A DNA stretch of 64,000 bases, taken from NCBI GenBank assembly GCA_031213475.1, contig JARUPZ010000027.1, positions 496,001 to 560,000 on the forward strand, given 5' to 3'. Shown here one piece after another: positions 1-64,000 of the stretch. How positions within the stretch are numbered: the first letter of the stretch is position 1; each line of letters opens with the position of its first letter. The notes below the pieces were generated by a model. That model ran no database searches and was not told the origin of the DNA. It saw only the letters and a program-made list of their open reading frames with translations. The translations under genes and the position numbers were made by a program. The DNA is from Nereocystis luetkeana. Lineage: Eukaryota; Sar; Phaeophyceae; Laminariales; Laminariaceae.

Positions 1-807
1 CGCCTGTGGCGTGCCTATCTCCACGCGCCTGAAAGCTACGGCCTAGCCCGTCCCCCTCGACTGACTTGTCGGATTCTGTGAGCTGAATTATGCCATACAT
101 ACCGGAGCACGTGTTGTTTATACCACATACATTCCGCTATTTTGCTACAGTTCGAAGTTATCGACGTTTCTATTGTTAGTATTATAGGCTCCAAATCGAA
201 AGGCTAACACCTGCTACCTGGTATTTTCATTTTTATCATTTTTGAAGAAAACAGCCATCAAAAAGTGCATAAAACTAAAATTGAGGTCCATATTTTGAGG
301 AAGGTAGATAGGTACGAGTATGGCTAATAAATAACATATCGGCCTTAGTTCAGAAAAATTATCGAATGTGCCCTGATCTCTTTCAGTCCAGAAATTGGCA
401 ATGAACTATTACCTCCCACAACGGGTGTGCAGTCCTAAGGCACCTCAGTTGTGTGTGTTTTTTCGCTTGTCTACTTAGCCCTGTGAGGCCGCGGAAAAAC
501 AAAATCGAGTCGAGACCTATTAATAAACAGCTAGACCTTTTCAGCCGAGGGGGCAAAGGGGCCGCCCCCCCATAGACTGGCTGTGGCTTTAGTACTTTGG
601 GTTATTGTTATTCATCACGTGTTTTTCAACCAACTCGAGACGGTTTGTCATGGCCGCGAATCCTCGCCCGGTGGTCTGGCCGGCCGGCGAAGTCTCTTTC
701 CTAGTCGATGCTGACCGCTCTGTGGGTCTCTCGCACAGCACCGCGAGAAAAAAAAAAAAAAAATAGTGAAAAGCCCTGCAGAGAATAACAATAATAATAA
801 GAATAAC

Positions 808-902
<95 letters not shown>

Positions 903-1046
903 TAATAATAATAATAATCTCTTGATATATAGTAAATTATAATGGTGTTCAGTCGACACATCCTCGACTCAAGCGGGTTCGTTCAGACAGCATTAGGTCA
1001 CCTCTAATCAATGTTGCTCGTACCCACTGCTGTGCTTCATTCAACC
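1..1046. other. 5' flank without recognisable gene
   Basis: No convincing coding exon was found. The stretch holds one TACCTGGTA motif at 215, a TATTAATA-type site near 519, a poly-A run at about 749-763 and a long AAT microsatellite (separate entry). Open frames across the microsatellite encode only poly-leucine or poly-tyrosine and are artefacts of the repeat. Confidence 0.6.
786..919. repeat. AAT trinucleotide microsatellite
   Basis: About 45 units of AAT with a few AAC/AAG interruptions near both ends. It lies in non-coding sequence upstream of the first gene. Confidence 0.97.
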
Positions 1047-1155
1047 TATTACGGGGGACCGTAGTTAATAGGACCTATGATCCACACAAAAATATATATA
1101 TTTACCTATTTTTACTCACAATATTTGGTCCTATTAACTATGGTCCCCCGTAATA
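1047..1155 (+). mobile_element. 109-bp MITE copy A
   Basis: Full-length copy of the hairpin family. It starts TATTACGGGGGACC and ends GGTCCCCCGTAATA, and the left half is largely complementary to the right half (GTTAATAGGACC against GGTCCTATTAAC). Length is exactly the family consensus of 109 bp counting both flanking TA. It is non-coding. Confidence 0.95.
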
Positions 1156-1194
1156 ATGTCGCCACTCCGTGTGCACCCTCGTTTAGCGATACCC

Positions 1195-1303
1195 TATTAC
1201 GGGGGACCATAGTTAATAGGACCTGTGGCATACATAAAAACCTATATATTTAACAATTTCTACTAACAATATTTGGTCCTATTAACTATGGTCCCCCGTA
1301 ATA
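1195..1303 (+). mobile_element. 109-bp MITE copy B, just upstream of gene 1
   Basis: Full-length 109-bp copy with intact terminal inverted repeats. It ends 41 bp before the ATG of the SMP-30-like gene at 1345, so it must lie in the 5' UTR or core promoter. Only 39 bp separate it from copy A in the same orientation. Confidence 0.95.
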
Positions 1304-1344
1304 GGTGGAGCAACGGTGGGGAACACAGCAGCAGCAGCAGCACA

Positions 1345-4300
1345 ATGACGTGGTCGGGGATCTTGGCGAGTTTGCTCTTGCTCGGAGCCGCAGCTGGAAG
1401 CTCAAGACTGGATGTGATCCAATTGCCTCTCGGCTTTGCTCCAGAGGGGATCACGCTCGGCAGGGAATGGACCGCCTTTGTAGGCTCCCGCGTCCGTGAG
1501 GACCCTTTTCTGGCATGATGTCTGTACTTTCTGAAAATATTATGAGCTTTATGAGTAGTAGGTGTGCTCACGTAGGGGAATATAGATACTCGCTCTCTGG
1601 GAATACCCGGGTACCTACCCGACTATAACTTAAACTCTCGGCTTGGGTACCCGGGTATCCCCGAAGTCCGAATGCGATTGAATTGCTTGCCGGCTTTTTT
1701 TGTATTTTCGCTGGAGGGGATCAGCCCGGCAAGAAATCAACCACCCACTATGGGTTGTAGTTGTAGGGCCTGGTATCACCTTTAACTCGGGGGGGTATAT
1801 GATATCTATATATCTATATATATACCCCCCCAAAAAACATGACTAAGTCATAAAAAGTTGATATTTCTTACCTGGTAGTCATGTCCATATCACGGGTATT
1901 TTTCGATATATCGCTATGAGATGTGATATATGCAGGGTATATGAGATATCATGCCATATATCGTGTGATATATCACATATATATATTGTGATATATCATA
2001 TATATGCAAATAATGTTTTACATCACATATACCTTGTATATTGTGATATATCACTTCATATCTGCCCTATATGTCGTGCTTTCCTGAGCTATTGTCGCCT
2101 ATATATGTGCGTCACCGCCGTTTCACATCGGTACGTAAGTCTTGCTCATGATTGGGGTCTGACATGTGCCACACTGATGGCAGAGCACTTGCTCGGTACT
2201 TGGCGAATTGTGCCCGCTACGTACGACCCGATACACAAAATGCATGAATTATGATATAACAACCCTTCTCCGCGAGGTTATATGCCTTGTAGATGTGTGG
2301 TGTAATGCAGACAACAGTTAGTTTGTGTATTGCGATGACCACAACATTGTGTACACTCTCTGCCGGTAGTATTTGTACCAGGTACAAGGTAGGCACATAT
2401 ATATATATCGATGTCGAAGGCGACTGCGTGCTGTAGCTGTGGCTCGCTTGTGGCCGCAGGCGATGGCGCGTTCGACTCGCTCATCGCGGATCAAAACCGC
2501 ACGACAGGGAGACAGCAGCAGCGGACACAGACCCCTGGTGCGTTCCCTTGTGTGTGCGTCACGCTTCGTACTCGTACTCGTATCTACGTACCAGGTATAT
2601 ACTGCACGTATATTCCGCCCAAAATGTACGCCCGAAAGATGCAAGAGATATCGTCAAGACAGCAAAAAAAGTCGATATATTATGCCACATATCGGATACT
2701 ATTAGCTAGATCACGTGTTTCACCTCATATAGGCCGATATATCATCTTATATCACCTTATATAGGCCGATATATCGCTTCATAGCGGGCGTATATATCAT
2801 ATACCAAATATCATATCACGTTTTAGTCATATCGTGCTGAAAACCCCTATATATAGGGATGTAATACGATATGATATATTTCGCATGTTCCGGCGAAAAA
2901 AAACATGACTAAGTACTAACTATGGAAATATCATATCGTATACCTGGTAGGGGGTATATATAGGGTAGCCCTATACTGATACCAGGCTCTAATGGGTTGG
3001 CTATCTTGCCGGGAAGGGACATTTTGCGGCGCGCTGTCCGTCCTTCCTGAAAAGTGTGAACGTATTTTACTAATTTTACTATCAACACCTGCAGTAGGGT
3101 ATACTTTGAAATATAAAAACCAAAATGGAATCTACTACGAGTAGCTGCCGAGAGCGCCTAGCGTTGGTGGGCGTAAAATTGAACGCGAGATGAAGAAAGA
3201 AGGAAAAGCTGAACCTTTCTCGTGATGATAAAAATGCAAGGAAGGCGCGTACCGTAGTGTAGACGAGAGGGCGGGGGGGGCTGCTACGTGACCCCGGGTC
3301 TGAGTCACGACGAGGAGAGAGCAGCAGGAAGAAGGGCTAAGATGGCATACTTGGTATGGGACATAAAATTAAACCAGGCATGTATATACCAGTACTATTA
3401 ATATTTATGGGGGTACTCGAGTACCTACCAGGTATGCAAGTACGACTAAAACTGTCCAAGTTCGGTACCCGGATATCACAGAGCGTTTACCTTGCCAAGA
3501 CCACCCTTCAAATGTAACCTTTGGCGGAGGGGCAACGGCCATAGGGCGGGCGGTGGGTCTCGGGGAGCACACTCGATCCTTATAATCAAAATATGCGTTA
3601 GGAGAACGTGTGAATATACGTGTACATTAACGTCGTCAATGGCATCGTACCAAGCATATTGTGCATGCATGTGTGTAGTCTCGATATTAATAGTACGCAT
3701 CGTTCCAACAGCGTGCACACGCCCGACCGGACAGATGGATCGATTTGGAAGGGAGACCTTCTCACCGGACAAGGAGAGGTCGTCGTTACGGACGTCGGTA
3801 GCTCAGCGCTTGGTCTGGAGCATGACCGGCGGTCGGGGTACCTCTTTGCTTGTTATAGGAGTTCAGGTAATGTTCGATCCTTTCAAAAGGTTGCACACGT
3901 ACATCGAACAGATCACAATCTATGAACAGATCATCTACAGGTAGATCATTACCGACCGTCATGAGGTGCCGTTTGGCATCTGTGCACTAACAACTAACTG
4001 TAGTATACATCCAACGCAGGAAACATGTACGGTAGGTGCATGAAGTAACAGTAATTCATGCATGTTGTACGGTTCTCACGCGTCAACAACAGCCATGTAG
4101 ATTTTACAGATAGATGATGATTATATCTGTCTGATCTATCCGCCCTGGAGGGCCTAGATCATGAAGTGGGGAACGGTGATCTGTCCGAAGTGTTAAGTAG
4201 TGGTCATCAGCCGCCTGTTGCTGCGTGCTTGAACATTACGCCAAGCAGAGTCATAGTTACAGCATCCGAGCTGCGCGTTTAGAATGAGCCGACGACTACT

Positions 4301-7300
4301 CGTAAGCAACAACCTACCCAATACGAACGTTAGGCTCACGTTGTGGGGGACACTAAAAAAAATGTATCAAGAAACCGTACTCTCAGCAGCGATCGCTCCG
4401 CTGTACCCTAGGCATACACTATAGTAACCTAGGTCCAAGGTTGCTCAGCGATGACGCCACAAAACGTCTTCAGCCTTAGCTCGGACGAGGTGTTTCCTGT
4501 TGGTACAGTAGGGACATTACTGGCTGCACCTTATTATGCTGGTCACCTGGAGACCGGTGTGGTATGGTATGGTATGGATTCATTCACATGCTGCTACAGT
4601 GCATCTGATTTGCGGTGGGAGATGCACAGTCACGCCGTACCAGGTACTTGAGTAGTAAATAATGCCTATACTTGGTAGACAAACTACTACTACTGTGTGA
4701 ATCGCAGCGAGTTATTGGTGTCGCTGTTGATGACGTTCTGGACACTGACACATCCCAGTGCCCTGTTTACTTTGTTTGGCGCATTGCCGTGCAAGATCAC
4801 ATGCAATCAAAATGCAGTTGGATGCTCTGCTCGAAAAGTGCACCATTCTTAATCGACCCACGTTTAAACCGTTGCTTCGCGCAACTCCACCCGCCAGCTC
4901 GCGTCTACGACGAAGATGATTTCAGCCTCGTGGCAGAGTTCGTATTTGCTGACGAGGGTGTAGTATCGCTGATAAACGACGTGTATGTCTCCAAGACCGC
5001 GGCATACTTCACAGACTCCTTCCGGGATAAGATTTACAAGGTGAGAGGCCTTTGTTTACAATAATACCTGGTAAAAAGTGCACACATCGGCCAGATCACC
5101 GATTGATTCGAATAATTCCCACTGCATGATCTGCAATTAATTAGTAGATATCTGAGAGCAGCCATATCTCCCTGATGATCTGAATGGTCATCTGCATGAT
5201 CTCGATCTCGTTTGCGGGCTGTAGGATTGTAGGATCTGCGTTGCCTGGCACGTGTCTCCCGGGTCGGTTGGATCTGATCTGTACCATTGCGCCAGATCCA
5301 GCCCGACATTTCATGGGGCAGGCATTATCATCTACCAGGGTACCAGGTATTGTATTTGTCGGTGATCTAGACGATTCAGATGATCAGATAGATGATGATT
5401 TGTGCAATGTGTGCCCACAACGAACGAAGCAAAAGTACGAGGCGCAAGGCGGAGGGAGGCTCAGAGTAGTGAGCGGTTGCAGTATCTCCGCAGCGGAAAA
5501 TACAAAAAGCGTACATTGCGTCTACTGTCCGTATAATATGTGCCGCGTGTACAGCAGTACAAGTCTTCTTCGCGCCTTCCTAAGAATTTGAACCAAACGC
5601 GCTGCAGGCAATCCTGTCGCCGTCTTCCCGGCCGGCAGCTGGCATATTATGGCCGCATTCCAAAAGAAGGGGGTAAGGGTATGCACTTTTGCAATAGACG
5701 CGTTCTACGATAGGAGTAGGCACTTTTTATGCCTTATGAGGCAACATGTCTGACCGATGATAGGGCTCCTTGAGGGCACTGATGAACTACCCCCCAGCGC
5801 ATGTCTTCTTGTCGCTGTGTTCGTCACAGATCTGGTCCATGGGATTGCTCGTTGGAATAGTCGTGGCTTTGTTTTATTACATCACTCAAACAGTTTTTCG
5901 GGTGATAACCACCACCCCCACCGAGCGAGCTTCTAGGCTTACTCAAGTCATGAGCCTCAGAAAATTGCAGGCGAATCCCTCCACCCCTCGACTTCGTACC
6001 AGGTACCAGGGGTATTCATTAAGGGGGGATAATGAACGTACAGGCTCCGCTATTGTTGTTTTGATAGGTGCACGATTACACTTTCACAAGCCAAACGAAT
6101 TCCTGATTCACACGACCGCAAAGAAAAATTAGGGCATGCCTCAATGCCACAAAAGGGCATGCCTTCAAATTGAGCCGGGTGGAAACGGGGGTCCGCACCG
6201 TCCGACCGAAAAACTCCCAAAATAAATACATGTTCACTTATGCTACGCATAGATCTGTTCGTATATTTGTTCTTCTTAGACCTTTTGGGCCACACCCCCT
6301 CGTATGCGCGCCGTTTGCGCAAAAGACGAAGATTTTTAGACCGGAAGGCCGTCCAGACACGGTCGTTGAGGTTTCGGTACGACCCGAGCGGTGTGTGGAG
6401 CGCGTACGTAGCGGGCGCCAAATATGTTTTTTGTCGGCGGGGAGTGGATAAGGCGCTCTCCCTTACGGGGTTTCAGCACGAGCCCTTGTTTCTCGCGCAG
6501 GCTTTTTGTTTATGCCGTCCTCCAGCGCACATAATCGACGACAGCATGGTATCCCTTGATACACATAACTGCTATTACGGGGGGCCATAATATATATAAT
6601 AGTACGTAGTAATCAGAACCCACGATGGGCCCGATAATCATATGTCCCCGTATGCTTGCACACCATATATCATTGTTTTTGGTTGCCGTCGTATGTCCTC
6701 CCGTCATATCGAGGGCTGCAACGTCTCAAATACCCCTGCAATCCACTACCTGGTCCACAGTAGTACAGGTTATCTCCATGGGCGCTTCAGGTATATCCAA
6801 CGATTTGTCCAAGCGACCCAACGACGTGTTACATACTGCAGTACGGCCATCCCCGCCCTCCTTGTCTAAACCGCTTCCACCCTAAACCGCATTCACCACA
6901 CACCCAGGTCCCGTTAGACGCGGATAGCGGCGAGATTCTGGATCTGGTGATCACCGACGCTAACACGATCACGCTTAGTCAGGAATTCGGCTTCGTTGAG
7001 GGGGACTTCAACGGGAATGGCATTGTGGTGGGCAAACACTGTGACTTGGCTGAAACCAAAGTAGCTTGCAGTAGTTCAGTCGCCGTAAGAGAGCCGATCG
7101 ATGCAACGTGCTACGATAGGACTGGCGGACTCTTCGACCGAGGGCCTACCTTGTACCTTTTATGTACCTTGTGCATTTAATGTTCCACCATAGTATTCGT
7201 TAGGTACATCTAAACTCATGTGCTGCCCCCACAATGTTGAGGTTCCATCGTAGTCTGTTTTTGTAAAGTCGATGTCAAACTCTGAATCCATGTGCGCGCA

Positions 7301-8516
7301 GTGATGACACAATTTACTGTAGTATTTAGAACCCAGAATGGAGCCTCAAACCAGGTGTCGCCCTACGTTTCCACCCCATGATTGGTTATCATTTCTACTA
7401 GTAGTATGTACCAGGTACCGGATGCTCCCGTGATATATACCGCGAACCCTGCACCTCAACCCCTTTCGAACTGCACGCAAGTTTGCAGTTTTTAGGGGCA
7501 ATTAAGCTCGTGTGGGGTGTTTTTTTCGCCGCTGTGTAGCGGGTGTGCGTGTCCCGGGTACGCTGCTCGTCGTAGTCGGGTAAACAACGTCCCATGTGGT
7601 GCATTTTTCTCCCTGATATGGCTTGAGTTTTGTACGGTTGTACTTTTGTCAACCAGCATATCATATGCGTCTCTTCTGTGCAATCTAGCCGTGACGTTTG
7701 TTATGTTGATAATGTGGTGCTCGCTCTGTCACACAATTATTTTTCATTTGCCAGGCCAACGACGACGGTAGCGTTCTGATCGTGGCTAACAGCCAAGCTG
7801 GTCAAATCTTCACCGTCGATCCTGAAACCGGCACCGCCGCCCCGATAGACCTCGGAGGCGTTCTTGTCCACGCAGACGGCTTGGTGAGAGTCCAGATCCA
7901 ATACCTTCTTTCCATTTGTTCCCTTCGCCTCATGCCCCCCCCCGGGCATCGACCGACTCCTCGAGACCGAGGGAAGTCCTTGCAAGAGAGTATCAATTAC
8001 TGACGCGTGCTACGATGAACGTGATACGAATGGCGGCACTCCTCCACCCAACATTGTCGAAAGTTCGTTGTTATGTTGCAACATTTTTCTTTCTATGCAT
8101 ACTTGGACCGTGGGATTCATCATCGGGTAGGACTCTTATTTCCCTCCAAATCAGCTCTCGTGTGACGTATAAAAGACATGCCAAAAATCCAGAGGTCTTC
8201 AAGCGAGGAACCTCGGAAAATAAAATGTCCTTGTTTTTTTTTTTTTTTTTTCTCATCCCATTCATTATCTTCGCACATCTTCTTCTCTCTCTCCTTCCAA
8301 CTCGTAACTCAGATCCGGGGTCACATAGCAGGCTCTTCTCCCCCCTTTTCCCGCTACGGTACGTGCCTTCATTTTTATCGCGAGAAGATTTCAGCCTTTT
8401 TTTCCCTCGTCGACTCGCATCGAATTGTGCGCACCTCTACCGCCGTAGTATGGGTCTACGATTAATAACACAGGATTACGACATTCTTATCATGCATGCT
8501 CGTTGGCTAACCGTTG

Positions 8517-8547
<31 letters not shown>

Positions 8548-11500
8548 CTCACGTTAACTCACAATTCAATGCAGTCCGTGGTCGCAGGACAGGCTCCAAT
8601 AACTCTGGAGTGGAAGAAATACCTCAAGTAAAAACAGAGGCAAAAACAAAAAACAAGCATACGCACTCCACCACTGCGGACACCAGGGAAGCAAAAAGGA
8701 GACTATTAATAGCAGACAAAAACCTAAAAAAGAAGATGAAGCTAAGCAAACAAAACAAAACAAAACAAAGTGTATGCTACCGTATGTGTGCGTGATGTGT
8801 GATGCATGCCATGGTTGGTCGTGGTCGCCGCCACAGCAGTAATATCATAGATAGGTCAAACGGTGGATAAATGCGGTCCGTTGTCGGGGAAGAATCTGAA
8901 TCGAGGCATGCTTTCAAGAGTTGTGCAATTGTCCAACAAAGCATACCCCGGTCGTATCTTGGAGCGTACACAAGTAAAACAAAAAACTGTGCAAACGGTT
9001 TATATCTATCTCAGCACGTCGGTTGAAACGGTCGGTGAACATACATATGCAAGTGTCCCCGCGTAGCCTAACTGTGAGGGGGCGAAAGCGTTATAGAAAT
9101 AGAGTCTATAAATAGCATGAGTCCGGAAAGTCATGCTTCACTATCGAGGCCCCGCCCTCGGCCAAATCCTCGGTGGAATGACATTTCTGCTGTATCAACT
9201 TTCGAGTGCGCCCCTTGGTACCGACATACCTGAACAAATGCGGTCATAATCTTAAGAACTTTGGCAGTCATTGGGTTCGTGGTGCGTTCATCGTCATTGG
9301 AGTACCACGACAAGCCGTCTATATCAGCGACAGCACCATTGTTGGGTGTCTCTCCGGGTACCCTACGCTAGTGTGTTGGTTTGATCGGCTTTTTTTGCGG
9401 CTTGGTGTGCTCCATCTGTCCAGAGGAGCAAGGCATTCGCAGGCTAACAAACGTAAGGGCATACCGTGCACCGTATATCGGGGGAGATAATATAGCACAC
9501 CCCCTCGGAAAACATTCCAGGCCGAGTATAGCGATATTCTTGAAAGCATGCCGGCTTATCGTGGTACTCCAATGACGATGAACGCACCACGAACCCAATG
9601 ACTGCCAAAGTTCTCAAGATTATGACCGCATTTGTTCAGGTATGTCGGTACCAAGGGGCGCACTCGAAAGTTGATACAGCAGAAATGTCATTCCACCGAG
9701 GACTTGGCCGAGGGCGGGGCCTCGATAGTGAAGCATGACTTTCCGGACTCATGCTATTTGGGGCCAATGTCATGCAATGGGTCTAGGGAATCAAGTCGGC
9801 GAGACCTTTCCAAAGCCACCATTAATTATCGTAGGGTGCGGCCCCCAACTAAAACGGTGGAGAAATCCACCTCGAAAACCCGTCCCAGGAGAGGTGATAT
9901 CTCGCGTGTTATAGCATGCGGCGTATTTCAGTAGGAGCCCCTCGCCGTGCCATCCATCCCAATCGTCGCTCTTCAATAGTTAGGTGGTTGCCGATAAATT
10001 CTTGGGGATGCTCCATCTGCACCGAGATTTACATGAGAATCGGGTAAGCTATTTGTTAGTAGATCTCGCTACTACGGGGAGACGTAGTGATCAGACCCAA
10101 ACAAAATGTGTAAACATGAGGAAATAGATGGTTTTGGGATCCCAGCGTGGGTTTTGATTGCTATGGCCCCCGATAACAGGAAATCCTGGTAGTACGTGCT
10201 GGTGAAAGGCTTAGAAAACAGAAGAGGATATTTATGGCCGAAAGACGTGGATTTCTAGCTTGGTCTTTATTTTCGTTCAGGGCCTTCGACTTCATCTAGA
10301 GCCGTAAAATCAGGCAGGAAGGCTTGCCCTATTTCAGGCAGTCGTATAAGTTCGCAACTTGGTCCGCTCGATGTAGCGTCCGACGCCGCTCAAATTTGAC
10401 AAAAATGTGTGCAACGCGTGCGCAATCTCATCGCTGTTGCGCCTGCTGTACGCCCCGATATCACCGCTACACGCGTCAAACGAACACTGTCAGGTTCTGC
10501 GCAAGAACACCCTTTGGGCTGTCGATGGTGGTGGTCGCAGCGTCTCCGGGGTGCAGCAAATCACGGAGGTATGTCATAGCACGGCGACAAAAAAACGTGT
10601 TGGTCTTGCCTGAAGTGTGACGACTCGGGCGGGGATAACTTCCGGTCCACGGGGATCAATAGGCGTCTGTGCGCCACTTGTGTCGTCTCCCTTGGATGTG
10701 TTGGTTTGGGTTCTGACATGGTCCACACTTCTCGCCAAGCAGTATTCGGGGTCTAGCGGCCGAACCTATTCTGACTATCGCGCGACCAGCGATTTCCTCC
10801 GCTAAAACTTTCGTTCCATTCGAACCTTTATGCTGCGTAACCGGGCTACGGCAGGTATCGAGGTTGAATTTGGGAGTACTACAGCATGGCCAAAACAAGT
10901 CTCACTGACGGGGCTCCTCAACTAGTGCATCAACCATTGCAACGCTCAAAACTCCCTAATACCCTTACATCCGAGATGTATTCAAACTCAGGCTCATATC
11001 CTTCCTTAGAAATCAGGTGTTCGCTGTTGCGTATCGTAGAGCTCCTTAGGTGCGGCGACTATTAATAACAAAAAATGTTACCACCTCTACTACAATCGTA
11101 GCACGCGACTTCGTGTGCTGTTGTATGCACTACTTACGAATTCAGTGCCACGTTCGTTCCGGTCCCCATCGGGTCGTCGAGCACAAACGTATTGGCCAGC
11201 TTTTGTAAAGTGCTGACCCAGCTTTCAATGCCCCACTGCAGTCCGCTCCTACGCAGACGTCGACGTACCTGGCATACAGCTGCAGCTCTGTTTACGAGTG
11301 CAGTGTCTCGTCCGGTTCAGCTCCATCATCAGGTCGTCGAGCCGAAACGTATAGGCCTTCCCTTTGCAAAAGTGCTGATTGGGCTTTCAATACCCTACTG
11401 TCCGCTCTTACGCAGATCCCCCTTCCAACTTACTGGTCTTCCTTTGCTAAAGCCGCGGCGACGTCGGCAGCGCTCTTGCTTTTGAGGGGGTACATCCATC

Positions 11501-11776
11501 CCATGCGCGTCGCGTCGTGCTGACCGAGCAATCAATGCCCTCTTGTCCGCCCTTAAACAGATATCCCTTTCGGAAGACCTGTCGTGCGGCTCTGTTGCAC
11601 CCCGCGGTCTGACAAATGTACTCTTCGACACCCCGACTACTGCGGGAAGAAAGGGAAACTCGCTTTACGCCGTCAATGGAAAGTTCAACGTCGCCGAGGA
11701 GGACGTGCCAACGACCGAGTTCGAGATTGTTCGGGTGGATCGCGACGGTGGGGAGTACATGTGCACCTCGTCCTAG
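1345..11776 (+). CDS. Secreted SMP-30/gluconolactonase/LRE-like beta-propeller protein, 7 exons
   Basis: Exons: 1345-1495, 3735-3866, 4898-5040, 6908-7027, 7755-7883, 10494-10568, 11561-11776; 966 bp, 321 aa plus TAG. All junction phases agree and introns are GT-AG, 0.7-2.6 kb. Residues 1-19 form a signal peptide (MTWSGILASLLLLGAAAGS), so the product should be exported or enter the secretory path. The rest reads as a six-bladed SMP-30/senescence-marker/lactonase-type propeller: FAPEGIT, GSIWKGDLLTGQGEV, LINDVYV, AAYFTDSF, VHADGLV and a C-terminal GNSLYAVNGKFN. By family analogy the divalent-metal site would be Glu34 (PEG), Asn179 (NGI) and Asp223 (ADG), with Asn121 (NDV) nearby. Length fits the family (about 300-350 aa). 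Substrate is unknown; family members are lactonases or sugar-related hydrolases, and some plant/algal versions are strictosidine-synthase-like. The exon-2 acceptor and the GTGGGC donor of exon 4 are the weakest boundaries. Confidence 0.88.
1890..2970. repeat. AT-rich, quasi-palindromic segment in intron 1
   Basis: Two patches (about 1890-2060 and 2690-2960) are dense in the self-complementary words GATATATC and TGATATATCA separated by short spacers, so each can fold on itself repeatedly. The segment also holds TACCWGGTA motifs at 2376, 2589 and 2941. No coding exon is visible. Confidence 0.6.
3165..3345 (+). mobile_element. SINE fragment in intron 1
   Basis: The body reads GGCGCGTACCGTAG, then CTACGTGACCCCGGGTCTGA, then GAGGAGAGAGCAGCAGGAAG. 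These match, in reverse complement, the bodies of the SINE copies at 8.2, 38.4 and 48.5 kb. No tRNA-like head or poly-A tail was recognised, so it is truncated. Confidence 0.6.
6573..6592. mobile_element. 109-bp MITE, terminal fragment (copy C)
   Basis: Only the left end TATTACGGGGGGCCATA is present, followed by TA-rich sequence with no matching right end. It is a truncated or internally deleted copy in intron 3 of the SMP-30-like gene. Confidence 0.7.
8218..8432 (-). mobile_element. SINE copy without head, in intron 5
   Basis: Read on the minus strand it is a body ending in a poly-A tail (poly-T at 8234-8250 on the plus strand). It shares most of its length with the SINE at 38.35-38.70 kb, including CTCGTAACTCAG, CACATAGCAGG and TTTATCGCGAGAAGATTTCA (plus strand). 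The tRNA-like 5' head is missing. Confidence 0.75.
9110..9759. mobile_element. Foldback element with 208-bp inverted arms, in intron 5
   Basis: Left arm 9110-9317 and right arm 9552-9759 are reverse complements over 208 bp with only about three mismatches; spacer 9318-9551 (234 bp) is unique. Arm termini begin AAATAGCATGAGTCCGG. No clear target duplication is visible at the edges and no transposase is encoded. It lies inside the transcribed intron 5 (7884-10493) of the SMP-30-like gene, so the pre-mRNA could form a very long hairpin. Confidence 0.93.
11140..11560 (+). repeat. Degenerate tandem repeat ending at the last-exon acceptor of gene 1
   Basis: Three diverged units (starting near 11145, 11300 and 11430) share GGTCGTCGAGC, CGTATNGGCC, AAAGTGCTGA, GCTTTCAAT and TCCGCTCNTACGCAG. 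The last unit's version (TGTCCGCCCTTAAACAG) is the 3' splice site used by exon 7. The repeats therefore carry two decoy acceptors upstream of the real one. Confidence 0.65.
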
Positions 11777-11920
11777 GTGTCTGCTGCTACTATACGCCAG
11801 AAAACGCATGCCAGAAACCCAGCACGAGGAGCTTAATCCGGTGGATCGTGACAGTAGTAGTGGGGAGTACCTTTGCACTCCGCTTCAGTTGTCTGCTACG
11901 CCAGAAAACTATATGCACCC
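11734..11920 (+). repeat. Partial duplication of the end of the last exon of gene 1
   Basis: Sequence from about 11841 (GTGGATCGTGACAG, GGGGAGTACCTTTGCAC, TCTGCTACGCCAGAAAAC) repeats, with small indels, the exon end and 3' flank from about 11734 (GTGGATCGCGACGG, GGGGAGTACATGTGCAC, TACGCCAGAAAAC). The copy lies after the TAG stop and is not coding. Confidence 0.7.
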
Positions 11921-12551
11921 CGCTTGCACGCTATACTACTGTAGTACGGCAGTAGCATACGTTCTGCTATGTGCAAATACGAAAGCTCCTCATGGCATGG
12001 GGTGCAGATCATATTCCACCTCAACGGCGGCGTTTTTCATGCTATGGTCCACATCATTGGAAGGAATACGGTGGTTCGTTCATGTGGCCAAGTAAGTGGT
12101 GATTCCAGCGTCCAAAGGAGGCGGAACCTTTGGCGCTCGATCATACCTTGTGTATCAAAACTTTTGTTGTTTGGAATATTTTTCCGCCGTGGCCGTTTGT
12201 GTTGTTTATTTTGTCTATGGTAGGCTGACTCGTGTATATTATATTGCTAGTATGTTTTTTTGTCGCACAATCACACGACGGGGATGTTCCATCCAACATC
12301 AGGGAGTTCCATATCTTGATCTGGGATTATAAGAACGGGAGATTTAGGTGGATAATCTGCGGGACAAACGGAAGATGTATACTGCCGGCAACGCGATGAA
12401 CAATCACGCGCATGCTTCGCCCTCGGCTGTCACTCGACGGCTCGGATATATAATATACAAGAGGAGTCCCGTGATAGTGTCTGGAGTCAACCACGTGTTC
12501 CCATCCCAGCTGCGTCTATACCTCTAGAGATCAATCAACTCGTACCAATAG

Positions 12552-12746
12552 ACTCTCTACTACTCTGCGTTTGATCGGAAGGGCTTCTTCTGGTTCGTCA
12601 AGAGGGCCGCAAAGGAGGGTGTAGTGGCTTTGTCTACGTATACTTGGGCATTTTTTCTTGAGCCATTTTCTGTTGGCACGGTCGGACGAGATGTTCGCCG
12701 CCGATTCAGGGGGGGTACATGGCGTGCATTGCCCGAGGCGGGGTGA
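12552..12746 (+). CDS. Possible coding remnant, unknown
   Basis: A 64-codon stop-to-stop frame that includes FDRKGFFWFVKRAAKEGVV and ends in TGA. The composition looks protein-like (aromatic and basic residues spaced as in a folded domain) but no family is recognised. There is no ATG at its beginning, so it would be an exon or a remnant. Opposite-strand frames are equally long, so this is weak. Confidence 0.2.
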   Translation, partial: TLYYSAFDRKGFFWFVKRAAKEGVVALSTYTWAFFLEPFSVGTVGRDVRRRFRGGTWRALPEAG

Positions 12747-13084
12747 TGTTGCGTTCTATGCCCAGGGCACACAGTTGGATACGGTCGATGGCAACAGGCC
12801 GACAAGATCGAGATGCGTCTTAAGGGGCGCAAAGGTGGCCAGGAACAGATTGGGAGCGTACGCGTGCGGACGTGAGACGAGGCCCGCGGGTGGAGGTCGT
12901 CGTGTAAGGTAAACGGTGGGGTCGTTGCCCTTATGTTGGAGTTGATGTCATGCTTCCCTGGTCTTCACGATCACGCCCCCCTCGCCTCGAACCGGTTTGG
13001 CAGTTCCTTACGAGTCGTGACATACGGTTGGTCTTTCCGACCAGTCAAGTAGGTACATAGTAGTGGCGAAGTCTATAAAGGATA

Positions 13085-13185
13085 GCTACCATTCTGCTAC
13101 CCAGCAGTAGCCAGTAGTCTATACCAAGTCACTGATCGATAACGTAGTCGCCTACGAGTATAGCGAGTAGACCGCAGCAGCAGTG
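13085..13185 (+). repeat. Dispersed repeat, copy 1 (second copy near 14.89 kb)
   Basis: About 90 bp (TCTGCTACCCAGCAGTAG ... AGCGAGTAGACCGCAGCAGC) recurs at about 14887-14977 with scattered substitutions and small indels. It starts with a short hairpin built on CTGCTAC/GTAGCAG. Function unknown. Confidence 0.7.
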
Positions 13186-14886
13186 CAACGGCAGTACAAG
13201 CAGCGCGGTATGGTCAATGCCGATTCAGTAGTATGCGGTGGAACTCCGTTGGGTCAGTTATCTGGGGTTTACATGCGGCAGAACCCCGAAATACCGTTTC
13301 GAGTTCGGTCGAGTTTTTTGTTCGAGTTTTCGTTTTCACTGCGTGCTGGGGGTCTTGAGACTTGAGAGCTCCGTGATCGATCGACCTTCCACGCGCACAC
13401 TGCCTCACTTCTCTTATCTTCTCCCCCTCCTCCTCCTCCTCCTCTTCCTCATCCTGTCCTGACGGATAAGACCGAAAATCAACACTGACTGGCCTAGAGC
13501 GCCCTTTTCTTTCCCGTGTTCTTCTGAGAGCTGAAGCTTGAACAACAACCTGTCGTTTGGACACCGGCTAAAGTGCTTACCTCTGCGGCGGGCTGATTTG
13601 TCCAAGGGCCACTCCTAACGAATGCAAAAAACACACGATTTGTGAGATTTGTCATGCCTACGAATACGTCTGATCAAGGCACCACGCAACCCACGCGCAC
13701 CAACGGTATTCGAAGGTCGGTATAGGGGCATGTCAGACTCTGATTCGTAGACCGCTTGTGGGCTAACGACCAGGTCGGGGCCTCGAAATTTCGAGGAGGA
13801 GCCACAGCTCGAAGACAAATGTGAAAATGACCTGAGGATGTTACAGGCCAGGCCGGACAGACGCCCTGTGAAATGGAATCTCGCGAACCGCGCTTGGCCG
13901 ACGGTCGTTGAAAATGGAATCTCGCAGACTTCACGGCAAGATTCATTTGCCTCGTAGTACGTGGCACCGCACGTCTTCCTTGTATGGGAGGGCGGTAAAA
14001 ACGTGGTTCGGTTGCTAGTCTAATGATTCAAGTTTTTTGTAATGTAGCAGACATCATCTTTGTGCTGGAGGGTGGCAGAAACGTGGTAGGCTACGACTTC
14101 GTTATTTCTATGTTATCGGTCAACAGACTGATTATTTAAGTATTGTTTATTCCTGAGATGAAGTTTTGAGTTATTCGCAGTAATATATGGTGTCTCTATC
14201 CGACGCAAACAAACATGTCTTCAACTGTTAATTCACCCTCTAGGAAGTACAACATCATGGTAGTTTGGAATGTGCTTCAAAAGCAAAATATGATAAATAA
14301 CGCTGCCGTTCGACCGGCATCCTTTCATGGCTAAACACCTACGGTCAGTAAAGACGTCGTACTAGTTCGCGTACGACGTAATAGCGTGCCGAGTATGTCT
14401 GTCTGGCATATGTGCAGTGAAATCCGCGCGGGTTCCAAGGTCTGCGTGATATTTGTGCGGTTTACATGCTCGTCCATACTTCAAACCTGTCCCATCAGTA
14501 GTATACCTTTGTACGTATGTTGCCAGATTAGGCGTGTTGTTGCATCAGCTGTAAAAGAGTTGGTCCCCCATCACAAGCGAAGCAGGAACGATTGATGTCG
14601 TTGCGACACCACGAATGAGTCAAGTAGTTTTGTTACGACACAGCAATGGATGCACACGTAAAATAACAGGAAAGTAGTATAGAGATGTACACCGGCCACG
14701 CAAAGAGAGTCGGAAAGTTTTGGAAAGATGCAACAGAGTAGGGCGTGATACCTGCAGTAAGAATCAAGCAAGAGCACATCATAACCTATTAATAGTTATC
14801 GGGTAATCCAATTCGATATTTCGATGTAGCAAATTTGACTATTCACCTCCATTGAGAGGTTGCATTGAAGATAACTACCATGTATG

Positions 14887-14977
14887 TGCTGCTACCCATC
14901 AGTAGCTACTACAGTAGTCTATACCGAGTAGCTGATCGGTAACATGGTCGCCTGTAGCGAGTAGACCACAGCAGCAG
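14887..14977 (+). repeat. Dispersed repeat, copy 2
   Basis: Diverged copy of the 13.09-kb repeat: TGCTGCTACCCATCAGTAG ... AGCGAGTAGACCACAGCAGC. It carries an additional TACAGTA near the hairpin that is absent from copy 1. Confidence 0.7.
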
Positions 14978-17442
14978 TTGGCGCCCAAAATATTTCTGAC
15001 TGGCGTAGCTCCTTAAGACCACGCTGGCACCCCAAGCGTCTCCGGGTCCCCGGATTCCAGTTACTCTAATCTCTAGATGTTGTATCGGAACAGGAGTAAA
15101 AACATCGCTACTTCATCACGCTGCGTTAAGATATTCGGCTGGTTCGCGCTTGACTCGAAAGGCGTTTATCACAGCAGCTTGTGTTTCTCTGAAGATTGCA
15201 CACCCGTAGGTTCTCAACAGAGGCCTAAACCTCGACGTAAAGGTGCTGCAGCGGTCGAAATTGGTCGGAATTAGCGGTAAACAAAATGAGACAAAAATAA
15301 CCCACACCTAAATATTTTCACTTTACTTGCTGACAGCTACAGCTCCTCCTAAGAGCCTGCAGCCCGCAAAATTGAGGGATGCTCCGGATGGGGTGTGCGA
15401 GAGCGTCGGGCGCCGCACGGCGTTCATCGGCAGCCAAAACGGTTCACGAGGTGTGTTCGTGACCTCGGAGTTTCGAGCGGGTAGCATGAAAGCTCGCGAG
15501 AATAAGAAAACATTTCATTTCTCGCGCGAGAGCATAGTGCAAAGGCTATATCGTCGACGAAAAAAGGGCCTTCACGAAATAATGCTGCCATCCAGGAAGA
15601 TGCTATTATCTTGAGGAGTCGTCGTCGAACATTCTGCGGAAGGGAAAACTTCGTTTCCATGACAGGTAGAACGTTTTGGGCCCAAAACATGGCAAAAAAA
15701 GGGCTAAAAAGCTGGGTCCTCTTGTTTCATTTGCAAAAATTATTCTCAAACCTCAAGATACGGATCTTGGATGCAAATCCCTTTCTCTAACTCCAAGTCG
15801 TATGTATATGTATTGCCGAAACGCCTAAGCGCGGGTACTTGACGACGCATTCCTAGGGGTGCTACCTGTAGCGTCCCCTTAAGAGAACTGAGGAGCCAAA
15901 CTACACGGTATCCCACTAATGCTGCACGAGGTTTTGCGGCAGCACCTTGTGCAATACAAGTAGTAGTATTAGTAGCTAATCGTGAGATTTTTCATGAAGT
16001 CAAGCCCACGCATTTATCAAAAGTTAGTTTGCGCCAGGTATGGAGTTGTTCAAGTGAAGAGCCTCAGTAGATTGCTGGTGCACACTACCGCAGCATGCGT
16101 CATACCAGGTACCAAAGCATACATTAGTCGTGCTCGGGACGTACGACCTCTGCTGTGTCCCACCCACCTGGCGTGCCTGAGTTACTGCTGACCACTCTCG
16201 TGGCGTTCGCCACCAATTTCACCACACGAGACACCACACGAATGGTCAGTAAGCGGATCGACCTTGACATGTATTATTTTGTCATCTCCTATTTCTACTG
16301 CAAAAATTATCCCACCCCACTACGTACGTAAATTTTTCTCATGTGTCCCAAACAACTTGGGTGCAGTTTTCTAGAATATTGAAATTTACCAGGTATCCCA
16401 TAATAACTGCAAGATAGTTTTTCCCTAGGGTACAGATCGAAAAGATATGATACCCACCCACAGTCTCCGCTTCTAACCAAGGCGGGCGCAGACCGCAACG
16501 TCACACAGGTATGCGGGAAGGTCCGCCTCAGCAGTTACTGTTGTTCTGCATCCAACAGACAGGTGCAAAAGACCACAAACGACCGACAGTTCGAAACGCA
16601 GAAGTTCGGAATCGATGGGGAATGCAGGCAGGGAGAGGGTGCCAGGATCATTGCCAACGTTCCAGAACAACCCACCCGACATAACAACGTCTCCGAGGTG
16701 GCCGAATATTTCAGTCAAGTTATTATGGGTGCAGTAAACCCAGAGCTTCCACCCCCGCCACGCCAGTACCACGAGCGTGGATGGTGCGAGCCTGTGGAAA
16801 CTGCGGTCGCCGTTAAGACAGCATTGGTTTCACTAACGTAGGTACGAAAACCATTGCGCGCTAACCCCCGGTGAACGACCACGCGGCAGTTCCCGAGAAC
16901 CATGAGCGCGAATCTCCGAGAGGTGATTGCCGCATAATAGCTAGCATGCAGAGAGCTTCGCCGAAACTGGGAGAACCCTCACCGACAACGATCGACGTGG
17001 ATTGTACAAGCCTTTGAAACACACGGTGGGTTTGGAAGATCGTCAAAATGAGGGGCACGTGGCACGTCGTTGACGAGAATCTAGCACGTTGCTAGAAATA
17101 AGATACGCTCTCGTGAATGATTGGCGGAGGCTTTCCACGATCTTCTTTCTACACACGAAAACGCCTACTGTAGACGTTGACCCCACTCCCAGCGCCCGAT
17201 CTTCGCAACGGCCGGTCGAACGCTCGCTTGGAGATGAAGAGTAGAGGTTGCACTTTTCTGACCAATTGATCCTTAAGTGAGGAACTACTACCAGTTAGGA
17301 TGATTGATTTACTCGCATATTCGTTTCAGGACTAGCGCTTACAAGTAAGTGCCGGTCGGGTGGCACGAACGAATTTCTTCTAAGTATTGTGTCGGGTGAG
17401 ATACTGAGCTCCTATTGTGAGGGGCTCAGGAACTTCTGGTGC

Positions 17443-17579
17443 ACCCCCACAGTGGGATGGCTCTGAGCCAAACATTGACGAGATGACGGAGGTAATTCGA
17501 CATATGCGAAACTTGAAGGCGAGGGGTGATACCCAGACCGGTGATGTCGGCGACGATGTTCGGCTGGAAGAAGCCTGAA
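17443..17579 (+). CDS. Possible terminal exon, unknown protein
   Basis: The frame around 17455-17579 reads WDGSEPNIDEMTEVIRHMRN followed by an acidic tail and TGA. It is hydrophilic and protein-like and could follow an AG acceptor at about 17450. No partner exon was found and overlapping frames on both strands are open, so it is a weak call. Confidence 0.15.
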
Positions 17580-18059
17580 CAAGGCCGATCGGAGATTTGG
17601 CACCGATGCCTAAACGATGACATCCTTGTCTTTTCAGCCACCGAGGCATCCACGGGTTATGCTCCGCTGGTGTTCGTAGAAACCGTGCGTTGGGCAAGGA
17701 CTGCCAGGGTCCTCGAAGCAGCCAAACGGTTCATGAACAGGTGGCACAGGAAGAAAGAGTAAAGGAGCAAGTGGCGCCATCCATGAGAGGCTGTGACCAG
17801 GGGTGGCGTCGAAGGGAAAGGGGCGAACTCATTTGTTGCTTACCATAGTCATTTAACCATTGACCACGCATCCCCTTCGAGACGAAAACGGAGGAGAGGG
17901 GGGGGGGAATAGTAAGGGCATCGCCGTAGAGACGAACAGGCAGGAGATGGCAGACAGAGTAGCGAGGTTCCAGTAAACCTACGCTGTAGGTTGAAGTTGA
18001 ACCTGTTTTGCTACTGGCACTTCTCTGTTGCTGCTTTGAAGTTGATATCGTGTTTGCCT

Positions 18060-18200
18060 TGCTCGTCGTGCGCTCGAAAATAAGGAAGGCATGTACCGAG
18101 GGGGGAGGAGGGTATAGCCGCCTGTGCCCACGGCTTGTCCTGCAGGCAAGTTCAATGGATGTAGAAAAAGCCCCTGCGAGTTAAGGCGTTGAAAGGGAAT
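18060..18200 (+). mobile_element. SINE-related fragment
   Basis: GGCATGTACCGAGGGGGGAG ... CCTGTGCCCACGGCTTGTCC corresponds to the 3' body of the SINE at 25.27-25.59 kb (GGCACGTACCCGGGGGGAGA ... CCAAGGCTTGTCC). No head or tail is preserved. Confidence 0.45.
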
Positions 18201-19119
18201 TTTGTGCAGGCACTCGTACGTGCAAGTATCAATTAAAAACGAAGAGAAAATACTGCAGACCACGACGTTGTCAATCAACATGCTCAGTACGAAACACGGG
18301 ATTGGTCTACATTGCACACGCACCTGCGAACGGCATAGCAAACACTAACCCCATCGCACGAGTCGTATACTGCTGCTACATACGAGTATCTAACGAAGTG
18401 AATCACCCTTACCCCTGGGCCTATGTTCAGTCTTGAACGCGGTACTGTCGTGCTGCTGCTGCGGGGTGGTGTGTGTACATACCCACGAACGGTTCTACTT
18501 AAAAAAAAAAACTACTGTATCAATAGTGTCCTGCAGCAGCGGTAGGAGTAATACCAGGGAAAAAAACTGAAATACACCCGTACTGCTGAATCAGCAGCGT
18601 ACTGCTGAATCAGCAGCTGCGTGGCATGGTCGTACGACCTTAGACGTGGTAAGCTGGTACTTGGTACATACCTGGCACACCGTGGGTACACAAGCAGTAA
18701 TTTACTATTCATACAAGCACCACAGGGTCGAAAATGCGGCCCAATACGTCCAGACGCACTGGTATTATATCATCAAGATTGATCAAGATTGACTAACAAC
18801 ATAGCGGCGTGGCACAAGCACGGCAAGCACACTACTCTACCGACTGGCACCACTTATTACATCGGCCTCGATCTGTGACCTGGGATCTAGCTGAGGGTTG
18901 GAAATTGTCATCAGTTTGAGCGTGTTCTTTATTTAGTGCGGCGGGTTTAGCTTTCATGAAGGGCAACATACGTTTGGGGGTTTCACAACCCCGATTGGTA
19001 TTGCACCGCACATCGAGTATGTACCGGTAAGATGTAAGCGTCGTGAAGCATGCTGAGAGAGGGATACTAGCACGCCAAACAGCGGCAAATCTACTCTTGC
19101 TCGCCAAGAAGGAGTTGGT

Positions 19120-22100
19120 ATGGGGTGCACCTCCTCCAAAGTGCAGCAAAAGCCACCGGAGGAGCAAAAGCCACCAGAGGAAGATGCCTCGTGCAAAGAG
19201 AGTATCAACAGCGGCCGGGGAGGGGGAGGCGAGGCGGAGGAGTCACGACCTGCATCGCCTGTAAAAGTGTTGGAATCAAACACGTTCAGGGGGAACCAAG
19301 GCGAGCGCCCACTGCCACCGCGGCTGCCACGACTATCGACGCAATCACTAGCGACGCAATCATTAGCTGTAGACGGTGTCGAGGTGGGAGGGGAGACGAT
19401 AACAGATGAGAGCGGGCTACAGATGCGAACCCCACGGCTGCATAGTGATCGCGGGTTGCATTTCGCTGCCAAATGTGGGGACCTGCCCCTGGTCCATAAA
19501 CTGCTCAGCAAAGGCGACGGCATCGTCGACGGCATCATTGAGGGAATGGCAAGCGAAGACGATGACACCACCACCACCACCGCAACAATCACAACAGCAA
19601 CAGCAACAACAACAGCGGGAAAAGGTAAAGGTAAAGGCGTCCTTTCCCCCGATGGAACCGCACCGAATTCCCCATCCACAGACCTAGATGAGAGGGGCAT
19701 GTGGGGCAACACTCCCCTTCTCGTAGCCACGCAGTATGCCCACCCTCAAGTCGCCCTTGCGCTCATCAGAGGCGGAGCTAACGGCTGCTTGGAGAACGAA
19801 CGGCAGGCGACCGCACTCCACTACAGCTGCGCGGAAGGGCTTATCGACGTCAGCCGAGCGCTCCTACTAATAGACAAGAGGGTAGAGGTTGACCCTCCCG
19901 CTGCTATGGTGCACCATCCTGGCGTAGGAGGGGGTCGAACTGTGCCCGTCACTCCATTGTCGGCGGCCGCGACCGGAGGGCACACGGAGCTCGTCAAGTT
20001 GCTAGTGGAGCACGGAGCGCAAGTCGACCGGAAAGTTCTGCTTCGACGGGCGAACGGAGAGGAGAGGGGAGGAGGCTCTTCGTGCGCCGATGGGAAGGGC
20101 TGGTCGGCGTTGACTGGAGCGGCGCGGTTCGGGCACACGGAAACGTGCCTGGTTTTGATCAAACTTGGAGCAAGCTTCATGGCGGAGGTACGATACGTAA
20201 AGTGGCGCCCAAGCACAACAATGAAGCCTGGAATTATCTCGTACGTACGTATCCGCTGGGTATTCCTACGAACATTACTCTAAGATACTCGTACGTACCT
20301 ACCAGGTACGTACTTGTAGGTAGCTGGTACGAGTACGAGTACGTGTTGTTTTATTTAAGTACGCGCGTACCTAATTTATACCACAGGTATTATACCGACG
20401 ATACTTGGTAGTACTCGCATCCTCGTGTGTACCAGGTAGGTGTTTTGAGTTCGAGCTGTAGCTGATTATATCAACATGCCAGTGCCCGTGGATGCCCATT
20501 GCCTTTGTTTTGCGGTACGAGAACGAGTATGGTACGAGTACGAGTACGAGTATTTTATTTTCATGTTCCAGTTAGATGAGGCCGCACAAGCTTCCACGGC
20601 CCTAAATAATTGGTGGATGTTCAACTGATATTTCGGGCCTGCCCTGCGAGTATGTATGCTCGTGCCAGTCTCCGTTCAACTCCGCGAAAAAAAAAAACAG
20701 AACTTGTTGTCCGAAAAGCTCATGTCTGAGTGTTCCTGGCCCCCAGTAAACTACGATGAAAGTAGCGAACCCGGAAAAATAGGCTGCAACCTTCTGTAAT
20801 TCACTCTCATGCAGCAACCTTCTGTACTTCACTCTCATGGTGTACCCCCATAACCGCATTGCATCGATCATGCCATGATCTCCCCTGCCTCCGCGCGATA
20901 TTTTCACCGTATGCACTATTTTCGTGGCAGGATTCTGACGGCCGAACCCCGCTGATGCACGCCATACACGGTGGTCACGAAGAGACGTCTCTAGGGCTGA
21001 TCGATGCGGCACGGCCGACTGGCCAGGCACGCCGCTTGTGTAACGCGCACGAGTCGCCAACAACCGGGGCTCAGTGCGGGTTAGGGTTAGCTCCCCTCCA
21101 CTTGGCGTGCTACAAGAAAATGGCAACACTGGTTGAAGCGCTACTGGCAGAGGAGGCGATGGTTGACGTAGAGGATTCCAGTGGAGCAACCCCTCTCCTC
21201 CACGCCTGCAGGAAGGTGACACGGTAACATTCATATCACTCCAGTCAGATAGATACGTGTTTTTCATACGATATACTGGGGGTACATACCTGGTAGGATA
21301 TTCTTGTTGAATTCGTTCTAAGAGAAACAAGTGACACGGTTCCTTAAGGGCACCTACGAACTTCCCACTGACGTTGGATTATGTTACTTTTTTGCTTGGC
21401 CACTTTTAGGACTGCAGCCCCGTTTTGTCCCCAAAACGGGACTGCGGTTCTAAAAGAGTTAACAGCGAGCGTGTTTTCCGCAAGTCAGTTTTTATAGTGA
21501 GGTATCTTCGAGTTACTCCGAAAGTTGAGGTCCTACTCCAAGTGACGTGGCATTGCTCCGCTGAGACTGCGCCTAGGGGTGCCAGACTCTTTCCTATGCG
21601 AGCGTTGCCTGCCGATATAGTGCGGTGCAAACCCTCTGTTAATGCCCGTGTGGAACGGTTGGACTCCCCCGCATGAACGCCTGTAGAAATGCTGAACTCC
21701 TCTATGACTGCCTCTAGACAAGGTGGTAGTTATTCATGACTGCCTCTAGCAAATGCCCACATGTCGGACATATCTATATTTTATACGGTGGATCTTATGC
21801 AGGTTATAGCTGTTTTGATATATTGTGCAGGACCTGCGTGATACATACGTATCCAACCCATGAAACCTGTCTTGCAGTAGATCCTGCACGTAGCACGGCC
21901 CCCACACCCCACGCGGCAGCACACGAGTTAAACAACACTGATCCGGAATGTACCTGCCCTTAAAGATCCTGACCATGACGTGGGAATATGTTATATTTCC
22001 TACTGCTGTAGGCGTGAAAGTGTCAGACGACAAAGACAGCCATGTTCTGCTATGTAGTCGGCACCTAGTTTTCCATAGTGGTCGGTTTCTACCAGTTGGG

Positions 22101-22724
22101 ATTGGTGGCCTACAGAGTGAGGTGAGATAAAGTCATCTACCCATGCCCCCTCCCCTGCGACTCGACGCCCTCGGGAAAATGCGAAAAGTTGAAAAACAAA
22201 ATGCCGTATAATACGTACCGGCATGTATTTGTGACAAGTTGGCCACTTGAAACTGTGATCGAAGTTGACCAGTTGCTCTTTTGCAGGTAGCACTCGGCAC
22301 CGTTAATGTCATTGCAACGCGCCGCGATTAGTGTTGTGTCGCGCTGCATTATTTTTGGGAGAGGAGACGTGTTTTAAGGCGAAATGACGGCATACATACC
22401 GCAGCCGGCGGGGGGAGACCAACCCTATGGCCACCGAACACCGTGACTGACAGAACACTTACACAGTAGCAACCAGGAAAGAGCACTACAGCTGAGCGTA
22501 CGCGTGAAGCGCCTTCGAACAGAAAGTAGTTCAAAGGTTTGAAACGCGTGCGCACTCTTCCTTGAATGCCGCTGTCAAACCAGGGGGCTGTGGCGTGCGC
22601 ACGGACGTTGTTGGCGAGAGGAGCTGATCCGCTGGCCGTAGACCAGGACGGCGTAACCCCTATAGCGGCCGCCCGGAGCAGAGTGAGTGTGTACAGCATG
22701 TTGCTCGAGTACTGTTGTACGTAG
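19120..22724 (+). CDS. Ankyrin-repeat protein with MGCTSS acylation-type N terminus, 3 exons
   Basis: Exons 19120-20187, 20931-21215, 22584-22724, all phase 0; 497 aa plus TAG. MGCTSSK fits the N-myristoylation rule (Gly2, Ser6) with Cys3 available for palmitoylation, so membrane anchoring is likely if the start is right. Residues about 8-105 are Pro/Glu/Ser-rich and disordered. A first ankyrin unit is near residues 108-132 (GLHFAAKCGDLPLVHKLLSK), then a Thr/Ala/Gly-Lys low-complexity insert (about 148-185). Further ankyrin units follow: GNTPLLVATQYAH, ATALHYSCAEG, VTPLSAAATGGHTELVKLL, WSALTGAARFGHTETCLVLI; exon 2 GRTPLMHAIHGGHEETSLGL, LAPLHLACYKKM, GATPLLHACRK; exon 3 ARTLLARGADP and DGVTPIAAARS. 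Role: protein-protein interaction; partner unknown. A GTGAGT at 22683 is an alternative donor; if used, the protein would continue downstream, but no further ankyrin exon was found. Confidence 0.82.
21403..21458. mobile_element. piggyBac-like MITE, short hairpin copy
   Basis: Only the two terminal inverted repeats remain (CTTTTAGGACTGCAG and ACTGCGGTTCTAAAAG) with the middle deleted, forming a compact hairpin. GTTAAC follows the right end, compatible with a TTAA target. It lies in intron 2 of the ankyrin gene. Confidence 0.7.
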
Positions 22725-23495
22725 CGCCAAAAGTAGACGGATCGGCACGAAATTCTAAGTTGTGAATGATTCATTGTGCGAGTATATACTAGTATTCGTA
22801 GCGTAACGGTGATAGAAGACGCATGAAAGGAGCGAGCTGTGTTGTTGCGTGAGATCGACTGTTCCCATATGGTTTCAATGCTGCTATTTGGTTGCGTGTG
22901 GTCGACCATTTATGACTTCAACGCAAAGCCTCGTCAAAATCAGGTGGGTCGGCAAATCCTCAGTACAATGGCTCTTCATAACCATCATCATCAGAATGCC
23001 GATTATTTCACACAGCCATGTTCCTTCACGCACCCACCCACAACTATGGCGGTCGGTGTAAACGAAGTATCACCTATGTATTAGTTCCACAGAGTCATCC
23101 ATTAAATGTAATACACAGCAGTGGAGCGAAAATATAGTACTAGAGAGATCGGGCCAAACCTATCCAGGGAGCCAACGCCAAAATCAGGTACACCTGTTCT
23201 ATTTCAGCCATGAACAGTTACATGCTGAAACCAAATGAAAAACACACGCCACGAGCGGTGGTATTGTCCATGAAAAATCACGGACAGTTTTTGTTTTGCT
23301 CCTGAACGTTGAGCATGTAATCAGGCTTTCGAAATCTGAAATGTTTTATTTTCTTTAGGGTAAAAAAAATAGGAAGCACGGGCCTCACTTACACCTGCAG
23401 AGGGTCACCAATCCCCAGGCTTCGTTTTTTTCGCCACAGCGGGCGCGCCAACGTTATTTATTCTAGCGCTTCCCCCCCCCGGTGCCAACTCTTAA

Positions 23496-23594
23496 CCCCT
23501 TTAGAACTCCAGTCCCGTTTTCGGGACAAGGCACTCAAATTCCAAGTAATTTGTCCCCAATTGTCCCCAAAACGAGACTGCAGTCCTAAAAGGG
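23496..23594. mobile_element. piggyBac-like MITE with TTAA target duplication
   Basis: 99-bp element CCCCTTTAGAACTCCAGTCC ... CGAGACTGCAGTCCTAAAAGGG (ends only shown in part) flanked on both sides by TTAA (23492-23495 and 23595-23598). TTAA duplication and a CCC start are hallmarks of piggyBac-type elements. The interior is palindromic (GGGGACAA/TTGTCCCC) and non-coding. Confidence 0.82.
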
Positions 23595-25271
23595 TTAATT
23601 AAGCCTCTTGGTCATCCTCGCGGAAGCGCCTCTACTCGGCACGGAATTATTTTGCCGTGCCAAACCTGGGATCACCCCGACACAGGGTGGGGCAAACGAA
23701 CTGCCGTCTGTGTCCAGTGCTGCAATATGACTCCGGTGGACCATAGAAAAAAACAACAGAGTACACATCATAACGACTCGAGACTTGAGCTCACACCGTA
23801 CACCCCAAAAGAAGAAAAAATGAAATCTGCCCACTAATATGTATGCCATGCCTAAATACGTACAGAATTTTTCACATACTAAATGCAACTGAGGGGCCGT
23901 AGACCGAATACGGAGAGAAAAAACAGTGTACGTATGGGCTCTCTGATTGGCTGAAAACCAGGCAAAAATGATTGAAAGCTAGATAGAGTGGACAAACCCG
24001 GGTGTATCTGGCCAGTTTAAGGCAAAAACAGACGCGATGTGAGGCTGACCAATGGCAGGGCTCCTGGCGGGTATTTTTCACTTGTTTCTAGTGTGTACCT
24101 GATTTTGGTTCATAGTGGACCAGGTATACCCGATTTTGGGTTAAGCCCGTTAAAACAAAAAATGTATCAACACGTGCTATTGCTAACACACACCTGATGA
24201 GTCGATCGCCATCGGGAGGGTGTGGTTCGGTGGGGGATGCACCTATAATACTGCTACGTGTAGCACTTTTAGAGGCTCCTGGCTTGAGAGGCTGTATGTC
24301 TCACCCAAAATCTGAGCTAGAGGTCATATACTTGTAGTTCAAACCCCATGGGCTGCCTAGCTTTCGAAAGCACAACGGAAAACATTGTCAGACACAAATG
24401 GGACTCCAACGATGCTGGGCAGTTCAGGAAGGGGTATTATAGGACAGTCCACAAAACCAACCTTCACGGTGTTGGGCAATTCCTCAGTTAGTTGAGGAGT
24501 CTCCGGCCGTCACAAATAGTTTGGCCAAAATCGTTAAAAAACACGCAACCCCGACCGTTGCACGCCTCCTTAGCGACAATCGGAAAACCTTTCGTAGCCT
24601 CTTGATCCGACCAACGGGTGCTACGTACCCTTTCCTTTCTCTTTTAGTACCTGGTACCTGGTACATTTTTCCCACTACCAACGCCAGGTTACGACTGATA
24701 GCGCGAGCGGTTGGCCGTGTACCTTTTCTCAAAAGCAAGACATCACACGAAAAACTCTTACATAGCGCGCAGCGTGACAAAAAAAAAAAAAAATGGATGA
24801 TGGCGGTGAATATCGTGAACCTACAAAAAATACACACACACGAACACACATGTTTATCGCACTGCTTTGAATGAGGCTGAAAGCCCGGTAAATACCTGGG
24901 TTCGGGTATTGTACTATTAATATTAATAGTAGTACTTGGAAGACGCATCTTAGATGGAAACCCAGGGGTTTTCCGGCGAGGTACGTCGCGAGCCTTGCTC
25001 TCAGTCTCTTAACGTGCACGTCAGGAACTAAATATGCTCTTCATCCATCTCTACGCGAACAACACACGTGAGTACCAACGAGTACCGACGTAATAGGCAA
25101 ACCTGTCCAGGGATACAAAGTGTCCCGACCATGATCTGATCTTAACAAGTGGCACACACCAACACGCAGACAGTCTTTTCACTTGCAAAATAATACCCCT
25201 CTGGGTGTCTGTGAATAGAAAGAACGCTTGGTACTCTTGTTAATGTATAGAAAGCTATTATATTTACGACG

Positions 25272-25587
25272 TCCGGTAGCCGGTATCCCCGGTGGCTTGG
25301 TAGGTGATCCGCGTGCTTATCAAGATCAATTTCGTGGGTTCAAGTCTCACCGAGTGCATGCTCGTAGGGATTTTTTTCGTGCAAAAGAAAATTGAGAAGC
25401 GGAAAGCGCGAAAGCGTGAGTTAGCTACATTCATTCGATGAAAATCGACGAGCAGTGGGAATGCTGAACCCTATGCGCGTCCAAAAATAAAGGCACGTAC
25501 CCGGGGGGAGAAGGGTAGACACCTGTGTCCAAGGCTTGTCCAGAAGATCTTGGAAAGTAAAAGTGATGAATAAAAAAAAAAAAAATG
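25272..25587 (+). mobile_element. tRNA-headed SINE with poly-A tail
   Basis: The head resembles a tRNA: an A-box-like GGTGGCTTGGTAGGTG near 25291 and a B-box-like GGGTTCAAGTCT near 25333 inside a GTGGG/CTCAC stem. The body contains GGCACGTACCCGGGGGGAGA and ends in 13-14 A at about 25571-25584. This head-body-tail order is that of a tRNA-derived SINE, which would be mobilised by a LINE. Confidence 0.7.
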
Positions 25588-25987
25588 TAGGATCCATTAT
25601 TACGGGAATGCATATCAATACATACTATTTTTATAATACATACCTGGTAGTAGTGCATAGTAAAGCATAGTGTTGCATAGTAGTGAATAGTAATACATAT
25701 CAATGCATATTAATACATAACAATAATAACTATAAAGCAGGGTAATACATAGTAATACATATTAATGCATAGTAATACATTGTTTTAATAGTACGTAGTA
25801 ATACATAGTAGTACATGGTAATACATACCAGGTAGTAATAGATACGTAGTGATCAGAACCCACGCTGGACCCGAAGCTCATGTATCCCCATACTCTACGT
25901 ATGCTCACACGCTCACACGCCATATCTGTTAGTGACTATGAATACTACTATTACAGCAGTAGTAATGACTACTATTGATAGTAGTAC

Positions 25988-26095
25988 TATTACGGAGACC
26001 ATAGTTAATAGGACCTATGGTAGACATAAACACCTATATATTTAACCATTTTTACGAACAATATTTGGTCCTACTAACTATGGTCCCCCGTAATA
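25988..26095 (+). mobile_element. 109-bp MITE copy D
   Basis: Near full-length copy (108 bp) with one G-to-A change in the left end (TATTACGGAGACC) and an intact right end GGTCCCCCGTAATA. Interior ACAATATTTGGTCC is conserved. Confidence 0.93.
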
Positions 26096-27169
26096 ATATG
26101 TTCCCCGGTAAGCGCGAGAGCGCGAGCGCGAGTGGATCTGACCCACTAAACCGAAACGTCCTAAAAGTCCCCTCCCCCCCCCCCCATGGTCATACGACTA
26201 CGGCCATGCATGATATTGAGTACATATCTCCCCCCCCCCCCCCAGCATAACCTTGAGTCTTGGTTTCGTTTCACATGCAGCCGCGTTATTTTTTTTATTT
26301 TCCGTGATAGAAAAACCACCCCGGTGGTGAAGAACTGGTCCAACTGCTGGAAGCAGTGGCTGCGGCAGGGCCTTCAGACCGGCCTAGGATAGCGCGGCTC
26401 ACCGGGGCAGTGGGAGCGGCTGAATCGAGCGAGCGAGGTGGTGTGAACATCCCTCCAGATGATCAAAGACAAGAGGCAAGTACCCGACTGGCACCGGGAT
26501 CAAAATGGCCACGTGAAGTTTTCTGATATGCAACCGTTCGCCAGTAAAGTCCGGAGGGCGCTACTACGAGTAGAGTAGACTCTCAGTTCTAGGCCTTCGC
26601 GAACCGCTAAGCTTCCATGTCGGGTCACGTCGCAACCGCAACAAAACCTTGTACAAAGACATGCTTTTTAACTCGTGGTGCAACAACAGTCAGCTACGAG
26701 CTACGACCCTGTCAAACTTTCGGCCTATATTCGGCAGGCTTGGGCGTGCCCGCGTAAACGTACGGGATATGCATTATTGGGGGAGAGAAACGATCTAGTA
26801 GACGTATCTCAACCGCGCGAAAGGAAAACCACACGTGTGTACGGTACTACGCATTTCAAGGAAAGAACCTTCGTACTGAGGTGTTACTCGGGAAACAGGC
26901 TACGGGAAATTTCGACATGCGGGAAACTCCGGTAGTCCCTAGTTTTGTTTTTTTGCCTGTGCCTGTCGATAGTGACCCCCAATTCCTCATCCGTGCGATG
27001 TGTCCTGTTTTCGTGTTGCCGTGCTGCCCTGCTTCACGTTCTCTGATCGCCATGAGGGAAGAGACATGCCTTGCCCTACTTTGCTTTGGGAGGGGGTGCG
27101 TAGCTCGTGGAAGGTTCTCCCGAGTGATTTAGTTCACTGCTGTCACCTGTTGCTACAGTATACACTACC

Positions 27170-27327
27170 CCGTTGACTACTCCGTTGACTAGTCCGTTGA
27201 CTACTCCGTTGACTACTCGGTTGACTTCTCCGTTGACTACTCCGTTGACTAGTCCGTTGACTAGTCCGTTGGTTAAACCGTTGACTAGTCTGTTGACTAC
27301 AGTAGTTCGTTGGCTAGACCGTTGACT
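27170..27327. repeat. 12-bp minisatellite, unit CCGTTGACTACT
   Basis: About 13 units of CCGTTGACTA(C/G)T in tandem, with minor variants such as CCGTTGGTTAAA and a decayed unit at 27300-27315. Confidence 0.93.
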
Positions 27328-27945
27328 GAAACTCTAAAGATGAATGCAGCCTGGCATCATCTTGGTTGCCCAGGCTAACTTTGTTCAGTAAAAACACCGC
27401 ACGACAACTTGAGCGTGTGTTACTTCCGGAAGAGTCGCATGGACACAATGTCATGCCACGAAAGGCTGCGCGCCGACTACCAGATAAACGCGCTTCGGGT
27501 GCCTCACACAGCCATCGCGAACTTCAGCACCGTGTCACCGTCAGAGGGGTATGGAAAGTTGTGCACGACGTTCCCACGGGGCAACCAAAGGAAGCAGAAC
27601 CCCTAGTCAACTAGGCTACCAGTTTGAGGGCAATAAGAAAGGAAATGAACCCACAGAGAGGATTCGAACCAAACGAGCGACGACATTGAGATAAGAGAAG
27701 GGTCAAAATGTATGGGCGCTATATCATGCCGCAGCAGGAGGAGGGCTCATTGATCCCCAACTATATACGAAATAAACTACGACGCAAATGTTACGACAGG
27801 AATCTGATTTAGGAAAGAGGGGATGCCCGCAGGGTAAATCCCTTTTCAAGAAAGCCTCATTGTTGTGCTGGGAGTCACAGTGAGTAAGAGTCACTCCGTG
27901 AGCGATATCGCAGCTCTACAACAGCACGACAAAGTAGAAAAAGGC

Positions 27946-28068
27946 TAGTATGGGGGGCCATAGTTAATACCAGGTAGGACCTATGGTATACATAAAAACT
28001 TACCTGGTATATATTTAACCATTTTTACTAACAATATTTGTTCCTGTTAACTATGGTTCCCCGTACTA
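27946..28068 (+). mobile_element. 109-bp MITE copy E carrying two 7-bp insertions
   Basis: The copy is 123 bp, exactly 14 bp longer than consensus. The excess is two 7-bp insertions. GTTAATAGGACC has become GTTAATACCAGGTAGGACC (motif at 27968). The CTATATATTT region has become TTACCTGGTATATATTT (motif at 28001). Ends are partly decayed (TAGTATGGGGGG / CCGTACTA). Confidence 0.95.
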
Positions 28069-28548
28069 GGAAAAAAAAAAACGGCCATCCCGCCCGCGCC
28101 CATCGTTGGGAGCAAGGTGTACCATCGACAACGGCATCCATTTTGTTAGTGCCTATTTCACCGGGGTACCTACTCTCGGCGACAAGGTACCGCGTTGATT
28201 GCCAGACAATTAACGCGGGAGTAGTCACCCTGGGTGAGGTCACCATGGGTGAGGATCTCCGACTCGTTGCAGCAGGAGGCTTCATGTATCCCAAACTATA
28301 TACGCATTAACCTGCGACGCAAATTTTACAACAGTAAAAACACCGCACGACCCATCTGTTTAGCTTTTCCTTCATATTTGTCAGGGGGGGCGTCATCGAT
28401 TTGGTCACGGAGGACACATTGGTTTTGCCTCGAAACCTTGCCTTTTGCGTATTCCAAAACGATCATCAAGGCCAAATCTTCGCGAGGTGTGATGGCGTTC
28501 GGACATTTCTCTCACCTCGCTTGTTTCCTCCCCAATCTACAGCCTTAC

Positions 28549-28657
28549 TATGGAGGGGATCCTTAGTAAATAGGACCGAATATTGTTGGCAAAAATAGGT
28601 AAATATATAGGTTTTTGTGTCTACGGTAGGTCCTATTTACTATGGTCCCCCGTAATA
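28549..28657 (-). mobile_element. 109-bp MITE copy F
   Basis: 109 bp, in the GTAAATAGGACC/GGTCCTATTTAC subtype, reverse orientation (ATTGTTGGCAAAAATAGG). The left end is mutated (TATGGAGGGGATCC); the right end GGTCCCCCGTAATA is intact. Confidence 0.9.
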
Positions 28658-29520
28658 TTAACACTACAGTAGTACTATTACTGCTTACTGATTTGAGCTG
28701 GACAGCTGTGTTGGTAGTAGTCGGTGCCAGTATTAATGAACACTGCAGAGTGTGTAGCTATAGAGTACCGCTATGAACTCTGGACGGAAAGTTAGGAGCC
28801 GACGAGCTATAATGATGGAGATCAAAAGGTCCTTACATTTGGTCAAAACGGTGTAGCTCTTTCTCAGGCCTTTTGGACCTCTTTCATTGGGCGTTTCATT
28901 TCGATGGACGACAAAAACAAACAGTCAGAAATTATCTAAAGACGTCCTGTCCCCCTAAACTCAGCCGTTCATGCATACCACCCTATGCTGTTCCTCGTGG
29001 TCCCGTGTGCACCAATGAGGAGGGGCTTCGCGCTTGTGGCTAGCACGCTTGCCTATGGCAGCCATTTCTGTAGTTTTGTGTTTCTCTTTCTTCTGGGACC
29101 AGCTGGTTCTGGCTCGCTAGAAACTAGCTGGACTTATTTAAGAGAGATAAAAATATAAATATTATGTTCGTAGATTTCTCCTGTTTCTTGTGTTCGACTC
29201 TAGATAATAGGAAAGGCGCGAATTGTCGATATTCAACGAAGCTCCGTGGAGATAGCTCTGGTTTATGGTCTGCTTTAAAAATATGTACGACCGATGCTGT
29301 TGGTTTGATTGGTTTGACCGGCTTGGTTGGTTTAAATGGCTCGCTTGGACTTCAGCGAGGGTTTTAACCGGGACTCAGTTATCAATACAAACACTAATTA
29401 GCCCATCTGTGTGTTTATCAATCCATCCCATCTCACGTCACGGCGTCTTGACTCAACCCACGCGACAAAACCAGCTAGCTGGAAATCGTAATTATCCGAT
29501 AGCTTGACCTTTCTTTGAAG

Positions 29521-29879
29521 TATGGAAAGTCGATTGGTGCGAGCCTCTACCCTCCATGCTTGAAAAACGTGTAGAAGTACAGTACGAGTGGTGCGGTCGA
29601 CTCCTGATTGCAGTGAACAGCAACAACGAGGCTTGGAAAATGTCACCTCGTTTCGAGCACGGAGCACATCAACCTCCTACATTTGGGGGGGCACGACCGC
29701 ACGAACCGACGTCAGTTCGATGCGAAGAACTGGTGCTGCAGATAGTAGCTGATCAGAGCCGCCAATGCCACCGCTCGAACATAAACGATGCTCCGTGGAA
29801 CCAGTTTTGGACCGAAATAAGACCGAAAAAAGAGACGACTAAGATACGGGGGCTATACCTCTTACCTGGTATCTGGTGA
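29521..29879 (+). CDS. Open reading frame, unknown
   Basis: An ATG at 29556 opens a 107-codon frame ending just after a TACCTGGTA motif at 29863. It is hydrophilic with a few protein-like stretches (DAPWNQFWTEIRPKKETTK). No family, signal peptide or partner exon is recognised and it may be chance. Confidence 0.12.
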
Positions 29880-29916
29880 CCCACAACAATTTCGCGATTT
29901 TCTGCTACATCACCCC

Positions 29917-30168
29917 TAAGGAAAGATAGAGGGTCACCCTCATTTGTCTGAGACTCTTCACTTAAAGAGCTCCATGTATGTCTCAACCGGAAACTGACTT
30001 CAACAAAAACAAAATTCCATCCCGATTAAGAGTCCCACGGCTCAAGCATACAAAAAATGTCATTTTTCGAAACAAAATTGGCATTCCGACGATTTTCGGT
30101 TAAGGGACCTCGTCATTCAGAAACCGCATTATTAGCGGAAATATGCTACCTCTATCGTAGAACGCGTC
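29917..30168 (+). mobile_element. GGCGTTCTA family, copy 1
   Basis: About 250 bp non-coding repeat. Right end is GCGGAAATATGCTACCTCTA followed by TCGTAGAACGCG; interior includes CGAAACAAAATTGGCATTCC and CCGGAAACTGACTTCAAC. The left end is diverged (AAGATAGAGGGTCACCC). Confidence 0.75.
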
Positions 30169-30518
30169 TAAGGAAAGCTTCTGGTTTTCCCTAAAATTCC
30201 CTTCGAGGGCAATCAGATCAGATAGGAAGTCGAGACGTTCATCAGTATTGGCCGTTACCTTCGGCTATCGACCGTTCACTATTGACAGTTTAGTTCTAAC
30301 CCCCCCTCGGTCCTTACGGTAGCTCTGTCCACGGCTATGGCTATTTGACACCATTATTACTACTAAACAGGACTAGAACTCTTACGTAGATGCCCCACAG
30401 TACGCAGTACGCAGAGGCATCATAGCACGAAGATGCGGATAGGAGTATTTCCGGGATCGAAGTGAACCGCAAGTGAACCGGAGGTTTCACAGTTTCGCGA
30501 TAGAGAAAGAGGCGTGCT

Positions 30519-30764
30519 GCGATAAAGGTTCACCCTAATTTCCTGTGGCTCCTCACTTGAGGAGCTCCATACCTCACCCGAAACTGACTTTCAGCAAAAA
30601 AAAGCCAAATTGCACCCCGATGAAAAATCCCATGTCCCAAGTATACCAAAACGTAATTTTTCGAAACAAGATTGGCATTCCGACCAATTTTTGGGTTGAG
30701 GAACCCCCGTCATTCAGAAAACAGTTCTGCGGAAATACGCTACCTCTATCGTAGAACGCGTCGT
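30519..30764 (+). mobile_element. GGCGTTCTA family, copy 2
   Basis: Aligns through most of its length with copy 1, 350 bp away in the same orientation: GAAACTGACTTTCAGC, ATTGGCATTCCGACC, CTACCTCTATCGTAGAACGC. It is non-coding; the open frames in it are shared by chance between copies. Confidence 0.75.
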
Positions 30765-31109
30765 AACGGCTGCAAAGCTTTCGCGAGCGAGGGGGGCATG
30801 CAACGTGCAGCGAGCTCAAGTTCTCCACCGTTCGACGGCACCACCTCTGTCACCTTGTCGCTTTGTTGTCTACAGTAGTCGCATAGCCTATTACCGATGA
30901 GAAGCTCAGATTACTCGTAGCCCCAGCCTTTTTTTTCATTCTGCCCCTTTTTTATGAGGACATCGTGGTGCCGGTTTCGCTGTGTCTCGTTATGTATCGC
31001 CGTGTCTCGCTATGTCTTGCCTTGTCTTGCTCTGTCTGTGAAACAGGGCGGAGGCCGTTCGAGCGCAGACTTCGACAAAGGGCTCGTCGCCTTCCAGGTC
31101 GGTCAACCA

Positions 31110-31320
31110 ACTATTACCAACTACATATAACAACTAGACCAACAATACCACATACTAGTTGACCCAGACCTACTGCAGAAGACCAACTAAACCAACTATT
31201 TGAAGACCTAGACCAACTACACCAGCTAGACCAACTACATCAACTACACCGACTACACCATCTACCGCAACTACACCAAGCTAGACCAACTACGCCGACT
31301 GCACCAGCTATGAATAGACG
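31110..31320. repeat. Degenerate CCAACTA-rich repeat
   Basis: Irregular tandem copies of short words such as ACCAACTA, GACCAACTACA and CACCAGCTA. Unit length varies between about 9 and 12 bp. Confidence 0.8.
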
Positions 31321-32540
31321 ACTAATAATAGTGTGCCAAAAGCAGTAAAAAAACAATTGCCCCGACTATGGGTGGGGGGAACATATTATTCTCTATGGGT
31401 ATGTCGATGTGGATATTTCGTCGGTTTCCAATCGAAAAATGTCTCTCAACAACGCAATATAGCAACAGCGACAAAATATCGCCCAATAATAGTTAAGAAA
31501 AAGCCGAAATTGGATTCAATTTCTTGCTCCCTAGCCTACTTGAGCGCACGTAGGTAGATTTTGTCTGTGATGAAAACGTTATCGGCAAGGTAAGGCAAGC
31601 ATCAAACAGAGTCAGTCGTTTTCCCCCCAGTGTCGCCGTTTTGCCGTCCTTCGCTCTTCTTGTAATAAATCGCTCCTACAGCCGTCGCAGACGCAGCTCG
31701 GCCGAGATCATTGCATACAATACCCGCGATCGAGATACGTAGCGATGAGCAGTGGTGCTGTGCGTACCCGTGGGAAGGAAGCGCTTGTTTCAATTTTAAA
31801 AAAAAAACTAAGTTTCGTATTATAAGCAGGCGTGTCTATAAGGGGGACGGCAGTCCGTGCCACCCCCTCCCCCGGCTACATGCTGTGCCGGTAAACCTGC
31901 ACAGACTTTCATTTATTTTCGACTCAACAAATTCGGTTTTTCCGCGGCCGCAATCACATTGGGGCCATTGTTATCGAACGTGTTTGCTCCTGTTTTTTTT
32001 TTTTTTTTCTCTCCTTTTCTTGAAAAACAAAAGAGGAAAAAAAAGAAGAACAGCGGTTCTTAATTCTGGAATAAAAAGAGCAGAAGGAAACAAACCAGGG
32101 TTGCTTAGATTTCCTCTGCACACATCAAATATTATGAAAAAAAAAAATGGGCTCCGGCATCTGACTTTGAAGACCGAATATACGCCTTTTACTTGGCGGG
32201 ACAGTCGAAAACACTGGTGGATTCTAGAATGCCACCCAGAGTTTTCCGAGATATTTCTGGAACATTTTCCCGTTTCTTGAAAGCCCTAGTTTGATTTTTG
32301 GAGCTGCCAATCAGTTTTCTCTGGAGGGTCAAAAATAAGCTTGCTTGTTAGAACTGGGGCCAGAAATAATGTTTTTTTAAACAAATTGGTGAGAAACTAG
32401 GATGTTCTCAGAATTGGCAAAATAGACGAACGGTCGAACTGCGACTCTGGAGAAGTGGAAAACTGTTCAAGAAAGCTCTCGTGAAACTAACGAGAGCACC
32501 CCGAGGAGTCTACCGTTTTTTTTACAGTCGCGTCGAGTTA

Positions 32541-32991
32541 GGTTCATTCTTATCGGAGAGCGTCTTTTCCATAATTTCCAAAGTTTGGAAATAATTGGAG
32601 ATATGTATCAATATACGGAGGCGTTACGTCACTATTCGTGAAGTTCTCCAGAACCAAAAATATCAAGTTCGTTAACATTCCAATATTTGGAAAAAAAATC
32701 AAGAAATTATGGAAGGCTGAAAAATTGCGCGAAAAAAATGTCGAAAAATTGGTTCATTCTTATCGGAGAGCGTTTTTTCCATAATTTCCAAAGTTTGGAA
32801 ATCATTGGAGATATGTATCAATATACGGAGGCGTTCTGCCACTATTCGTGAAATTCTCCAGAACCAAAAATATCACGTTCGTTAACATTCCAATATTTGG
32901 AAAAAAAAATCAGGAACATATGGAAGGTTGAAAAATTGCGCGAAAAAAATGTCGAAAAAATGGGGGGAAAAACTCTCCGATAAGAATGACC
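32541..32991. repeat. 210-bp tandem duplication bounded by an inverted repeat
   Basis: The unit starting GGTTCATTCTTATCGGAGAG at 32541 recurs at 32751 (210-bp period, few differences). The whole block closes at 32973-32991 with CTCTCCGATAAGAATGACC, the reverse complement of that start. This gives an element-like structure: inverted termini around two direct units. No open frame longer than chance. Confidence 0.85.
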
Positions 32992-33203
32992 CTTTTTAAT
33001 CGCGGATTTTTGGCAAAAAAACACAGTTCACTTGCAGCCTTTAAAAAAAAAACTTCATAATTTCTCTTCGAATTAAAATCAGGAAAATCAGGGAATTAAG
33101 GACAAAACGCTATTTGGCATTACCTATTAACTGCCATTAATGTGTATATGAATGGCGTACACCAGGTGCAAGATAAGGTTAAAGTTTTCCCCCTAAACTC
33201 TGG

Positions 33204-33438
33204 ACGCGTTCTACATTAGAGGTATTGGCACATTTCCGCTAAAGTGTTTTTTGGATGATAGGGCTCCTTCACCCGAAATCGTCGGAATGCCAATCTAGTT
33301 TCTAAAAATGATGTTTTAGTACACTTGGGCCCCGTATTATCACCGGGATTACATTTATTTGATTGTTGATGAAGTCAGGGTTTTCGGGTGAACCTTCGGA
33401 AAAATCGGGGTGACCCTCTATCGCAGAACGCCTCCCTG
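33204..33438 (-). mobile_element. GGCGTTCTA family, copy 3
   Basis: Reverse-orientation copy: GCGTTCTACATTAGAGG at the left, ACATTTCCGCTAAAGTGTTT, TTCACCCGAAATCGTCGG, ATGAAGTCAGGGTTTTCGGG and CTCTATCGCAGAACGCC at the right. Confidence 0.78.
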
Positions 33439-35921
33439 CTAGTACATTTTGTATGGGTATGTTACGGAGAGAGGAGGCGGAGAATGAGCATATCCGTAGC
33501 AGCCGTGACATCTTGGCTAGAGATACGTGTCCCATCGCACCGCAAGGGCAGAATCTGTTTTTTGTTTTCTTCAAAATTTCCAACATGTCTTTGAACAATG
33601 CTTTCAACCTTTTGTTATTTCGTTGATTTTTGGTGGTCAAGTGTGAAGTTACCCCTGGCCCGCGGCTGTGACACCCCACAGGTGGCTGGAGATCTGGTGG
33701 ATGGCATGGTGACCGCTGCAGCTTCGACCACAACGGCCCTGTCAAACCAACGGCCAACGCCACAATAGCCATCGCCACCACCGTCATCACCATCAGCATC
33801 AGCATTATAATTAATTTCATCGCCATTACCACTACGATCAGCTATCACATCATCACCACGATTATCGTCGACACCGCGATAGCTGTAGTATGCATTATCT
33901 ATAGTATGCCAGCACTTTACTCTACGCTGCAACGATCGTCTACGGTCTATACGGACGGGTAACGAGCGTTCGGTCTGTAGATACTGCAGCCTACTGTAGA
34001 CTACTACGAAATGCGTGCGTACTTTCGTACAGGTAACAGGTTGTGTTTTTACTGATCAGTATGTTGTGTAGGTATAGGTACTGCACTTAGCATAACACAG
34101 TAGTAGGTAGTAATTTTGTTAAATATGAGTGCGGTATACGTAGTTGGCCGAAGCTGTGTGTTCGGGATGGTCTAGTGGTCTAGTGGTGGCTGAAAAACGC
34201 CGGCATAAAAATATCTGTACCTACTCGAAAAAATATTCGGATTTGATCAAATCCAATAATTGTAAATCGGCAATTCCGGTGTAAAAAGGTGGTGTAAGAA
34301 GGTGGATACTAGAATGAAAGGCCGTGTGCAAGGCTTTTTATGATTTTTTTTTTTGTGGGGGTCGGGGTCGGATTGGGTCGGGTTGGGTTGGGTTGTGTTG
34401 CTAATGTCGAGAAACGCACGCTTGATGGTATCCGACGATGTGCGAATACTGTTCTGAGAGAGGGGCCCGGGTGTACACTGTGTATTTTTTAACGTGGGAT
34501 GGCGCTAAGGCCGAGTTGCAACGGTCGCAGGGGAAATTTATCTAGAAGAACGCCGTCGACACTGCAGAGTATCACCCACACTGGAATATGACAACGAGCG
34601 ACCGCGGCGTGGGGAAGTGCTGGACAGCAGTGGCCGACCGGTAGAACGGTTGTGGCACCGTATATTGTCAAGCACGAGGATTTGTTTTTGGTAAAAAAAT
34701 TATGCTACGAGTGGGTGTAGTATAACGCCAACCTTAGTGTGAGGCCCAGTGCTCAGCACAAGGTGTCACTATTACATGGCGTGATTTTCACGTAGGCAAT
34801 ACTTTCAGTTAGCCATCATTTTTACCTGGGTTTGTCCCGGTGTGACCGTTTCCAACCGATTGAAAAACGCCATATGTATGCGAGGAAAACCGTGATAGCT
34901 GCCAGGAATATATTCCGTCGACTGCGCGCGCACCACCTTGGTGCGACAGGCGTTAGTCCATCCCCGCCACTGCCTACCTGCGGCCCACCCACTGCTTAAC
35001 GAAACAACACAATGAGATCATCACAACAATGATGTCATTGGAGGCAAAACAGTGTGATACACCTGGGTAGGTATTACACCGGTGACTTCACCAAACAACA
35101 CGCGGATGGTATTACAGTACGTTGAAGACACCAGTGTATGTAGATTATTACACCACAGGGCAACATACACCACCAGCCCTGCAACTGCTAGGCGTAGCTG
35201 TTGAAGTGCAGCACCCTTGACGTGCGTACAATATGTTGTCGGACTGTGTCACTCTGCATGGATTCCCCTCCCTGGCGAATAGGAAGTTCAACCTCCAAAC
35301 GAGCCAAACTACTATAGCCTACTTCGTACCTGGTATGACACTATATATCACCGGGGGGTGGTAAGATAGCACACCTCCTAGGACGACCTTCCGAGCAAAG
35401 TTCCTCCAAGGCAAGGGTGGAATACATACACAAAAAAATGCTGAAGACGGTAGCTGTGGAAATATCTCGACGAGATACAAGTAACCATAGATGTAGCATA
35501 GTTTTTTTTTTAACTTGCCCCGTTACCTTGAAAAGACAGTTTTGATGTCTTATCACGCGTGGGACACGATACTTACATGCACTCGATAGGAAACCAGCAA
35601 CATCAACGGGCTTGATTCACCCCTCTGGGCCAAACGAAAGCAGCCCACATGACCATATTTTATCAGGCTGCATCCGAAAATGTAGTAAATAGCTATTCAA
35701 TGGGTGTTTCACAACACGCTTGCGGGCTATTTATGGGCCAGCCAAGGTGCTGCCAAAGCGGTAGATTGGTCATGCCCCGCTCAATATTACATATTGATAT
35801 GTGAGTTTTCTACACGGTGTTGATCATGCGTCAACCAGCAAACGGCAAGCCTGCATATTTTTTCTCTTTTTTTTGTTAACTATGTTCGAGAGATACAAAA
35901 TTGTCTGCAAAAAGCTATATA

Positions 35922-35960
35922 TATATATATATATGTATATGTATATGTATATGTATATGA
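35922..35960. repeat. TA / TATATG microsatellite
   Basis: (TA)n followed by four to five TATATG units, directly abutting the left end of the GGCGTTCTA element at 35961. Confidence 0.85.
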
Positions 35961-36469
35961 GGCGTTCTACGATAGAAGTTCACCCGAAAACTGACTTCAT
36001 CGACAATCAAATGGAATCCCGATGAATAATCCAGTGCCCCAAGTTTACAAAAACATCCTTTTTAGAAACTAGATTGGCATTCCGACGATTTCGGGTGAAG
36101 GAGCCCAATCATCCAGAAAACACTTGAGGACCTTTAACAATCTGGGAGAAGAGATCTTTAGGTTGGTAGGCTGTTCGGATGTTTTAGTTCCTGTTGGGAT
36201 CAAGGTATGGGCGAAGACCCAACCCAACCCCTGACTCTAACCCGGACCCCAAACCGCAGCCAAAACGGGCCAAAATTCGCCATAAACGAGGCTACGCCGA
36301 GTTTGCATCGAACCAGGAAATTTCTCAGATGCGGACGACGATTCCGAAGTGCAGACCACGCTGCACATTTTTCAAGTAAAAAACATCCCTAAAGATCCCT
36401 TCTCCCAGACTGCTAAACCTACTCAAACACTTTAGCGGAAATGTGCTAGTACCTCTATCGTAGAACGCC
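35961..36469 (+). mobile_element. GGCGTTCTA family, copy 4, interrupted by a nested insert
   Basis: Left part 35961-36125 starts GGCGTTCTACGATAGAAG. Right part resumes at 36433 (TAGCGGAAATGTGCTAGTAC) and ends TATCGTAGAACGCC at 36469. The interruption is a 299-bp insert (separate entry) plus its target duplication. Compared with copy 1 the right part has a 3-bp GTA insertion (GCTAGTACCTC for GCTACCTC). Confidence 0.82.
36126..36424. mobile_element. hAT-like non-autonomous insert with 8-bp target duplication
   Basis: 299 bp flanked by AAACACTT on both sides (36118-36125 and 36425-36432). Termini are inverted: the left end starts GAGGACCTTTAAC and continues TCTGGGAGAAGAGATCTTTA, and the right end, reverse-complemented, starts GAGTAGGTTTAG and continues TCTGGGAGAAGGGATCTTTA. 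Eight-base duplications are typical of hAT elements. No transposase is encoded. Confidence 0.8.
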
Positions 36470-36758
36470 TCATATATTTACGAACAAGTGTTTAGTCCTA
36501 TTTTGTCTCATGCAAGGAAATCGTGTTTTGGCGATATCTCTTGATGGGGAGGCGAATGGGGCAACGAAACAAGTATCGGTCTTTTCCTTGGGTCTTCAGC
36601 TATGCCTCCCCCAGACTTCGCCTTAACCTGGAGCGACAACTTTACTATGACACCAGTGCTGAAAAAATGTGTGCTTTTCAGTCGTAGCCGATATTCTCGT
36701 CGACATCCAGTCGAAGTATAAACATGTCACAATTTCGTAAATTGTTTCTTGTTGGCCC

Positions 36759-37559
36759 GTGCAGAGTTGTGTCGGGGTCGGTGCCTCCAAGTTTCAAGTA
36801 CTACGTAGTCCCTGGTGGTTCACGAGATACGACCTACCGATGCTTTACCCGTTTTTTGGCAACGCGGGGAATTTCCGGCAACGGAGAGAAAAGTGGATGG
36901 GAAGTCTGTCGGCTCATCATGCAAGAAAAAAAAAAACGATTCACCCCTACCTGTGCCTAACGCATTGCGCGGGGACGTGTGCTGTTGGCAGCCCGCCCTT
37001 GTTATCATCCTCCCCGAGGCTTGCGCACATACATACACACGTGCGTGCAAACCTGCCTCTAGGCTACTACCAGAGTAATCGTGCGTGCGTGTGCGGCATA
37101 CCGGCTAGCCCTAGAGTGCTCGTCGTGGGAGCGGCTGTGGTCGATACAGCCGATAGAACCGGTAGTAAAGCTACAGCACTGCGATTAACAGTGTCTCCTG
37201 AGGGGTTTCTTCTGACGGCAAGCGCCCGTCGTTATTCATCCTGGTATGTATTACGGCCGCTAGCTCTGCGGCAAGGAGAGATGGCTTTTGTCGTAGAAGA
37301 ACTTGACGTGGTGGATTGGACCGTGCTCCGGAGACTGGTAGGTGTGCCCCCAGGCACCATCCCCGATGTCCTGTTTGCAAAAAAACAAGCACGAGGCAAA
37401 AGGCAAGGCGACTCAAGGCTCCGCATGAGATCTCTGAATGAAAACACGAGTGCCGCTTTGATAGAGTACAAGCTACGATACTTAGCATGGATGTGTGTTG
37501 GAGGTACTGGCATCACTTTTGGTCCAGAGCATTTCCTTGCTGACGAGAGTCCTGACTGA
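36759..37559 (+). CDS. Uncharacterised open reading frame, 266 codons
   Basis: Longest uninterrupted frame in its region. The 3' half is more protein-like than the 5' half: ALRQGEMAFVVEELDVVDWT, VGVPPGTIPDVLFAKKQ and a basic stretch RGKRQGDSRLRMRSL, with ENTSAALIEYKLRYLAW. No family is recognised. A real exon may cover only about 37080-37559 after an AG acceptor, since the upstream part contains a poly-A run and low-complexity codons. Frames on the other strand are shorter and serine-rich, as shadows usually are. Confidence 0.3.
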   Translation: MQSCVGVGASKFQVLRSPWWFTRYDLPMLYPFFGNAGNFRQRREKWMGSLSAHHARKKKTIHPYLCLTHCAGTCAVGSPPLLSSSPRLAHIHTHVRANLPLGYYQSNRACVCGIPASPRVLVVGAAVVDTADRTGSKATALRLTVSPEGFLLTASARRYSSWYVLRPLALRQGEMAFVVEELDVVDWTVLRRLVGVPPGTIPDVLFAKKQARGKRQGDSRLRMRSLNENTSAALIEYKLRYLAWMCVGGTGITFGPEHFLADESPD

Positions 37560-37875
37560 CAACTGGCTCCTACGATGAACTACCCAATATCGTTGGATTA
37601 TCATTAATTATTATTTGGTGTTCTACAGGGCTGGGCACTGACACAGCAGTATGTACTAGCAGTAGTATTCTACTGATTGGCCTGGGCTGTATGTTAGCCA
37701 GTACTTTTTATCTTGTGTACACCCAAACAAACAACATAGTTTTCCAAACCCACCTATTGCATTTCTTGAGGAGGGGGGGGGCAGGGAGACAGCATACTGG
37801 TGCAATCCAGTGTACTGATTGAATCTGACGACAGCATTATCGCTACTGACGGAGTCAGTCAGTGCCCAGCCCTAC

Positions 37876-37984
37876 TATTACGGGGGGCCATAGTTAACAG
37901 GACCAAATATTGTTAGTAAAAATGGTTAAACATATAGGTTTTTATGTGTACCATAGGTCCTGTTAACTATGGTCCCCCGTAATA
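37876..37984 (-). mobile_element. 109-bp MITE copy G
   Basis: Exactly 109 bp, reverse orientation, ends TATTACGGGGGGCC and GGTCCCCCGTAATA, interior ACCAAATATTGTTAG. Central pairing arms carry compensating changes (GTTAACAGG with CCTGTTAAC). Confidence 0.95.
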
Positions 37985-38135
37985 ATAGTGTTCCATGATA
38001 CCTCCACGATTTAATATGGGAATGCCTATCGGGGTTCACATTGTTTTTCGTTAATTTTAGGCCAAAATCTTCCCGACTACCCCGGCTCCTCGGAAAATGA
38101 AGGTGCTATCCCTGTATGGCAAACACGCCTCTTAA

Positions 38136-38228
38136 CCTTTTTAGAACAACCGCAGTCCCGTTCTGGGGACGAACCACTCAAATTCTGGGTAGTATATCCC
38201 CCAAACGGGACTGCAGCAGTAATAGAGG
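38136..38228. mobile_element. piggyBac-like MITE copy
   Basis: Follows a TTAA at 38132-38135. Left end CCTTTTTAGAACAACCGCAG, GGGGACGAACCACTCAAATT, right end ACGGGACTGCAGCAGTAATA is mutated. No TTAA survives on the right. Confidence 0.7.
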
Positions 38229-38345
38229 GGCCATGCCGGCGTTGATCAGTGTATGATTGCATGATTGCGTGTCTTCTGACAACGGGGCCGCTGGAGCAAT
38301 CCAATCCGACACATACACGTTTTTCTCCTACGCGTTGGCTTCGAC

Positions 38346-38706
38346 CATATTTTTTTCTTTTTTTTCTTTCTTGCTCATCCCATTTATTATCTTCGCACAT
38401 CGTGCGTCTTCTCTCTCTCCTTCCAACTCGTAACTCAGGCCCGGGGTCACATAGCAGGTTCTTCTCCCCCCTTCCCGCTACGATACGTGCCTTCATTTTT
38501 ATCGCGAGAAGATTTCAGCCTTTTCTTCCCTCGTCGACTCGCATCGAATTGTGCCTACCCACGCTGCAAGGCGCTCTCAACAATTGAATCCTTTTTATTT
38601 TTATTTTTGCAAATAAAGTCAAAAGTCCGACCCACCTGGGGCTCGAACCCAGGGCTCAAACACAAGTAGAATTCGAGGTTAAGCACTTGAACCACCGGGG
38701 CGACCA
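38346..38706 (-). mobile_element. tRNA-headed SINE, most complete minus-strand copy
   Basis: Read on the minus strand: tRNA-like head (A-box region CCGGTGGTTCAAGTGC, B-box GGTTCGAGCCC in a CTGGG/CCCAG stem) at 38706-38625, then a 280-bp body with CACGTATCGTAGCGGG and CTGAGTTACGAGTTGG, then an A-rich tail at 38350-38370. The same body occurs at 8.2, 48.5, 58.6 and 60.8 kb. Confidence 0.8.
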
Positions 38707-38807
38707 TCTACCTTACTGTAGTACTCTATATTAATACCAGGTATCTATTCATAGTACCTGCTTGGCTCCGAGGGACGCCCTCCTTGCATTTACATACGTA
38801 TTTTTAA

Positions 38808-38916
38808 TATTACGGGGGACCATAGTTAATAGGACCTATGGTTTACATAAAAACCTATATATTTAACCATGTTTACTAACAATATTTGGTCCTATTAACT
38901 ATGGACCCCCGTAATA
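38808..38916 (+). mobile_element. 109-bp MITE copy H
   Basis: Exactly 109 bp with near-perfect ends (right end GGACCCCCGTAATA, one substitution). Interior matches consensus. Confidence 0.95.
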
Positions 38917-38951
38917 GCAAATGCAGCACGGACGCCAACTCACCCCCACAC

Positions 38952-39065
38952 TATTGCGGGGGACCATAGTTAATAGGACCTATGGTATACATAAAAACCT
39001 ATATATCTAAAACCATTTTTACTAACAATATTATTTGGTCCTATTAACTATGGTCCCCCGTAATA
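38952..39065 (+). mobile_element. 109-bp MITE copy I
   Basis: 114 bp; the 5-bp excess is two small indels, AATATTATTTGG for AATATTTGG (+3) and CTAAAACC for TTAACC (+2). Only 35 bp separate it from copy H. Confidence 0.94.
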
Positions 39066-39296
39066 GTAAGATTTTAAGTCCCAGCTGAATATGTGGGAAG
39101 TGCCATCATTAGTGTTACCCTCACCAGCCTTCTGGATAATACAAGCCGCCCAATGCTACGGCTACAATTAGCGATTTTTGCCGAAACACGTCTGCTTGGC
39201 GAAGCTCCTCAACTATGGAACTACCCGGTATTTACAACAACGTATATAACGTATATAACGTGTACTGGTATATATGTATATACATATTATTATTCC

Positions 39297-39402
39297 TCTT
39301 GCCATCAGACAATGTGCAGCATGATCTTCAACATGGATCACTCATATCTATCCCGAAAGAAGAAAACCTCGGCAACAAAAGGAAACCCATGAACCAAGTC
39401 TA
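39297..39402 (+). repeat. CAATGTGCAGCATGATC repeat, copy 1
   Basis: Dispersed non-coding repeat: CTTGCCATCAGACAATGTGC, AGCATGATCTTCAACA, CCCGAAAGAAGAAAACCTCG, AAACCCATGAACCAAGTC. Further copies at 52.92, 54.89, 55.07 and (inverted) 58.37 kb. Confidence 0.8.
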
Positions 39403-39461
39403 CCTCCCTTCCGTGCCAACTTTCAGCTTGTCTATTCTATTGTATATATGTCCCCCTATAC

Positions 39462-39576
39462 TATTACGGGGGACCATAGTTAATAGGACCTATGGTATAC
39501 ATAAAAACCTGTATATTCAACCATTTTTACTATTAATAACAAAATTTGGTCCTATTAACTATGGTCCCCCGTAATA
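39462..39576 (+). mobile_element. 109-bp MITE copy J carrying a TTAATA insertion
   Basis: 115 bp, exactly 6 bp over consensus. TTTTTACTAACAA has become TTTTTACTATTAATAACAA, i.e. TTAATA inserted after a TA, giving TATTAATA. Ends are intact. Confidence 0.95.
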
Positions 39577-39636
39577 GACTATCCAGTGCAGTGACGTTTC
39601 GTTAGAGCACGTGACGAGACCGATCCCCCCTATCCA

Positions 39637-39876
39637 CTAGCTGTCACTTTTTATTTTTATTAAATAGTATTGAGTCGGGGTAAAGAGAGGGCGACGAGTA
39701 AATCGCCACGTCTTGGAGCCTCTCACAGACATTATAGTATCGGTAATAATGCTTACATCCACGCGAAGCAAACTACTACTGCCTTTGTTATTGTCGTAAC
39801 TCATAGCGCGAGACATCAGGGTGATCACGAGGAGCTTCGAGAAATTGGGGGGTGGTGCCTTCGGCTGCAGGGCGTA
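39637..39876 (-). CDS. Candidate next exon of the flagellar-type gene
   Basis: After the acceptor TTTGCAG (exon start 39876) or CCTGCAG (39864) the frame, phase 0 with the exon ending at 40152, reads PKAPPPNFSK and stays open to a stop at about 39637. Proline-rich PxxPPPNF is protein-like, but the following codons look less so, and a GTGATC donor near 39828 is possible. The true 3' end of the gene is not established. Confidence 0.35.
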   Translation of the reverse strand, partial: YALQPKAPPPNFSKLLVITLMSRAMSYDNNKGSSSLLRVDVSIITDTIMSVRGSKTWRFTRRPLFTPTQYYLIKIKSDS

Positions 39877-40151
39877 CTGCAAATGTCAATACTCACCCTA
39901 TGCCAGTATTAAGAGTAAAACTGCCTGCGTTTGTTAGCAAAACTATCAGCATGAAAAGTGGCACTGCTAGTAAGCGCAATACTGCCAGCATAAACGCTGC
40001 CACACTAGTCGAAATCTGATGCGCTACGAAGAAACAATCAGCTCTACGGTTGGACGTGCACCTACAGTTGGACGTGCACCAAGGGAATAAAGAAAGCAAC
40101 CATGGCTGGTGGTGGTGGTGATGGTGATGGTGATGGTGATGGTGGGCTTAC

Positions 40152-43100
40152 CTGGGCCATGGTGCGGTAGGGACCACGCCTCTTCTCGGTTCCCGTAGAC
40201 AGAGTGTAAAATCTGTCCCTCGAGTTCTTAGGGTCAAACTCCGTCACCTACACAGGGCAAAAAGTTTGTCTCCGTCAATAACTCCAACAGATTCGAAAAG
40301 TTGTTTGACTTTTCGCCTATCGAGAGCGCACACTCACGGTGCTGCACTTCATGTGAGTAATATCATGAGAGCATTAAAGGTCGCGGGAGTAACATACTGT
40401 GCGTCGCTACTACATCAACGGGTTGAGCTATCCGCGGATCAGGAATACGACCAGAGACCGCCCTCATCGCTGCCGGAGGAAGGCGGACAAAAAAAAAAAA
40501 AGGAACGCCAAAATCTTCCATGCCCACCAATTCCCTGGCGGTGTATCATGCAAACAGCATACATGCCGTGAGCTTATATCCGTGTTTTGAAGCTATACGT
40601 ATTACGGGGGACCATAGTTAACAGGACCTATGGTACACATAAAAACCTATATGTTTAACCCTTTTTACTAACAATATTTGGTCCTGTTAACTATGGCCCC
40701 CCGTAATAGTAATAAGGAATTTAACATATTCAACATATTTCGCACAGGTGTCGTACTAGTAGGGAGCTGCTCCGATTGGCCTAAGGTTAGGGTTAGGGTT
40801 GCTCTGATTGGCTGACGATCAGGGTCAGGGTTGCTCCGATTGGCCTAAGGTTAGGGTTAGGGTTGCTCTGATTGGCTGAGGGTCAGGGTTAGGGTTGCTC
40901 CGATTGGCCTAAGGTTAGGGTTAGGGTTGCTCTGATTGGCTGAGGGTCAGGGTTAGGGTTGCTCCGATTGGCCTCAGGTTAGGGTTAAGGTTGCTCTGAT
41001 TGGCTGAGGGTCAGGGTTAGGGTTTCTCTGACTGCCCTAGGGTCAACCAAGGTTAGGGTGAGTTATGTTGGTGTCGTACACAGTGCGTATCAACCAGTAT
41101 ATCGAATTGGTGGTAACCAACTCTCTGTCCTAGTGCGATGGCGCTACTGCGTTGTCTTTCTATGCAGTGTCTTGGTAAACTCTCCCAAGCTGTTGAGCTT
41201 GCCTGGCCGCGCCCGACGTCGTAGAGATGTTTGATCTCCTTCAGCCCACCCGGGAACGTCCGCTGCTCGTTGAACCCCTTTTCATATTCCTGGTCCGGAT
41301 GCGCGGTTCGAAAGGCGGGAAAACAAGGCAACGGCTTGAAACAAATATCAACAAAAGATCGGCACCTGATTTCGGCCCACCGCCTACAACTGCTCAGCTC
41401 TCTGAAGCAGACTTTATCACCGTAGCTTCTTCATTTATATTCTTGTTCTGGGTTAGGCCTCCACTCCGGACTTTTTTGCGCCTGTCTCGTGATCATGGAT
41501 TAGTGTACAGAATGACGATGGGTGTATGCGATAGCATGTAACTACACCAGCACCAGCAGCACTGCACGGGAGCTGTGATTGTGCGTGCTGCGAATCGTTC
41601 GCACGCAAAATAGGATATCGTATTTATCTCTACTGATAGTACATATATTTATATATTTCGTACGTACTACGCCATCTACTTACCTACCGACCTATCTACC
41701 TATCTACCTGGTATAGTATATCACTCTGAGCGTAAATATAAGAACCGCTTGATATTCATATGACATGTCTATACGGTCCTTATATTTCTGCCTGGAGTGT
41801 CACACGGTAGTGCGGGTATATAATATAGGGTATATAACCGCGCTTGTAAGGTACTGGTAGTATGCTTACAGCAGTACGTACCTCAGCTGCCGCGTGTTCT
41901 TTTTCTGGGTCTCGATGCTTCTCCATGATCGCTTTTTCCGCTCGCAGGAGGTCGCGGTACTGCTCCGTTCTGATAGTCGCCGTGAACTCGCCTGGCCGGA
42001 AGGCATCCTTCGTTCTGGGCACGACGCAGAAGCAAGGGCAGGGACACGACGCACAAAGGAAAGAAGGGGCTCGCAAAGCAGGGGGAGAGCTCATGTTTTC
42101 GTGGCGAAACGGCCATGGTGCTATCTGATCTATTTGGTCTGTATAGCACACATCCAACCCAGGGAACATGTGCTGCTGTAGATCATGCAGATTATACGCA
42201 CGGCTGCCATCCGGCAGCATGATGAGCTAGATTGTGCAGATCCGGGGCGTATCTACCCTGCAAGATCTGGATCATTGTAGTAATCTGTTCGATGTTCGAG
42301 GTAGTTTCGTGGCCAGATTGCCATGCGGGGTCTTCCAAGATCACAATCGGAATGTGCAATACCGGGGAACGCCCAGGGACGATGCCCAGCTACCACCCAT
42401 CAGTTTGCTAAAAAAATCTGAAATACGCCAGAACCGTGCAGTGGGTGAATTAACCATGTCCTTCCAACAGAATAAGCGCGTGCCGTTTGGGCAGTCTACA
42501 GCACACTGCTGCAATACCTACTGTCTGTGCTGAAAAAAAAACTGTAACATCTACTACAGTTGTGATTTTAAACTACACTACTACCTAGTACCTACTGCAG
42601 TGCCAGCTTCTGTAAAAATTACTGCTGTGGTGCCTGCAGCATTTAAGCCGAAGGCTGTATTCGGTAACGCGGGATATACTGACTACTATACACCTCGAAT
42701 CTTCTCAGCAGCGGCAGGGATTTTTAATATATATTTCTACCACGATCACAAACCTGGCATTTCTTTATTTTCGCCACGACGCCAAACAACTCCAAACCGT
42801 ACGACAGGGGACAACAGTCGAAGGCGGGAGGCAAGAATGCTGCTGCTCACCCGAAACCAAGCTTCCTTTTATCCAAGGGCTGGGTCTTGGAGAACTTTTC
42901 CATGTCTGCGTAAGGCTCGCTCTTGTACTCGAGGCGGCTGAAGTGGCCGTTCTCAGCGTTCTTAGGGAGTTGAGGCACCTGCAATTGCCGGACAGAAAGC
43001 GTTATGTGGCAACAGCACGTTACAGCCTACAAGACTACAACAATAGTTCGTATAATTGCTACGCCAGCCGAGCTGCACGCCGGACAGACCATCGAGCCCC

Positions 43101-45620
43101 ACTTCATGATCAAGATGTTTCAAGGGCACATACAGTAGATTCCTGGTCAGTATGATCTACTTATATTCATTTTTCCGGATGGGAGCCGTATAATCTTCGT
43201 GGTCTAGCACATATTTATTCCTGTATTTTCATGACCTAGCGCATGGTAATTTGGGTTGGGTCTGAACTGTAAGGGCATACGAGCTAGTTCCAGCGACAGT
43301 CGAGACTGACTTGACTCCTTCGCCTGCTTTCTGTTTTTTTTTTTGAGAGTTGAACAAAGAGCGTTGTGGCATGGTTGTGCGTCATGACAAGAGGAACAAA
43401 CTACTAAATGTTTTTTTGCCACAAGTAGTAGCTTGTTTTTGTTCTTGATATATATATATATATGTACACTTATCAGCTACGATTTTTTCATCAACGTTGA
43501 TTCTACCTTATTCACGAAAAAACGAAAAGCTTTGGTAGAGGAGTAGGTTATTCCCTAGGACTCCTAAAGAGCTCAACACAATGTAGTATTAATAGTTTTA
43601 ATAGTCTGGCTGGCGTTTTTGATGACAGCCCTGTACGGCTTGAAGAGCAAAACAAGTGGCATGGAAGTCTTCCCCTTGTTGATATTGTTGATGTTTTTGG
43701 CACCTCTAGGTAGTGTCGAATTATTCGTCGTACTTGACGGACGCAAAGCCGGAAAACAAATAATATAGACTTTAGCTCAGGATTATAAAATACCTGCCGG
43801 TATGAAACAACGCCTCTGCAAAAAATACGAACAGTTCCCATATCTCGCGCACTAAAACTCGCACGCCAAACATATCTCCACCGAGTGGCTCGCCTTGTCC
43901 ATGCGGTCATTCGGATATCTTTATTTTTGAACAAATCGACGTATTCCGTTTTTTATTGCCTAAAGATAGAAGTCTACGCATTTCCTTGGAACCAGCTCTT
44001 TTAGACCCTGCACAACCATTCATAGCGGCAGATTAGGATCATAATCTAGATAGCCTACAGTACATCGTGATATGTTCGATGTAATGTATTGCTCCAGAAC
44101 CGCGGCAAAAGTGACATACGACACATATTTGATGTATGGAAAAGACTGAGCTCAAGTTTCCGTTTTAGCCGCCCGCCCGCCCGCCGGGGGATAACGTCCT
44201 TATATAACACGTAAACAAATAAGCACAAAATGTGAAAGGGAAAGGGAAAGGTAAAGGAAGCTCGAAAAGTCGGCGATAAATAGCTAAGTTTAGCAGGTGT
44301 CAGCTCAGCCAGATTTACGTGTGAGGGTGGCGTATCGAGCGGCTTAACAGGCTTTCTACAGTCAAGTAAGTGCCAGATCCTCTTCTCAGGCAGCAGCTTG
44401 CATTTGGCAGGGATACAGGATTAAAAATGGTGACGATAAAACTTGGGGAGAAGCGGTCAGTCAGGAACGAGGTGGCTTCTCGATTTACCATATAGGTATA
44501 CCAAGCACATGAACGACGGTTTCTACGGATCTGCATATCGATGCTCGGAATTGTATCTACAGCAGCGACTCCGGACGGCAGACTGTACAAACACACGACG
44601 GAAGCAAAAACCCTACGAATATATAGTCCACAACAGAAGTACAGGATGTAGATGCAACTGCAGTAGTCATGATAGCTCGATGCACGTAGTACGAGTATAA
44701 CACTACGAGTATAATAAGGAAGAATGTGTCGGGCTCGACCAGTACTACAGTTTACCAAGGTCTACTCCGAGTATCTTCGGCGCTGTTTGCTGCGTTTCAA
44801 TGTTTAACTCACAACATCTCGCGTAGGTTTTTATGCGTTGCGAAGGAATACCCGAAACAAATGCGTGTCGATTGTTCTTGGGCTGTCTGGCGAGTACGCG
44901 TAGTCTTACACTACACCGGTATCTACCTGGTAGGTTAGCCAACAGTAGGTTTGGCGGAGGATGATCCGAAAATACCTACCGTTGACGGACCCATCTATTC
45001 TTATATTATTGTTATGGCACGAGCAAGACTGCTGTGGGTCTTCGTAGGTGCAATGTTGCTATACTTGAAACCCTCTTATTTCGCGTGCGCTCTGTCGGGT
45101 ACCGCAGTAGCGTAAACCTCTAACACCAAGCACTGCAGTACAGTATACGTACCTATGCGAGCAACTGTGTGCCCCTTGTCCTTGACGTGTATTAGTAGTA
45201 ACTACGATGCTGTATCGTACCGTGTACTATATTCAAGACAACACACCCATCCCCTGGGACGAATTGCACACCCGGTTTCCTCCACAACACGGGGAGCACA
45301 CACAGCGAAACGGTGGCTCTTAAAATATTCCGTCGAGAAGGTTGATTAAATGCATCGCTGGTCGTACTCAGTACGTGCTCCCCGTTGTTGTGGCACTCAG
45401 CTTCGAGAATCGTGCGAGGGGGTGTGTTTTCTTGCGTGTTACACGGTAGCACCGCTGCTGCTGTGTCTTGATGGTCTATAGAGGAGGTTAGCGCAAGCGT
45501 ATCACTGATATAGCTCATACAGCTCACCGATAGACTTTTGCCCTTCCATCTGTCCGGCAGTATGGTATTGTTGCCCTTGTACATGTCTCCGATCGTGATG
45601 TACGAACCACCGTCCACCAT
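40152..45620 (-). CDS. Probable cilia/flagella-associated protein (CFAP96/C4orf47-like), 5 clear exons
   Basis: Minus-strand exons: 45620-45528, 42978-42851, 42014-41882, 41289-41203, 40247-40152. All phases agree (0, 2, 0, 0). 179 codons are supported. Exon 1 begins MVDGGSYITIGDMYKGNNT after an in-frame TGA, so this ATG is the likely start. Later segments: GHFSRLEYKSEPYADMEKF, KRKLGFG joined to TKDAFRPGEFTATIRTEQYR, a Lys/Glu-rich helix to EHAAAE, FPGGLKEIKHLYDVGRGQ joined to VTEFDPKNSRDRFYTLSTG. The N-terminal YITIGDxY resembles the start of CFAP96/C4orf47 proteins; that name is from memory of the family and only moderately sure. Such proteins are microtubule-lumen or axoneme associated, consistent with an organism making flagellate cells. 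Intron 4 has a GC donor (CAG|GCAAGC). A further exon starting at 39876 or 39864 (PKAPPPNFSK) is likely but its end is unclear. Confidence 0.75.
40600..40708 (+). mobile_element. 109-bp MITE copy K
   Basis: Exactly 109 bp, ends TATTACGGGGGACC and GGCCCCCCGTAATA, arms GTTAACAGGACC and GGTCCTGTTAAC. It lies in intron 4 of the minus-strand flagellar-type gene. Confidence 0.95.
40784..41062. repeat. Interstitial telomere-like minisatellite
   Basis: Four higher-order units of about 65 bp alternate short runs of GGTTAGGGTTAGGGTT with TGCTCCGATTGGCCTAAGG and TGCTCTGATTGGCTGAGGG. TTAGGG is the telomere repeat of vertebrates, many fungi and brown algae. The array lies in intron 4 of the flagellar-type gene, so it is not a chromosome end. 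Confidence 0.93.
44195..44260. other. Purine-rich and GC-rich short stretch in intron 1 of the flagellar-type gene
   Basis: CCGCCCGCCCGCCCGCCGGG near 44168 is followed by GAAAGGGAAAGGGAAAGG-type repeats near 44237. Between 42979 and 45527 no other exon or repeat family was recognised beyond a TACCTGGTA at 44924 and a TATATA run near 43450. Confidence 0.4.
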
Positions 45621-46025
45621 GTTCTTGTTGAGCCTGTTTCAGCGTACGTACAGCAGTTACTAGTAGCAGGTGTATATAATACAGCAGGAAGCATCAATAT
45701 CAAGTCTCCAATAACATTATTTCCAGAATCGATTTCACACTTCGGAGCAGCTGCTGCTGCGGTACGTCGTAGCTCTCCAATCGGTAGGTTCAAACGCCGA
45801 AGCAAGGACCGATGGGAGCGCGGGAGGGCAAGCAGAGATGGCGAGAGCCAGCGTGGTCGTCGAGCACCGCTGTCTAGCCTCCGGGGAGAAGGAAGGCTTG
45901 GTTGCGTGATCGGGTTACACGAGGTGCTGGGATGTTAGAGTTGCGTGCTGGATGTTGGGTGTTGGGTGTTGAGTACATCTGGTCGGATATACGGGAGGGT
46001 GTTCGGATAGTAGCAAAGGCTCGGT

Positions 46026-46535
46026 TTGTGGCATTTAGCCAATTTTCTACCTTGGTACAGCATACATCATGTCGGTACCCTTTTTTGCAAGATGGACGCA
46101 CAACAGCGTCGCCTTGGTGGCCGTATACCACCTGGTCCGAGTGCGTTAGCTACGAGTAGTACTCCAGCTATGAGCTATAGCCAGAGTACATGCCCGGTCG
46201 GACGGAACATCGTTAGACCACAATCCACAATAGTACTGGTACGTGATACTGCAACATGCTGGAATGGCAGGTTCTCTTGCTCACCTTTTGGTTTTATACA
46301 TGGTCTACCCTGTAGATCGACACGCGAGAACAAGCGTCTGTTGGCTTGGCTGGAGGAGGCACCCTCGGTCGTGGGTTATGTCGACACTGAAGGGACGCTG
46401 CGGGGCGGTGCGAAAGGCTGTGGGCGGTGGGCCGGCGCAGTGGAGTCGTGCATCGTGCCAGGCGGCAAGGTGTCGGTTCGCGCTTTAGTTCCGCCGCATC
46501 CATATTGCGCCGCATGCCGCCGAGTTCTTCATTGA
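46026..46535 (+). CDS. Open reading frame, unknown
   Basis: 169-codon frame. Its 3' part (RLLAWLEEAPSVVGYVDTEG, GRWAGAVESCIVPGGKVSVR) is protein-like and GC-rich; the 5' part is not. It lies upstream of the minus-strand flagellar-type gene and could share a divergent promoter. No family is recognised and no partner exon was found. Confidence 0.2.
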   Translation: MWHLANFLPWYSIHHVGTLFCKMDAQQRRLGGRIPPGPSALATSSTPAMSYSQSTCPVGRNIVRPQSTIVLVRDTATCWNGRFSCSPFGFIHGLPCRSTRENKRLLAWLEEAPSVVGYVDTEGTLRGGAKGCGRWAGAVESCIVPGGKVSVRALVPPHPYCAACRRVLH

Positions 46536-47299
46536 AACGACCAAAAAATGGGCAATTATTTCCCAGAGTGTCCAAAATGTGTTCTTGTTCAGTGTTGCCG
46601 CCCTCACCCTAATCCATCGCCGTATTGCGAGTGTTGCTGTTATTGTAACGCGTGAGGCCGATGCCGATGGAGATCGAAAACACTGTGCCGGGTGAATACG
46701 ATGTAACAGTCTTTATTACTCCGGGCCAACACAATAATAATATTCTACTTTCCCTTCTTGAAGGCTTCTTCTCCTAATCTTGCACCTCCCTCCCATGGAA
46801 AACCCTCGTTTACCCTGTGTACGTACGTACTGCTGTGACAGCAGTGTTTTTTTTTTAATGTTCCGTCCCAACGCCGTTGGCAGCAATACTCCGTTGCATT
46901 TCTTCTCCCCGTATGGAGAGCAGTTGATAGCGGTGTGGCGGTCCAAACTGAAGGCATTCTCGTACGAAGCCCTCGCGGGACATCACTGGGTTGGCGGTGA
47001 AAAGTGACGATAAATAACAGCAACGGGGACTATGGCGTCATTGAGCGAGGATAAAATGCAAAGGGGGGCGTACGGCACAGACACGGGTGCTACATGGTCC
47101 CACCGGTGATGCAGCGCGCGCTTAAACTGTCCTCGTTCACGGGCTTTTTTCGAACACCCATTTATCATTTTCTTGGTACGAGCTATGTCGGGGTCCCGAA
47201 CGCGGGCAACATTGGAAGCCTCGGTCGCTTTTCCTCCCTTGATCTCGAAAGCAACCTTACCAGACATATTCCAGTCTGGACGTATTCTGTGATGATGAT

Positions 47300-47522
47300 A
47301 GAGGTAGCACATTTCCGCTAAAATGTTGACTGAATGACGTGGCCCCTGAACCCTAAATAATACCAGGTAGTCGGAATGTCAAATCTTGATTTCGAAAAAT
47401 GGTAAGTTTGGGCCATGGAATTATGCATCGTGATCCAATTTGAGTTTTGCTTGAAGTCAGTTGTTGGTTGGGGAGCCTCAGAAAATTCAGGGTGAACCTC
47501 TATCGTATTAATAGAACGCCTC
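47300..47522 (-). mobile_element. GGCGTTCTA family, copy 5, with TATTAATA and TACCAGGTA insertions
   Basis: Reverse orientation: AGAGGTAGCACATTTCCGC at the left, ending ATAGAACGCC at 47519. CTATCGTAGAACGCC of the other copies is here CTATCGTATTAATAGAACGCC, a clean 6-bp TTAATA insertion at TA. A TACCAGGTA at 47361 lies where other copies read AAATCGTCGG. Confidence 0.82.
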
Positions 47523-47640
47523 TCTGCATTGTTGTGGAGAGGCAACTATTTAATTTTAAAAAAATAATAATACCTGGTAAAAAATAAAAACAACAAAACG
47601 GCGCGCTTTCGAGCTCGGACTTGCGTCAGTATAGCACAAT

Positions 47641-47840
47641 TTAACAGAGTAAGTATTAATATTAATAGTAGTAGTATCTACATACATACCTGGTACCTGG
47701 TAAAATAGTATGGTATTCACAATAATAATATTAATAGTAATAATATTAGTGGTATTCTGTACTGTATACTCACTCGTACCTGGTACAGGTATCTGGCCAT
47801 CCTTTCTTACTACTGTAGTACCCTATACCTGGTATGTTCT
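47641..47840. repeat. Cluster of TATTAATA and TACCTGGTA motifs
   Basis: Within 200 bp there are TATTAATATTAATA (47654-47667), two overlapping TACCTGGTA (47687 and 47694), single copies at 47777 and 47826, and many TAATA/TAGTA words. It looks like repeated small insertions at TA sites. No exon is visible. Confidence 0.8.
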
Positions 47841-48323
47841 ATCTTCCTTGCCTTGGAATTGTCTTAGTGGATGCTTCAGGATGCTTCCTCCGTCAAAGTT
47901 TTTTTCTGATATTTCACCATAGTTTTGGTCGGTGACGCTCACGCTATGTGCGCATTGTCGGATGGCGAATGGAACAATAATAACACCACAGTCATTTTTA
48001 TGGGGATCGGCGGGCTTGTTTGTTGTCGATGCTTCTTTCGAAGTGTCGTAGATCTTTGTGACGGGTTGGTTCAAAATCGGTGTTTGACGGATGATGAGGG
48101 GTGGCGTGTCGAGTTTTCGGGAAAACCTTGCGTGGATCAACTCGGCTTGAGATGCCGCCGTAGTTTGACGCTTTTTTTGTACTGTAAATACGTACGTAGG
48201 GGTCTTCATTTTCCGTTTTTCCGTATTTTTTTGCGATTGCGAGACACGTTTCTCTCTTCTGTCTTTCCATCCCACTTACCAGGTATCATATTCGCCCTCC
48301 TTTTTCTCTCTCCCTCCTAGCAA

Positions 48324-48431
48324 TATTACGGGGGACCATAGCGAATAGAACCTACGGTACGCACAAAACTTACACATTTCCCTATTTTTTCTAACAATAT
48401 TTGGTTCTATTTACTATGGTCCCCCGCAATA
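48324..48431 (+). mobile_element. 109-bp MITE copy L
   Basis: 108 bp; arms of the GCGAATAGAACC / GGTTCTATTTAC type, ends TATTACGGGGGACC and GGTCCCCCGCAATA. It abuts the tail end of the SINE at 48432. Confidence 0.93.
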
Positions 48432-48702
48432 GTCCTAGCTCAGACCCGGGGACACACAGCAGGCCCTCCTCCCTCCCCCCTCCAAAGTACGGTACGTGCC
48501 TTTGAAGGCTTTTTTTATCGCGAGAGGGGTTTCATTACTTTCTTACCTCGTCGACTATTGATAGCGTCCAATATCGCCTACCGGCTCTATTCGCTCTCTG
48601 GAGGTAGAGTGAAAAATGAATAACCCCACAACATGGCAGGGTTCGAAACCCTGACCTTCGACCCTATTGAGGCTAACCGCTACAACACCGGGGAGGCTCA
48701 AT
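48432..48702 (-). mobile_element. tRNA-headed SINE, tail side joined to a MITE
   Basis: Minus-strand head at 48702-48625 (CCGGTGTTGTAGCGGTTAGC, B-box GGTTTCGAACC in a CAGGG/CCCTG stem), body with GCACGTACCGTACTTTGG and TGTGTCCCCGGGTCTGAG. The poly-A end has been replaced by MITE copy L. Confidence 0.75.
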
Positions 48703-48999
48703 GATAATTGTCGGGCGGTAAACACTGCCAGTCAGTATGATATTTGGAATAGACGTTACCGGTACATGTTGTATAATAACGTCAGTAATTCGTTTCTGAC
48801 GGGGGTCAGTTGCTTGCTCCATTCTGTTTTGTTTTCGAAGCATACTCTACGTATCGCGTACATCATGACGGGGCCGTTGTTGTCACATTAAAGTACTCCT
48901 GGTAAATCGCGGATTTATAGGGACGGCGATAATATACATATGTGTAGTTCGGAGTATATCATACTCGTAAGCAACGAGCGTTAAAAAAAAACAAGCCAT

Positions 49000-50540
49000 A
49001 TTTGACACGACAAACAGCCTTTTGCCCTGGATTCAGTGGCCACCATCATCATCGTGCCTTTGTATTGCTGTGGGATAGACGTCAAGTAGACTTGATATAT
49101 TTTACTTCATTAGAAGTAACCCCCCCCTCCAAATGATAACCGGTACACCTCCCCCCCCACCCCCCCCCACCCCTTTATTCTACACAGACAGGCACATAAT
49201 TGCCACTTGCGACTCTAACGAAACTAAGGGGCTCACTTAGTTCATCAAGGTACAAGCCAGAACATCCCAACTCGCAGCCCTGGCGTGGTGGGGAGTGGGG
49301 TGTTTCATACTGGGCATGAGTGCTGGACAAAAACCAAAGTCCATAGATAGATACGTACTACGTATCATACCACGACATATCATACCATGGAATGCAAACT
49401 ATTAATATAGTGGAAAACACGGAATACAAGGTGAACAGAAAAGCCTTTTTGAGAACACTTCACGGGCCCCCCACGAAACTATCATCTCTCGCCTTTTCCA
49501 TGCGTCAATCGCACGCATGATCGAGCTACTCAAACTTATGCAAAGGGTCATCTCGCGCGATCACCGGTAGTAAGAATGTAGTAATATCGACCGCCTCCGT
49601 CTCGGGACACGCAATACACGATTCTATAAAAAAAATATCAAAAAAATAAAAAGAGGCGACCCTAATTCGGCACCTGCGACGCAGGAGAGACAACTGAAAT
49701 GCTCCTCCAACAAATCAACAATAACGGGACAACAGCAAGACACTTGTTTAACAATGCCCAACGGAAAAGAGACAGCCCAAACGCTCTTAAAGAAAAAATC
49801 GTGAGTGAAAAAGCGCACAATGAACGCCAGTCCAAACAAAACAAGAGAAAACCCAAAATGCACATCTACAAAAAAAAAAATGCCAAATGCTTGTCCAACA
49901 AAAAAAAAGGACGCAATCGAAAGGCCTTACTATACCCTCGACAACAGAGTCACAGCACTAGTAGTTGCAGCCATACCTGATATTACGTAGTGGCCTGCCA
50001 AAAACGCCCATTTCTTTGTCAGAAACCCGTCTTCCCCACACTAATCCCAAGTAGTATTTCAGCTAAAACGGGGGTGCATACAGCACCAAAGCAAAAAAAG
50101 CCTATCCCACACTAATTCCAAGTAGTTTATCGACGAAAAGGAGGGAACACCGCTGGAGTAAAACCCGCTCCGCACTATATACTGTAGTCCAAATTTCCGA
50201 GCGGTTGGTCGGCAAAAACCGGAGCACAGCGCTAAACGCAAAACTCGTATCGCACCAAGTACAGGCAGGTGGTCGGTGAAACCGGAGGCACAGTAAGTGA
50301 GCGGTACACAAAAAGCTCATCCCACACAAATTTTTAACTTGTGTCCAGAAAAAAACAGGGGGTACAACGCTAGAGCAAAGCTTGATCCTACGCCATTGGA
50401 CCTCAACAAGATGACGAGGGTGATAGAAGATTAAAAAAAAAGGGCGCAGTTCGTTTGGCCCAGTGCAACGCTTAAAAACCGGAAAAAAAATCAAAAATAA
50501 AAACAACTTCCCCAACAAACCCTTCCCCGAACCCAGCGGC
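49000..50540. other. Non-coding stretch
   Basis: No exon, MITE or SINE recognised. It contains C-rich runs at 49121-49170 and A-rich runs at 49626-49915. Between about 49980 and 50300 several loosely similar units contain CCCACACTAATNCCAAGTAGT and GGTCGGNNAAACCGGAG. Confidence 0.4.
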
Positions 50541-50999
50541 TCTCATGAAGCTCGGCGAGCGTACAGTGGTACTGATAATAGTGGTCGAGCATACCGTGCT
50601 GTGTGTGAAGCCATTGACTCCTTTTGCGGCGACGTTCTCACGATTGAGTTCGTGCACGCGATGCGAAATGAAACAGCTTTGCCCCTACGTTCTCACAAAC
50701 CTCGTAGGGCTTTCTCCCTTCCGATCACATATCATGCACTCCACGCACGCACGTACACGCCTAGAGTTGGCACCGCTGGCCCTAACTATTCCGTTCGAAA
50801 TCAAACCAAATACGTAGCACCTGGCGATAACTGCATCGTTATCCAACCCAATACCCAAGCCAAACCTCGCTCCTACCCATGCTCTTAGTAGTGTCTGTCG
50901 CTATTCAGCCACAACCCGTACCTGGCCGTGTACTTCGTACATGTTTTGCAAACTCGGTTAACACGGCGGCAGTGTATATCCTAGGTTTAGTTTTCTAGC

Positions 51000-51755
51000 A
51001 TGCTCCACACGAAAAATAGACAAACAAAGCTATTATCTCCCTCCTCTCATCATGACTGTGTGATGCAGTGCGATACTACTATGCTATTCTATGGATGGCA
51101 CGGTTTATTGTTCCGCTGCGCGAAACATTACAATAGGGCGAGTGCGCCATATCTGGTACAAGCTGCCGATCACGCACAAGGCCTGTCAGTCCGTGGGAAC
51201 GAAGACACGCTAAAGGCACTCCTTACTTGTCACGCCTGGTTTGCCTGGCAAGCGTGCACCAGCCGCGCCTACCGCCTGCAGGACGGAAGACTGTATGTCT
51301 GGGCTGAAGACATGCTTCCAGTGCTACCGCCGGATATGTCCACTCCAGCTTCAGCATACGAAAGAGCTGCCTACGAAGCGTGTAAGACATGGATGTCTGG
51401 GTTGGACTTCAAACGCTACGTACCGCCCGCGTGTTCATACGCAGAGGGCTCAGGGCTGGCACGGGGGGCGTTCTTCGCTAGCGAACACGTCCGGGCACCT
51501 CTCAGACTGTACACAATGTTCGAAGCCAAACGTTGCCGCCGCAAGGCAGTGAAAAGAATCATGGTTGACGGCATGAAGTTTCGTTTCCGATGGCCGGCAG
51601 AGCAGAGAAGGCAATCCAAGCAAGATAGAAGGGGGGGGGGTCGGATCGGTCGTACACCCAGAGAAGAGGCATTGGAGCCGCAGACCCAGACAGTCGCACG
51701 GCGGGTGAGGGTACACGGTGTAGCATCAACAAGATGGCCACGGAGAGCATTGTAG
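51000..51755 (+). CDS. Open reading frame, 251 codons, unknown
   Basis: The central part is protein-like (APYLVQAADHAQGLSVRGNE, AYERAAYEACKTWMSGLDFK, RAPLRLYTMFEAKRCRRKAV), followed by a basic low-complexity C terminus near a G-run. No domain is recognised. It lies between the Pmp-like gene and the flagellar-type gene on the opposite strand, possibly inside an intron of the Pmp-like gene's unseen 3' part. Confidence 0.25.
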   Translation: MLHTKNRQTKLLSPSSHHDCVMQCDTTMLFYGWHGLLFRCAKHYNRASAPYLVQAADHAQGLSVRGNEDTLKALLTCHAWFAWQACTSRAYRLQDGRLYVWAEDMLPVLPPDMSTPASAYERAAYEACKTWMSGLDFKRYVPPACSYAEGSGLARGAFFASEHVRAPLRLYTMFEAKRCRRKAVKRIMVDGMKFRFRWPAEQRRQSKQDRRGGGRIGRTPREEALEPQTQTVARRVRVHGVASTRWPRRAL

Positions 51756-52323
51756 GAAGACGGAAATCCGGCGGCGGGGGAGGAGGGGGGGGGGCGGACA
51801 TCAGCGACGATGATACCATTACTTTAAAATATACATACGAACGATTGGCGACCATCTTCATGCTGCCCTTACGCTCGTGTCTCGTGGCAGACAGAACAAT
51901 AGTTGCAAGATCCCTATCAATAACATAATTGGTCAGTACTACTAATACTAACATTATTCGAGGGCCAACGAAGAATCTAGTTAGGGGGTTCTTACGCAGC
52001 CCTCTTGACGGGAAACTTGACGGGAAACTCGACCTTCAACAAAGTGACCAATACAGCAATGGCCACACAACGCGTCATTAGAGAATCCATGAGATACGGC
52101 ATGACCCTGCCAATACTGCAGGGCACCCTCACCGCTCCTATCATAGGCGGCTAATAGCACCAGACTTATCATGGATTTGATCACTATCAAAAGGGGTTTT
52201 GAAGGGGTACATAAGCTGACGAGTAGTAAGGTAGTGCCGGTACAGGCTGCCTTCCCTTGGAGGGTTTCGTTCGGGCTATTAATAGTCTTCTCAGCACTGG
52301 CTATAGAAGGGATCACTGACCAC

Positions 52324-52436
52324 TATCCCGGCAGACCATATTAAATAGGACCTACGGTATACACACACACAAAACTATATACTTCGCTATTTTTACTAAC
52401 AATATTTGGTCCTATTTACTATGATCTCCCATAATA
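52324..52436 (+). mobile_element. 109-bp MITE copy M, decayed
   Basis: 113 bp, with CA-repeat expansion (ACACACACACAC) in the middle and mutated ends (TATCCCGGCAGACC / GATCTCCCATAATA). Interior ACAATATTTGGTCC is intact. An older copy. Confidence 0.88.
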
Positions 52437-52917
52437 CCGGAGGGCAGCTATGAAAACAACAACTGCAAGAACAAAGGATAGCTAGTCCTATTACAGACTA
52501 GACTCTACTTATATAGCTATAGCTAGCGACGACGATGGCGCTGCAAAGCTTTCGTCGACACAGCACGCCTCCAGTTGCAAATAGTACAGATGGCGTGCGT
52601 CGTCGTGCAACTGCCAGCATTCAAATGGGCGACCATGACCTAGCGGGAGGAAGGGCAGTGTTTTATCACGCATACAGAGGCCCGACAGACGTATGTACTC
52701 CCGCACAGCTCCGATGATTATCACCTGCTCTATTAGCTACTAATGGAGTAGGAATAGTATACCTTATAATAAGCATGTCTAGTTCTGGTAGGATTAGTGT
52801 ACAGGAAGAGGAATGTTTAGTATGAGTGGGGTGATCGACGCTTAAGCTCATGCTGCGCATTACGGGGCAAAAATGCGTGCGTATGATACAATAGGCAAAG
52901 ATGCTATTCATATTATT

Positions 52918-53023
52918 CTTTCTCTTGCCATCCGACAAGGCGGAGCATAATCTTCAGCACTGATCACTCATATATTTCCCGAAAGAAGAAAATCTCGGAA
53001 ACGAAAGGAAACCCATTCACCAA
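52918..53023 (+). repeat. CAATGTGCAGCATGATC repeat, copy 2
   Basis: Diverged copy of the 39.30-kb repeat: CTTGCCATCCGACAAGGCGG, AGCATAATCTTCAGCA, CCCGAAAGAAGAAAATCTCG, AACCCATTCACCAAGTC. Confidence 0.78.
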
Positions 53024-53137
53024 GTCTTTGTTTTAACGAACGAATGCATTATACTGTTTTTCGTATAATGTTAGTGTTAATAGTATACGAAGATGCCTAT
53101 TCCCGGCACTGAGTGAGCTCTGAGCGCTGTCCTTCAC

Positions 53138-53246
53138 TATTACGGGGGACCATAGTTAATAGGACCTATGGTATACATAAAAACCTATATATTTAACCAT
53201 TTTTACTAACAATATTTGGTCCTATTAACTATGGTCCCCCGTAATA
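53138..53246 (+). mobile_element. 109-bp MITE copy N, consensus-like
   Basis: Exactly 109 bp with perfect 14-bp ends. It matches the reconstructed consensus and serves here as the empty-site reference for small insertions in other copies. Confidence 0.97.
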
Positions 53247-53318
53247 GGACTAATAATAGTTAGGAGCCTGCAGCAGAGGGGTTTGGCTTGACACAACGCC
53301 GGCATTTCAGCACTCCGC

Positions 53319-53428
53319 CATTACGGGGGGCCATATTAAATAGGACCTACGGTACACACCAAAACCTACATAAATCACTCTTTTTACCAACAATATTTGG
53401 TCCTATTTACTTTGGTCCCCCGTAAATA
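53319..53428 (+). mobile_element. 109-bp MITE copy O
   Basis: 110 bp; left end CATTACGGGGGGCC (first T changed to C), arms TTAAATAGGACC and GGTCCTATTTAC, right end with one extra A. It lies just 3' of the last recognised exon of the minus-strand Pmp-like gene. Confidence 0.93.
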
Positions 53429-53506
53429 GGTGTTTCCAAGAATGGCACGTATTACGGTGGCACGGGTGGAAAACGATAAATACACGCGTGTGGGGGGTGG
53501 CCTCAC

Positions 53507-55853
53507 CGCGGAGTTGTCGATGTAAGTCACGCTGCTTTCCGTCACCAAGGAGCCTCCAACGTCGATATGTACAGCTCCCCCCTTCAAGCCAAGCAGACAG
53601 CCAGGCGCAGCATGTAAAAGTGGCGCAGTCAGACAAGGCAGACGACCGAAGCAGTGAAGCGGAAAAGCCAAAAGCGAAGCGGTCAAGCGGGGCAGTCCGG
53701 CGGAGCAGTCATGCGAAACTATCAAGCATGGCAGTAGATGATACTTTGCTAGGAGAATATATTTTCCTTGGTTTTCTTGCTTTTTTTCTGTCCGACATTG
53801 TTTACCAGGTACCAGGTACCTGGTATGAATGAAGTGATCATACGTAGTTGATTGAAGGTCGTGCTACAAATTGTGGTGTGGTAGTAATAGTGTCATGCAG
53901 TTTTGGGCTCCCTTTGACTTTCTCTTTTCAACGATTTTTTTTGAGTGATCATACTTGAGGCTACAGTAGTTCAATAGGCTATTGTGGTCCAATAGTCTAC
54001 TGTAGGTCAATAGGTCAATAGGCTTGTCGTTTGCTACTGTTTCCCTTGGTCATACTTGAGGCTACAGTAGTTCAATAGGCTATCAGGATAGCCTACTGTA
54101 GGTCAATAGGTCAATAGGCTTGTCGTTTGTTACTGTTTCCCTTGGTCATACTTGAGGCTACAGTAGTTCAGTAGGCTATCGTAGTCCAATAGTCTACTGT
54201 AGGTCAATAGGTCAATAGGCTTGTCGTTTGCTACTGTTTCCCTTGGTATTCTCTCGAGGGATTTTCATGAGTGATCATAGTTGAAGCGCAAGCTACACAA
54301 TAGTTGGCGGCAAACACAATACTTGGCACGCAACAGTGCTTTTAAACTATTAAATAAGGCACTTACAACAAGGGCGGAGCCTTCGCGGAAGTTCACGTCG
54401 CCGACAATGGAGACCAGCCCGGAGGTGTAGATGTGCCCACCGTCCGCCCTGTCGACTCCCTGGGTGTTCGTAATGGAAGGCGTGTTTGGTGCATGGGTTC
54501 GTTGTTTAGGGGCGGCGCACGGGGTCCCTCTGGCCGGTTGAGAGCCGTGGTGTACAACTTGACTTTGTTTTTTCAGTATCGACGCAACCTGATGTTGTTG
54601 ATGGCACGTATTCTCTCGTGAACCTGCCGCGCATTTTTTGCACTGTTGTTGCTGCTGGTTTTGTTGGTTGCCCCTTGCATGTTAATCAGGCTTGAAAAAA
54701 ATACTATTGAAACTTTGTACAGTAGACGACGACACATGTTCCAGTCCGACCTAAATCGAACATCTTTCAACTCCGCGGCAGTCTCTTCTCGAATATCGGA
54801 TTTTCTCTTCGTGAAGGCTCCTCCTTACACCTTCCTCCCCCCCCTCGCTTGGCAAGCACTCGTTTAATTATTATTATTCCCCTTGCCTTCCGACAATGTG
54901 CAGCATGATCTTCAACATTTATCACTCATAACTTTCCCGAAAGAAGAAAACCTCGGCAACAAAACTCTCCTTTTATCGTGTACCCTACTCCTCGTCAATA
55001 TTCCACATGCTATGCGCCAATGGCACCAGTTGTTGTTATTATTTTCATTTATTTATTTATTTTATTTGCCTTCTGACAATGTGCAGGGCGTTATTCATTC
55101 AAAATGAAAAAACTGACATAATTCATTTTGTTATCGTTGCCCGTCAGAACTGTCGAGATGGTTACGTCGATCTCTCACGTGTCGTCTCCTAACGCACAAC
55201 CAATGAGGTACTTGACACGAACTCGAGTCATCAGGAAAACGATCGGACTATTAATACTACTGTAGTTTTAGCCGTTTCCCACTAAGCGCCGACTATCCTA
55301 CGAAGGAAGAGGGAAAACTGCAGACAAAAAAAAAACTCAAAAGAAAGCTCAATTTCGCGATAACTCAACTTAAAATTGCACCAGGTATGCGAGAACGTAT
55401 GACTGCACTATGACAAGACGCGATGGTTCGTAACGTGAATAATTCAAGACGGGATGGCTGGTGAACAACAAGACGCGATGGGTATATAGTAAGACACGGT
55501 GGATCGTGGACAACACTCGAAACGTATTTTCGTCAATAACGGGGTTTCCAGCAACGCACGACAGATAGTAGTTTACCACCTCGCACCGATCATATATAGA
55601 CCGTTGATCCCCGTAGTTTATGATCTAGATCTTTCAGAACGGATAAATAAACGCAAATCAGATTTGCATGGTCTGTATGATCTAGAGCATCCTGCCGGGT
55701 GGAAGCGGCACCACCTCCATGATCCAGAGCATGCTTTACAAAAATGTACGTGGTATCATAGATGTACTCGTACAAATATCCTGCACGACCTTTCATGTTC
55801 CCGCAGGGTAGGATACCAGACTATCTGTTGTAGACAGACGCATACGTCATCAC

Positions 55854-55884
<31 letters not shown>

Positions 55885-58800
55885 GGTCCGAGATTTTCAC
55901 ATAAGTTACCCATGACCCATGAGAGCGTCATTGAGCGTTCGGATTGGCCTGGTTCCATCCTCCTTACCGAGGCCTGATTACCCCTGATGAATCCGTTGCT
56001 GCCCATGGTAGTGGTGCCGAGGTTGTAGAGAGCGCCACCGCTGGCGCCGGTATTGAACTGCATGATCGCCCTCCGCTCGAACGCCGTAGATGACCCCAAG
56101 CCGGTGAACACCGCCCCGCCGGAGCCCCCAATTTCATCGCCGTTTTCTGCAAAAAAAAAAAAAATGTGGTGTCAAGGGTACAATGCATGGAATGTCAAGG
56201 GGGTGTACGAGGAGGGTACATTACATGGCGATATGCATTACGAGGGATCGGCCTCATTTGGTGCTGGCCTTGACGGTCTCAATATTGGCCGCGCATCCCT
56301 TAGGAGACACAGAGCCACCGTTCCTGCTCTCCTACTCTCCTAACAGCGATACCTCGGACCAGCAGTTGTGGGCGCTCGGTACGTCTGTGTTTCCTCCGTT
56401 ACATGAAACCGTTCTTTGAATATTTTATCCCCTTAGGGGGGGGGGCTACTCGTGTCATGCCGTCTCCATCCAATGTCGGGACATTAACACGTACCTGGTA
56501 CGTTTTTCACCGACCAGGCGGGGCAGGGAATGGGGGTCTTATATGGCACGTGGTTACTTACGTAGCCGTCCATAAGCGAGTTATCACTTTCGAAATGACC
56601 AAAATGTTTAATAAAAAAAAACACTAAAACATCTACGTATTAAAAAAATACCGACAAAAATACTATTACGGGGGACCATAGTTAATAGGACCTATGGTAT
56701 ACATAAAAACCTATATGTTTAACCATTTTTACCAACAATATTAGGTCCTATTAACTATGGCCCCCCGTAATACTGGTACAACAAAAAAAGCGAGCAGGCG
56801 GCGGGCGAAGAGTGTGTATCGATGTCTCGATTCCTGTTTGGGTGAGGGGATGGGACATCGGAAAGTATGGGCGTTATAGTATATCCCTGCCCCGAAACGC
56901 CTACCTACAAAACCAAAGCCAATTGCGTCGCGGAGGGGGGAGGCTTACAGCGCTAAAGCACCCAAACCAGATGTATGTGCAATCTTCTTGCTGTCAGAAC
57001 AGGGCTTCGTGTGCAAACTCACAGAGAAATGCACCAGAACGAGATTTGAAGTCGTATGGTAGGCATTGCGGATGTCGCCAGACAAAAGGCATGGTGTGCG
57101 CAACAAAATATAACGCTCTACATAAAAGATGGCGTTGTCTGACCCTCACCACGTAACTCGCCCTCTTGAAGGCGATGCGGTATACCAGGTAGTTACCTTC
57201 AGAAGAAACAAATGCCCCAGCCAAGACCCACTCATAGCATGGTTAGATGCTTAGTCACGACTACAGCAGTAGTAGTCGCGGTGCATCTTGTGTAGCAACG
57301 CTATCAATAGCGTTCAAGAAAATTAGTAGCTTTACCCTCTAGAAGACGAAACACTCCCATCCATAGCAGTGTTACATGCAAAGCCACACAGTGCTTGCTA
57401 CCGTCGATTCCGACTACCTGGCCCTCTTCAAATCAAGAGTCATCTTCAGCAGTGTATTCTTCCAATTCAAGGATCACCTTTAGCGGTGTTAGATGCCAAA
57501 TAGCTAGCCCTCTCAAAGAGAAGGTACCCGAAGTTGGCAACGGCACCGCCCTGCCCCCCGCTCTCCGCTTCGTTTTCCGTGAAGTACGAGAAGTCTTGGA
57601 AAGACACCTCTCCTCTCGACGCCACACACAGGGCACCGCCGTCGCCCGCGTCCACGTCGCCGTCGCTCAGCACCTTGTTGCCAAAAAAGTCAACAGGGTA
57701 CTTGAAGTCCACCTGCTCGTTCGCAAAGAGTGGGAGTGTGCCCGTATGTATCATGCCGTACACGAAACACACTCCCCTTATGCGCCAAAGCTTCGAAGGG
57801 CAAAAGTCGGCCACACCAAGCCTGCAGAGTGTAGTAGATGACTTTCGAGGAGTTTTTTTTTAGATCTCATGGCTGTTTTTTTTTTTTTTTTTTTTTTTCT
57901 CGACAAAATATTTTTAACCCATACTAACGTGTAATTAAATGCTGCAGGTATGTAATAATATACCAGGTATGAAACATAATTAGGAAGGGCCTCATACCAT
58001 GAGAACAAACTAAAGGGTGGATCAAGCAAAAGGATAACACAAGCGGTGGATGGGGTAGATCGATGAAGCTAGAACATCAGTACTGAGAATGACAAGAACG
58101 ATCAACGTTGAAGCTCATCCGTGCCACACATTGTCGAATGTGAACCCACTCTCAGTTCATTGTTTTGTTGTTTATTTTTCTAACCCATCCATGGTCTTCA
58201 CCGCGACCCTTTTTTTATCTCCCTCATATTGATTTATGGCGTATAGATACATAGTAGTAGGTAAAATATCTCGGTAAATGGTGGGGGTGCATATTCAAGT
58301 GAGTACACGCAGGGAAGGAGAATTGGTTCGATGAAGTTAGTGGTATTCGATGAATTATGTCAGCTTTTCCATTTTGAATGAATAACGCCCTGCACATTGT
58401 CAGAAGGCAAAATAAAAATAATAATAAGAAAATATTACGGGGGGCCATAGTAAATAGAACCTATGGTACACACAAAAACCTGCATATGTACCTATTTTTA
58501 GGAACATTTTTTGGACCTACCTGGTATTTACTATGGCCCCCCGGAATAGCAGATAGTGGTGACGGAGACCCGGGTCACATATAATAGCAGCCTCTCCTCC
58601 CCTACGGTTCTTGCCCACTATTTCGGGAGACCATAGTAAACACCAGGTAGGACCTACGGTACACACAAAAACCTATATATTTCCCTTTTTTTACTACAGT
58701 AACAACATTTATTTGGTCATATTTACTACCGGTATGGTCCCCGGTAATATTAATAGAACACTTCGACCCTTTCTTCCCTCCAGGACATCAACAGCAGTAA

Positions 58801-60325
58801 CGATGGGCTACCAATGTTGTCAAAGGGGTCGTCTCACCTGTCCGCTGGCGTAGACCGCGCCCCCAGCGTATCCGGCGGATACCGAGTTATTTGCGAAGAC
58901 CAAAGGCACCGTGAATGCGGCAAACGATCCGCTCTCCACGTAAACCGCCCCACCGTTAGCCGCCTGCCCAAATTCGTGCAAACAGGAACGAGCGGTAAAC
59001 ACGCCACGAAAAAAAAATGGGGATTCGATACGCATCAGATCTTGTTGCATACCAAGGCACCTTGTAATAATTATCAATTAGATTGGAAACGGGAAAAGTG
59101 TTATCATCGAAACTAATTTTTCCTCCGACCATCATGAATCGTAGGAATATACATGTTCTCAGTCCGACAAAAAAAGAACGAACACCCTCTTGTTATCGCA
59201 GCAGTAGTCTCTCTTCTTATCACTCTGAAGCGGCCGATATCCCACTCTCCCTTCTCGAAGGCCTCTCCTGATACGCACCCCTCCCTCCCTCCCTCCTTCC
59301 CTCCCTCCGACGACATACCCTCCTTTTTTCGTTGGCCCTACCCCTCGCCAATGTTACACCCCCCCGCGTCATTGCCAGCAGTGCAGAAAAAACTGTCAAC
59401 TACTCAGTTTTCTCGTTTCTATGTTTCCTCTCTGTCCGTGCTACTGCCGTAGAGCCTTCTACGGGTAGCGCCTAAAACGTCTTGCCTTCTAGGGATAGCG
59501 CCTACAACGTCTTGCCTTCTAGGGGCACATAGCGCCTAAAGCGTCTTGCCTTCTATTACGGGGGGTCATAGTTAATAGGACAAAATATTGTTAGCAAAAA
59601 TGGTTAAACATATAGGTGTTTATGTATACCAAAGGACCTGTTAACTATGGCCCCCCGTAATAGGAGTTGCGCCTAAAGTCTCTTGCCTTCTAGGGGTAGC
59701 GCCTAAAGCGTCTTGCCTTCTAGGAGTAGCTTCGCCTAAAACGTTTTGCCTTCTAGGGGTAGCGTCTTGGTCTGATTGTTCACTTAAGGAACTCCAGCAG
59801 CCTACTGTGAGCCAACTACAAGAAACAGTATAAGCTAGCAGTAGTAAGTGTAGCCCGCACGTGCTGCTTGCAAGTCATCTCAACGTAGTCATATACTGGC
59901 TAATAAGGGGTTTCACAGGTGAAGTATGCAAAAGCGGCTCAATCAACATTATGAGCATTTCCAAGTCACAGCATTCCGATGTCTAGCACGATCGTCAACG
60001 ACGATCCCTCGAAAACAATCACCACCCCCCGAAAAAAAGTAAGACCTCTTAGTACAGCAGCATCCATAGTGTGTTTTCATTGACGAAGATAACGTACCAA
60101 ACCAGTCACTCCGGCGAACGTCGCGGTCCCCAGGAACTCCTCCACAGCCAGGTTGAAGGTAAAGTTAGCCCCGCCTTGAATATCGAATCGCACATTGGTG
60201 AAGGTGACGTTGCTGTTGTCGGATGTGACGTGGTATTCGTAAGGGCCATCGACTGTCACCGTGATCACCTGGGCGCAAAAAAACAACGGACATAAAACGA
60301 TAAAAAGCGTGCTGGGCGAGGTCAT
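53507..60325 (-). CDS. Pmp-like repeat protein (polymorphic outer-membrane-protein type), six exons, 3' end not found
   Basis: Minus-strand exons: 60268-60098 (or from an ATG at 60325), 58963-58838, 57712-57478, 56146-55968, 54459-54367, 53581-53507. Phases agree at every junction (0, 0, 1, 0, 0). Reading through from the ATG at 60325 gives MTSPSTLFIVLCPLFFCAQ, a credible signal peptide, directly before VITVTVDGPYEYHV; alternatively a TTTTTTGCGCCCAG acceptor starts the exon at 60268 and the true start lies upstream. The protein shows spaced repeats NGGAVYVESGSFAAF, FANNSV, GGAVYASG, DGGALCVASRGEVSF, GGAVANFGYLLFE, GGAVFTGLGS, GGALYNLGTT, GGAVHIDVGGSL, the GGA(V/I/L) plus FxxN pattern of right-handed beta-helix Pmp-type surface proteins. 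Role: probably secreted or cell-surface; ligand unknown. Only about 293-312 residues are covered; family members are often much longer, so the C-terminal part must lie below 53507 or be lost. Confidence 0.82.
53803..53825. repeat. Three chained TACCWGGTA motifs
   Basis: Copies at 53803, 53810 and 53817 share their flanking TA, core order CCAGG, CCAGG, CCTGG. The 7-bp spacing means each unit adds CCWGGTA. Confidence 0.97.
53950..54246. repeat. Three tandem units of about 100 bp
   Basis: Units start at 53950, 54051 and 54147 with CATACTTGAGGCTACAGTAG and contain TAGGTCAATAGGTCAATAGG and CTTGTCGTTTGCTACTGTTT. Each unit contains TACAGTA and two contain TACTGTAGG. It lies in intron 5 of the Pmp-like gene. 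Confidence 0.93.
54886..54967 (+). repeat. CAATGTGCAGCATGATC repeat, copy 3
   Basis: CTTGCCTTCCGACAATGTGC, AGCATGATCTTCAACA and AAGAAGAAAACCTCGGCAAC match copy 1 at 39.30 kb. It lies in intron 4 of the Pmp-like gene. Confidence 0.8.
55066..55107 (+). repeat. Short GACAATGTGCAGGGCG repeat, inverted partner at 58.37 kb
   Basis: About 42 bp (TTTGCCTTCTGACAATGTGC then AGGGCGTTATTCATTC) occurs as a reverse complement at 58371-58413 with almost no differences, 3.3 kb away in the same gene. Confidence 0.85.
55848..55885. repeat. ATC trinucleotide microsatellite
   Basis: CATCACCATC followed by about nine ATC units in intron 4 of the Pmp-like gene, about 80 bp beyond the donor of the exon ending at 55968. 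Confidence 0.9.
56664..56772 (+). mobile_element. 109-bp MITE copy P
   Basis: Exactly 109 bp, ends TATTACGGGGGACC and GGCCCCCCGTAATA. It lies in intron 3 of the Pmp-like gene. Confidence 0.95.
58433..58548 (+). mobile_element. 109-bp MITE copy Q carrying one 7-bp insertion
   Basis: 116 bp, exactly 7 bp over consensus. GGTCCTATTTACTATGG has become GGACCTACCTGGTATTTAC followed by TATGG, i.e. CCTGGTA inserted after a TA (motif at 58518). Subtype with GTAAATAGAACC arms. Confidence 0.95.
58549..58616 (-). mobile_element. SINE fragment trapped between two MITEs
   Basis: GACCCGGGTCACATATAATA and CAGCCTCTCCTCCCCTACGG match the SINE body (minus orientation). Copies Q and R of the MITE lie directly on each side. 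Confidence 0.65.
58619..58749 (+). mobile_element. 109-bp MITE copy R carrying three TA-flanked insertions
   Basis: 131 bp, 22 bp over consensus, fully accounted for: CCAGGTA (+7, 58631), CAGTA (+5, making TACAGTA near 58693), CCGGTA (+6, making TACCGGTA near 58729) and a 4-bp TTAT-like expansion near 58706. The first three are insertions after TA that duplicate the TA. Ends TATTTCGGGAGACC / GGTCCCCGGTAATA. Confidence 0.93.
59455..59770. repeat. Minisatellite, unit about 30 bp, split by a MITE
   Basis: About seven units of GCGCCTAAAGCGTCTTGCC plus TTCTAGGGGTA, with variants. MITE copy T is inserted at the TA of TTCTAGG in one unit. It lies in intron 1 of the Pmp-like gene. Confidence 0.93.
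59554..59662 (-). mobile_element. 109-bp MITE copy T inserted in a minisatellite
   Basis: Exactly 109 bp including both TA. The empty site is known from neighbouring repeat units: CCTTCTAGGGGT. The filled site is CCTTC-TA-TTACGG ... CCGTAA-TA-GGAGT. This shows directly that the target duplication is TA and the element itself begins TTACGGGGG. Confidence 0.97.
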
Positions 60326-60368
60326 TGAGAGTGATATAGAGCAGTGATAGAAGAAGAGAAACTGCTAC

Positions 60369-60483
60369 TATTACGGGGGACCATAGTTAATAGGACCAAA
60401 TATTGTTAGTAAAAATGGTTAAATATATAGGTTTTGAAGTAAACCATACTGGTAGGTCCTATTAACTAGGGCCCCCCGTAATA
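60369..60483 (-). mobile_element. 109-bp MITE copy S carrying a CTGGTA insertion
   Basis: 115 bp, exactly 6 bp over consensus. ACCATAGGTCC has become ACCATACTGGTAGGTCC, i.e. CTGGTA inserted after a TA. It lies upstream of the ATG at 60325, so it may be near the promoter of the Pmp-like gene. Confidence 0.94.
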
Positions 60484-60782
60484 CTACTGTAGTAACTGCG
60501 GTGGTGAAGCATATTCGATTCGAGGCGGCCTGGAACAAGTGTAAACAATACCTCAGTAGTAGTACTGCTGTCGGAGGGTTAAGAAACAGAGATACATTGT
60601 TTTTCGGCTCCGCTCCCCTCTTTTTTCCTTTTTTTGTCGGGGTATGGATATATTTATATACTTATCTATCTATGAGTGATCAACGAGGAAGTTCAAGCCA
60701 TGCGCATTGTAGGATGGAATTTGGTTGGCTCCCCTTTCATTTTCGTGGCCTACTACGTACATGAAACAAAACGTAACTTTTT

Positions 60783-60893
60783 AGGCCCAGGGTTACATAG
60801 AAGGGTCTCCTCTCTCCTCCCCTCCTACCCGACTGAAGGAGAGAGAAGAGGTCGGCCATTCCTTCCCTCGACGACTCGCGCCTAATTTCGTGC
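60783..60893 (-). mobile_element. SINE fragment
   Basis: GGCCCAGGGTTACATAGAAG, CCTCTCTCCTCCCCTCCTAC and CCCTCGACGACTCGCGCCTA match, in order, the plus-strand reading of the SINE body at 38.42-38.56 kb with deletions. No head remains. Confidence 0.6.
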
Positions 60894-60932
60894 AGTAACA
60901 ATAGCAAATATCAAGAACACTGCTGTAATACA

Positions 60933-60953
60933 TACCAGGTACCAGGTACCAGG
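60933..60953. repeat. Two chained TACCWGGTA motifs plus a partial third
   Basis: Copies at 60933 and 60940 share TA; a third begins at 60947 (TACCAGGAA) and lacks the last TA. All cores are CCAGG. Confidence 0.97.
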
Positions 60954-61254
60954 AATATATTATGGTGTTGCCATCGAAATCGGCAGTCAGTCGTCAGTCA
61001 CCTCGAAATAATCGCGGAACAGCAAGCAAGTGCGTGGCGGCCTGAACCCGATGGCGATCGAAGTTTTCAAGCTATCTTGGATGCTGGATAGTTTGATCGA
61101 TCTGTGGGAAAAGGAAAGCTTTCGATCGTCCCGGTTATATCCCTCTGGGGCACACGAAAAACACTATAAATGCTATTAATACCAGGAAATTGAAAACGAC
61201 CCGAGGCGACGAATGAATGGCGTATCACCGGCCTCAACAGTTCACCCTTTTAGA

Positions 61255-61333
61255 ACCGCAGTCCCGTTTTGGGGACAAACCAGTCAAAGTTCAAGTAGTT
61301 TGTCCCCAAGACAGGACTGCGGTTCTAAAGGGG
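61255..61333. mobile_element. piggyBac-like MITE copy
   Basis: CCCTTTTAGAACCGCAGTCC, GGGGACAAACCAGTCAAAGT, GACTGCGGTTCTAAAGGGG. Flanks TTCA and CTAA look like a decayed TTAA duplication. Confidence 0.78.
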
Positions 61334-61582
61334 CTAAGTGGCCAAAAGCCGCGGAAGCCGAGCTCCGCCCTCTATCATGAGTCATGACACTATGTGGGGT
61401 GTGATATAGGAGGAGTGCTATGATAGGTTGAAACAAAAAACGTCTTCGGTATACTCGTCCGCTGCTTGGCTGGGTGATACGTGGTGATTCGAGATCCCTC
61501 GTACGAGGCGGACGGCTCAAAACAGCGCCTGAAATGTTGGCTGTACGCAAGCACCGCCCGAGAGACCCGCAGCTCCTAAAAA

Positions 61583-61671
61583 CCCTTTTAGAACCGCAGT
61601 CTCGTTTTGGGGGCAAACCAGTCAAATTCTAAGTAAGTTGTCCCCAAAACGGGACTGCGGCTCTAAAAGGG
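61583..61671. mobile_element. piggyBac-like MITE copy
   Basis: CCCTTTTAGAACCGCAGTCT ... ACTGCGGCTCTAAAAGGG, 250 bp from the previous copy in the same orientation. Flanks AAAA/ATAA retain no clear TTAA. Confidence 0.78.
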
Positions 61672-61992
61672 ATAAAGAAGACAAGCGTAGCATGCTTCCG
61701 TGTACCGTGTGGCGTCAGCTGCACAGCAGATGTACAGTGCAGGGTATAAAGGTTGACGAAATTAACTAGGAATTAATTGAGCTACTATTTACCTGGTATT
61801 AGACCTATGCCAATGGGACAGCGAAGTTTCAATAAAAAGTTTGAATTTCAAATACCTGGTACACCCGCCAAAATTTTCAGAACACGCTTCATATGGGCCA
61901 CGTAAAAAAAAAAAAAAGGCCCGAACTTTTGGGAAAGCCCGAAAAAAGCAAATCTGGGGCCGATGTTGGGCCAACATCGGCTTGAGAAAAAC

Positions 61993-62427
61993 TCAGGCCG
62001 ATCTTTGCTTCGAAGCGGCGAGATTCCGAGTCCTCGACAGACATCCATCAACAAAACCAACGATTGCGTCATGAATTCTGAACGGAGTGCCCTCGTTAGG
62101 GGCTCCGACCCACCCTAGAGTCACCGTCTTCACACCATGGCCCGTGTCATGTGGCGGGAGCTGACCAGACAAAACTTCTCCATCCGTCTCGAATAATGGC
62201 AAAAATATATTTTTCTTCAGGTTTGGGAGGATACCGTAGGACGCCGCTGGCAAGCTCTCGCCCCCTATAGACCATGGATCCACCTGATATCTTCGAGGCC
62301 GTCGTCTATATTCGTTGGCCTTGCCAGATACCGAGCGGGTTGGCCGTGGGCTGAGTCTATGTCGAGATCGAGCGTCGATCGTCGAACGAGCTGGTTTTCG
62401 ATCACTCTGTTGACAGTTCGGAACCAA
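61993..62427 (-). CDS. Open reading frame, unknown
   Basis: 144-codon minus-strand frame with protein-like stretches (FETDGEVLSGQLPPHDTGHG, GWVGAPNEGTPFRIHDAIVG). No family is recognised. It lies upstream of the Pmp-like gene on the same strand, but no splice-phase link to that gene's first exon could be shown. Confidence 0.2.
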   Translation of the reverse strand: MVPNCQQSDRKPARSTIDARSRHRLSPRPTRSVSGKANEYRRRPRRYQVDPWSIGGESLPAASYGILPNLKKNIFLPLFETDGEVLSGQLPPHDTGHGVKTVTLGWVGAPNEGTPFRIHDAIVGFVDGCLSRTRNLAASKQRSA

Positions 62428-63331
62428 AAAAACAAATTGAGCCGCCTGCAGCCGTTGGGGGGGGGGGAAATGTAAAGGGAAACATTCTTCTCTGTTTTCC
62501 CCACGGCGTCGGTGCGAGAAAAATTTCGGCTGTTTTTTTATGGCAATATATTTGGAAAAAAACTTTTGAACTTCGCTTTTCCATTATTGGCATAAGTCTT
62601 ACCTGGTAGTATTAATCGGATGGCAAGAGAAATAATAATAGTGTGGATCACTTAATTTTGACCGAAGAGGGAGAGGACATATGGAGAAACGTCGGCTGGT
62701 GTCATGTTTTCGTCTTCTCTCTTTCTCTGCTTTCTCCTTTCCCGTTTATATTTTCTCCTTTGGATTGAGTTCACTTTTTTATTTTCCTGAGATGTACGAT
62801 ACGCTTCAGTTCTGATGTGTACGTTATCGTGCTGCTTTGTATATACCAGGTATTTACTCATTTTTTATCTTTCATTTTTTCCTAAGGTGTTCTTCCACTC
62901 CCGATTTTTAGTGAGCCTGCCTGTCTTGTGGCCACGCGGACCAGGCTTGCCAGTGAGCTATTAATAAAGTGAGAACTACAACAACATGATGATATGCTAC
63001 CTGCTGTCATCATACAGCATACATACCAGCTATGATATCAGGGTCACATCCTGGTCACACCTACAACCTAAAAATATACTTCGAAGTATAGAGTTTGCAT
63101 CGATGCAACCACGTGACCTCGCTTCTGGCATGGCCTGCTCTATTAATAGGACACACGTGCAAAAGCTTTGCGTTTTCTTGCTCCACGGCGTCATGCGCGC
63201 GGGGGGACAGCAGTAGACACCAAACGCCTCTTCTTTTGGTAATCTTCCCGCTCAGAGGTCAACTTCAAATCGGAGGAAGTTCCCAAAAATGAAACACGCC
63301 TCAAAACATCACAACTTCCCTGTTCCGACCC

Positions 63332-63447
63332 GCTTTTAGGATTGCGGTCTGGTCTTGCGGGCAACTTACTGAGCAGCACGATATCGCAGCAGGTACCAGG
63401 TGGATTTCTCAGTAGATTATGCTCGAAACGAGACTGCAGTCCTAAAA
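63332..63447. mobile_element. piggyBac-like MITE copy, decayed
   Basis: GCTTTTAGGATTGCGGTC at the left and CGAGACTGCAGTCCTAAAA at the right with a diverged middle that contains a TACCAGGTG variant. Confidence 0.65.
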
Positions 63448-63538
63448 CACAGGCTAAAAGACTCTTGAGCGCCTCGCCAAAAAGGCACACCCCTTATGGG
63501 TACCGGTTCCAAGTACTCGTACCCTAGTGGCTTTAATT

Positions 63539-63875
63539 ATAAGGTTTACCCTCGGCTGGGTACGAGTAATCGATCCATCTTTTACCCCTATCGCTCGGCA
63601 GTCGGTATGTAGGCGACTCCTTCACATGTGACGTCGTCGAGGACATGGGTTCGAATCTCACTTTGAAGGTTCATTTTTTAAAAACGCGTGCGCGTGCGTC
63701 CCTGAACACGTGTATCTCCTCGGTTCCCCAAGTAAGTACTGAAATGAAGCGGGTAGGTCAGCGTACGGCTGTATACGGTACCGACGCCCCAAAGATCCCG
63801 CCGTTCGGAAGGGGGGGGAGTGCCACGTATAAAGATTACCCTGGGCTGAGTAATCGATCGATCTTTTACCCCTAT
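63539..63875 (+). repeat. Pair of diverged direct repeats
   Basis: ATAAGGTTTACCCTCGGCTG, AGTAATCGATCCATCTTTTA and CCCCTAT near 63539-63592 recur near 63829-63875 as ATAAAGATTACCCTGGGCTG, AGTAATCGATCGATCTTTTA, CCCCTAT. The sequence between them includes a B-box-like GGGTTCGAATCTC at 63651, which hints at a tRNA-derived element. Confidence 0.55.
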
Positions 63876-64000
63876 ACCTGGTAGCATCTTCACACTTTAT
63901 TTCTATTAGAGAAAAACGCTCATCTCTCACCTAGAAAAAGTATGCGGCACGCAGCTCTCGATGCATGAGTGTATATATCAAAAACCGGTTCCCCTGACTT

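Follow-up and report, generated by a model that had tools for sequence, protein, structure and literature searches.

Tc1/mariner transposons, including Sleeping Beauty, are described in the excerpted literature as targeting and duplicating a TA dinucleotide and as leaving a 3' overhang of the transposon tip, of which end joining leaves a copy in the scar (PMC7827188). The excerpts also report that 2-4 tip bases are retained in Tc1/mariner footprints (PMC7913693) and 1-4 in those of Osmar5 and Ppmar2 (PMC9632168, PMC1925063), that Stowaway MITEs are mobilised by Osmar transposases (PMC3660474), and that in Australopyrum an element was inferred to have inserted again at the TA of an earlier footprint (PMC1925063). 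For another brown alga, Cladosiphon okamuranus, the excerpted table gives TcMar-Tigger at 0.000% (PMC7318753). Excision events are as a rule difficult to detect in genomes, their scars being short and diverse. Titles and opening lines of abstracts contained no report of TACCWGGTA, no genome-wide footprint census and no kelp footprint. Footprints themselves are known; to our knowledge, about 180,000 uniform ones in a single genome have not been described.

The kelp word TACCWGGTA occurs 48 times as an exact match in the 64 kb window (the whole stretch of DNA analysed), from 215 to 63,883, as the initial annotation had counted. Dinucleotide-preserving shuffles of the window (n=100) had a mean of 0.68 and a maximum of 5, and among 9-mers of the window ranked with strands pooled the word was second to poly-A. 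The 465-Mb assembly contains 182,395 copies compared with 1,744 of the reversed pattern (about 100-fold), a count that is an upper bound on events since copies inside repeats multiply along with the repeat. Both the shuffles and the assembly count had been set beforehand as the check, and both place the word far above expectation. In the window and the sampled loci the flanks of the copies are not common to one another, so no single multicopy repeat accounts for the word and that explanation was discarded. The genome-wide excess and the unshared flanks thus leave standing the earlier claim that the word is enriched independently of any one repeat. W was A in 63 and T in 55 of 118 unique sites. 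The half-site TACCAGG occurs 134,587 times genome-wide; assuming that W is A in half of the sites, approximately 91,000 of these lie in whole sites and about 43,400 outside them, compared with 43,581 for the reversed word, so there is no half-site excess. Within the window, an Rfam scan at gathering thresholds returned 0 matches and no tRNA was found. A plastid PsaB sequence matched PDB 9ygv chain B, which we take to be the giant kelp structure (PMC13219633), at 717 of 720 residues; this indicates a brown alga, probably a kelp, in agreement with the alga or stramenopile of the initial annotation.

Exact single copies of TACCAGGTA lie at 2376-2384, 2589-2597, 3426-3434, 4638-4646, 5341-5349, 5997-6005, 7409-7417, 16103-16111, 16387-16395, 20300-20308, 20430-20438, 25826-25834, 38735-38743, 48277-48285, 57183-57191, 57961-57969 and 62844-62852. 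Those of TACCTGGTA lie at 215-223, 1869-1877, 2941-2949, 5065-5073, 21287-21295, 25641-25649, 29863-29871, 35327-35335, 41705-41713, 44924-44932, 47571-47579, 47777-47785, 47826-47834, 56492-56500, 61790-61798, 61853-61861, 62600-62608 and 63875-63883.

The sampled loci amount to about 320 kb, 64 kb of which is the window, and are not a random sample because L001-L008 were drawn by TACCWGGTA itself and L026-L033 by a transposase family. L005 and L006, which overlap L004, were omitted, or were removed as duplicates in the W count and flank comparison. The overlap between L008 and L007 was cut for the insertion loci, the Stowaway-like MITE search, frame depletion, TAs in the 7-bp flanks, junctions and the W-agreement and triad test, and was kept for the W count, the flank and emptied-flank alignments, mismatch forms, half-site clustering, the D1 MITE and TACC..GGTA pairs. 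The plastid locus L038 was omitted from the later analyses (frame depletion, 7-bp flank TAs and junctions), as were flanks shortened by a sequence end.

The word had been described as absent from coding exons. With stop-to-stop frames, rather than gene models, as the coding proxy, frames of at least 200 aa contained 3 copies compared with 28.0 predicted by length; TA-N5-TA words were depleted nearly as strongly in these frames, and scaling to them lowered the expectation to 7.8 (P 0.047). Observed copies and scaled expectations were 21 and 18.4 for frames of at least 150 aa, 6 and 10.0 for at least 180 aa, 3 and 3.9 for at least 250 aa, and 1 and 2.1 for at least 300 aa. TA scarcity explains most of the apparent depletion. 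The described absence from exons is only partly borne out, and avoidance of exons carries little weight as evidence of its own.

Comparison of sister repeats shows that TACCWGGTA is a 7-bp insertion that converts TA to TA-CCWGG-TA. All-against-all comparison of the roughly 320 kb yielded 28 loci with a 7-bp insertion, nine of which are TACCWGGTA, one of them decayed: 27970, 28003, 58515 and the decayed 58641 in the window, and L020, L021, L022, L025 and L027 (the aligner placed the gap a few bases off at 58515, L022 and L027). When the word was emptied, the flanks aligned without gaps at 27968, 28001 and 58518 in the window and in L003, L020, L021, L022 and L025. These alignments show the gain relative to an empty site: a lone TA before, and a TA on each side of the inserted bases after. 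In L020 and L021 the word occupies an identical position in a single repeat family, and the two may descend from one inherited event. One D1 MITE copy contains TACCAGGTA at 27968-27976 as 7 additional bp at a TA (sisters GTTAATAGGACC, here GTTAATACCAGGTAGGACC) and TACCTGGTA at 28001-28009 as 7 additional bp at a second TA (sisters AAAACCTATATATTT, here AAAACTTACCTGGTATATATTT), and another copy of this MITE contains TACCTGGTA at 58518-58526 (sisters CCTATT(A/T)ACTATGG, here CCTACCTGGTATTTACTATGG). The decayed copy at 58641-58649 reads CACCAGGTA. The repeat that holds TACCAGGTA at 47361-47369 is diverged, and its alignment, though it covers the site, contains several other gaps. A minor form that lacks W, TACCGGTA, is a 6-bp insertion at TA at 58727-58734 in the window and at L010 5629, and occurs 25,126 times genome-wide compared with 9,325 for its control.

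The insertion nature of the word, which the initial annotation had missed, is visible within the window at 27968, 28001 and 58518.

Judged from these sequences, TACCWGGTA is very probably the excision footprint of a Tc1/mariner-type transposon, a reading that fits the TA on both sides, the A/T centre, the 7-bp tandem steps and the minor form. A cut-and-paste transposon would land on TA and duplicate it in the Tc1/mariner mode, and would later be excised. We infer that the transposase would leave a short 3' overhang of the tip on each flank (CCA for a CCA tip), that host end joining would set the last bases A against A and fill in CC/GG, and that the A:A mismatch would become A:T or T:A, giving TACC-A/T-GGTA; loss of both A's would give TACCGGTA. 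In the resulting scar, a second TA would lie 7 bp from the first. The element seems to prefer targets of this form, and repeated insertion at some scars would lengthen them 7 bp at a time. Since a CCA tip would leave the one-base overlap of this scheme unpaired, it is not obvious why the product should be so uniform.

A second word, TATTAATA, behaves like TACCWGGTA, and its sequence fits the ends of the abundant, TA-flanked D1 MITE. It is found in a D1 MITE as a 6-bp insertion at TA (39531-39538), a second footprint class, and CTATTAATAG occurs 22,282 times genome-wide compared with 267 for its control. One of the many D1 MITE copies, TA-TTACGGGGGACC...GTAA-TA and a candidate parent of TATTAATA, lies on the plus strand at 38808-38916. 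With the D1 tip TTA, TA would pair with TA to give TATTAATA. The target flank TAC|TA was found at 17 of 139 TATTAATA scar flanks and 10 of 48 standing D1 ends, compared with 3% of TAs. TACCWGGTA has five bases between its TAs, of which, if the tip is CCA, at most three come from either tip. Among junctions predicted from this tip, the 3+2 join occurred 142 times (3.2 expected), and for the D1 tip TTACGG the 2+2 join occurred 146 times on both strands (4.2 expected) and the 3+2 join 12 times (1.5 expected). Exceptions to a limit of three tip bases were the D1 4+0 join TATTACTA (21 compared with 5.2) and the 5+1 join of CCACTC (3 compared with 0.8). A four-base CCAC overhang was rejected because its own products were absent (4+2, 0 compared with 0.8; 4+4, 0 compared with 0.1). 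TACWGTA, the footprint word of Sleeping Beauty, owes its A/T centre to an A:A mismatch. It was found 103 times in the sampled loci (41.7 expected), but the eight most frequent 5-bp insertions in the comparison of about 320 kb do not include it, so we do not claim a third scar class.

Our tentative choice of parent, to which we give slightly less than an even chance, is a low-copy mariner-like element represented by the frame in L039 together with a Stowaway-like MITE. A genome search with the HTH_Tnp_Tc3_2 profile gave 24 matches, including L039 at 35.3 bits, over the cut-off (31.4 bits by hmmscan, cut-off 31.5). L039 has a 489-aa frame without a stop, a candidate mariner-like transposase with a weak match to Mos1 (E 0.039) and a triad of D234, D355 and D390 with 34 residues between the last two (motifs identified by eye, spacing computed). 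Four copies of the element at 99-100% were found, on C24 near 8371248, C1 near 12541100, C35 near 3889300 and C22 near 3490280, with matches starting at query positions 60, 62, 76 and 62; the L039 family also has a place at C20:960600-963000. Six mariner-like ends were read: TA directly precedes five, most begin TA-C, three are TA-CC, and two are TACCA (L039, TACCAGGAG; C22, TACCAC); the C2 end has no TA. Copies that are otherwise almost identical begin with different bases (CCAGGAG, CTGGTAG, CAC or CCAC before TCCGAC), a variation that simple transposition leaves unexplained. One end of L039 is sharp and the far one weak, matching at 12 of 15 positions, a score equalled in 16 of 1,000 shuffles (6 of 1,000 when TA was required). 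The Stowaway-like MITE begins TA-CCA, is approximately 83 bp long and, judged by reading rows, occurs at about 10-13 diverged places in the roughly 320 kb, one of them within a larger inverted repeat. In the window a diverged copy on the plus strand at 41719-41802, a candidate non-autonomous parent (family TA-CCACTCTG.., here TATCACTCTG), matches 23 of the 29 positions of a pattern written by hand from other copies.

Other searches for a parent were negative. PF13358 had no match in the genome; PF01359 had none either, nor did it match any control genome, so this is no proof of absence. Among TACC..GGTA pairs in about 320 kb, 27 of 30,304 reached 15 of 22 matching bases, with no convincing parent, and no standing element with both ends TA-CC(A/T)G was seen there. 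Clustering of 319 half-sites for a standing parent gave no family resembling terminal repeats. No close relatives of the L039 frame were confirmed in viral and prokaryote genome contigs with this single protein as query. Two further candidates were rejected: DDE_1 (pogo), with 28 genome matches, had no TA-CC inverted ends at the 8 loci read, and the 31-bp TACCTG..CAGGTA units (window 24096-24126, L020 9317-9347) are part of another small repeat.

Sleeping Beauty overhangs of CAG anneal with one A:A mismatch. The kelp footprint could likewise come from another parent, extinct or too rare to sample, with CCAGG/CCTGG tips and a 5-base overhang that anneals with one A:A mismatch, which we consider possible but rather doubtful. 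This is the most direct account of the uniformity and of W; L039 begins TA-CCAGG with a partial match at its other end, and the 4+2 join TACCAGGGTA occurred 5 times (0.9 expected). However, CCAGG was found at L039 only among the six ends read, the half-site TACCAGG is not in excess, and a 5-base overhang is longer than those in the excerpted text, which gives 2-4 bases to Tc1/mariner elements (PMC7913693) and 1-4 to Osmar5 and Ppmar2 (PMC9632168).

It is very unlikely that the word is instead a functional palindrome maintained by selection or biased repair, whether HIP1-like or a site for an abundant protein that binds DNA or organises chromosomes. Its palindromic form, dispersal, approximately 100-fold excess over control and unshared flanks would be expected of such a site, but in the sister repeats the word arises complete, as 7 bp gained at a TA, and not through a point change, and TATTAATA does likewise with a different sequence. 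Moreover, single-mismatch forms in the sampled loci numbered 117 (58.0 expected; 119 intact), an excess as for freely decaying DNA.

The copies had been said to have no fixed spacing, which is not entirely correct, as a part of them form period-7 tandems or have a TA 7 bp outside the word. In the window, two copies have a common TA at 24648-24663, at 47687-47702 and at 60933-60948, the last followed by a third half, TACCAGG, and a triplet (A, A, T) lies at 53803-53825. Genome-wide, two copies with a common TA (TACCWGGTACCWGGTA) occur at 15,917 places compared with 2 for the control, and in the sampled loci a TA starts exactly 7 bp outside the word at 67 of 251 flanks (26.7%) compared with 8.1% of random TAs. 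In 40 of the 59 tandem pairs listed W was the same in both members (P 0.009; hand count, plus-strand rows); some of the tandems may therefore have arisen by slippage of 7 bp. This agreement would also suit a 7-mer, TACCWGG, that spreads by local duplication like a microsatellite without a transposon, an idea that is also very unlikely: the 126 merged sites sampled comprise 111 singles, 14 doubles and 1 triple, lone copies appear at isolated TAs of unrelated repeats, and slippage of a unit does not carry it to new places. Least credible is that TACCWGGTA is a target chosen by elements and not a scar. Although TACCAGG is the site of L039 and TACTGG that of the C24 copy, sisters without the insertion have a plain TA, which contradicts this reading at sites with sisters, and no element was seen standing at the 48 window sites.

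If TACCWGGTA is an excision footprint, a uniform scar this common would make past excisions countable, mappable and datable by decay, a record of transposon movement independent of surviving copies. It is conceivable, if somewhat improbable, that a few mariner-like elements jumped up to about 180,000 times in kelp ancestry, their fixed jumps remaining as datable, self-seeding scars that outnumber standing elements by orders of magnitude; the scar-made TA pair 7 bp apart would then attract the next insertion. The 182,395 copies, at 7 bp each, would have added about 1.3 Mb to non-coding DNA, and within exons a 7-bp scar would shift the reading frame. In brown algae, such scars would allow the rules of end joining and the choice of target to be tested cleanly. 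Motif finders could call TACCWGGTA regulatory, wrongly on present evidence.

Among known systems, HIP1 of cyanobacteria is likewise an over-represented palindrome spread genome-wide, and we do not know of HIP1 as an insertion scar; TACCWGGTA, by contrast, is gained in one step of 7 bp at a TA, not through single-base changes, and decays. Ciliate internal eliminated sequences have transposon ancestry and TA boundaries like those of the kelp word, but their precise excision leaves one TA and no scar, whereas the kelp excision would leave one. Plant mariner-like elements are DD39D, in contrast to the 34 residues between the last two aspartates of the L039 frame. The kelp MITE ends TA-CCACTCTGTCCGGAAATATAAGG resemble what we take to be the Stowaway ends. 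Plant Stowaway, Osmar and Ppmar elements target TA, as in kelp, but the excerpts describe their footprints as diverse (PMC9632168, PMC1925063) and the kelp scar is nearly uniform. With Sleeping Beauty and other Tc1/mariner elements the kelp system has in common the TA target, TA on both sides of the scar and, on the mechanism proposed here, a tip overhang that end joining would copy into the scar; it differs from Sleeping Beauty in having five bases between the TAs, not three, one dominant product, and about 180,000 copies in one genome.

A recount of the word TACCWGGTA found 48 copies in the window, between positions 215 and 63,883, in agreement with the number given in the initial annotation; 100 dinucleotide shuffles of the window contained a mean of 0.68 and a maximum of 5 copies. 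After poly-A, it is the commonest 9-mer of the window. The excess also holds genome-wide, with 182,395 copies in the assembly (465,085,209 bases in 1,987 contigs) compared with 1,744 for the backward reading of the pattern. In this assembly, the window spans 496001-560000 of contig C27. The mean density in the assembly is 0.39 per kb versus 0.75 per kb in the window, and 17 sampled 10-kb stretches contained 0 to 9 copies each. The excess is real, and the word is very probably a transposon footprint whose chemistry is ordinary and whose scale is extraordinary.

We cut CCWGGTA (7 bp) from each of 106 merged sites, excluding sites too close to the ends of stretches, and aligned the joined flanks to the sampled DNA. 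Non-self matches crossed the join at 16 sites. Eight of these were judged clear, each with a sister repeat containing a plain TA: 27968, 28001 and 58518 in the window, and sites in L003, L020, L021, L022 and L025, which are loci sampled outside it. The three window sites lie in copies of an abundant TA-flanked MITE called D1 (27968 and 28001 in one copy, 58518 in another) and gave 28, 33 and 32 join-spanning matches, respectively, with some copies counted more than once. The other eight sites were weaker or poor, including simple repeats (25826, 47687) and gapped alignments (47361, locus L008). In a word-independent approach, the sampled DNA was aligned all-against-all and every insertion tabulated. 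Insertions of 7 bp made up 28 of the 863 insertion loci, and nine of these 28, including one decayed case, were the word inserted at a TA. The insertions in L020 and L021 may represent one inherited event.

Of 251 flanks, 67 (26.7%) had a TA beginning exactly 7 bases beyond the site, versus a background of 8.1%; this was the highest count for any distance from 2 to 29, the runner-up being distance 2 with 43. There are 15,917 tandem pairs in the assembly (8.7% of all sites) compared with 2 in the control. We infer that the scar itself is a favoured target for the next hit. Part of the tandems may instead have arisen by slippage, since a hand count in which the two W's were identical in 40 of 59 listed pairs (P 0.009) tells against pure re-hitting.

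In 252 kb, there were 119 intact copies and 117 single-mismatch forms versus 58.0 expected, an excess of decayed forms about half the intact number. A minor form without W, TACCGGTA, was found 20 times in the same 252 kb versus 4.4 expected and 25,126 times in the assembly versus 9,325 for the control; it was also a 6-bp insertion at 58727 in the window and at L010 5629. If neutral, this decay corresponds to about 5% change per site. With an assumed, not measured, rate of 1e-9 changes per site per generation, approximately 0.004 fixed excisions per generation would be needed to yield 182,000 scars in approximately 5e7 generations. Given this decay and the assumed mutation rate, a low steady excision rate would be enough, and a handful of elements could supply it. 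The count of 182,395 is an upper bound because scars are also copied along with repeats.

The word had also been described as absent from coding exons. Long frames are indeed strongly depleted of it by length, but any TA-N5-TA is nearly as depleted, as expected from TA being the target and long frames being poor in TA. Selection against scars in exons is likely, a 7-bp scar shifting the frame. An ankyrin-repeat reading frame (Pfam) at 19057-20280 lacks the word, and the copies closest to it lie at 20300 and 20430.

A second palindrome, CTATTAATAG, is over-represented in the assembly (22,282 versus 267), with sites at 39531-39538 and 58750 in the window. This palindrome appears to be what excision of the D1 MITE, TA-TTACGGGGG, leaves behind. 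A 6-bp insertion, TTAATA in TATTAATA, was found at window 39531, L011 2500 and L025 408. D1, TA-TTACGGGGGACC.., is abundant: the 320 kb contain 48 of its ends, of which 26 lie in the window, and 30 terminal pairs, some of which perhaps link neighbouring copies. Copies of approximately 109 bp flanked by TA include 1047-1155, 1195-1304, 37875-37984, 38808-38916 and 53138-53247. Rough scaling gives some 40,000 to 70,000 ends in the whole genome. TAC precedes the TA at 10 of 48 standing D1 ends and 17 of 139 TATTAATA scar flanks versus a 3% background. Because D1 is numerous and shares this target preference with the scars, a candidate parent stands in the genome for one of the two words, which lends the footprint reading in general good support.

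Profile searches of the genome gave no matches to the Tc1-type families PF13358 and PF01359. DDE_1 (28 matches) was rejected as the parent, having no fitting ends at the eight loci read. PF01498 had 24 matches, one of which, L039, was fetched. Its mariner-like 489-aa open frame contains D234, D355 and D390, with 34 residues between the last two, and has borderline matches to HTH_Tnp_Tc3_2 and DUF7769 and a weak match to Mos1 (E 0.039). A DNA search with the 5' 802 bases of L039 gave 45 matches. Copies with 99-100% identity on contigs C24, C1, C35 and C22 begin at query 60, 62, 76 and 62, respectively, at or just inside the TACCAGG of query 53-59; the matches of two old copies (71-73%) begin at query 50 and 52. 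The end sequences are TACCAGGAGTCCGAC (L039), TACTGGTAGTCCGAC (C24), TACACTCCGAC (C1), TACCACTCCGAC (C22) and TACCCAGTCTGAC (C21). TA followed by C is present at five of six ends read, TA is absent at the corresponding position of the C2 copy, and the first bases differ between near-identical copies. The Stowaway-like MITE, a candidate non-autonomous parent, ends TACCACTCTG. The L039 family is the best candidate parent of TACCWGGTA, not a proven one.

Transposase-like matches recur mostly in steps of approximately 62 kb on C22 (132135-620317, 9 copies); on C29 (3890863-5049588), the steps are 82-104 kb apart from a single one of 201 kb. This spacing suggests that very large repeat units are arrayed there. 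The window also contains a near-perfect inverted repeat at 9110-9759 (two 208-bp arms, 99% complementary, 234-bp spacer) and, at 40768-41045, a chromosome-internal 64-bp tandem unit (TGCTCCGATTGGCCTAAGGTTAGGGTTAGGGT..) with telomere-like TTAGGG words. PsaA/PsaB family matches occur on 63 contigs in the range C62 to C466, suggesting that many of the small contigs are plastid copies retained in the assembly. At L038, the psaB product is identical to PDB chain 9ygv_B at all but 3 of 720 positions, and this entry is apparently linked to work on giant kelp, Macrocystis pyrifera (PMC13219633). We conclude that the DNA is from a brown alga, probably one of the Laminariales.

TACWGTA, the word of Sleeping Beauty-type excision, is in excess (103 versus 41.7 expected in 252 kb) but does not figure in the eight most frequent 5-bp insertions listed from the all-against-all alignment. 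For several tips, we counted every combination of i bases from one tip with j from the other in approximately 321 kb against an order-2 expectation. For tip CCACTC, the joins in marked excess were 3+2 (142 versus 3.2 expected), 2+2 (44 versus 10.7, both strands) and 3+1 (26 versus 11.3); there were also 12 4+0 joins versus 8.0 and 3 5+1 joins versus 0.8, with 0 each for 4+2 and 4+4. The D1 tip TTACGG gave 146 2+2 joins versus 4.2 (both strands) and 12 3+2 joins versus 1.5, and its 4+0 join, TATTACTA, was likewise in excess (21 versus 5.2). A parent tipped with CCAGG/CCTGG and leaving a five-base overhang has a weak point in its favour in the CCAGG 4+2 join TACCAGGGTA (5 versus 0.9). The main join products fit a three-base overhang, as reported for Sleeping Beauty and mariner (PMC7827188).
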